Part shown: piece by piece, positions 1-37,274 of the stretch
Layout of the letters: each line of letters opens with the position of its first letter
Numbering within the stretch: position 1 is the first letter of the stretch
Source: Verrucomicrobiota bacterium
GTDB taxonomy: Bacteria; Verrucomicrobiota; Verrucomicrobiia; Limisphaerales; AV2
NCBI GenBank assembly: GCA_003218515.1
Contig: QHNT01000333.1
Location: forward strand, 1-37,274
Direction of reading: 5' to 3'
DNA: 37,274 nt
Translations under genes and position numbers: made by a program
Notes under the pieces: model-generated
Told to the model about the DNA's origin: nothing
Seen by the model: the letters and a program-made list of their open reading frames with translations, nothing else
Database searches by the model: none

Positions 1-654
1 GAGAGCATGGTCTTTTTGAACCGGGGCGATCACTTTGAAGGGAGGGCGTTGCCGCTGGAGGCGCAGTTGGCGCCGGCCTTCGCAGTGTGCGTGGGGGATT
101 ACGACGGGGACGGGAAGGAGGACGTGTTTCTGAGCCAGAATTTTTTTACGGTGAACGCGGAGAGTTCGCGGTGTGATGCGGGAAGGGGCTTGTGGTTGAA
201 AGGGGACGGCAGAGGCAATTTGACAGCGGTGGCTGGACAGGAGAGCGGGGTGAAGGTGTATGGGGAACAGCGCGGGGCGGCGCTGTGCGACTATGACGGG
301 GACGGGCGGGTGGACCTGGTGGTGACGCAGAACAGAGCGGAGACGAAGCTGTATCACAACGTGGGAGGCAAGCCGGGGTTGCGGGTGCGGTTGAGGGGGC
401 CGGAGGGCAACCCGCGAGGGATTGGGGCGCAACTGAGGCTGATGTTCGGACAACGAGCGGGTGCGGTCCGAGAGCTTCATGCCGGCAGCGGATATTGGTC
501 TCAGGACAGCGTAGTGGAAGTGCTGAGCACACCGGAGGCGCCGACGCAACTGTGGGTGCGCTGGCCCGGAGGCAAAACGATTACCGTAAATGTGCGGTCC
601 GGCGCGCGCGAGATTGAAGCGACGATGGAAGGTGGAGTAAACGTGCTGCACTGA
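1..654 (+). CDS. Twin FG-GAP/VCBS-ASPIC/UnbV (CRTAC1-like) protein, C-terminal end only
   Basis: The 5' part lies outside the window; the reading frame is open from base 1 and ends with TGA at 652-654. The visible part is the last blade of the second propeller, with two calcium-loop motifs (YDGDGKEDVFL and YDGDGRVDLVV), followed by the second ASPIC/UnbV domain (from about PGLRVRLRGPEG to the end, including the GSGYWSQDS motif and WPGGK). ASPIC/UnbV is the C-terminal domain of CRTAC1-type proteins; its biochemical role in bacteria is not established. The stop is immediately followed by the ATG of the next paralogue, so the two are probably co-transcribed. Bases 18-223 are almost identical to the same part of the gene at 11700-15419. 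The product is presumably extracellular, like its full-length neighbours. Confidence 0.85.
   Translation, partial: ESMVFLNRGDHFEGRALPLEAQLAPAFAVCVGDYDGDGKEDVFLSQNFFTVNAESSRCDAGRGLWLKGDGRGNLTAVAGQESGVKVYGEQRGAALCDYDGDGRVDLVVTQNRAETKLYHNVGGKPGLRVRLRGPEGNPRGIGAQLRLMFGQRAGAVRELHAGSGYWSQDSVVEVLSTPEAPTQLWVRWPGGKTITVNVRSGAREIEATMEGGVNVLH
18..223 (+). repeat. Homogenised paralogue patch, partner at 14780-14985
   Basis: I count two differences (positions 84 and 186) in 206 bp against 14780-14985. Downstream of 223 the two genes begin to differ at several sites. This is far more similar than most of the corresponding sequence in the other paralogues and suggests recent gene conversion or recent duplication. 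Confidence 0.75.
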
Positions 655-3600
655 ATGAACTCGTTCGATTTTAAAAGACTTCCACGAACCAGCGGGCTCC
701 TGGCGGTCGTTGCCATCACCACCGCCCTGCAGATCACGAACAAAAGCGCGGCCGCCAGCGCCGCGATGAATTGGCACACCGGTCCCGGCTATCGCTGGCG
801 CCAACTGCCGGTGGCTGGCGCCGGCAAGACCGGGTTCACCCTTCTGCCGCCATCATCGACCGGCATTCTTGTTACCAACCATATATCCGCAGAACGTTAC
901 CTCACCAACTCGATGCTCCTCAATGGCTCGGGTGTGGCTGCCGGGGACGTGGATGGCGATGGTTTGTGCGATCTTTACTTCTGCGGATTGGATGGGCCGA
1001 ATGTGCTCTACCGCAATCTTGGCGGTTGGAAATTCGAGGACGTTACGGCTGCTGCCGGAGTGGCCTGCCCTGCCCTGGACGCGACCGGCGCGGTATTCGC
1101 GGACATCGACGGCGATGGCGATCTGGACTTGATCGTCAATTCGCTGGGGGGCGGAACACACGTTTTCTTAAATGATGGCCAGGGGCACTTCACCCCGCAA
1201 ATCAACACGCCGCCGTTGAACTACCAGCGAGGCGGCACTTCTCTGGCGCTGGCCGACATCGACGGCGATGGGGACCTGGACTTGTATGTGGCCAACTACC
1301 GCACCTGGACGATTCGCGACCAACCCGTCAGTGCCGTCAGGGTTGAGACCGTGCAAGGCCGGCCGACCGTCGTGCAAGTCAACAACCGGCCCGTCAGCGA
1401 TCCCGATCTGGTGGGCCGATTCACCGTCGGCGCCAACGGCGCTCTCCAGGAACACGGCGAGGCGGACGCACTCTACCTCAATGACGGCACGGGCCGATTC
1501 AGTCCCGTTCCGTTCACGGGCGGAAGCTTTCTCGACGAGGACGGACAACCGCTGACCGAACCCCCGTATGACTGGGGGTTATCCGTCATGTTCAGAGACA
1601 TGAACGGCGATGGCGCGCCGGATATTTATGTTTGCAACGATTTCCACTCGCCCGACCGCATCTGGATCAACTCCGGCAAAGGCCAATTTCGAGCCATTCC
1701 CCGGCTTGCCCTGCGTCACACCAGCATTTATTCCATGGGCGTCGATTTTGCCGATATCAATCGCGATGGTTATGACGACTTTTTTGTCGCGGACATGTTG
1801 AGTCGTCATCATCAGCAACGCCACAATCAGGGTGGAATCCTGTTTCCTGTTCATGTGACCATTGGTGAAATGGAGAACCGCCCGCAATACTCGCGGAACA
1901 CCCTTTTCCTGAATCGCGGCGACGGGACCTATGCGGAGATCTCTTCATTGAGCGGCACGATTTCGTCGGACTGGTCGTGGACTCTGATTTTCCTCGATGT
2001 CGATTTGGATGGCTTCGAGGATTTGCTGATCACCACCGGCCACGAACTCGACTCGGCGAATGTGGATGTGATGAATCGCGCGGAAGCGATCATGGCCGCA
2101 AAGAAACTGTCCGCCCTCCAGCAAATTTATTTGCGCAAGATGTACGACCGCTTGGACGTTCCGAAGGTGGCGTTTCGGAATCGTGGAGACCTGACATTTG
2201 AGGAAGTTGGTGAGGCCTGGGGTTTCAACACGCGCGGGGTCGCTCACGGAATGGCCTTGGCGGACCTGGACGGGGACGGGGACCTGGACGTGGTGATGAA
2301 CAATCTGAACGGGGCGGCGGGCGTGTATCGCAACGAGGGTGTGGCGCCGCGTGTGGCGGTGCGCTTGAAAGGGCAATCGCCGAACACGCGCGGGATCGGG
2401 GCGAAGGTTTGGATGTATGGGGGCGCGGTGCCGATGCAGAGCCAGGAGATGATCTGCGGGGGCAGATACTTGAGCAGTGATGATCCGATGCGGGTGTTTG
2501 CGGCCGGGAGTCTGACCAACGAGATGCGGATTGAAGTGCGGTGGCGGAGCGGGAAACGGAGTGTGGTCAATGGGGTGAAGGCGAATCGGATTTATGAACT
2601 CGAGGAGGCGGGAGCGGAACCTGCAAACTCCAAGCTCCAAGCTCCAAGCTCCAAAGAAACTCCCAACTTCCAACATCCAACTTCCAACTCCGAAACGAAG
2701 GCGGTGTTTGAGGATGTGAGCCGGTTGATTGGGCACGTGCATCATGAGGAGGAGTATAATGATTTTGAGCGGCAGCCGTTGTTGCCGAAGAAGCTCAGTC
2801 AGTTGGGGCCTGGGGTGGCGTGGCATGACGTGGACGGAGACGGTTGGGACGATTTAATCGTGGGCAGTGGTCGGGGCGGGCGTCTGGCGGTGTATCGGAA
2901 CGATGGCCAAGGGGGGTTCAAGGCCTGGAGCGGGGCGCCTTTTGACAAGGTGGTCGGGCGGGACCAGACGACGGTGTTGGGGACGGAGTTGGGGTTGTTG
3001 GTGGGTTCTGCGAACTACGAGGACGGATCGACCAACGGTGGTTGCGTGCGGATTTACGATGTCAAGCGGCAGGTGAGTGGCGAGAGTGTGCTGGGGCAGG
3101 GATTCAGCGTGGGGCCACTGGCTTTGGCGGACGTGGACGGGGATGGTGATTTGGATTTGTTCGTGGGAGGCCGAGTGCTACCGGGCCGGTATCCGGAACC
3201 GGTCGATTCGCTGTTGATGAAGAACGAAGGCGGTCGGTTGGTGGTCTTGCAACGATTCGAAAAGCTGGGATTGGTGAGCGGAGCGGTCTTTAGCGATCTG
3301 GATGGGGACGGGAAGCCGGAGTTGATATTGGCCTGCGAATGGGGGCCGATCCGGGTTTTTCACAACGACGGCGGCCGGTTCCAGGAAGTGACGCAGCAAG
3401 CAGGCTTGAGCGCCTACACGGGCTGGTGGAACGGAGTGACGACGGGCGATCTGGACGGAGACGGCAGGCAGGACATCGTTGCCTGCAACTGGGGCCGGAA
3501 CACCCGATTCCAAAGTCACCTGCAGCAGCCTCTGCGGCTTTACTACGGGGATTTCATTGGAGATGGAACGGTTAGTTTGGTGGAAGCCTATTTCGACCAG

Positions 3601-4422
3601 GAATTGAATGAGATCGTTCCCTGGCGGGACCTGAGGGCCATGGCCCGAGCGCTGCCCTGTGTGCAGGAAAAATTCACCAGCTATCGCGCGTATGGCGGGG
3701 CCAGCGTGGCGGAGACCCTGGGAGCGAAGTTCAGCGCGGTCACGGAATTAGGAGCGGCCACGCTGGACTCGATGGTTTTTCTGAATCGCGACGGAAAATT
3801 TGAAGCGCGCTCATTGCCGATGGAAGCCCAGTTCGCGCCTGCTTTTGGCGTATGTGTCGGGGACATGGATGGGGATGGCAAGGAAGATGTTTTCCTGAGC
3901 CAGAATTTTTTTGCCACGCTTCCGGAAGAGTGGCGTCAAGACGCCGGTCGCGGCTTATGGCTCAGAGGTGATGGTCAGGGCGGGTTGAAGGCGGTGTCTG
4001 GCCAGGAAAGCGGCGTGGCGGTTTACGGCGAGCAACGCGGCTGCGCCTTGGCTGACTACGATGGCGACGGGCGCGTGGATTTGGTCGTGACGCAGAACGG
4101 CAATGCGACGAAGCTGTTTCACAATGTGGGGGCGAAGCCGGGTTTGCGCGTGCGGCTGAAAGGCGGTCCGGGCAATCCGACGGGAGTGGGGGCGCAGATG
4201 CGGTTGATTTACGGGGAGCGCAAGGGCCCGGCACGGGAGATTCACGCGGGCTCAGGGTACTGGTCGCAGGATGGGGCGGTGGAGGTGCTGGGCACGCCCC
4301 AAGCCCCCACACAGCTCTGGGTGCGGTGGGCCGGAGGCAGGACCACGACAAATTCTGTTCCCGCCGGCGCGCGCGAGATCGAGGTTGACGTTGAGGGAAA
4401 AATGGGAGTGCTCCGCCAATGA
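655..4422 (+). CDS. Twin FG-GAP/VCBS-ASPIC/UnbV (CRTAC1-like) secreted protein
   Basis: The product has 1255 residues. An N-terminal basic/hydrophobic stretch (about residues 8-37, ending near SAAASAA) looks like a Sec signal peptide. It is followed by the family's conserved mature start (NWHTGPGYRW, GKTGFTLL), propeller 1 with many DGDGDLDLxV loops (about 95-555), ASPIC/UnbV 1 (about 563-650), a linker coded by heptanucleotide repeats (about 656-682), propeller 2 (about 710-1150), and ASPIC/UnbV 2 (about 1161-1250, GSGYWSQD). These loops normally bind calcium. Proteins of this double layout are usually annotated only as VCBS repeat-containing proteins; the ligand is unknown. The start directly abuts the previous stop, and the stop overlaps the next start (ATGA). 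From about position 2255 the codons become strikingly G-rich compared with the N-terminal half, suggesting a mosaic gene. Confidence 0.88.
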   Translation: MNSFDFKRLPRTSGLLAVVAITTALQITNKSAAASAAMNWHTGPGYRWRQLPVAGAGKTGFTLLPPSSTGILVTNHISAERYLTNSMLLNGSGVAAGDVDGDGLCDLYFCGLDGPNVLYRNLGGWKFEDVTAAAGVACPALDATGAVFADIDGDGDLDLIVNSLGGGTHVFLNDGQGHFTPQINTPPLNYQRGGTSLALADIDGDGDLDLYVANYRTWTIRDQPVSAVRVETVQGRPTVVQVNNRPVSDPDLVGRFTVGANGALQEHGEADALYLNDGTGRFSPVPFTGGSFLDEDGQPLTEPPYDWGLSVMFRDMNGDGAPDIYVCNDFHSPDRIWINSGKGQFRAIPRLALRHTSIYSMGVDFADINRDGYDDFFVADMLSRHHQQRHNQGGILFPVHVTIGEMENRPQYSRNTLFLNRGDGTYAEISSLSGTISSDWSWTLIFLDVDLDGFEDLLITTGHELDSANVDVMNRAEAIMAAKKLSALQQIYLRKMYDRLDVPKVAFRNRGDLTFEEVGEAWGFNTRGVAHGMALADLDGDGDLDVVMNNLNGAAGVYRNEGVAPRVAVRLKGQSPNTRGIGAKVWMYGGAVPMQSQEMICGGRYLSSDDPMRVFAAGSLTNEMRIEVRWRSGKRSVVNGVKANRIYELEEAGAEPANSKLQAPSSKETPNFQHPTSNSETKAVFEDVSRLIGHVHHEEEYNDFERQPLLPKKLSQLGPGVAWHDVDGDGWDDLIVGSGRGGRLAVYRNDGQGGFKAWSGAPFDKVVGRDQTTVLGTELGLLVGSANYEDGSTNGGCVRIYDVKRQVSGESVLGQGFSVGPLALADVDGDGDLDLFVGGRVLPGRYPEPVDSLLMKNEGGRLVVLQRFEKLGLVSGAVFSDLDGDGKPELILACEWGPIRVFHNDGGRFQEVTQQAGLSAYTGWWNGVTTGDLDGDGRQDIVACNWGRNTRFQSHLQQPLRLYYGDFIGDGTVSLVEAYFDQELNEIVPWRDLRAMARALPCVQEKFTSYRAYGGASVAETLGAKFSAVTELGAATLDSMVFLNRDGKFEARSLPMEAQFAPAFGVCVGDMDGDGKEDVFLSQNFFATLPEEWRQDAGRGLWLRGDGQGGLKAVSGQESGVAVYGEQRGCALADYDGDGRVDLVVTQNGNATKLFHNVGAKPGLRVRLKGGPGNPTGVGAQMRLIYGERKGPAREIHAGSGYWSQDGAVEVLGTPQAPTQLWVRWAGGRTTTNSVPAGAREIEVDVEGKMGVLRQ
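2622..2700 (+). repeat. Heptanucleotide repeat cassette (AAGCTCC / AACTTCC) in the interdomain linker
   Basis: The cassette contains AAACTCC followed by three AAGCTCC units (2632-2652), a 12-bp spacer, then AACTTCC, AACATCC, AACTTCC and AACTCCG (2665-2692). The period is 7 bp, so each unit shifts the reading phase, yet the whole cassette stays in frame. It is translated as a hydrophilic Ser/Asn/Pro/Lys-rich linker between ASPIC/UnbV 1 and propeller 2. With its left flank (from 2605) it differs from 32434-32529 at only three positions in 96 bp. Confidence 0.9.
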
Positions 4423-7400
4423 AATGTTTTTTGAGTGGGCAACACTCCGTCGCAAACGCACTGCTTCAGCTTGCCCTTGGGTCCTTGTTCCTGGCGCAAG
4501 GTGGATTCCTGGCTGAAAGCAGCGGGTTGAATTGGCAAACCGGACCAGGCTATCGTTGGAGCGAATTGTCGGTGCCCCAAATCGGCAAGACCGGTTTCAC
4601 ATTCCTGCGGCCGGAAACCACCGGGATTACCTTTACCAACTTTATTACCGATGAACGATCGGTCACCAACCAGAATCTGTTGAACGGTTCGGGGGTTGCG
4701 CTGGGTGACGCGGACGGCGACGGCCTGTGTGATGTCTATCTATGCCGTCTCGACGGCAACAACAACAAACTCTTCCGCAATCTCGGCAATTGGAAATTCG
4801 AGGATATCACCGATTCCGCCGGGGTCGGCTGCGGAGGTCAGAATTCGACGGGCGCTGTCTTCGCCGACATTGACGGAGACGGCGATCTGGACCTGCTGGT
4901 CAATTCGATGGGAGGCGGCACCCGGGTTTTCGTGAACGACGGCAAGGGTCATTTCAAAGAAACTACCGCGCAGGCCGGCGTCGCCTCAAGGACAGCCGGC
5001 ATGTCCATGGCGTTGGCGGACGTGGATGGTGACGGAGACCTGGATTTGTATGTGTCCAATTACCGATCTTCAACCATCCGCGAGGAGGTGGGCACAAAAT
5101 TCTCGATCAACATCGTCGATGGAAAACCGGTCCTGGTCAAAGTGAATGGCAAGCCGGCCAGCAGTCCGGAATACGCGGGTCGATTTGCCGTCGGGCCGCA
5201 CGGTAAGATTCTTGAATTCGGTGAGGTGGACGTTCTCTATCTCAACGATGGGAAGGGACATTTTACGCCGCTTTCCTTCACCAACAGCGACTTTTTTGTC
5301 GATGAAGACGGAAAATGCTTAACGGAGCCGCCGGGCGACTGGGGACTCGCGGTCCAGTTTCACGATTTGAACGGGGATGGCGCCCCGGACATTTACGTTT
5401 GCAATGATTTGTTTACGCCGGACCGTATCTGGATCAACGATGGCAAAGGAAAATTCCGCGCCTTACCCAGACTGGCACTGCGCAATACGAGCACGTTCTC
5501 AATGGGCGTGGACTTTGCCGACGTGAATCGTGACGGGCTAGTTGATTTTCTGGTCGTGGACATGTTAAGTCGCGTTCATCAGAAGCGGCAGGTGCAGGTG
5601 GGTGAGTCCGGTCCGATTCTGTCACCAGTCGGTCTCTTCGATAACCGGCCGCAAGTCGAACGCAACACTCTGCAGATCGGTCGCGGTGACGGCACCTTCA
5701 CGGAAGTGGCCTTCTATGCCGGTGTCGAGGCTTCTGAGTGGTCCTGGACGCCGATCTTCCTCGATGTCGATCTGGATGGCTTCGAGGACATTCTGGTGGC
5801 GAACGGCCAACTCCGCGACTTCCAAAACGGCGATATGCTCGACCGGCTCGAGTCTGCGCAGGCGGGAAGAACACTTTCGCGAGCGGATATTCTGCTTATC
5901 TGGGAACTCTTTCCCCGTCTGGAGACTCCCAAGGTGGCCTTTCGCAATCGCGGCAACTTGACCTTTGAAGAAATGGGCGCCGCGTGGGGCTTTAACACCT
6001 CGGGCAACTCCCGAGGAATGGCGTTGGCGGACCTGGACGGGGACGGCGACCTGGATGTCGTGGTGAATAATTTCAACGCGGTGGCCGGGGTGTATCGGAA
6101 TGAGACCGCGGCGCCGCGTGTGGCGGTACGGCTGAAGGGTCAGGCGCCCAACACGCAGGGTATCGGGGCCAGGATTTGGCTCTACGGCGGGGCGGTTCCA
6201 ATGCAGAGCCAGGAGATGATCTGCGGGGGCAGATACTTGAGCGGTGATGATCCGATGCGGGTGTTTGCCGCGGGGAGTCTGACCAATGCGATGCGCATTG
6301 AAGTGAGGTGGCGCAACGGGAAGCGGAGTGTGGTCAATCGGGTGAGAGCGAATCGGATTTACGAGATTGACGAAGCCCAGGCAACCTCGAACCTCGAACC
6401 TCGAACCTCGGACCTCGAACCTCGGCCGGTGTTTGAAGACGTCAGCCAACGGCTGCAACACAGCCATCATGAGGAGGAGTATAATGATTTTGAGCGGCAG
6501 CCGTTGTTGTCCAGGAAGCTGAGCCAGTTGGGGCCGGGAGTGGGGTGGTATGACGTGGATGGAGACGGGTGGGAGGACCTGATCATTGGCAGCGGGCGTG
6601 GGGGGCAGTTGGCCGTGTATCGCAATGACGGGCACGGTGGTTTTCAGCGGTGGAACGGGGCGCCCTTTGAGCGGGTGGTGACACGGGATCAGACGACGGT
6701 GTTGGGGACAGAGTTCGGTTTGTTGGCTGGTTCGGCGAACTACGAGGACGGGCTGACCAACGGCGGGTGCGTGCGGATTTATGAAGCGAAACGGAAGGTG
6801 AGCGGGGAGAGTGTGCTGGGGCAACGGTTCAGCGCGGGGCCGCTCGCTCTGGCGGACGTGGATGGAGACGGCGACTTGGACTTGTTTGTGGGCGGACGCG
6901 TGGTGGCCGGCCGGTATCCGGAGGCGACGGATTCACTGTTGTTGAAGAACCAAGGGGGTCGCTTGGTGCTGGATCAGCGGTTGGACAAGGTGGGATTGAC
7001 CAGCGGGGCGGTGTTCAGCGATCTGGACAATGACGGACAGCCGGACCTGGTATTGGCGTGTGAATGGGGGCCAGTGCGAGTATTTCACAATGAGGGTGGA
7101 AAGTTGAAGGAAATGACCGAACAATGGGGGCTGAGCCGTTACACGGGCTGGTGGAACGGCGTTACCACGGGAGACCTGGACGGAGACGGGCGGCTGGACA
7201 TTATCGCGAGCAACTGGGGTCTGAACAGCAAGTATCGAACGAGCCGGGAACATCCGCGGAAGATTTATTACGGGGACCTGGACGGCAACGGGACGGTGGA
7301 CGTGATCGAGGTCTATTATGACGCGGGGATGAAAACGGAGGTGCCGGAGCGGCGCTGGCGTGCGGCGGGCACGGCGTTGCCGTTTTTGAGGGAGAAATTC

Positions 7401-8000
7401 AGCACGTACGAAGCCTACGGCAAGGCGAGCCTCAAAGAGATTTACGCGGACAAGCTCAAGCAGATGAAGGTGGTGGAAGCGAACACATTGGAGAGCATGG
7501 TCTTTTTGAACCGGGACGATCACTTTGAAGCGCGGGCGTTGCCGCTGGAGGCGCAGTTGGCGCCGGCCTTCGCGGTGTGCGTGGGGGACTATGATGGGGA
7601 CGGGAAAGAGGACCTGTTTCTGAGTCAGAATTTTTTCCCGATGAACCCGGAGACTTCCCGGTGTGATGCGGGAAGGGGCTTGTGGCTGAAGGGGGACGGG
7701 AAAGGCAATTTGGCAGCGGTGGCTGGGCAGGAGAGCGGAGTGATCGGGATTGCTGGTGCGGTTGAAAGGCCCGGCGGGCAATGCACAGGCAGTCGGGGCG
7801 CAGGTACGCCTCAAATTCAGAGATCACTTCGGCCCGGCGCGAGAGGTCCATGCCGGCAGTGGATACTGGTCGCAGGACAGCGCGGTGCAGGTGCTGGCCA
7901 TACCCGAATCGCCGACGCAGATTTGGATCCGATGGCCGGGCGGCAAAGTTACCACTGCCCCACTGCCGCCGAAACCCCTGGAAGTTGCCGTCAACCCTGA
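4419..8000 (+). CDS. Twin FG-GAP/VCBS-ASPIC/UnbV protein, frameshifted near its 3' end
   Basis: The start is fixed by the ATGA overlap with the upstream gene and by a signal peptide (about residues 1-30, hydrophobic LALGSLFLAQGGFLA) before the family motif LNWQTGPGYRW. Propeller 1, ASPIC/UnbV 1 (from about residue 564), the AACCTCG heptamer linker (residues 656-669) and propeller 2 are intact up to about residue 1108 (GQESGV, base 7744). There the sequence jumps. Roughly 40 codons present in all relatives (VYGEQRGAALCDYDGDGRVD and following residues) are missing, and the remaining codons to the stop at 8000 are in the wrong phase. The second ASPIC/UnbV domain continues in another frame (7745-8054). 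The product therefore probably lacks a correct C-terminus, or the assembly is wrong here. Confidence 0.8.
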   Translation: MKCFLSGQHSVANALLQLALGSLFLAQGGFLAESSGLNWQTGPGYRWSELSVPQIGKTGFTFLRPETTGITFTNFITDERSVTNQNLLNGSGVALGDADGDGLCDVYLCRLDGNNNKLFRNLGNWKFEDITDSAGVGCGGQNSTGAVFADIDGDGDLDLLVNSMGGGTRVFVNDGKGHFKETTAQAGVASRTAGMSMALADVDGDGDLDLYVSNYRSSTIREEVGTKFSINIVDGKPVLVKVNGKPASSPEYAGRFAVGPHGKILEFGEVDVLYLNDGKGHFTPLSFTNSDFFVDEDGKCLTEPPGDWGLAVQFHDLNGDGAPDIYVCNDLFTPDRIWINDGKGKFRALPRLALRNTSTFSMGVDFADVNRDGLVDFLVVDMLSRVHQKRQVQVGESGPILSPVGLFDNRPQVERNTLQIGRGDGTFTEVAFYAGVEASEWSWTPIFLDVDLDGFEDILVANGQLRDFQNGDMLDRLESAQAGRTLSRADILLIWELFPRLETPKVAFRNRGNLTFEEMGAAWGFNTSGNSRGMALADLDGDGDLDVVVNNFNAVAGVYRNETAAPRVAVRLKGQAPNTQGIGARIWLYGGAVPMQSQEMICGGRYLSGDDPMRVFAAGSLTNAMRIEVRWRNGKRSVVNRVRANRIYEIDEAQATSNLEPRTSDLEPRPVFEDVSQRLQHSHHEEEYNDFERQPLLSRKLSQLGPGVGWYDVDGDGWEDLIIGSGRGGQLAVYRNDGHGGFQRWNGAPFERVVTRDQTTVLGTEFGLLAGSANYEDGLTNGGCVRIYEAKRKVSGESVLGQRFSAGPLALADVDGDGDLDLFVGGRVVAGRYPEATDSLLLKNQGGRLVLDQRLDKVGLTSGAVFSDLDNDGQPDLVLACEWGPVRVFHNEGGKLKEMTEQWGLSRYTGWWNGVTTGDLDGDGRLDIIASNWGLNSKYRTSREHPRKIYYGDLDGNGTVDVIEVYYDAGMKTEVPERRWRAAGTALPFLREKFSTYEAYGKASLKEIYADKLKQMKVVEANTLESMVFLNRDDHFEARALPLEAQLAPAFAVCVGDYDGDGKEDLFLSQNFFPMNPETSRCDAGRGLWLKGDGKGNLAAVAGQESGVIGIAGAVERPGGQCTGSRGAGTPQIQRSLRPGARGPCRQWILVAGQRGAGAGHTRIADADLDPMAGRQSYHCPTAAETPGSCRQP
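6383..6424 (+). repeat. Heptanucleotide repeat (AACCTCG) x6 in the interdomain linker
   Basis: Six contiguous 7-bp units (four AACCTCG, one GACCTCG, one AACCTCG) lie exactly between ASPIC/UnbV 1 and propeller 2. The 42 bp equals 14 codons, so the frame is kept, and three units make one seven-residue peptide period (NLEPRTS-type). The gene at 11700-15419 carries the same six-unit array at the same place. Confidence 0.92.
7546..7744 (+). repeat. Exact 199-bp direct repeat, copy A
   Basis: It is identical base for base to 8055-8253 (offset 509). Copy A lies in its expected place, coding the last blade of propeller 2 (GDYDGDGKEDLFL to GQESGV). Its left neighbour is normal; its right neighbour jumps into the second ASPIC/UnbV domain with loss of about 40 codons. 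Confidence 0.95.
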
Positions 8001-8054
8001 AGGTCAAATCAAAATCGTGGTGGAAGACCAGGGTTCAAAGGTCAAAGGTCCGAG
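7745..8054 (+). pseudogene. Out-of-frame second ASPIC/UnbV domain of the gene starting at 4419
   Basis: Read in the phase that contains the TTG at 7750, this gives LLVRLKGPAGNAQAVGAQVR, then GSGYWSQDSAVQVL and WPGGK, a typical ASPIC/UnbV domain homologous to the C-termini of the neighbouring paralogues. It ends with IKIVVEDQGSKVKGPSGG, whose last part is coded by the TCAAAGG heptamer cassette. It has no start or signal of its own and is best seen as the displaced C-terminus of the preceding gene. A single connected repair (about 120 bp inserted after 7744) would restore the full-length family product. Confidence 0.8.
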
Positions 8055-8061
8055 TGGAGGC
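8019..8061 (+). repeat. TCAAAGG heptamer cassette at a gene end, partner at 25934-25976
   Basis: It contains two TCAAAGG units (8035-8048) followed by TCCGAGTGGAGGC. The 43-bp segment matches 25934-25976 with two mismatches (8030-8031). Here it follows the end of an ASPIC/UnbV 2 domain; the partner follows an ASPIC/UnbV 1 domain and leads straight into a stop codon. Confidence 0.85.
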
Positions 8062-8253
8062 GCAGTTGGCGCCGGCCTTCGCGGTGTGCGTGGGGGACTA
8101 TGATGGGGACGGGAAAGAGGACCTGTTTCTGAGTCAGAATTTTTTCCCGATGAACCCGGAGACTTCCCGGTGTGATGCGGGAAGGGGCTTGTGGCTGAAG
8201 GGGGACGGGAAAGGCAATTTGGCAGCGGTGGCTGGGCAGGAGAGCGGAGTGAT
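8055..8253 (+). repeat. Exact 199-bp direct repeat, copy B (misplaced)
   Basis: It is identical to 7546-7744 but stands where the next gene's signal peptide and first about 60 codons should be. The left junction is at the 7-bp microhomology TGGAGGC, shared by the heptamer cassette and the repeat. The right junction enters the next paralogue at its conserved SGVALGDVDGDG motif. Only the short stretch is copied, not a whole gene. Confidence 0.95.
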
Positions 8254-11200
8254 TCCGGCGTTGCGTTGGGCGATGTGGACGGCGATGGCTGGTGTGACAT
8301 CTACTTCTGTCGTCTGGAGGGGCCGAACGTGCTCTATCGCAATCTTGGCAACGGGAAATTTGACGACATCACGCAAGCTGCCGGGGTCGCTTGCGACGGG
8401 CAATTCTCAACCGGCGCAGCGTTTGCGGACATTGACGGGGACGGTGATTTGGATCTGATGGTCAACTGCATCGGCGGCGGCACGCGTGCTTTCCTGAATG
8501 ATGGGCGCGGGCATTTTACGGAGACGCAAGACACACGGCTGGTTCGAAAGTTCGGCAGCACCTCCATGGCCTTGGCCGATGTGGATGGCGATGGGGACCT
8601 GGATTTATACGTGACGAACTATCGGACCGACACGCACAAGGATATTCCGGGTCTCAAAATCGAAGCGAAAATGGTGGAGGGCAAGGTAACGATCACGCCG
8701 ACGAACCGGTTCATCGCGTTGACGCCGCAGAACGGAGCCGTGGAAGTGATCGAAAAAGGTGAGCAGGACTTTTTGTATCTCAACGACGGCAAAGGCCGTT
8801 TTGCGCCGGTATCCTGGACCGCGGGAGGCTTTTTAGACGAAGACGGCAAACCTCTCACAGCGCCGCCGACCGACTGGGGCCTGAGCGTGACGTTTCGCGA
8901 CATCAACGACGATGGCCTGCCGGACATTTACGTGTGCAACGATTTCTTTTACTGGCCCGACCGCATCTGGATCAGCGACAAGGCCCGGCGGTTTCGCGCC
9001 ATTCCACGGCTGGCGGTGCGCAACCAGAGCCTGTCGTCCATGGCGGTTGATTTCGCGGACATAGATCGCGACGGTTACGATGATTTCTTTGTCGCTGAGA
9101 TGCTGAACCGCGATCATCAGGCGCGACAGAGGCACCGCGAAAATCTGATTCACAAACAGTGGAACCTGCCCATGACCGATCCAATTTTTCGTCCGGAAGT
9201 CACGCGGAACACCCTGCAATTGAACCGCGGCGATGGCACGTATGCGGAGATTGCTCAGCTCAGCGGTGTGCCATTCAGCGACTGGACCTGGAGCGCGATT
9301 TTCCTGGATGTGGACCTGGATGGCTATGAGGATTTGCTGCTGACGACAGGACATCACTATGATGTGCAGGACACGGACACACTACGGGAGCTTTCAAAAC
9401 TCAGGGAGCCGGACACGCTGGAGAACCGCATCAAAAATATGCACAGGTTTCCCCGCCTGGACACGGAAAAACTGGCCTTTCGCAATCAGCACGACCTGAG
9501 CTTCGCGGAGATGAGCGCGCCCTGGGGATTCAACACCGTCGGCGTTTCGCACGGCATGGCGCTGGCCGACCTGGACAACGACGGTGATCTGGACGTCGTT
9601 GTCAACAACCTGAATCAAGCGGCAGGAATTTATCGCAATGAAACGACTGCGCCCCGAGTGGCCGTGCGACTCAAAGGCCGGCCGCCCAACACGCGAGGCA
9701 TCGGGGCAAAAATCTGGCTTTATTCCGGGGCGGTGCCGGTGCAGAGCCAGGAGATGATCTGCGGGGGACGCTATCTTTCGTGCGATGATACCATGCGAGT
9801 GTTCGCCGCCGGAAGCTTGACCAATGAGATGCGGATTGAGGTGCGGTGGCGAAGCGGCAACCGCGGCGTGGTCAACGGCGTCCGTGCCAATCGAGTCTAT
9901 GAAATTGATGAAGCGGGAGCGCAGCCGTATCAAGAACCGTTGAAACCCGAAACCAAGCCGTTTTTCCGGGAAGTCAGCGAGCGGATTGACCACCGGCATC
10001 ACGACGAACCATTCGATGATTTTGCCCGCCAGCGCTTGTTGCCGCGGCGCCTCAGTCAACTCGGTCCCGGCGCGGCCTGGTGCGACGTCAACGGCGACGG
10101 ATGGGAGGACTTGATCGTCGGCTGCGGACGGGGCGGCCGGTTAAGTATTTTTCTGAACGACGGCAAAGGCGCTTTCGAACCCGCGCAGGTCCCGCAGTTC
10201 GCGCAGCCAGTGGCGCGTGACCAGACGGGCATCGCCGCGTGGGTCAAGGACGGCAAAACAGTTCTGCTGGTCGGCTCGGCGAATTACGAGGATGGTTTGG
10301 CAGCCGGCCCGAGCGTGCGGCAATTCGATTTTGGCGGTAAAGTCGTTGACGACAGTCTGCCGGGCCAGACGAGCAGCACCGGGCCGCTCGCTTTGGCGGA
10401 TTTCAATGGGGACGGACATCTCTGTTTGTTTGTCGGGGGGCGCGTCATTCCGGGACGCTATCCGGAGGCCGCCTCTTCGATGTTCTTTCGCGACGCGGGC
10501 GGTCGATGGGAGTTGGACGCGGAAAACACAAAACGACTGGCGCAAGTCGGCCTGGTCAGCGGCGCGGTTTGGAGCGACCTGGACGGCGATGGCCTGCCGG
10601 AGTTGATGCTGGCGTGCGAATGGGGGCCGGTGAGGGTCTTCCGAAACCACAGTGGCCGGTTGACAGAAGCGACAGAGGAATGGGGACTCGCCAAGTATTA
10701 CGGCTGGTGGAATGGCGTCAATGCGGGTGATTTTGACGGCGATGGGAAGATGGACATCATCGCGGGCAATTGGGGGCGAAACACAAAATATCAATGGTAT
10801 TTGGAACAACCGACACGCATCTTTTATGGTGACTTCCGCCGGGACGGGACGGCGGAAGTCGTGGAGGCGAGCTTCGATCCCGATCTAAAAAAAATTGTTC
10901 CCTGGCGCGACCTGAATGCGATGACCATGGCGTTGCCGTTTGTGCAGGAAAAATTTCAAACGTGCCGAGCGTATGGCCGCGCGAGTGTGCAGGAAATTCT
11001 GGGCGACGAGGCGATCCGTGCGGCCGAATTGAAAGCCAACACGCTCGACTCGATGGTTTTTTTGAATCGCGGCGGGCGCTTTGAAGCCAGGCCGTTGCCG
11101 GCAGAGGCGCAGTTCGCGCCGGCCTTTGCCGTTTGCATCGGCGATTACGACGGCGACGGCGATGAAGACGTCTTTTTGAGCCAGAATTTTTTTGATGTGG

Positions 11201-11703
11201 AAGTGGAGACCTCGCGCTACGACGCGGGACGCGGCCTTTGGCTGCACGGCAACGGGCACGGGGATTTCCAAGCGGTCCCCGGTCAGGAGAGCGGGGTAAG
11301 AATTTACGGCGAACAGCGCGGCGCGGCGCTCTGCGACTACGATGCGGATGGCCGCGTCGATTTGGTCGTGACACAGAACAGTCAGGAGACAAAACTGTAT
11401 CACAACGAAGGCGCGAAGCCGGGACTCCGCGTGCGGCTGAAAGGGCCGCCGGGCAACCCGAACGGCGTCGGCTCGGTCATGCGATTGAAGCAAGGGCGGT
11501 GGATCGGCCCGGCCCGCGAAATCCACTCGGGTGGCGGATACTGGTCTCAGGACAGCGCGGTGCAGGTATTGGCTGCGTCCGAACCGGCGACGCAAATCTG
11601 GATTCGCTGGCCGGGCGGCAAGACCACGACCGGCGCTGTCGCCGCCGGCGCGCGCGAAATTGAAGTTGATATCGACGGGAAAGTAAAAGTGCTTCGCCAA
11701 TGA
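8191..11703 (+). CDS. Twin FG-GAP/VCBS-ASPIC/UnbV protein lacking its signal-peptide end
   Basis: True family sequence begins only at about 8254 (SGVALGDVDGDGWCDIYFCR). The preceding 21 codons are an off-frame reading of the 199-bp repeat, so the ATG at 8191 is probably not the native start, and no signal peptide or mature N-terminus (NWQTGPGYRW) is present. From there the protein is complete: propeller 1, ASPIC/UnbV 1 (from about residue 487), a plain linker without heptamers (AQPYQEPLKPETKPFFREV), propeller 2, and ASPIC/UnbV 2 (from about residue 1076, GGGYWSQDS) ending KVKVLRQ. Its codons are C-rich throughout, unlike the G-rich second halves of its neighbours, so it has escaped homogenisation. 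The stop overlaps the next ATG (ATGA). As written it would be cytoplasmic or not expressed. Confidence 0.78.
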   Translation: MAEGGRERQFGSGGWAGERSDSGVALGDVDGDGWCDIYFCRLEGPNVLYRNLGNGKFDDITQAAGVACDGQFSTGAAFADIDGDGDLDLMVNCIGGGTRAFLNDGRGHFTETQDTRLVRKFGSTSMALADVDGDGDLDLYVTNYRTDTHKDIPGLKIEAKMVEGKVTITPTNRFIALTPQNGAVEVIEKGEQDFLYLNDGKGRFAPVSWTAGGFLDEDGKPLTAPPTDWGLSVTFRDINDDGLPDIYVCNDFFYWPDRIWISDKARRFRAIPRLAVRNQSLSSMAVDFADIDRDGYDDFFVAEMLNRDHQARQRHRENLIHKQWNLPMTDPIFRPEVTRNTLQLNRGDGTYAEIAQLSGVPFSDWTWSAIFLDVDLDGYEDLLLTTGHHYDVQDTDTLRELSKLREPDTLENRIKNMHRFPRLDTEKLAFRNQHDLSFAEMSAPWGFNTVGVSHGMALADLDNDGDLDVVVNNLNQAAGIYRNETTAPRVAVRLKGRPPNTRGIGAKIWLYSGAVPVQSQEMICGGRYLSCDDTMRVFAAGSLTNEMRIEVRWRSGNRGVVNGVRANRVYEIDEAGAQPYQEPLKPETKPFFREVSERIDHRHHDEPFDDFARQRLLPRRLSQLGPGAAWCDVNGDGWEDLIVGCGRGGRLSIFLNDGKGAFEPAQVPQFAQPVARDQTGIAAWVKDGKTVLLVGSANYEDGLAAGPSVRQFDFGGKVVDDSLPGQTSSTGPLALADFNGDGHLCLFVGGRVIPGRYPEAASSMFFRDAGGRWELDAENTKRLAQVGLVSGAVWSDLDGDGLPELMLACEWGPVRVFRNHSGRLTEATEEWGLAKYYGWWNGVNAGDFDGDGKMDIIAGNWGRNTKYQWYLEQPTRIFYGDFRRDGTAEVVEASFDPDLKKIVPWRDLNAMTMALPFVQEKFQTCRAYGRASVQEILGDEAIRAAELKANTLDSMVFLNRGGRFEARPLPAEAQFAPAFAVCIGDYDGDGDEDVFLSQNFFDVEVETSRYDAGRGLWLHGNGHGDFQAVPGQESGVRIYGEQRGAALCDYDADGRVDLVVTQNSQETKLYHNEGAKPGLRVRLKGPPGNPNGVGSVMRLKQGRWIGPAREIHSGGGYWSQDSAVQVLAASEPATQIWIRWPGGKTTTGAVAAGAREIEVDIDGKVKVLRQ

Positions 11704-14700
11704 ATCGTTTTCTGTCCGGGCTTCGCTCTTTGGCGAAAGCACCGCGCCACCTGGCCTTCCTGTCTTTTCTTTTCGTGGGCCTGACACTCGTTGCCGAAGG
11801 AGCCGGTTTGAGTTGGCAAACAGCGCCAGGCTATCGCTGGAGCGTATTGCCCGTGCCCAAAGCCGGCAGAACCGGGTTCACGTTGCTCAAGGGGTCGGTC
11901 ACTGGAATTTTGTTTGCAAACCTCCTCGACGATGAACATTCGCTGACGAATCGGAATCTGCTCAGCGGTTCAGGCGTTGCGGCGGGCGACGTGGACGGCG
12001 ACGGACAAGTGGACCTGTATTTTTGCGGGCTGGACAACCCCAACGAGCTTTACCGCAACCTCGGCCAATGGAAATTCGAGGACATCACCGCCAGCGCCGG
12101 CGTGGCGTGTGCGGGGCAATATTCCACCGGGGCGGTTTTAGCCGATATCGACGGGGACGGAGATTTGGATTTGCTGGTCAACGCGCTGGGGGGCGGGACG
12201 CGATTGTTCCTGAACGACGGCCAGGGCCATTTCACCGAGTCAACGGACAGCGGGTTGATTCGAAGACAGGGCAGCATGTCGATGGCGCTGGCGGACGTGG
12301 ACGGTAACGGCACGTTGGACCTTTATGTCGCGAACTTTCGCGCGGAAACCATCCGCGATGAACCGACAACAAAGTTCCACGGGCAACTCGTCGAAGGCCG
12401 ACCGGTGATTACGGCGGTGAACGACAGGCCTGCTACGTTGCCGGATTACACGAATCGTTTCGTTCTCACTCCTTCGGGTAACGTGTTGGAATTCGGCGAA
12501 CCGGATGTCCTGTATCTCAACGACGGCAGAGGGCATTTCCAGCCCAGGTCGTTCACAGACGGTTCGTTCCTCGATGAAGATGGGGTGCCGTTGACCGACC
12601 CGCCGAGGGACTGGGGTCTCGCGGCGCAGTTTCACGACCTCGACGGCGACGGTACGCCGGACATTTACGTCTGCAACGACTTGTTCACGCCGGACCGCAT
12701 CTGGGTCAATGACGGCCGGGGGAAATTCCGCGCTCTGCCGCGTCTTGCACTGCGCAACACGAGCACCTTTTCGATGGGGGTCGATTTCGCGGACATCGAT
12801 CGCGACGGCTACATTGACTTCTTCGTCGTCGATATGCTCAGCCGCGACCATCAAAAGCGGCACGTCCAGGTCAGCGAAAGCAACCCGACGCCGCTGCCCG
12901 TCGGGTTGATCGACATTCGTCCGCAGGTCTTGCGAAACAATCTCCAGATCAATCGCGGCGACGGGACCTTCGCGGAGGCGACTTACTATGCCGGCCTGGA
13001 AGCCTCTGAATGGTCGTGGGGACCGATCTTTCTCGACGTGGATTTGGATGGATTCGAGGACATTCTCGTGACCAACGGCCAGTTGCGCGATTTCCAAAAC
13101 ATCGATATGGCCAATCGCATTGAAGCTCTGCGGGCGGCTGGAAAATTGACGCGCCCCGAATGGCTGAGATTGCTGCGGTCTTATCCGAGTCTGGTCACGG
13201 CCAAGGTTGTCTTCCGCAATCGCGGAAATCGGACGTTCGATGAGAAAGGCGCGGAATGGGGTTTCAGCACTCCAGGCATTTCCCAGGGCATGTGTCTGGC
13301 GGACCTGGACGGGGACGGGGACCTGGATGTGGTGGTGAACAATTTAAACGGGGCGGCGGGCCTTTACCGCAACGAGAGCCATGCGCCGCGGGTGGCGGTG
13401 CGGCTGAAGGGTCAGGCGCCCAACACGCGGGGGATCGGAGCGAAGGTCCGGGTGTATGGGGGAGCGGTGCCGATGCAAAGCCAGGAGATGATCTGCGGGG
13501 GCAGATACTTGAGCGGTGATGATGCGATGCGAGTGTTTGCGGCGGGGAGTCTGACCAATGAGCTGCGGATTGAAGTGAGCTGGCGCAGCGGGAAACGGAG
13601 TGTGGTCAATGGCGCGAGGGCCAACCGGATTTACGAGATTGCCGAAGCCCAGGCAACCTCGAACCTCGAACCTCGAACCTCGAACCTCGAACCTCGGCCG
13701 GTGTTTGAAGACCTGAGCGGGTTGATCGGCCATGTCCACCACGAGGAGCCGTACAATGATTTTGAACGGCAACCGTTGTTGCCCCGCAAACTGAGCCAGT
13801 TGGGGCCGGGTGTGGGGTGGTATGACGTGGACGGGGATGGGTGGGAGGACCTGATCATTGGCAGCGGGCGCGGGGGGAAAGTGGGGGTGTATCGCAACGA
13901 TGGTCGGGGCGGGTTCAAGCCGTGGGCCGGGGCGCCTTTTGAGAAGGTGGTGACGCGGGACCAGACGGCGGTGTTAGGGACGGAGTCCGGCTTGTGGGTG
14001 GGTTCGGCGAACTACGAGGACGGGCTGACCAACGGGGGATGCGTGCGGATTTATGAAGCCGGCCAGAAGGTGAGCGCGGAGAGTGTGCTGGGCCAACGGT
14101 TCAGTGCGGGGCCACTGGCGCTGGCGGATGTGGATGGGGAGGGGCAACTGGATTTGTTTGTGGGCGGTCGAGTGCTGGCGGGCCGGTATCCCGAGGCGAG
14201 CGATTCGCTGTGGCTGAAGAACGAAGCGGGACGGCTGATCGTCCATCAGCGCTTGGAGCAGGCGGGCCTGGTCAGCGGGGCGGTCTTCAGCGATCTGGAC
14301 GGCGACGGGAAACCCGACCTGGTGTTGGCCTGCGAATGGGGACCGATCAAAGTGTTCCACAATGAGGGAGGGCAATTGAAAGAAGTGACCGAGCGATGGG
14401 GACTGAGCGGTTACACGGGCTGGTGGAACGGGGTGAACGTGGGGGACTTCGACGGCGACGGGCGAATGGATATTGTGGCGAGCAACTGGGGATTGAACAG
14501 CCAGTATCGCGCGAGCCGGGAACATCCGCGGAAGATTTACTACGGGGACCTGGCCGGCAACGGGGCGGTGGACGTGATCGAGGCCTACTATGATGAGGCG
14601 ATGAAGCAGGAAGTGCCGGAGCGTGGATTGCGGACGGTGGGAGCGGCGCTGCCGTGGGTGAAAGAGAAATACCCGAGCTATGCCGCCTATGGTCGGGCGA

Positions 14701-15419
14701 GCGTGCAGGAGATTTACGGCGACAAACTGAAATCGATGGGGGTAGTGGAAGTGAACACCTTGCAATCGATGATTTTCCTGAACCGGGGCGATCACTTTGA
14801 AGGGAGGGCGTTGCCGCTGGAGGCGCAGTTGGCGCCGGCCTTCGCGGTGTGCGTGGGGGATTACGACGGGGACGGGAAGGAGGACGTGTTTCTGAGCCAG
14901 AATTTTTTTACGGTGAACGCGGAGAGTTCGCGGTGTGATGCGGGAAGAGGCTTGTGGTTGAAAGGGGACGGCAGAGGCAATTTGAGGGCGGTGGCTGGGC
15001 AGGAGAGCGGGGTGAAGGTGTATGGAGAACAGCGTGGGGCGGCGTTGTGTGATTATGACCGGGACGGGCGGGTGGATTTGGTGGTGACGCAGAACGGAGC
15101 GGAGACGAAGCTGTATCACAACGTGGGAGGCAAGCCGGGGTTGCGGGTGCGGTTGAAGGGGCTGGCGGGCAACCCACGAGGGGTGGGAGCGCAACTGAGA
15201 TTGATCTTGGGGCAGCGATCGGGGCCGGTCCGAGAAATACATGGCGGCAGCGGTTATTGGTCGCAGGACAGCGCCATCGAAGTGCTCGGCATTCCCGAAC
15301 CGCCCACCGCCATTCAAATCCGCTGGCCTGGAGGCCGAGTAACAACCGGCGACATTCCTGAAGGCGCTAGAGAAATTGAAGTTGATACTGGCGGGAAAGT
15401 GAAACTCGTTCGCGAATGA
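11700..15419 (+). CDS. Twin FG-GAP/VCBS-ASPIC/UnbV (CRTAC1-like) secreted protein, last of the tandem array
   Basis: The product has 1239 residues. The start is set by the ATGA overlap and a clear signal peptide (hydrophobic LAFLSFLFVGLTLVAEGAG). The order is: mature start LSWQTAPGYRW, propeller 1, ASPIC/UnbV 1 (from about residue 561), heptamer-coded linker (652-665), propeller 2 containing the family block YTGWWNGVNVGDFDGDGRMD, ASPIC/UnbV 2 (from about 1145, GSGYWSQDS). It is intact and may be the best functional representative. It shares a 149-bp identical block with the gene at 24009 and a near-identical 206-bp block with the partial gene at position 1, so different parts are homogenised with different partners. 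It ends one base before the stop of a convergent gene. Confidence 0.9.
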   Translation: MNRFLSGLRSLAKAPRHLAFLSFLFVGLTLVAEGAGLSWQTAPGYRWSVLPVPKAGRTGFTLLKGSVTGILFANLLDDEHSLTNRNLLSGSGVAAGDVDGDGQVDLYFCGLDNPNELYRNLGQWKFEDITASAGVACAGQYSTGAVLADIDGDGDLDLLVNALGGGTRLFLNDGQGHFTESTDSGLIRRQGSMSMALADVDGNGTLDLYVANFRAETIRDEPTTKFHGQLVEGRPVITAVNDRPATLPDYTNRFVLTPSGNVLEFGEPDVLYLNDGRGHFQPRSFTDGSFLDEDGVPLTDPPRDWGLAAQFHDLDGDGTPDIYVCNDLFTPDRIWVNDGRGKFRALPRLALRNTSTFSMGVDFADIDRDGYIDFFVVDMLSRDHQKRHVQVSESNPTPLPVGLIDIRPQVLRNNLQINRGDGTFAEATYYAGLEASEWSWGPIFLDVDLDGFEDILVTNGQLRDFQNIDMANRIEALRAAGKLTRPEWLRLLRSYPSLVTAKVVFRNRGNRTFDEKGAEWGFSTPGISQGMCLADLDGDGDLDVVVNNLNGAAGLYRNESHAPRVAVRLKGQAPNTRGIGAKVRVYGGAVPMQSQEMICGGRYLSGDDAMRVFAAGSLTNELRIEVSWRSGKRSVVNGARANRIYEIAEAQATSNLEPRTSNLEPRPVFEDLSGLIGHVHHEEPYNDFERQPLLPRKLSQLGPGVGWYDVDGDGWEDLIIGSGRGGKVGVYRNDGRGGFKPWAGAPFEKVVTRDQTAVLGTESGLWVGSANYEDGLTNGGCVRIYEAGQKVSAESVLGQRFSAGPLALADVDGEGQLDLFVGGRVLAGRYPEASDSLWLKNEAGRLIVHQRLEQAGLVSGAVFSDLDGDGKPDLVLACEWGPIKVFHNEGGQLKEVTERWGLSGYTGWWNGVNVGDFDGDGRMDIVASNWGLNSQYRASREHPRKIYYGDLAGNGAVDVIEAYYDEAMKQEVPERGLRTVGAALPWVKEKYPSYAAYGRASVQEIYGDKLKSMGVVEVNTLQSMIFLNRGDHFEGRALPLEAQLAPAFAVCVGDYDGDGKEDVFLSQNFFTVNAESSRCDAGRGLWLKGDGRGNLRAVAGQESGVKVYGEQRGAALCDYDRDGRVDLVVTQNGAETKLYHNVGGKPGLRVRLKGLAGNPRGVGAQLRLILGQRSGPVREIHGGSGYWSQDSAIEVLGIPEPPTAIQIRWPGGRVTTGDIPEGAREIEVDTGGKVKLVRE
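12166..12314 (+). repeat. 149-bp block identical to 24484-24632
   Basis: No differences were found over 149 bp, coding a propeller 1 segment from about LLVNALGGGTRLFLNDGQGH to ADVDGNGT. Sequence on both sides is similar for a short distance on the left (mismatches at 12161 and 12165) and falls off quickly on the right (from 12315). This is a sharp-edged shared patch between genes 12 kb apart, as expected of gene conversion. Confidence 0.9.
13655..13696 (+). repeat. Heptanucleotide repeat (AACCTCG) x6 in the interdomain linker
   Basis: Six perfect AACCTCG units between ASPIC/UnbV 1 and propeller 2, at the same site and with the same unit number as 6383-6424, where one unit carries a substitution. 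Confidence 0.93.
14780..14985 (+). repeat. Homogenised paralogue patch, partner at 18-223
   Basis: Two differences in 206 bp from the 5'-truncated gene at the window start. It codes the last blade of propeller 2, the same segment that is duplicated as the 199-bp repeat at 7546 and 8055, so this stretch seems especially prone to exchange. Confidence 0.75.
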
Positions 15420-15420
15420 A

Positions 15421-17079
15421 TTATTTTTTCCCGCCGGCAGTATTTCTGAGGATCAAAAACGACGGTCCCATTTTTTCCCACCGGTCGGAGAAAGCCGAGG
15501 GTACTTTGTTGGAACCGCGAATGAAAGAGCCTAAAACGATGTCCGGGTAACCGTCGCCGTCCAGATCGCCTACGTCCATCGTCAGCCAGCGACCCTCCCG
15601 ACATTCCGCAAAAGAATAAGCCCCAAAATCAAGCTGGCCCTTGTTTTCCAGGTAAACAAAGCTTTCTTCCGGACAGCGATCATAATCCGGGTAGAAGGAA
15701 ACGACGGCGATATCCAGGTTGCCGTCCTTATTGAAATCTGCGGCCATTGCTTTGTAGGCGCCGTTCAATGGAAAAAACCACGCCTGGTGGAAATTGTTTT
15801 TTCCATCGTTCAAATAGAGCCTGACCCCGTGATAGCTCTTCAATGGCGAGTTGTATAAATCGCCGTTATCGCCATTGGTTGCCAGAATGTCCATGAAGCC
15901 ATCGCGATTGAAATCCACCAATTCAAAATAAGTGCTCCCAAAAGCAGGATGGAATTCGGCGACCGGCGCCATGCCAAATTGGCCGTTGCCTTTGTTCATG
16001 AAGAGGTAAATCCCTTCGCGCGCCTGGGCCATCATGACGATAATGTCCGGAAGGCCGTCTTGGTTGAAGTCATACACATACGCCTTGATTGCGCCCGGAC
16101 GGTCGAGCAGAACATGTTCTTTGTATTTGTCGTCGCCGAGGTTCTCAAACCACGAAAACCGGCCGAGGTAATTTCCGAAGCCGCAAACGATGAAGTCCTC
16201 TTTTCCATCGTTGTTCAAGTCGGCAAAAACCGTATCCGTCGGGCGCGTCAGATGGTCGGCCAATGCCAGGTTCGCTTTGAAATTTTCGCCGGCGCGCCGA
16301 TAGTCAACGACCTTTCCCTGGGGTTCATCGGAAGGCGTTACGCTTCCGATTAACGTCGCGTAGAAACGGTTTCCTTTGAAGACCAGGCTCACCGGCGGAC
16401 TGTCCACCGGACTTGAGAACTTCATGTGGCCTTGCGGATCGAGAACATTCAGCGTTTTAGTGCCGGCATCGCCCAAAAAAAATTGCCTCCTGGTTGGATC
16501 TATTTTGACCAGCGTCGTCAAGGGAACCTGGAAACGGTACTCGGGGGCTGTGACCTTGAATCCTTTCAAACCCAGATGAATCGTGGGACGCGGTGGTTGC
16601 CCGAGCGGCGTCGCGGGAGCCGCGTCGAGGTAATACTTGCAAATCGCCTGCCAGTCGCGTTCCGCGAGAATGGGCAGGCTGGGGAACACCCCGGCGGCCT
16701 CCACGTATTTCCGGCCCGGCCGGAGATCTAAATTCATTTTGGAGATGCCGAGCCATTTACTCATGAACGGAAGCGCCTCGCGTTCCCAAGTCGCCTTGTC
16801 CAGCAGGTCGGGTTCGGGAAAAAGATGGCAGCTCTGGCAGACCACGTGCGCCAAAGTGGCGCCGTGTTCGATTTCTGATGGTTGGATGATGGCCTTTGGC
16901 TGGCCGTGGCTGTTTGTGGCAGCCGCGGTCCTCACGGAATTCGTTGCGGCGGAGCGGACATCCAGATCCTGGTCTCCGTTGCCACAGGTGGAGCCGCTGA
17001 GTAAGAAAAGCGAACCCAGAGCACCGGTAAGGGAACGGCCAAAGTGCCAACTGGCTCGGCTGAGAGGCAAAGTCAGCAT
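15421..17079 (-). CDS. VCBS/FG-GAP repeat protein with N-terminal c-type haem motif
   Basis: I choose the ATG at 17079 because it opens a signal-like segment (MLTLPLSRASWHFGRSL, then a hydrophobic LTGALGSLFLLSG). An in-frame ATG at 17181 adds 34 residues of no visible function. Residues 81-85 read CQSCH, a CXXCH haem c attachment motif (bases 16825-16839), in a small cytochrome-like region (about 65-150) rich in W, E and L. The rest (about 175-545) is a propeller of VCBS repeats (DLNNDGKEDFIV, DFNQDGLPDIIV, DFNRDGFMDILA, DLDGDGYPDIVL). There is no ASPIC/UnbV domain. A cysteine at residue 32 after LLSGST could be a lipidation site but fits the lipobox poorly. It is probably periplasmic or surface-exposed; electron transfer is inferred only from the haem motif. 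It is convergent with the tandem array, one base apart. Confidence 0.82.
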   Translation of the reverse strand: MLTLPLSRASWHFGRSLTGALGSLFLLSGSTCGNGDQDLDVRSAATNSVRTAAATNSHGQPKAIIQPSEIEHGATLAHVVCQSCHLFPEPDLLDKATWEREALPFMSKWLGISKMNLDLRPGRKYVEAAGVFPSLPILAERDWQAICKYYLDAAPATPLGQPPRPTIHLGLKGFKVTAPEYRFQVPLTTLVKIDPTRRQFFLGDAGTKTLNVLDPQGHMKFSSPVDSPPVSLVFKGNRFYATLIGSVTPSDEPQGKVVDYRRAGENFKANLALADHLTRPTDTVFADLNNDGKEDFIVCGFGNYLGRFSWFENLGDDKYKEHVLLDRPGAIKAYVYDFNQDGLPDIIVMMAQAREGIYLFMNKGNGQFGMAPVAEFHPAFGSTYFELVDFNRDGFMDILATNGDNGDLYNSPLKSYHGVRLYLNDGKNNFHQAWFFPLNGAYKAMAADFNKDGNLDIAVVSFYPDYDRCPEESFVYLENKGQLDFGAYSFAECREGRWLTMDVGDLDGDGYPDIVLGSFIRGSNKVPSAFSDRWEKMGPSFLILRNTAGGKK

Positions 17080-17409
17080 GGAATTGCTTAATACAGCCTG
17101 ATTCTCGCGGATACTGAATTCTCCGTCCAGCGGAACTGCGGAACACCGGCTGTTTTTGGGGTAAACGGCTGCAATTTCCATGGCAATCGCTGGTTAAGCG
17201 GGGCCAACTGGAAAGAAATTGTTTTTTTTGTTGCCAAGTTTTGGAAATTGCTTCATTTGTCGGGTTTGTTGGATTTCCGATGATGAACACCTGCGCATCG
17301 AAGAGCTGGCCTCCTCATTTAGCTTGTGTACGCGGCGTTGCAGTTCTCCCGGCGCGAAGTCATATTCCAGCACCGTCCGCCTAGTCGAACCTCAATTGAC
17401 GTTAACCTT
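17080..17409. other. Divergent intergenic region
   Basis: About 330 bp between the haem-VCBS gene (-) and the exoprotein gene (+). It is more AT-rich than its surroundings, with T-runs around 17220-17280, and most likely holds both promoters. Part (17080-17181) could be an N-terminal extension of the - strand gene. I see no convincing -35/-10 pair, hairpin terminator or RNA gene, and no clear Shine-Dalgarno before 17410. Confidence 0.45.
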
Positions 17410-20400
17410 ATGAAAACTCAAGCTGCAAAAATTTTGGCTTCATTGCTCCTGATCACGGGCTTCAGCAATGTGACGCTCACGGCGCAACTGACCGTGAAAT
17501 CCGTCGGTTCTGTGCGCCACGACGCCAACACTCAGGTTACCATCGTTTTTTCGGCCCCGGTAGAGCAGACCAGCGCCACCACTTTTGGCAATTACACCTT
17601 TTCAGCCGGAATCACCGTGACCGGCGCAAGTTTGATGACTGGATTACCGCCGGCCAACTCGATCGACATTGTCCTGAACCCGGCCCCGAATGGCCGCGTC
17701 TTTGACAACGAATGCGTCGTGCTCACGGTGTCCGGGCTGGCGGCCGACGCGGCAGCTTCGGTTACGATTCAAAACGTGCAGGACAGGGCGACGCCACCCA
17801 ACACGATTGCCGCCACGAACATCAATTTTAAGGACTCGGGCTACGCCTGGGCTGAGTCGGGGACTCCAGCCATCGCCGGCAAAGTCGTCGCGGTCGGCAC
17901 CAACGGTTTTGATATTTTCAGCGCCGGGTCAGCCCAGTGGGCCAACTACGATGAAGTAGTTATGGTTTACAAGCAGGTGACGGGTGATTTCGATCTCCAG
18001 GCGCGCGTTGAATTTCAGGATTTTTCCAGCCATTGGGCCAGCGCAGGTGTGATGGCCCGAGAGTCACTCAACGAAAGGGAGAATAGCGCGACCCAACAGG
18101 GGGACGCCAGCGTTGATCCGCCGATCGTGGGTACGGCCAGCCGCTACGCAGACGTTCACCCCAATCCCGTGCAAGATTTCAATCAGACCGGCCCACCGGC
18201 ACCAATATTCGAAGCGGGCAATAATTTGTGGGAGTCGCACATTCGCCGGTCAACCGGTGGACAGACGGGGAGTGATAATGCGACGGTTAATACCCCGCCT
18301 TATCCCAACGCCTGGGTGCGCATTCAAAGAACCGGGGGCGATATTCATACTTTTCACGGCGCCGACGGCATCAACTGGGATCCCGCGGCTGATCGTGTTG
18401 ATGGCACTGATTGGTTGGACACGGATGGAGTTACGCCGAAGTCGTTGAACCAAACACTGTATGTCGGTCCGGCCTTCAGCCCGGAAACGGTTAACATCCA
18501 ACAGCCGGCCGGACAAAACAGAATGTTCCTCTATCAGGTCCGCTTCTCCCCCATCACGGTGCCGTACCTCAGGTTGCCAGTTGACGCAAATCCGTGCGGT
18601 GTTCTTTTGCTGGTGGAGGACGCAACAGGCGTTTCAGTAAACACAAGTTCAGTTCGACTCACGTTCGACGGAAATTCCGTGACACCCAATGTCTCCAAAT
18701 CGGGTACGACTACGCGGATTGGATATCGAGCTGCGACTCCGTTTCCTGCCGGTTCGAGTCATTCCATTGGGTTGACGCTCACCAACACCGCAGGGGATCC
18801 ACAGAGCTTTCAAAACAGTTTTATTATCCCGGCTTACCCAACCATCCCCGCGTCCTATGCGATCCCCACGGCTGCCACCGATCCGGGATTAAAAGCGCAA
18901 GTTTATCAAATCGACTTTTTGCGAGGCAGCGCCCTTGAGATAGTTCCTTTCGACGGGAATACGATTGCCAACGCGGAACAGCAGTGGGCTCGCGGGCTTG
19001 TCGATCCCAACACAGGTCAGCCTTATCCCAACGTGGCGAACTCGGCGGCGCAAGCGGGACCGATTAACGTTGACTATATCAACTGGAACGGCGCCATGGA
19101 TGTCGGCTGGCCGGACAACGATCAGGGTCTGGAAATCGGGGACTTTCGGTCAACCAACAGTCCCCCGATGGATATTCTGGACCTGCCGATTCCCGGGATA
19201 CCCGGCACTGCCTCTGACCCCGACCCCAACAATGCCGGCCGCGCGGTGGACAACATCGTGGCGGAGATTGAAACTTACCTGCATCTGGCGCCTGGTTGCT
19301 ATCGGATGGGGGTAAACAGCGATGATGGGTTCAAGTGCACGATCGCGCCTGGTGCGCCTGATCCGTTTGGCCTGGTGTTGGGTTCATTCAGTGGCGGGCG
19401 CGGATCGTCCGACACGATCTTCGACTTCGTCGTGACGACGGATGGTTACTATCCGTTCCGGTTATTGTGGTGGCAGGGCAACGGCGGGGCCAATCTGGAA
19501 TGGTTCACTGTCAACCTGGATACCGGCGAAAAACTTCTCATAAACCAGAATGATCCGAACTCAATTAAAGCATTCCGAACGGGTCGCGGTCGCGCGTTTG
19601 TCCAGTCATTACTGCCCGCGGACGGCTTTACCGTGGCCCCAACCAACGCGCCGATCACGATTGTATTGAAAGACGATTTGACAACGGTCGGATCGATTGC
19701 GCTGTCGATCGACGGCGCCCAGGTGACGCCGGTCATTAACAAAAGCGGCGCGACAACAACGGTGACCTACAGTTCTCCCTCGGGATATCCGCTCCAAACG
19801 AAGCACACCGGAACGCTGGTATGGAGTGAAAGCACGACCCCACAGACGCTGTGGACGAATAATTTCACGTTCACCGTGCGTTTGCTGGCGCCGCACGACC
19901 TGCCGTCCTATACGGCGGGCACGTTCTGGATCGAGGCGGAGGACTTCGACAACTTCGCAGGGGCGGGTGTGCCGGCGGCCGTGAACACGATGCCGTATGA
20001 TGTTGGCGTCAGTATGTCTTATGACGGTGCCGGGGCGACGCTCGGCGTGGACTATTTCAACAACGATAACTTGGAAAACACCAAGCCGACGACCTATCGC
20101 AGCACGGGCGATCCGAATACCGCGTTCAGGAGTGTTGACGTCGCTGGTGGCGGTAATAATGAGATCGGGTCGAATTTTCAAATTCGTCGTCCAGGAGGGT
20201 ATGACATGACCGCCAACTATAAGATCGGCTGGGGTGACAATGCAGATTGGTATAATTACACGCGCAACATACCAGCGGGGCTTTACACGGCTTTCGTCGC
20301 GCTGTCGGACGGAGGTGACGCGCTTGGGACGCCGAACGCGATGGGGGGGACGCTGAGCATCGTGACCAGCGGTGTGGGCACGACGAACCAGACGTTGAAA

Positions 20401-21111
20401 GCTTTGGGAACGTTTAATGGCCCGTCGTCGGGCGCGTGGAGTTACAACAATCTGGTGCCGCTGTATGCGCCGGACGGGTCACAAGCGGCGTTCAAAATAA
20501 CCAACCCAGCGACCACCCTGCGGTTTGCCTTGCGTGCCGGGGATTATGACTGGCTCACGTTGGTGCCTGTGACGGGGATTGCGCCGAATGTGATTGCTGC
20601 CTCGCCGCTCGCCAATACAGACACAGCAGCCGCCAGCGCCGTGCCCAGAGACGCGAAGATCCGGTTTACAATCGAGGATTTCAGCACCGCAACCGTTGTG
20701 AATTCGGTCAAACTGTTCTTCGATGGCAACGATGTGACTTCGACCGCTTCGATTGCGAAGAACGCGGACATCACGACCGTCACGTATGTTCCCAGTCTGA
20801 TGGCGGGTGGCCCACACAACTACGAATTGCGGTTCACGGACAATGGATCACCGGCCGTGACCCAGACAAACAAGGCAACCTTCACGGTCAGCGCTGCGAT
20901 GGGGACTACCGGTCAGTTCCTGATCGAGGCTGAAGACTTCGACACCGGTGGTGGCCAGACCGTGGCTCTGGCCAGCACGATGCCCTATCTGGGTGGCCTC
21001 TACGCCAGTACGGGGGCAGTGCTGAACATCGATTACTTTGACACCGACGCGAGGGATTCGCAGCCGTATCGCGGAGGATTCCCGGCGGGTCAAAGTATGA
21101 GGTATGGGTAG
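17410..21111 (+). CDS. Large secreted multi-domain protein (Ig-like, concanavalin-like, PA14-like, CBM-like), 3' frameshift
   Basis: The ATG at 17410 opens a good signal peptide (MKTQAAKILASLLLITGFSN, cleavage near LTAQ); a GTG at 17326 in the same frame is less likely. By eye, the order is: Ig-like module (about residues 28-140), a concanavalin/DUF1349-like module (about 145-375, FDLQARVEFQDFSSHWASAG), Ig-like (about 380-480), PA14-like module (about 490-735, YRMGVNSDDGFKCTI and GYYPFRLLWWQGNGG), Ig-like (about 740-840), a CBM-like module beginning FWIEAEDFDN (about 850-1030), Ig-like (about 1045-1140), and a second CBM-like module beginning FLIEAEDFDT. The last module breaks at the TAG at 21109-21111. 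Such proteins typically bind or act on extracellular polysaccharide; no catalytic domain is visible. Domain borders are approximate. Confidence 0.75.
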   Translation: MKTQAAKILASLLLITGFSNVTLTAQLTVKSVGSVRHDANTQVTIVFSAPVEQTSATTFGNYTFSAGITVTGASLMTGLPPANSIDIVLNPAPNGRVFDNECVVLTVSGLAADAAASVTIQNVQDRATPPNTIAATNINFKDSGYAWAESGTPAIAGKVVAVGTNGFDIFSAGSAQWANYDEVVMVYKQVTGDFDLQARVEFQDFSSHWASAGVMARESLNERENSATQQGDASVDPPIVGTASRYADVHPNPVQDFNQTGPPAPIFEAGNNLWESHIRRSTGGQTGSDNATVNTPPYPNAWVRIQRTGGDIHTFHGADGINWDPAADRVDGTDWLDTDGVTPKSLNQTLYVGPAFSPETVNIQQPAGQNRMFLYQVRFSPITVPYLRLPVDANPCGVLLLVEDATGVSVNTSSVRLTFDGNSVTPNVSKSGTTTRIGYRAATPFPAGSSHSIGLTLTNTAGDPQSFQNSFIIPAYPTIPASYAIPTAATDPGLKAQVYQIDFLRGSALEIVPFDGNTIANAEQQWARGLVDPNTGQPYPNVANSAAQAGPINVDYINWNGAMDVGWPDNDQGLEIGDFRSTNSPPMDILDLPIPGIPGTASDPDPNNAGRAVDNIVAEIETYLHLAPGCYRMGVNSDDGFKCTIAPGAPDPFGLVLGSFSGGRGSSDTIFDFVVTTDGYYPFRLLWWQGNGGANLEWFTVNLDTGEKLLINQNDPNSIKAFRTGRGRAFVQSLLPADGFTVAPTNAPITIVLKDDLTTVGSIALSIDGAQVTPVINKSGATTTVTYSSPSGYPLQTKHTGTLVWSESTTPQTLWTNNFTFTVRLLAPHDLPSYTAGTFWIEAEDFDNFAGAGVPAAVNTMPYDVGVSMSYDGAGATLGVDYFNNDNLENTKPTTYRSTGDPNTAFRSVDVAGGGNNEIGSNFQIRRPGGYDMTANYKIGWGDNADWYNYTRNIPAGLYTAFVALSDGGDALGTPNAMGGTLSIVTSGVGTTNQTLKALGTFNGPSSGAWSYNNLVPLYAPDGSQAAFKITNPATTLRFALRAGDYDWLTLVPVTGIAPNVIAASPLANTDTAAASAVPRDAKIRFTIEDFSTATVVNSVKLFFDGNDVTSTASIAKNADITTVTYVPSLMAGGPHNYELRFTDNGSPAVTQTNKATFTVSAAMGTTGQFLIEAEDFDTGGGQTVALASTMPYLGGLYASTGAVLNIDYFDTDARDSQPYRGGFPAGQSMRYG

Positions 21112-21557
21112 CGTTGTCACATGACCCAACCGATGGGTTACGAGGTAGTCTTAGCCTGGTGACTGGTGGGGTGGGTACTCCAAATCAAACCGCCGTGACT
21201 TTGGGCAAGTTCAATGCCCCGACTTCCGGTGCATGGGGCACCGATAACTTGGTGCAGATGAAGGACAACGGCGGCAACGCCTTGGCTGTTTCGTTGAGTG
21301 GGGTGCAAACGGTCCGTTTCAACGCGGACAGCGGCGATTTCGACTACTTGCTGTTTGCTCCGTCTGCGGCAACTCCATCGAAATGGATCACCAGTGTGGG
21401 CGTGGCCGGCGGGACGGTCACCATCAAATGGATCGGAGGCGGAACGCTGCAATCGACGCCGAGTTTGACGCCAACGATCACGTGGACAGATTTGGGAACC
21501 GGCGGAACGTTCAATGAGCCTGCGGGGCCGACAGCGAAGTTCTACCGGGCGAGGTAA
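21093..21557 (+). pseudogene. Out-of-frame C-terminus of the multi-domain exoprotein
   Basis: Read from 21093, the sequence gives KYEVWVALSHDPTDGLRGSL, then LVTGGVGTPNQTAVTLGKFN, which matches the first CBM-like copy (YTAFVALSDG, IVTSGVGTTNQTLKALGTFN). It ends in a final all-beta tail WITSVGVAGGTVTIKWIGGG and FYRAR. One base appears to be missing in the AAA at 21092-21094. In addition, about 45 residues present between the YR and PAG motifs of copy 1 are absent from copy 2, just upstream. Corrected, the parent gene would run 17410-21557. A separate TTG start at 21114 is unlikely. Confidence 0.75.
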
Positions 21558-21596
21558 GAGACAAGTTCAATCAATCGCAAAAGAGAAAACTCGGGA

Positions 21597-23894
21597 TTAG
21601 TGCTCGTGCGTGTGGTGCGAATGGCTCCCGGCTGCCAGTTTGAAACTCTTCAACTTCACTAAAACCGGTTGTGGATCGCCCTCTCTTATCGTGTAACAAC
21701 TGTCCGGATTTATCTGCTTTAGAGTTTGCGTTGTATGGGATGCCGGCCAGAAAACCTCCACTGATGAGATCGATTTCGCCTGGCCCAAACCGATTTCCTG
21801 CCGCAACGGATTTGCGCCAAAGCTGCCGCCGGAATTGACGGTTTTGTAAATCGCCCGTTGCCCTGCCCCGTTTTCCACAGTCACTTTGATCCGCGCGCCT
21901 ATCCCCGCGCGGTTGGATTTAACGCCGACGAGCTTGAGTTTAAGCCAATGATTGCTGTTGCCGGGATTCTCGAACAGGGCCTTCCGGTAAATGTCGCCGG
22001 AGTACGCCCCGCCCATGTTCGCGAAGATGTCCTGGTCGCCGTCATTGTCAATGTCAGCGAAGGCGATTCCGTGACCCTTTTGCAAATGACCAAACCCGCC
22101 TGCCGCTGTCACGTCCTGAAAGAACTTTCCCTCCGCATTACGAAACATCCGATTGGGAATCAGCGTGCTTAAATCGGGGTCGCCAGTGCCGAGGTAAAAG
22201 TCGAGGTAACCGTCGTTGTCCAGGTCGCCGAAATTGCAGGCCATACCGAGCAGGACCTTGTAGAGATGCGCTGCTTTGGTAACGTCGGTGAAAGTGCCGT
22301 CGTGGTTGTTGTGGTACAGCCGCGCCCGTTCGGCTTTGGTCGGGAGGCCGAGATAGTCGGCGGCGATGTCACCGACATCTTTTATGCCGAAACCGGCAAC
22401 AAAAATGTCCAGCCACCCATCGTTGTCGTAATCAAAGAACCAGGTCGGAAAACTGTAGCGTGGCTCCGTGACGCCCGCTTGCGCCGCCACATCGGTGAAT
22501 TTCCACGCCCCCTTCGGGGACCGGTCCGCGCTCTGCGGGCCTTCATTGCGAAATAGCATCTTGGGTTGACCGCGACTTGAGACATAAAGGTCCGGCCAGC
22601 CGTCGTTGTTGTAATCGCCGCTGGCGACGGCCTTGATGAACGCGATCGCGTCCAGGCCGACCTGCGCCGCGCACTCGGTAAACGTGCCGTCCCCGTTGTT
22701 GTGAAAGAGTTCGCAACGGTTCGTGTCGCCCGGCGTCGTTTCGTTGCCGACGAACAAGTCCAACCAACCATCATTATTGTAATCGAACCACGTCGCCGCC
22801 TGCGTCGGATGGAAGCGAAGCAGGCCGGCTTCCTCAGTGACGTCGTCGAACGTGCCGTTGCCATTGTTGCGCAGCAACGACAAGGGATAATGGCCCTCGA
22901 CACCGAACCACGCTCCCCGGAGCACCAGCACGTCGGGCCAGCCGTCGTTGTTGTAGTCGGTCTGCATGATGTTGAGTCCGCCCGTTTCTCCCAATAATCC
23001 GGCGTCTTCGGTGCGCTCCGTGAAAGTCCCATCGCCGTTGTTGTGGATATAACGCAATTGATCGTGCACGCCGAGCGACGAAATCATGATGTCCAGGTTG
23101 CCATCACCGTCGAAGTCCTCGGCAATCACGCCGCCCGATAATGAGTTTAAATCCAGCCCCAGGTTGCCTGCGACATCGTAAAACCGGGACAATGGATAAT
23201 CGGATTCAAAGGCTCTGGGTGGAATCAGCCACTTGGACGGCACGTGGTCCGGGTATTCGCCCAGTGTCATGTAGGCGAGGTTGAGCAGCCATCGCGCCTT
23301 CAGGTCGTCTGGAAATTCGTTCAACTGTTCGATCAGGAATTCCACAGCTTTTCGGGAACCGCGCTGAATTTTGTGGATACCCGCCGCCTGTATCGGCATC
23401 AGACACGAATCAATCGTGTGGTTGGTCAGGCAGTTCTCCTGTTCGCCGAGCCTCAGATAGGCAATCACCAGGTAATGCCGAAGCGAGCTCCGTGTTTGGC
23501 TGCCGAAATTGACCCCGCTGGTCCTGGTAAAAGCATCAAGCCGCGTGAACTCCTCGATCGCCTCCCAGCTTTTCCCTGCCAGCAGCAACTCCGTGGCATA
23601 CCTGGAATCCAGGTCGAGGACTTTGGTCCCTTTGTCGGGCGAGTCCGGCGTCGTGAGCAACTGGTTCAACTCCTTGCCAAACAAATCCGCCCGTTCGCGA
23701 TTCAGGTAGAGGTTGTTCCGCAGGTTGCTCTGCGCGGAGATTTTCTGAAGCCGCTCGGCCATTTGTTTTGTGCCCGGCGCCTGGTAAGGAGCGGAACGAA
23801 GACGGGAACCGCAAAAAACCATTGCCCACAGGAGGACGAACCAGCGGGCGAAGGAAAGAACCCGCTGTCGTTGCAGAGCGAGAGCAGCGCTCAT
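21597..23894 (-). CDS. TPR-VCBS-ASPIC/UnbV fusion protein (CRTAC1 family)
   Basis: The product has 765 residues. The N-terminus has a signal/anchor segment (FARWFVLLWAMVFCGSRL). Next comes an alpha-helical region of TPR-like repeats (about 45-225, with LLLAGKSWEAIEEF and ARWLLNLAYMTLGEYPD), then VCBS repeats with characteristic YNNDGWPDLYV, YDNDGWLDIFV and LDNDGYLDFYL loops (about 250-640), and a classical ASPIC/UnbV domain (about 655-740: SNRAGIGARIKV, GGSFGANPL, VEVFWPASH). The end is histidine-rich (HSHHTHEH), a possible metal-binding tail. It differs from the twin family: one propeller, asparagine-rich loops, normal codon use. It is convergent with the exoprotein gene and divergent from the gene at 24009 across 114 bp. 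Probably exported; function unknown. Confidence 0.87.
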   Translation of the reverse strand: MSAALALQRQRVLSFARWFVLLWAMVFCGSRLRSAPYQAPGTKQMAERLQKISAQSNLRNNLYLNRERADLFGKELNQLLTTPDSPDKGTKVLDLDSRYATELLLAGKSWEAIEEFTRLDAFTRTSGVNFGSQTRSSLRHYLVIAYLRLGEQENCLTNHTIDSCLMPIQAAGIHKIQRGSRKAVEFLIEQLNEFPDDLKARWLLNLAYMTLGEYPDHVPSKWLIPPRAFESDYPLSRFYDVAGNLGLDLNSLSGGVIAEDFDGDGNLDIMISSLGVHDQLRYIHNNGDGTFTERTEDAGLLGETGGLNIMQTDYNNDGWPDVLVLRGAWFGVEGHYPLSLLRNNGNGTFDDVTEEAGLLRFHPTQAATWFDYNNDGWLDLFVGNETTPGDTNRCELFHNNGDGTFTECAAQVGLDAIAFIKAVASGDYNNDGWPDLYVSSRGQPKMLFRNEGPQSADRSPKGAWKFTDVAAQAGVTEPRYSFPTWFFDYDNDGWLDIFVAGFGIKDVGDIAADYLGLPTKAERARLYHNNHDGTFTDVTKAAHLYKVLLGMACNFGDLDNDGYLDFYLGTGDPDLSTLIPNRMFRNAEGKFFQDVTAAGGFGHLQKGHGIAFADIDNDGDQDIFANMGGAYSGDIYRKALFENPGNSNHWLKLKLVGVKSNRAGIGARIKVTVENGAGQRAIYKTVNSGGSFGANPLRQEIGLGQAKSISSVEVFWPASHTTQTLKQINPDSCYTIREGDPQPVLVKLKSFKLAAGSHSHHTHEH

Positions 23895-24008
23895 TCAAAA
23901 GGAAGACCTTACAGTGAATCTGTTTGAACGGTGCTACTTTAGTCGCGCCGGGTTGAGAACACAATTTGATTCTTCCTGCCGCTTCAATATGCTGGCCGCG
24001 AAAGTCAA

Positions 24009-25988
24009 ATGATCTGCATTCGGCATCGGGTGCGAAACAATCTCCGGTCGCTCAGGTCCAGGTCTTGCGCAGCGCGAGTCGGCTTTGCCGTGGCTTTGGT
24101 CTCCTCTCTCCAAAGCGGCAGCGCTCTCGAGTGGCAGACGGGCAACGGCTGGCGAAGCGCCCAACTGCCCGTCGCGAAGTCGGGTTCAACGGGCTTCATG
24201 CTGCTGCCACCGTCGGTGACTGGGATCGGATTTACAAACCAGTTGTCGGACACGAACGCCGCGCTGAACCAAATCCGCCTCAATGGCTCCGGCGTTGCGG
24301 CGGGCGACCTGGATGGCGACGGACGGGTGGACCTGTATTTTTGCGGGCTGGACAACTCCAACGTGCTTTACCGCAACCTCGGCCAATGGAAATTCGAGGA
24401 CATCACCGCCCGCGCCGGCGTGGCGTGCCCCGGGCAATATTCCACCGGGGCGGTTTTCGCCGACATCGACGGGGACGGGGATGTGGATTTGCTGGTCAAC
24501 GCGCTGGGGGGCGGGACGCGATTGTTCCTGAACGACGGCCAGGGCCATTTCACCGAGTCAACGGACAGCGGGTTGATTCGAAGACAGGGCAGCATGTCGA
24601 TGGCGCTGGCGGACGTGGACGGTAACGGCACGCTGGACCTTTACGTCGCCAATTATCGCACGACGACCATCCGCAGCACTGGATTGGACATGCTGAATGT
24701 CAATGGCCGTCGAATGCTGCGCCCTCAGGATCGCGATGACTATGTACTCACTCCCGAGGGACTGGTGCGCGAACGCGGCGAGCCGGATATTTTGTACCTG
24801 AATGAAGGCAAGGGGAAGGTAAGACCCGTGTCATGGACAGGGGGTTCTTTTCTGGATGAGGAAGGCAAGCCCCTCGCGTCGCCTCCACGGGATTGGGGGC
24901 AGTCGGTCATGTTCCGGGACCTGGATGGCAACGGCGCGCCGGACATCTATGTTTGCAACGATTTTTGGAGTCCCGACCGCGTGTGGATCAATGATGGCAG
25001 GGGAAAATTCCGCGCGCTCTCAGGAAGGGCTCTGACGAAAACCAGCAGTTTCTCGATGGGCATCGATTTTGCGGACGTTAACCGCGACGGCCTGGATGAC
25101 TTCATCGTTCTCGACATGTTAAGCGCAGACCATGTTCGGCGCATGAGCCAATTTTCCGAGACAGCAACCGCCTCGCTCCCGAACGGAGTCGGGACCGACC
25201 CTGAGCGTCCTCAAGTCGCGCGCAACACCCTGTTTCTGAATCGCGGCGACGGCACTTTTTCGGAGATCGCATTTTTTAGCCGCCTCGAAGCCACTGAATG
25301 GTCCTGGTGTCCGGTTTTTCTGGATGTGGACCTGGACGGCTACGAGGACCTGTTGATTACGACCGGCTACAGCTTCGACACGCAGGACCTCGATGCCGAC
25401 CAGCGAATCAATGCCCTGGGCCCCTGGCCGCGGGAAAGGGTGCCCTTCAAACTGTTGATGTATCCGCCGCTACCGCTGCCGAACAAGGCATTTCGCAACG
25501 AGCATGATCTCACCTTTCGGGAAGTGAGTCATGAGTGGGGCTTTGATTTCAAAGGGGTGTCGCAGGGGATGTGTTTGTGTGATTTGGACAACGACGGGGA
25601 CCTGGATGTGGTGGTGAACAATATGAACGGGGCGGCGGGCCTTTACCGCAACGAGAGCAATGCGCCGCGGGTGGCGGTGCGGTTGAAGGGTCAGGCGCCC
25701 AACACGCAGGGTATCGGTGCCAGGATTTGGCTTTACGGCGGGGCGGTGCCGATGCAAAGCCAGGAGATGATCTGCGGGGGCAGATACTTGAGCGGTGATG
25801 ATCCGATGCGGGTGTTTGCGGCGGGGAGTCTGACCAATGAGATGCGCATCGAAGTGAGGTGGCGCAACGGAAAACGGAGCGCCGTAAACGGAGTGAACGC
25901 CAACCGGATTTATGAAATCATCGAGGCGGGAGCGGTGGAAGACCCCGGTTCAAAGGTCAAAGGTCCGAGTGGAGGCTCAACAAAATGA
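24009..25988 (+). CDS. Half-length twin-family CRTAC1-like protein (propeller 1 plus ASPIC/UnbV 1 only)
   Basis: 659 residues against about 1240 in relatives. The N-terminus is basic and then hydrophobic (ARVGFAVALVSSLQSGSA), a probable signal peptide, before LEWQTGNGWRSAQLPVAKSG. Propeller 1 is complete, and ASPIC/UnbV 1 spans about 552-640. The protein then runs into the TCAAAGG heptamer cassette (coding GSKVKGPSGG) and stops after STK, exactly where the linker to propeller 2 lies in other members. The TGA overlaps the ATG of a short remnant (ATGA), as in the main array. Internally it is mosaic: a 149-bp block is identical to the gene at 11700, and ASPIC/UnbV 1 changes from that gene's sequence type to that of the gene at 4419. 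It could be functional as a single-propeller protein. Confidence 0.85.
   Translation: MICIRHRVRNNLRSLRSRSCAARVGFAVALVSSLQSGSALEWQTGNGWRSAQLPVAKSGSTGFMLLPPSVTGIGFTNQLSDTNAALNQIRLNGSGVAAGDLDGDGRVDLYFCGLDNSNVLYRNLGQWKFEDITARAGVACPGQYSTGAVFADIDGDGDVDLLVNALGGGTRLFLNDGQGHFTESTDSGLIRRQGSMSMALADVDGNGTLDLYVANYRTTTIRSTGLDMLNVNGRRMLRPQDRDDYVLTPEGLVRERGEPDILYLNEGKGKVRPVSWTGGSFLDEEGKPLASPPRDWGQSVMFRDLDGNGAPDIYVCNDFWSPDRVWINDGRGKFRALSGRALTKTSSFSMGIDFADVNRDGLDDFIVLDMLSADHVRRMSQFSETATASLPNGVGTDPERPQVARNTLFLNRGDGTFSEIAFFSRLEATEWSWCPVFLDVDLDGYEDLLITTGYSFDTQDLDADQRINALGPWPRERVPFKLLMYPPLPLPNKAFRNEHDLTFREVSHEWGFDFKGVSQGMCLCDLDNDGDLDVVVNNMNGAAGLYRNESNAPRVAVRLKGQAPNTQGIGARIWLYGGAVPMQSQEMICGGRYLSGDDPMRVFAAGSLTNEMRIEVRWRNGKRSAVNGVNANRIYEIIEAGAVEDPGSKVKGPSGGSTK
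24484..24632 (+). repeat. 149-bp block identical to 12166-12314
   Basis: Partner of the block in the last array gene. Sequence diverges from 24633 onward and has scattered differences left of 24484. Confidence 0.9.
25934..25976 (+). repeat. TCAAAGG heptamer cassette at the truncated gene end, partner at 8019-8061
   Basis: Two TCAAAGG units (25950-25963) followed by TCCGAGTGGAGGC; 41 of 43 bases match 8019-8061. It occupies the linker position of the twin family but is followed within four codons by a stop and the start of another family member, consistent with a deletion that joined a linker to a gene end. Confidence 0.85.
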
Positions 25989-26161
25989 AGAACAGCTCAG
26001 TGAGCTTTTGCGGGCTTTTGATTTTAGGTGTCGGGATTTCCCAATTGCTCGGCGGCGAACGACGGTGGCATGAAGCAGGAGGATTCCGATGGGCTGACCT
26101 GGAAGTTCCTCGGAGCGGGAAAACGGGATTCACGCGGGAAAGAATAGGACAGCTGGTTTAA
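25985..26161 (+). pseudogene. 58-codon remnant of a twin-family gene (signal peptide and mature N-terminus)
   Basis: It starts at the ATGA overlap with the previous gene and reads MKNSSVSFCGLLILGVGISQ (signal peptide), then RRWHEAGGFRWADLEVPRSG and KTGFT, the family's mature start (compare LNWQKADGFRVAKLPVPSSG in the gene at 30568). After GKTGFT homology ends, and RERIGQLV precedes a TAA at 26159-26161. Everything from propeller 1 onward is gone. This shows that a second coupled array once existed here. A small secreted peptide of about 35 residues could still be made, but I consider it a relic. Confidence 0.8.
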
Positions 26162-26173
26162 TTACGTAAACGA

Positions 26174-27367
26174 ATGAAGTTAATGACACTTAAACAAGGT
26201 CTGAATCGAAGCGTATCGCTTTGGGTTGGTGGTTTTCTTCTTCTTTCGTGTTCCCTTTCGATGAAATGTATCGGGATGGGTCTTGAACGGGACGGCTACC
26301 ATGTTTTTCCCGGCGACTCTATCCAGGATGCCTTGCAGGCAGCGGCACGAAATCCAACCAACAAAATTGTCAAAGTCCACGCCGGCGAGTACCGACCCGG
26401 CGCCAAGCGCCAGGCACTGATTGGATTCAATAAAATGCACGAGGGCGTACGGCTCGAAGCGGTTGGCCCAGTGACGCTCACGGCGGCGAATCCGGAAATA
26501 ACTTCTCCCGATACTCCGGGGTTCCCGGCCGTCGTGAATCACGTCATTTATTTTGGAAATGGGATCACCTCGAATACCGTGCTCAAAGGGTTTCGCATCA
26601 CCGGAGCGAATCATTATGTGACTGAGAAACTAACGAAACAACTGGAGCCGGACACGACTATTCCCAAGAACCTGTTTTTTTACACCGATGGCGGGGCCAT
26701 AAAAATCTTTGGCCATTCTTACCCCACTCTCCAAAACATCGAAGTGATCGACAATTATGCCAGTCCATGCGGCGCGGGCATTTCCGTCCAGCAAATGGGG
26801 TTCAACCAAAATCCGGTTTTGATTGAGAACTGCGTGTTTCTCAGAAATCGAACCCAGGTCACCGGCGCGGCGATTGACCTGCTGGGAGGGAGCGCCGCCC
26901 GCATCGTTAATTGTTTGTTCGTCGGCAACGTGTCGAACACGGGAGTAGATGTGGTGTCGAAGCGTTCGGGCGAGAAGCCGTTCACAAATTGCGGTGTGCT
27001 CACGATCTTCCCAAAGTCCCATGCCGACGTGCGGAATTGCACGTTCACCGGGAATCGCAATGCGGTTGATGATCTGGGGGGCGAGAGCGTTTATCTCAAC
27101 TCAATCTTCGTGAACAACAATCTGGCGGATGGGTTGAAGGGAACAGAGCGATACGAGCTGGATTTGCAGGCGGCGGCGAAAGTCAGCGGATGTTTTATCA
27201 GTGGCATCATTCTCGACCCCCGCCATTCCGTCTCTGCAAAGGAGAATACTCTGAACGCGCCGCATCCGAGGTTCAACAAAGACTTTGTGCCCGAAGCGAC
27301 GGAGTATAAAGGCGTCGGCTATCGCCCCGTTTTTATCAAGACTGCCGCCGCCGCGCAGGATCGCTAA
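26174..27367 (+). CDS. Right-handed parallel beta-helix protein, probable lipoprotein
   Basis: The product has 397 residues. The N-terminus has a hydrophobic stretch ending FLLLSC, with cysteine 26 in an acceptable lipobox (LLS-C), so it is probably exported and lipidated. Next comes GDSIQDALQAAARN and KIVKVHAGEYRPG, the usual opening of pectate-lyase-like beta-helices. It is followed by regular coils of NxxF/NCxFxxN type (LQNIEVIDNYASPCGAGISV, IENCVFLRNRTQVTGAAIDL, IVNCLFVGNVSNTGVDVV, VRNCTFTGNRNAVDDL, YLNSIFVNNNLADG). Members of this fold bind or cleave polysaccharides, but no catalytic residues can be named here. It starts 12 bp after the remnant gene, so it may have belonged to the same transcript, and ends directly against the convergent gene (no spacer at 27367/27368). 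Confidence 0.82.
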   Translation: MKLMTLKQGLNRSVSLWVGGFLLLSCSLSMKCIGMGLERDGYHVFPGDSIQDALQAAARNPTNKIVKVHAGEYRPGAKRQALIGFNKMHEGVRLEAVGPVTLTAANPEITSPDTPGFPAVVNHVIYFGNGITSNTVLKGFRITGANHYVTEKLTKQLEPDTTIPKNLFFYTDGGAIKIFGHSYPTLQNIEVIDNYASPCGAGISVQQMGFNQNPVLIENCVFLRNRTQVTGAAIDLLGGSAARIVNCLFVGNVSNTGVDVVSKRSGEKPFTNCGVLTIFPKSHADVRNCTFTGNRNAVDDLGGESVYLNSIFVNNNLADGLKGTERYELDLQAAAKVSGCFISGIILDPRHSVSAKENTLNAPHPRFNKDFVPEATEYKGVGYRPVFIKTAAAAQDR

Positions 27368-29344
27368 TCAACGGTTCTCGGTGACTATCAGCAGAGTATT
27401 CGTGGGAGTACCTTCAGTGAGTATTTGCTTTTTGCCGGACGGCCACAGCACTTCGATGCTGTCAACTTTCGTGGCGTCGCCGAGCCCGAAGTAGAGTGGC
27501 ATGGAACTTTGCGACAGGTAGCCGGACTTGCCGTCGCAGTAGCGAGTGCAGGTCTTCGAACCGCTGTGCACTTTGACTGTCGCACCGAGACCATCGCGAT
27601 TGGAGGCCGTGCCGACCAGTTTGATTTTCAGAAAATGGACCTGCTTTTTCTCGGATAGATTGCTGATCAGCACCCTCGGATGGTCATTGAAGTCGTTGGT
27701 CACAAGGTCGAGATCTCCATCGTCGTCCAGATCAAAAGCAACGGATGAACGTGAACTGGTGGAACCGATTATTCCCACGATCCCTTTTTTGTGGCGAGAG
27801 AGCGGGTTGTCTTTATCTTCGCCGTCACAATCGAGGGTGAAGTATTCTTTTTCAATGCGGTTGTCTTTTGGCGGCTCGACGCCGAGCACAAATTCGCTGT
27901 CCATGAAGCGCTGCCCATACTCGTTCAACAACACGGAATTGTTCGCGTAGCGGAACGGATAACCCATGCCGGCGGTCACAAAAACGTCTTCGTAACCGTC
28001 CGCGTTGAGGTCAGCGACGGTGATGCCCCACGGCCAGTAGGTCTCGGCGCCGATCCGGTCTGACACCTCGACGAACTTGCCGTTGCCCTGGTTCTGGTAA
28101 AAGGCGTTCCCGAAAATGCTGTTGGAGGCGCTTCGCAGGGCGTCAGCAGACCATTCAATCGAGCACCATTGCTCGCTCTTCTGCTTCGCAAATCTCTGGC
28201 TGTAATCCCGTTTGCCGACTTTGGATTGCGCGTCGGTCATGTCCGAGTGCATGTCGGTCACGAACAGGTCCATCAGGCCGTCCAGATTATAGTCGAAAAA
28301 TTTCACCCCCATCGCGCCCCACGGTGTCCTGGGGAAATATGTGGCGGTCTTCTCTACGAAGCGCTGGCCATGATCGTTTTCGTAATACTTGTCGTCGCCC
28401 GACATGCTCAGCACGTAGAGGTCGGGGAAACCGTCCTGATTCAAATCACAAAACGTGGCGTCGCCACTCCACCCGCGATGTTGCAAACCCGTTTCTTTTG
28501 ACACGTCCTTGAATTTTCCACCGCCCAGATTTTGATACAAAATGCTTTGCTCGCTGCGCTCCGGCTTCTGCCATCCGGAAAAAGCGTCCGCATAACTCAC
28601 GTAAAATCCACCGCGTCCTTTCTTGTTCGAGGTATAAACGCCCACGTTGCACACAAACAAGTCCAGCAGTCCGTCGTTGTTGAAATCAAAGAACACCGCG
28701 CCGGAAGAGTGGCCGACGTAGCCGACGCCGGCTTCCTGGGTGATGTCCTTGAATTTGCCGTTGCCGAGATTCTTGAACAAGACATTGCCCATTCTGACCG
28801 TGCTGACAAAAAGGTCGGGCCATCCGTCGTTATCAACGTCGGCAAAAGAAGCCGTCACACAAATCCTGTCTTCCAGGCCGACGCCGGCTGCGGCGGTGAT
28901 GTTTTCAAACCGGCCGCGGCCGAGATTTCGCCACAGTTGATTGCCTCTGACCTGATTGACAAAATAGATGTCGAGCAGGCCGTCGCCGTCCACGTCCGCC
29001 ACCGCCATTCCGTTGCCATGATCGTAATGTACGGCCTTGTAGTTTTTCCCCGCGTCATCCACCACATGATTTTCAAAGCGGATGCCGCTTTCCTCATAAC
29101 GGTCGGTGAACTGAAAGTCGTGAAAAGCTTTCCAAGTCGTCGCGGCTTCAATCTGCCTCTGTTTGTTTTCCTCCAGGAAGCGAAGTGTGTTCACATTCAG
29201 CTTGAGTGGATCGATAATTGGCTTCGCGGCGCCGGCATCGGCGGCGACGACGAAGGGCGTCGAATTCAGGATCAAAAGCAGAGCGATGCACCTGCGCGAT
29301 TTGAGCAGGCAGTTTTTATTCATACGGTTCGTATCAACTGTCAT
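27368..29344 (-). CDS. CRTAC1 family protein (VCBS repeats plus ASPIC/UnbV)
   Basis: The product has 658 residues. The ATG at 29344 gives an N-terminal MTVDTNR before a signal peptide; the ATG at 29323 (MNKNCLLKSRRCIALLLILN) would give a more typical one, and neither has a clear ribosome-binding site. Mature sequence: short helical start, VCBS repeats (DVDGDGLLDIYFV, DVDNDGWPDLFVS, DFNNDGLLDLFVC, DLNADGYEDVFV, DLDDDGDLDLVT), and a classical ASPIC/UnbV domain at about 575-650 (SNRDGLGATVKVHSG, KSGYLSQSSMPLYFGLG, VEVLWPSGKK-like). It is the single-propeller type related to the fusion at 21597, not the twin type. It lies 80 bp downstream of a TPR membrane protein on the same strand and is likely co-transcribed with it. 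Confidence 0.88.
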   Translation of the reverse strand: MTVDTNRMNKNCLLKSRRCIALLLILNSTPFVVAADAGAAKPIIDPLKLNVNTLRFLEENKQRQIEAATTWKAFHDFQFTDRYEESGIRFENHVVDDAGKNYKAVHYDHGNGMAVADVDGDGLLDIYFVNQVRGNQLWRNLGRGRFENITAAAGVGLEDRICVTASFADVDNDGWPDLFVSTVRMGNVLFKNLGNGKFKDITQEAGVGYVGHSSGAVFFDFNNDGLLDLFVCNVGVYTSNKKGRGGFYVSYADAFSGWQKPERSEQSILYQNLGGGKFKDVSKETGLQHRGWSGDATFCDLNQDGFPDLYVLSMSGDDKYYENDHGQRFVEKTATYFPRTPWGAMGVKFFDYNLDGLMDLFVTDMHSDMTDAQSKVGKRDYSQRFAKQKSEQWCSIEWSADALRSASNSIFGNAFYQNQGNGKFVEVSDRIGAETYWPWGITVADLNADGYEDVFVTAGMGYPFRYANNSVLLNEYGQRFMDSEFVLGVEPPKDNRIEKEYFTLDCDGEDKDNPLSRHKKGIVGIIGSTSSRSSVAFDLDDDGDLDLVTNDFNDHPRVLISNLSEKKQVHFLKIKLVGTASNRDGLGATVKVHSGSKTCTRYCDGKSGYLSQSSMPLYFGLGDATKVDSIEVLWPSGKKQILTEGTPTNTLLIVTENR

Positions 29345-29424
29345 TGTGTTTTTCAGTTTTCAATAACGCTCCGGCGCCCTCTTTGCACCATCACCTTGTT
29401 GGAACCAACCTTTGATCCAGCGTA

Positions 29425-30252
29425 TTATTTTGTTTGAAGCTGGCGGGCTTTGAGCAGGCCGTGCCGGGCTGGAGTGAAGTCCGGATTGAGTCTCAGGATG
29501 GCCGTGAATTCCGTGATGGCCTCGTCAATCCGTCCCTGCGCGAGATAGGCGCTGGCCAGGTTGTGGCGCGCTTCGAGATAATCAGATTTCAAACGCACCG
29601 CTTCACGAAAGCAGGGGATGGCCTCGCCGACTTTTCCCTGGCGGGCCAAAGCGTTGCCAAGATTGTTCTGGGCGGAGGCGTTATCGGGGGAAATTTTTGA
29701 CGCGGCCCGGAAGTGTTCGATGGCCTCCTCGAATTTTCCATCGGCCACCAGCAGGTTGCCAAGATTGTTGTGGGCCTCGGTGTAGTCAGGATAAATCCGC
29801 AAGGCCTCAAGATATTCCTGTTTGGCGGACGCCCGGTCTCCTTGTCTGGCAAGAGCAAGAGCCAGATTGTAGTGAGCATCTTCGTCTTCGGGATTCAGCT
29901 TCATTGCTGCTTTGAATTGCACGACCGCCTCGTCAACTTTCCCTTGCGTCAACAACTCAGTTCCCCGGTTTTGGAGGTCGGCTGCCTTTTCAACATCGAC
30001 CGACTGTCCCCCGCCGCTGACAGTCGCTTCCACCGATCCCGTGGAAGCGTTGGCTCCTGAAAGCGAACTTTGGATGTTCGATTTGGCCGGAAGCTGATTT
30101 GTCGGCCGGTGTCGGAGCCAGCCAGACAAGGCGGTTAAGAGAACCAGTCCGGCCAAGGCGATCGCAAGAAACAACGACGAGGGCGATATTTTCCGTCCCA
30201 TTCCTCTCGTGCCATTCTTGCCGCCCGGACGATGCTGCCTACGGTGCGCCAT
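29425..30252 (-). CDS. Membrane-anchored tetratricopeptide repeat protein
   Basis: The product has 275 residues. A basic N-terminus is followed by one transmembrane segment (about 27-43, LFLAIALAGLVLLTALSGW). A low-complexity Ser/Thr/Asn spacer (about 50-85) leads to at least five TPR units (about 88-270: AADLQNRGTELLTQGKVDEA, AHYNLALALARQGDRASAKQ, AHNNLGNLLVADGKFEEAIE, AQNNLGNALARQGKVGEAIP, ARHNLASAYLAQGRIDEAIT). TPRs are protein-protein interaction scaffolds; here the repeats should face the periplasm, tethered to the inner membrane. An internal ATG at 30201 is a possible shorter start. It is the first gene of a probable two-gene unit with the downstream CRTAC1 protein, its most likely partner. 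Confidence 0.87.
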   Translation of the reverse strand: MAHRRQHRPGGKNGTRGMGRKISPSSLFLAIALAGLVLLTALSGWLRHRPTNQLPAKSNIQSSLSGANASTGSVEATVSGGGQSVDVEKAADLQNRGTELLTQGKVDEAVVQFKAAMKLNPEDEDAHYNLALALARQGDRASAKQEYLEALRIYPDYTEAHNNLGNLLVADGKFEEAIEHFRAASKISPDNASAQNNLGNALARQGKVGEAIPCFREAVRLKSDYLEARHNLASAYLAQGRIDEAITEFTAILRLNPDFTPARHGLLKARQLQTK

Positions 30253-30281
30253 GGAATTTTCGTCATTGTATCGCCTTCTTC

Positions 30282-30305
30282 GTTCGTTTCAATCGTTTAA
30301 CGAAC
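30282..30305. promoter_or_regulatory. Short inverted repeat, possible operator
   Basis: GTTCGTT (30282-30288) and AACGAAC (30299-30305) are perfect 7-bp arms around a 10-bp centre, spaced about one and a half helical turns apart, about 30 bp upstream of the - strand start at 30252. It could bind a dimeric regulator or form a small hairpin. Only one copy is seen, so chance is possible. Confidence 0.25.
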
Positions 30306-30357
30306 TGAGCGGTTGATGTGGGGCGCATCAGTTTCTTGCAGGGCGCATGGGCGGCTG

Positions 30358-30421
30358 GTGGCACGGGCGTCCCGCCCGGTTGCTCCAAACCAGAAACTCA
30401 CGGGCGGGACACCCGTGCCAC
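30358..30421. repeat. REP-like palindrome (GTGGCACGGG...CCCGTGCCAC)
   Basis: The arms 30358-30378 and 30401-30421 are complementary over 21 bp with one mismatch and flank a 22-base loop. Motifs of this kind are familiar in Verrucomicrobiota and related genomes, where spurious translations give peptides such as TGVPPV and GRDARAT (my recollection, not a search). Likely a non-autonomous dispersed repeat; it would form a strong hairpin in RNA. Confidence 0.75.
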
Positions 30422-30567
30422 TAGCGAAAATGGCCGAACGAATCGGCTTGCCATGAAACGGGCGAGGGCTAGGTTGGCCGCCGAACAACAGACCGCTCCT
30501 CGCAACAAGAGAAGCGATTTCGAGCTGAACACCGTTGCGACCAAACGCACAGCGTCTTCCCGCCAAA

Positions 30568-33500
30568 ATGAGATTTGCCGGAAAAAGCATTTGTGCCGTC
30601 CTCCTCTCTGTTTCAACTGGAGTCGGCGTTTTGCCCACCGATGCCGCTCCTTTGAACTGGCAGAAGGCCGATGGCTTCCGGGTGGCAAAGCTGCCGGTCC
30701 CCTCCTCCGGCAAAACCGGCTTCAGCCTTCTCCCTCCCGAAATGACCGGCATCCATTTCACCAACACATTGCCCGAGAGCCGCACGATGACGAACGTGAA
30801 TTTAATGAATGGATCGGGCGTTGCGCTGGGCGATTACGATGGCGATGGCCTTTGCGACATTTATCTGTGCAATTTGAATGGGACGAATGCTCTTTATAAA
30901 AATCTCGGGAACTGGAAATTCAGGGACGTGACCGAAGAAGCCCGGGTGGTTTGTCCGGGCCAGACTTCCACCGGCGCAGTGTTTGCGGATGTCAATGGGG
31001 ACGGTTATCTGGATTTGCTGGTCACGTCCATGGGCGGGCCGAATGCCTGTTTTTTGAATGACGGGCACGGTCATTTTACCAATGTCACGATCGCTGCCGG
31101 GCTGGTGTCGAAGCTGGGCAGCACCTCGATGGCGCTGGCCGACGTTGACGGCAACGGCACGTTGGACCTCTATGTTGCCAACTACGGCGTCACTTCGATT
31201 CTGCGCACCGGCGGGACGTTAGCCTTTTCCTACGTCAATGGCCAACCCGTAGTCCGTGGACGCAACGCACAGCGAATCAAGATCATTGATGGAATGATGT
31301 ATGAACTGGGCGAGCCGGACGTTTTGTATTTGAACGACGGCAAAGGCACGTTCACCCCGGTTTCCTGGACGGACGGAACGTTCCTCGGCGAAAACGGCAA
31401 GCCACTCACCCAGGCCCCGTGGGACCAGGGATTGTCGGTGTCATTTCGTGACCTCAACAGCGACGGCTATCCCGACCTCTATGTTTGCAACGACGCCTTC
31501 ACTCCGGATCGCTGCTGGATCAACGATGGCCACGGCCATTTTCGCGCGCTCAGCCCCCTGGCCTGGCGTTCTACCAGCTATTTTTCGATGGGGATCGATT
31601 TCGCTGACATTGATCGGGACGGCAACGACGATTTTCTGGTCGTTGATATGTTGAGCCGACAACATCGGTTGGCGCTCACGCAGAAAAGCAGCATGCACCC
31701 GCAACCCCGCCTGCCCGGAAATTTTGAGACCCAAATTCAAATCCGCCGCAACACGCTGTTCCTGAATCGCGGCGACAGCACCTATGCCGAAATAGCCAAC
31801 TATGGCGGTGTGGCCGGGTCGGAATGGACCTGGAGCGCGATCTTTCTCGATGTGGACCTTGACGGTTGGGAAGACATCTTGATCTGTAACGGCTTCCCTC
31901 ACGACGTGGACGATGCCGACATCCGGCAGCGCGTCAAAGGCATGACGGTCGATGAATCAAGAAAGGCGCTTCCGCTCTACCCTCGTCTGAACACACCCAA
32001 CATCGCTTTTCGCAACCAACACGACCTGACGTTCCGCGAGGCGGGCAGGGAATGGGGATTCGATTCAACCGAAGTCTCCAACGGGATGGCTCTGGCTGAC
32101 CTGGACAATGACGGCGACTCGGATGTCGTGGTCAATTGTTTGAACGGTCCGGCATTAATTTACCGCAATGAAACCGCGGCGCCGCGACTCGCCGTGCGCT
32201 TGCGCGGCACATCGCCCAATTCACAAGGCATCGGAGCAAAAATCAAAGTTTATGGCGGGCCGGTGACACAAAGCCAGGAAGTCATCTGTGGCAGTCGTTA
32301 CCTGTCCGGCGATGATCCGATGCGGGTCTTTGCCGCCGGCAGCTCGACCAGCCTCACCGTCGAAGTGACCTGGCGCAGCGGCGCGCGGAGCGTCGTACAC
32401 AATTGCCAACCGAATCACTTTTACGAAATCGCTGAGGCGGGGGCGGAACCTGCAAACTCCAAGCTCCAAGCTCCAAGCTCCAAAGAAACTCCCAACTTCC
32501 AACTGCCAACTTCCAACTCCGAAACGAAGCCGGTGTTTGAAGATGTCAGCGAACGGCTGCGACACAAACATCATGAAGAATTGTTCGACGACTTCGCGCG
32601 TCAGCCACTCCTGCCCAATCGTCTGAGTCAGCTCGGCCCGGGCGTCGCGTGGTTCGATTTGGACGGCGACGGACGAGATGACTTGATCATTGCCAGCGGC
32701 CAGGGAGGCAAACTGGCCGTGTATCACAACGATTCGCAGAAAGGTTTTCAATTGCTTGAATCGCCGGCTTTGAACGATCCGGTGAAGCGTGATCAGACAA
32801 CCGTGCTCGGCTGGTCGCCCGCGCCGGGGGTCGCTTCTCTGCTGGTTGGGTCGGCGAATTACGAAGATGGCGCGACCAACGGCGAGTCCGTGCTGCGTTA
32901 TGATTTTCAAAACGGCATCTTGAACAGGGCGGCAGGCCTGCCGGCGCAAGCGGCCAGCGCCGGTCCGCTCGCTCTGGCGGACCTGGATGGCGATGGCACT
33001 CTGGATTTGTTTGTGGGCGGTCGAGTCGTCCCCGGACGCTATCCCGAAGCGGCTGCTTCATACCTTTATCGCTACGACGGCAAGCAATGGCAGTTGGACG
33101 CGGAGAACAGCGGGCTCCTGCAAAGAGTCGGTTTGGTCAGCGGCGCAGTTTGGAGTGACCTGGACGGCGACGGTTTTCCGGAGCTGATTCTGGCCTGTGA
33201 ATGGGGACCGGTGCGGGTGTTTAAAAAACAATCCGGCAAACTGCGTGAAGTCACCGAAGCACTTGGCCTTGCCGGATTCACCGGCTGGTGGACCGGCGTG
33301 ACCACCGGTGACCTCGATGGCGATGGGCGGCTGGACATTATTGGGTGCAACTGGGGGCTCAACCATTCCTATCACGCCAGCCGCGAACACCCCGCGCGCC
33401 TTTATTTCGGCAACTGGAATGACACTGGGAATATCGACCTGCTGGAAGCGGAAGACGACCCGCAACTCGGCGCAGTTCCTCGGCGCGACTTTGGCGCGGT

Positions 33501-34278
33501 CTCAGCAGCGTTGCCGTTCGTACTGGCAAAATTCTCCACTTACAGGACATTCGCCGAAGCCAATGTCGCCAGCGTGCTGGGCGACAAAATGCCGCGAACA
33601 AGCGAACTCCAGGCCAACACGCTGGCGACGATGATTTTCTTCAACCGCGGAGACCATTTTGAAGCTGTGACAATGCCGCGCGAAGCGCAGTTTGCACCGG
33701 TATTCGCCGTAGGTGTGGCCGACATGGATGGTGACGGAAACGAAGACGTTTTTCTCGGCCAAAACTTTTTCGCCACGCAACCGGAAACGCCTCGGCTCGA
33801 CGCCGGGCGCGGCCTGTGGCTGAAAGGCGACGGCAGAGGGAATCTGACGCCGGTGCCCGGGCAGGAGAGTGGCGTCAAAGTATATGGGGAACAGCGCGGG
33901 GCGGCGCTGGGTGACTACGACGGCGACGGGCGGGTGGACCTGGTAGTGACGCAGAACGGGGCGGAGACGAAACTTTTTCATAATGTCAGCGCCAGGCCTG
34001 GTCTGAGGGTGAAACTCAAAGGGCCACCCGGCAACCCACAAGGCATCGGAGCGCAGATAAGATTGGTGTTTGGCCGGCGCTCCGGTACTGTGCGGGAAAT
34101 TCACGCCGGGAGCGGGTATTGGTCGCAGGACAGCGCCGTGCAGGTGCTGGGCACACCGGAATCACCGACCCGGATTTGGATACGCTGGCCCGGCGGTAAA
34201 TCCACCACTGGCCTCATCCCGGCAGGAGCGAAGGAGATCTCCGTGGATGAGGGCGGCCAGGTGACTGTGCGTCGTTAG
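30568..34278 (+). CDS. Twin FG-GAP/VCBS-ASPIC/UnbV (CRTAC1-like) secreted protein, dispersed copy
   Basis: I choose the ATG at 30568 because it opens a typical signal peptide (MRFAGKSICAVLLSVSTGVG, cleavage near TDAA) before PLNWQKADGFR; a TTG at 30535 adds 11 residues. The product has about 1236 residues: propeller 1, ASPIC/UnbV 1 (about 537-622), heptamer linker (about 628-654), propeller 2 with GFTGWWTGVTTGDLDGDGRL, and ASPIC/UnbV 2 (about 1143-1230, GSGYWSQDS) ending VTVRR. Most of the gene is C-rich in codon use and well diverged from the array. Two short parts are not: the linker cassette (almost identical to the gene at 655) and a patch near 33885-33970 (GEQRGAALGDYDGDGRVDLV) in the G-rich style of the array genes. 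It is intact and stands alone. Confidence 0.9.
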   Translation: MRFAGKSICAVLLSVSTGVGVLPTDAAPLNWQKADGFRVAKLPVPSSGKTGFSLLPPEMTGIHFTNTLPESRTMTNVNLMNGSGVALGDYDGDGLCDIYLCNLNGTNALYKNLGNWKFRDVTEEARVVCPGQTSTGAVFADVNGDGYLDLLVTSMGGPNACFLNDGHGHFTNVTIAAGLVSKLGSTSMALADVDGNGTLDLYVANYGVTSILRTGGTLAFSYVNGQPVVRGRNAQRIKIIDGMMYELGEPDVLYLNDGKGTFTPVSWTDGTFLGENGKPLTQAPWDQGLSVSFRDLNSDGYPDLYVCNDAFTPDRCWINDGHGHFRALSPLAWRSTSYFSMGIDFADIDRDGNDDFLVVDMLSRQHRLALTQKSSMHPQPRLPGNFETQIQIRRNTLFLNRGDSTYAEIANYGGVAGSEWTWSAIFLDVDLDGWEDILICNGFPHDVDDADIRQRVKGMTVDESRKALPLYPRLNTPNIAFRNQHDLTFREAGREWGFDSTEVSNGMALADLDNDGDSDVVVNCLNGPALIYRNETAAPRLAVRLRGTSPNSQGIGAKIKVYGGPVTQSQEVICGSRYLSGDDPMRVFAAGSSTSLTVEVTWRSGARSVVHNCQPNHFYEIAEAGAEPANSKLQAPSSKETPNFQLPTSNSETKPVFEDVSERLRHKHHEELFDDFARQPLLPNRLSQLGPGVAWFDLDGDGRDDLIIASGQGGKLAVYHNDSQKGFQLLESPALNDPVKRDQTTVLGWSPAPGVASLLVGSANYEDGATNGESVLRYDFQNGILNRAAGLPAQAASAGPLALADLDGDGTLDLFVGGRVVPGRYPEAAASYLYRYDGKQWQLDAENSGLLQRVGLVSGAVWSDLDGDGFPELILACEWGPVRVFKKQSGKLREVTEALGLAGFTGWWTGVTTGDLDGDGRLDIIGCNWGLNHSYHASREHPARLYFGNWNDTGNIDLLEAEDDPQLGAVPRRDFGAVSAALPFVLAKFSTYRTFAEANVASVLGDKMPRTSELQANTLATMIFFNRGDHFEAVTMPREAQFAPVFAVGVADMDGDGNEDVFLGQNFFATQPETPRLDAGRGLWLKGDGRGNLTPVPGQESGVKVYGEQRGAALGDYDGDGRVDLVVTQNGAETKLFHNVSARPGLRVKLKGPPGNPQGIGAQIRLVFGRRSGTVREIHAGSGYWSQDSAVQVLGTPESPTRIWIRWPGGKSTTGLIPAGAKEISVDEGGQVTVRR
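32451..32529 (+). repeat. Heptanucleotide repeat cassette (AAGCTCC / AACTTCC) in the interdomain linker
   Basis: Same organisation as 2622-2700, 30 kb away: AAACTCC, three AAGCTCC, spacer, AACTTCC, AACTGCC, AACTTCC, AACTCCG. Including the left flank from 32434, three differences in 96 bp, while the coding sequence on either side is clearly diverged. The cassette therefore seems to have moved, or been converted, on its own. Confidence 0.9.
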
Positions 34279-34383
34279 GGAGAGATTTCCCCGAAAAATT
34301 TCGCGCATTAAACCCGCCACAGGCGCTCGTTATTGAACCGTTCCCGCGCCGGATTCGCGACCCTTCGCATCTGTTCAGCCGCT

Positions 34384-36243
34384 TCAATGCGCCTGTTCAG
34401 CGACCGTCAATCCGTCCACCCGCACCGACTCAACTTTTTGCCGCGAACCGTCCGGCCAGATGATGTTTACTTCGTCCGGCCGCGGAGCGCTGCCCAAACC
34501 AACAACAACCGGTAACTCCGATTGAGAAAGGTAGCTGCGTGTGGGCATGACTTGTCGTGACAGTACCCGATCGCCGACACGCGCCTGCACCCAGGCGCCG
34601 ATGGCATCCCGATTCGACTTCGTCCCGACCAGTTTCAAGCGCACCCAGTGATGATGCAGTTGCTGATCGTTACGCAACAGCAACGGCGGACCGTTGACCT
34701 GTGTCAGCACCGCGTCAAGATCACCGTCGCCGTCGATGTCCGCGAATGCCGAGCCGCGGCCCACGATCGGCTTGAAAATATCCGCGCCGCACTTCTCCGC
34801 CGGCACAAGTAGGAAGCCGTTTTGTCCGGCGCCGCCCGCGTTCCAGAACAGTTGTGCTGGCTGGCGGTATTGCTGGCTCGCCTGGATTTTGCGGATTTCC
34901 TCTTCCAAGTGGCCGTTCGCGCTCAGCAGGTCGAGCCAGCCGTCGAGGTCGTAGTCAAAAAAGAAAACACCGAACTTCAGCAGTAGCCGGCTGGCGGGTC
35001 CGATGCCTTCGGTGATGGCTTCGTCGGCAAAATTTGTCGACGCATTTTGCGCGACATATAACGCGGTCATCTCGTTTGCGAAGTTGCCGATGGCAATACC
35101 CAGTTTGTCGTCGTTGCGATAACGCGCCGTGTCGATGCCCATCGCCCCGCGGGTGTTGCCGAAATTATCAAATGCCACGCCGGACAGAGCTCCGATCTCC
35201 CTGAACGTGCCGTCGCGCTGGTTCAGAAAAACAAAATTCGGGACGGTGTCGTTGGCGACAACGAGATCGATCCAGCCGTCGCCGTCCAGATCGACCGGCG
35301 CGACGCCGAGCGATTTCGCAGCCGGCACACCCGTGGAAGGATTTTTGACTCGAATGCCGCTCGGCGCAGACACATCCGTGAAATGGCCGTTGCCGTCGTT
35401 GTGGTAGAGGCGTGGAAACGCCCCTTCAAAATTGTTCGGCTGACCATAGGCGCGCGTCTGTCCGTCAATTTTGTAGCCAACCTCGGCATCAATTTCCTTG
35501 GACCACTTGACGTAATTGCCGACGAACAAATCCAGCTTGCCATCGTTGTCATAATCCACCCACGCCGCGCAGGTGCTCCAGTCATTCGTTGAACCGCCCA
35601 CGCCCGCTGCGGCCGTCACGTCCTTGAACTTTCCGTTGCCTTCGTTGTGAAACAAATGATTGCCGCCCACTGCCGTAATGAACACATCCTCCAGCCCGTC
35701 GTTGTCGTAATCGCCGATCGCCACACCCATGCCGTAAAAACTCACGTCCAGCCCGGAACCGGCGGTGACATCGCTGAAGCGGCCTTTGCCGTCGTTGTGA
35801 TAGAGCGCGTGGGTGGCGGGCTTGCTGCCGTCGGGGATGTGCCAGGGCCAGTAGCTGGAGTTGATGAAGAGCAGGTCGGGCGCGCCGTCGTTGTCGAAGT
35901 CAAAGAAGGCGACGCCGCCGCCCATCGTCTCCGGCAGTAATTTGTCGCCGTAAGCGCCGTTGTTGTGGACGAAGGCGATGCCGGCCTCCTCGGTGATGTC
36001 GGTGAATCTCGCAACCGGAATTTCAGCGTTCGGTATCTTTGGAACTGTTGGCGCGTTGAGTTGAGTGATCTTTGGCGGCAGTGGCGCGGGCTTGCGCTTG
36101 AGAACGATCAGGATGCCGCCGGCAATTACTGCGATTGCGGCGAACCCAAGCAACGACCAGCGAACGGCTTTGCCAATAACCGTGTCATCAGCGTGCGCCA
36201 GTTCTCCTTGTTCTTCGGGTGGTTGCGTTGAATTCTGGTTCAT
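34384..36243 (-). CDS. Membrane-anchored CRTAC1 family protein (VCBS repeats plus ASPIC/UnbV)
   Basis: The product has 619 residues. An acidic N-terminal tail of about 28 residues precedes one transmembrane helix (about 29-48, WSLLGFAAIAVIAGGILIVL) followed by KRK and a proline-rich stalk. The positive residues on both sides make the topology uncertain, but the domains should be periplasmic. Next come RFTDITEEAGIAFVHNNGAY, VCBS repeats (DFDNDGAPDLLFI, DYDNDGLEDVFIT, DYDNDGKLDLFVG, DLDGDGWIDLVV, DIDGDGDLDAVLT), and ASPIC/UnbV at about 535-612 (SNRDAIGAWVQARVG, RSYLSQSELPVVVGLG, IIWPDGSRQ). It is the third gene of a - strand unit after a TPR protein and an acetyltransferase (46-bp gap) and is convergent with the twin gene at 30568. 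Confidence 0.88.
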   Translation of the reverse strand: MNQNSTQPPEEQGELAHADDTVIGKAVRWSLLGFAAIAVIAGGILIVLKRKPAPLPPKITQLNAPTVPKIPNAEIPVARFTDITEEAGIAFVHNNGAYGDKLLPETMGGGVAFFDFDNDGAPDLLFINSSYWPWHIPDGSKPATHALYHNDGKGRFSDVTAGSGLDVSFYGMGVAIGDYDNDGLEDVFITAVGGNHLFHNEGNGKFKDVTAAAGVGGSTNDWSTCAAWVDYDNDGKLDLFVGNYVKWSKEIDAEVGYKIDGQTRAYGQPNNFEGAFPRLYHNDGNGHFTDVSAPSGIRVKNPSTGVPAAKSLGVAPVDLDGDGWIDLVVANDTVPNFVFLNQRDGTFREIGALSGVAFDNFGNTRGAMGIDTARYRNDDKLGIAIGNFANEMTALYVAQNASTNFADEAITEGIGPASRLLLKFGVFFFDYDLDGWLDLLSANGHLEEEIRKIQASQQYRQPAQLFWNAGGAGQNGFLLVPAEKCGADIFKPIVGRGSAFADIDGDGDLDAVLTQVNGPPLLLRNDQQLHHHWVRLKLVGTKSNRDAIGAWVQARVGDRVLSRQVMPTRSYLSQSELPVVVGLGSAPRPDEVNIIWPDGSRQKVESVRVDGLTVAEQAH

Positions 36244-36289
36244 CGAGTCAACGGATCGAAAATCATTTGAGCAGGAATGTGCCGCGAAT

Positions 36290-36700
36290 TCATTTCACAG
36301 AATCGCCGGGCTGAAGGAGCCAGGCTTGCGGATGATGGCTGAAGCCGATGTGTGGATAATATTTCTCCGCCGCCGGCGCGGCGAGCAACAGCAGCATCGT
36401 TTTCGGCCCGCCGGCCGCTTGAGTGCGGCGAACCAATTCCCGGCCGATGCCTTTCCTTTGGTGCGAAACGCGAACGGCCAGATCGGCCAAATAGGTGACA
36501 TAGCAAAAATCCGTCAGCGCCCGCGAAATGCCGGCGAGGATCTCCCCGTCCCACGCGGTGATGATAAGATTCGCGTTGCTCAGCATTGCGGCCATTCGTT
36601 CGCGCTCGTCAACCGGCCTGCGTTCGCCCAACGTCGAAGCGCGATACAATTCGATGACGGCATCGAGCTCAAGGTCGTTGCCCGTTTTGTAGGTAATCAT
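36290..36700 (-). CDS. GNAT family N-acetyltransferase
   Basis: The ATG at 36700 (MITYKTGNDLELDAVIELYR) is preferred, with GGAG 12 bases upstream; a TTG at 36718 adds six residues. About 136 residues, typical of a minimal GNAT domain. Visible features are the beta4 strand and acetyl-CoA pyrophosphate-binding loop (LAVRVSHQRKGIGRELV, the Q/RxxGxG/A signature), strand beta5 with LLLLAAPAAEKYYPHIGF, and the conserved aromatic YYxxxGF near the C-terminus. It transfers acetyl from acetyl-CoA to an amine; the substrate is unknown. It is a cytoplasmic enzyme lying between genes for exported proteins, 44 bp after the TPR gene and 46 bp before the CRTAC1 gene. Confidence 0.88.
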   Translation of the reverse strand: MITYKTGNDLELDAVIELYRASTLGERRPVDERERMAAMLSNANLIITAWDGEILAGISRALTDFCYVTYLADLAVRVSHQRKGIGRELVRRTQAAGGPKTMLLLLAAPAAEKYYPHIGFSHHPQAWLLQPGDSVK

Positions 36701-36744
36701 AGAACCAGAATTCTCCAATCGAACTCGCCCAACGTGTTTGATCT

Positions 36745-37274
36745 CTATTTCGCGGAGGAGACGGCCTGGGCAGTCACTTCGGCCGCCAACTCCGCCGCGC
36801 CGGGGCGCTGCAGCGGGTAAATCACCGTCGCCTGCGCCGCGTGGTCAGCCGCCGGATTGGCGCGGCGCGCGATAGCGATGGCGCGGTCGGCGGCGTTGTA
36901 ATCGGGCAGATATTTCGCATGCTCACGCCGATGGAACGCGGCCTCTTGTTCGTCGCCAAGCTGCGTACAAAGCTGCGCGAGATTGAAGTGCGCCGTCAGA
37001 TTTTCCGAATCCAACGCCAACGTCTTCTGAAATTGCTCGGCGGCCTTGAGCAAAAACTGGTTTTGCCGATCAGGGTCAGCCCGCTCCATTTTCGCCCGCT
37101 CGAAGTAAGTTTGACCGAGTTCGTTGATGACTTCGTAGTCCTTGCTGAAATCGAAACCGCGCTGGTCGAGTTCGGGATAGCGGTCTTCCAGAATACTGCG
37201 AAATTCCTTGATGGCTTCGTCCAGAAAACCGTTTTGCTTGTTTACCAGGCCGTTGAGCCAGGCGACCGTCCAGC
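36745..37274 (-). CDS. TPR-containing protein, C-terminal part (5' end beyond window)
   Basis: The frame stays open from the TAA-side end at 36745 to the window edge, so the gene is longer than shown; the internal ATG at 37089 is not its start. The visible 176 codons contain TPR-like helices (WLNGLVNKQNGFLDEAIKEF, YEVINELGQTYFERAKMERA, QNQFLLKAAEQFQKTLALDS, LTAHFNLAQLCTQLGDEQEA). The C-terminal region YNAADRAIAIARRANPAADH then continues with AAQATVIYPLQRPGA. I recall similar tails on long TPR proteins with multihaem cytochrome N-termini in Planctomycetota and Verrucomicrobiota, but no haem motif is within the window. It is the first visible gene of the unit leading to the CRTAC1 protein at 34384. 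Confidence 0.78.
   Translation of the reverse strand, partial: WTVAWLNGLVNKQNGFLDEAIKEFRSILEDRYPELDQRGFDFSKDYEVINELGQTYFERAKMERADPDRQNQFLLKAAEQFQKTLALDSENLTAHFNLAQLCTQLGDEQEAAFHRREHAKYLPDYNAADRAIAIARRANPAADHAAQATVIYPLQRPGAAELAAEVTAQAVSSAK

Follow-up and report, generated by a model that had tools for sequence, protein, structure and literature searches.

Heptanucleotides are reported to be the commonest class of long simple sequence repeat (SSR) in many bacteria (PMC4679880). The LSSRs of this class (Mrazek 2007, via PMC4679880) and the cyanobacterial STRRs consist of 7-bp units in few copies that are dispersed, mostly intergenic and patchily distributed, and the arrays analysed here are like them in these respects. 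They differ from the systems so described in comprising 25 related units within a sample of one genome, in having one-quarter of the arrays in inverted pairs, and in occurring in frame within loops of conserved proteins, where relatives carry different arrays in the same loop. The TAACTGA repeats of Beggiatoaceae and Cyanobacteria, for which a regulatory role has been proposed, are likewise patchily distributed 7-bp direct repeats, whose tolerance between protein modules is noted by their author; they involve one fixed unit placed mostly just upstream of start codons, whereas here the units are many and some are in loops and linkers (PMC4679880). The heptamers associated with G-quadruplexes, GGGAATC in Xanthomonas and GGGGA(C/T)T in Nostoc, are also dispersed and in part intragenic, their positions are often conserved between species, and some GGGAATC repeats form inverted pairs, as do some of the arrays here; however, the window units lack the G-runs that quadruplexes need, and in-frame colonisation of loops is not among the features described in the accessible part of that work (PMC4692102). 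The palindromic elements of Rickettsia (Ogata 2000, 2002, reviewed in PMC10969869) offer the analogy for in-frame repeats at structure-compatible positions in unrelated conserved genes. These elements are palindromic, ~150 bp long and conserved within a family in sequence and peptide, whereas the present arrays are short, variable, of 7-bp period and in many cases without a palindrome: in-frame insertion in conserved genes was found, a conserved ~150-bp sequence or peptide was not. Heptanucleotide repeats, and in-frame repeats of the Rickettsia kind, are thus known already; colonisation of the same loop together with array replacement has no description in the literature we searched and is the part worth following. 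The search returned no paper on heptanucleotide repeats in Verrucomicrobia.

The window, by which we mean the whole stretch of 37,274 nt analysed, is contig C297 of a 5.89-Mb draft genome in 490 contigs, and its nearest named relatives are Verrucomicrobia MAGs whose scaffold names carry a depth label of 20-30 cm, presumably in soil. The window contains paralogues, some in tandem and some dispersed, that bear FG-GAP repeats together with UnbV_ASPIC domains (ORFs, Pfam). Those of ~1,200 residues are built of two FG-GAP/UnbV_ASPIC halves each, and in 4 of the 5 two-half paralogues a heptamer array is found exactly between the halves. The features are as follows.

655-4422, + strand: two-half CRTAC1-like protein, FG-GAP plus UnbV_ASPIC twice (ORF, Pfam; the second UnbV_ASPIC-like end from half-to-half alignment, with no Pfam match)
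2616-2694, + strand: linker array (AAGCTCC)n-AAAGAA-(AACTCCC/AACTTCC)n, in frame (repeat scan, linker comparison)
4419-8000, + strand: second paralogue, 3' end frameshifted or rearranged near 7745-8253 (ORF)
6378-6427, + strand: linker array AACCTCG x6, one unit mutated, in frame (repeat scan, linker comparison)
8035-8050, + strand: TCAAAGG x2.3 at an apparent rearrangement junction, outside a linker (repeat scan)
8191-11703, + strand: third paralogue, without N-terminus, array-free linker at ~9913-9957 (ORF, linker comparison)
11700-15419, + strand: fourth paralogue (ORF)
13650-13701, + strand: linker array AACCTCG x6, perfect, in frame (repeat scan, linker comparison)
24009-25988, + strand: single-half paralogue, stop at 25986-25988 soon after a TCAAAGG repeat (ORF)
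25950-25965, + strand: TCAAAGG x2.3 near the C-terminus of the single-half ORF (repeat scan)
30535-34278, + strand: fifth two-half paralogue (ORF)
32445-32523, + strand: linker array, near-identical copy of 2616-2694 (repeat scan, identity)

All four linker arrays are placed between the UnbV_ASPIC end of the first half and the start of the second, and all keep the reading frame, as the first-pass annotation of this DNA had noted. The remaining two-half paralogue (8191-11703) has a 45-nt linker with no array, an empty form that is also the common one in other genera. The AAGCTCC/AACTTCC block read earlier at 2622-2700 and 32451-32529 was recovered by the repeat scan, as was AACCTCG x6 at 6383-6424 and 13655-13696, except that the array at 6383 is imperfect in one unit (GACCTCG). 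In an AlphaFold model of a linker fragment (mean pLDDT 60.8) the linker is of low confidence and has no secondary structure, which would agree, weakly, with a flexible linker. The linker arrays of the window do not fold as hairpins in a folding test.

The same annotation had spoken of three unrelated heptamers arriving independently at one linker. Only two array kinds occupy the four window linkers, each as a near-identical pair (6383 with 13655, 2622 with 32451), and the supposed third, TCAAAGG, lies outside a linker: at 25950-25965 it amounts to 2.3 copies (TRF score 32) at the C-terminal end of the single-half ORF. This site and 8035-8050 have a 28-nt context in common, and both look like rearrangement junctions. 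A 199-bp direct repeat without mismatches (7546-7744 and 8055-8253) is located where the second paralogue ends, and the TCAAAGG repeat at 8035-8050 just precedes its second copy; behind the TCAAAGG repeat at 25950, positions 25985-26161 hold a truncated paralogue start (~58 aa) which overlaps the stop of the single-half gene. The duplication at 7546-8253, the frameshift and the third paralogue lacking its N-terminus possibly represent one rearrangement or an artefact of MAG assembly. A junction related to that at 25985-26161 was seen in a related genome (G001, locus L181). Taken as a whole, the earlier observation was a good lead, sound as to real in-frame arrays in the linker and mistaken as to three kinds, a TCAAAGG linker and unrelatedness; it overstated one detail, the three unrelated repeats, and its idea of phase variation finds no support.

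Diversity at a single site does emerge once relatives are added. Besides AACCTCG and AAGCTCC/AACTTCC, the CRTAC1-like linker carries AGCAAAG (L153, L184, G003), GTCAGTN (L179 in the window's own genome, L189 in G004) and, in a genome of another family (G055), ACGCTCC (L195); REP-like nested palindromes are in frame at the same linker in L157 and L194 of G055. That the linker tolerates differing heptamers is thereby upheld. Across 222 kb of CRTAC1-like genes, 13 of 15 array rows, some of them not independent, map to query residues 642-674, the other two being from G055.

These arrays belong in a wider setting. A period-7 scan of 1.23 Mb of contigs sampled from the genome gave 61 matches, which reduce on merging to 58 arrays built from 25 canonical units, compared with none in dinucleotide-shuffled sequence; periods 5, 9, 11 and 13 gave no matches and periods 6 and 8 about ten each. 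A genome-wide process that makes or spreads heptamers, in line with the process postulated from the window at the outset, is supported by these counts, and in having tandem 7-bp units beyond chance, dispersed and mainly intergenic, the arrays agree with the LSSR/STRR class. Outside the window about one-quarter of the arrays are flanked on either side by coding signal within an ORF, and the rest lie outside genes or at their edges, gene calls being simple ORFs with a dicodon score. The units form a mutational network: 24 of 25 have a neighbour at one mutation (null mean 9.3, maximum 17), and TCAAAGG itself differs by one step from AAAGTTC, a unit of the genome, so the word "unrelated" does not suit the repeats. 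Distribution across order and phylum is patchy, with GGATTTC x3 present in 40 of the 196 order genomes (30 of 107 genera; reversed-pattern controls 0) and ATTCGTC x3 in 8 of 289 sampled across the phylum, where reversed-pattern controls also occurred in a few genomes.

Based on this evidence, the linker repeats of the window are probably part of a genome-wide heptamer population that is copied and exchanged, is roughly neutral and does not constitute a switch. The data show directly how abundant the arrays are, their period, positions and reading frame, the diversity at one site, the identity of blocks between paralogues and the constancy of length; we infer both the molecular route of spread and the neutrality. 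An array would arise or arrive at a site through replication-associated copying, that is, by slippage of 7-nt units together with transfer of whole array blocks between sites, singly or as inverted pairs able to fold into hairpins. Most arrays would persist between genes; those inside a gene would be retained solely in loops or linkers between domains, provided that the added length is divisible by three and contains no stop codon. The CRTAC1-like linker may be such a permissive site, at which arrays accumulate, pass between paralogues and are replaced over time, the outcome being a flexible peptide that is neutral or nearly so.

Evidence for block copying comes from the paralogues themselves. 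Identity is 94% between the linkers at 2600-2705 and 32434-32539, whereas it is 61% between the genes that contain them (655 and 30535; 0.47-0.73 in 100-bp windows). The upstream flank of the 655 gene resembles that of the 11700 gene more closely (0.86-0.91), but this does not extend to the linker (0.63). The linker block therefore appears to have been copied independently of its gene, whether through local gene conversion or through insertion; ordinary gene conversion could account for the array shared by the 655 and 30535 paralogues. Sixteen further partial matches are dispersed in the genome, and at three places (C475, C44, C308) two partial matches form an inverted pair. More generally, 15 of the 58 arrays have an inverted partner within 150 nt (0.6 expected), and most tested pairs fold strongly as DNA, with several hairpins at z of -3 to -5.5. 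Palindromes directly flanking arrays gave a weak signal (4 of 58 above the 99% null).

Regarding change within arrays, a single T-to-G change fills three adjacent units at unaltered length in L148 and in the MetRS of G004, which indicates that units turn over with the frame kept. Homologous arrays are constant in length: the AACCTCG stretch is exactly 42 bp in at least four homologous copies across species (L148, L178, window) despite mutated units, and in MetRS the segment with the array measures 99 nt in each of four species. Length changes of 9 nt (L149) and 3 nt (PriA) were seen and none of 7 nt, orthologues of different species showing no 7-nt difference in unit number, and the resolved gaps between paired halves are all multiples of three, with the exception of one gap between neighbouring genes.

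A bolder reading, which we put forward tentatively, is that the heptamer arrays of this order are a class of spreading non-autonomous repeats, in which self-copying blocks or hairpin pairs time and again enter the same in-frame loops of essential proteins and there give way to other arrays, the short low-complexity peptides that they encode being by-products of turnover. In-frame arrays, which also favour the explanation preferred above, occur in several conserved proteins, among them SelB, MetRS, YmdB, a PaaK-like ligase, PriA, a molybdopterin oxidoreductase and a kinase. On alignment to solved structures, the array is at or overlaps a gap in the relative for PriA (9 aa), MetRS (10 aa), YmdB (6 aa), SelB and PaaK (~6-7 aa each). 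The PriA loop just before Walker A, likewise in favour of that explanation, matches period 7 at no fewer than 15 of 21 positions in 11 of 12 genomes from 8 genera, a biased proportion and not the rate for the order, the 12 having been picked in part as heptamer-rich; this threshold is reached by 0.9% of random coding windows, and periods 5, 6 and 9 are at background. In the twelfth genome (G001) the loop holds a period-8 array, while the other genomes of the same genus share CCATCAA. PriA of G001 is 93% identical to that of G000, and G002 (88%) and G003 (86%) are more distant yet share CCATCAA with G000. The simplest reading of these sequences is that a different array replaced that of the genus in G001; alternatively, loop arrays of the PriA type could be ancient and merely diverging, not re-inserted. 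Among the array sites of this analysis, which compares draft MAGs, no pair of empty and filled sites was resolved at base level for an insertion. PriA loops of 29 further genomes are represented by match coordinates only. Two of other genera (G053, G051) show coordinates suggestive of in-frame insertions of ~1038 and 516 nt in the loop.

Plain slippage, in which each array would have grown where it now stands after a 7-nt stretch was duplicated by chance, with a polymerase footprint favouring period 7 (the proposal of Mrazek), seems unlikely as the whole account. The reported prevalence of heptanucleotides among long SSRs (PMC4679880), the concerted unit changes at constant length and the differing units from site to site are what it would lead one to expect. 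It does not readily accommodate the recurrence of the two-part block, with its similar AAAGAA-type interruption, at distant sites and between paralogues, nor inverted pairs at about 25 times the expected frequency, nor units that constitute a mutational network and not a random set. It is improbable that the arrays are selected as functional linkers or binding sites (e.g., for a nucleic-acid-binding protein) with an adaptive position: the strong linker preference in the CRTAC1-like family and the regulatory role proposed for TAACTGA repeats (PMC4679880) speak in its favour, but the sequence varies freely from one paralogue or species to another, 45-nt linkers free of arrays are common, and the other array sites are unrelated loops in housekeeping proteins. 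The phase-variation device suggested by the first-pass annotation, in which gain or loss of a 7-nt unit switches the downstream half on or off, could appeal to a unit that is not a multiple of three and hence shifts the frame, and to many paralogues with N-termini that read as signal-peptide-like, but on the comparisons between species and between paralogues made here it is very improbable, given the constant 42-bp and 99-nt segments, changes of 9 and 3 nt, half-to-half gaps in multiples of three (one neighbouring-gene gap excepted), like arrays in PriA, MetRS and SelB where an off state would harm, and a comparison of orthologues and paralogues in which the varying unit number and shifting frame of a contingency locus did not appear.

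The heptamer population described here brings together two known subjects hitherto kept separate: the overabundance of bacterial 7-bp repeats, which lacks an explanation, and in-frame selfish repeats in genes, of which those of Rickettsia are the best known. If arrays truly move and are replaced in PriA, MetRS and other loops, the order offers a series of natural experiments on period 7 and on the gain of loops. For annotators, peptides such as SEIRNPK and INHQPST are translated repeats and no conserved motifs.

Dispersed elements of other kinds were also observed. The element CGTAGCAGCCGACGTGAGGAGGCTC occurs with differing heptamer arrays alongside (L042 at ~11560, L068 at ~1820, L101 at ~2480, L014 at ~420, L084 at ~5050), and in L068 both of its arms are present with an array in the loop. 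At 30330-30430 of the window there is an intergenic palindrome, GGCACGGGCGTCCCGCCC...GGGCGGGACACCCGTGCC, the core of which is matched three times in the 1.23-Mb sample.
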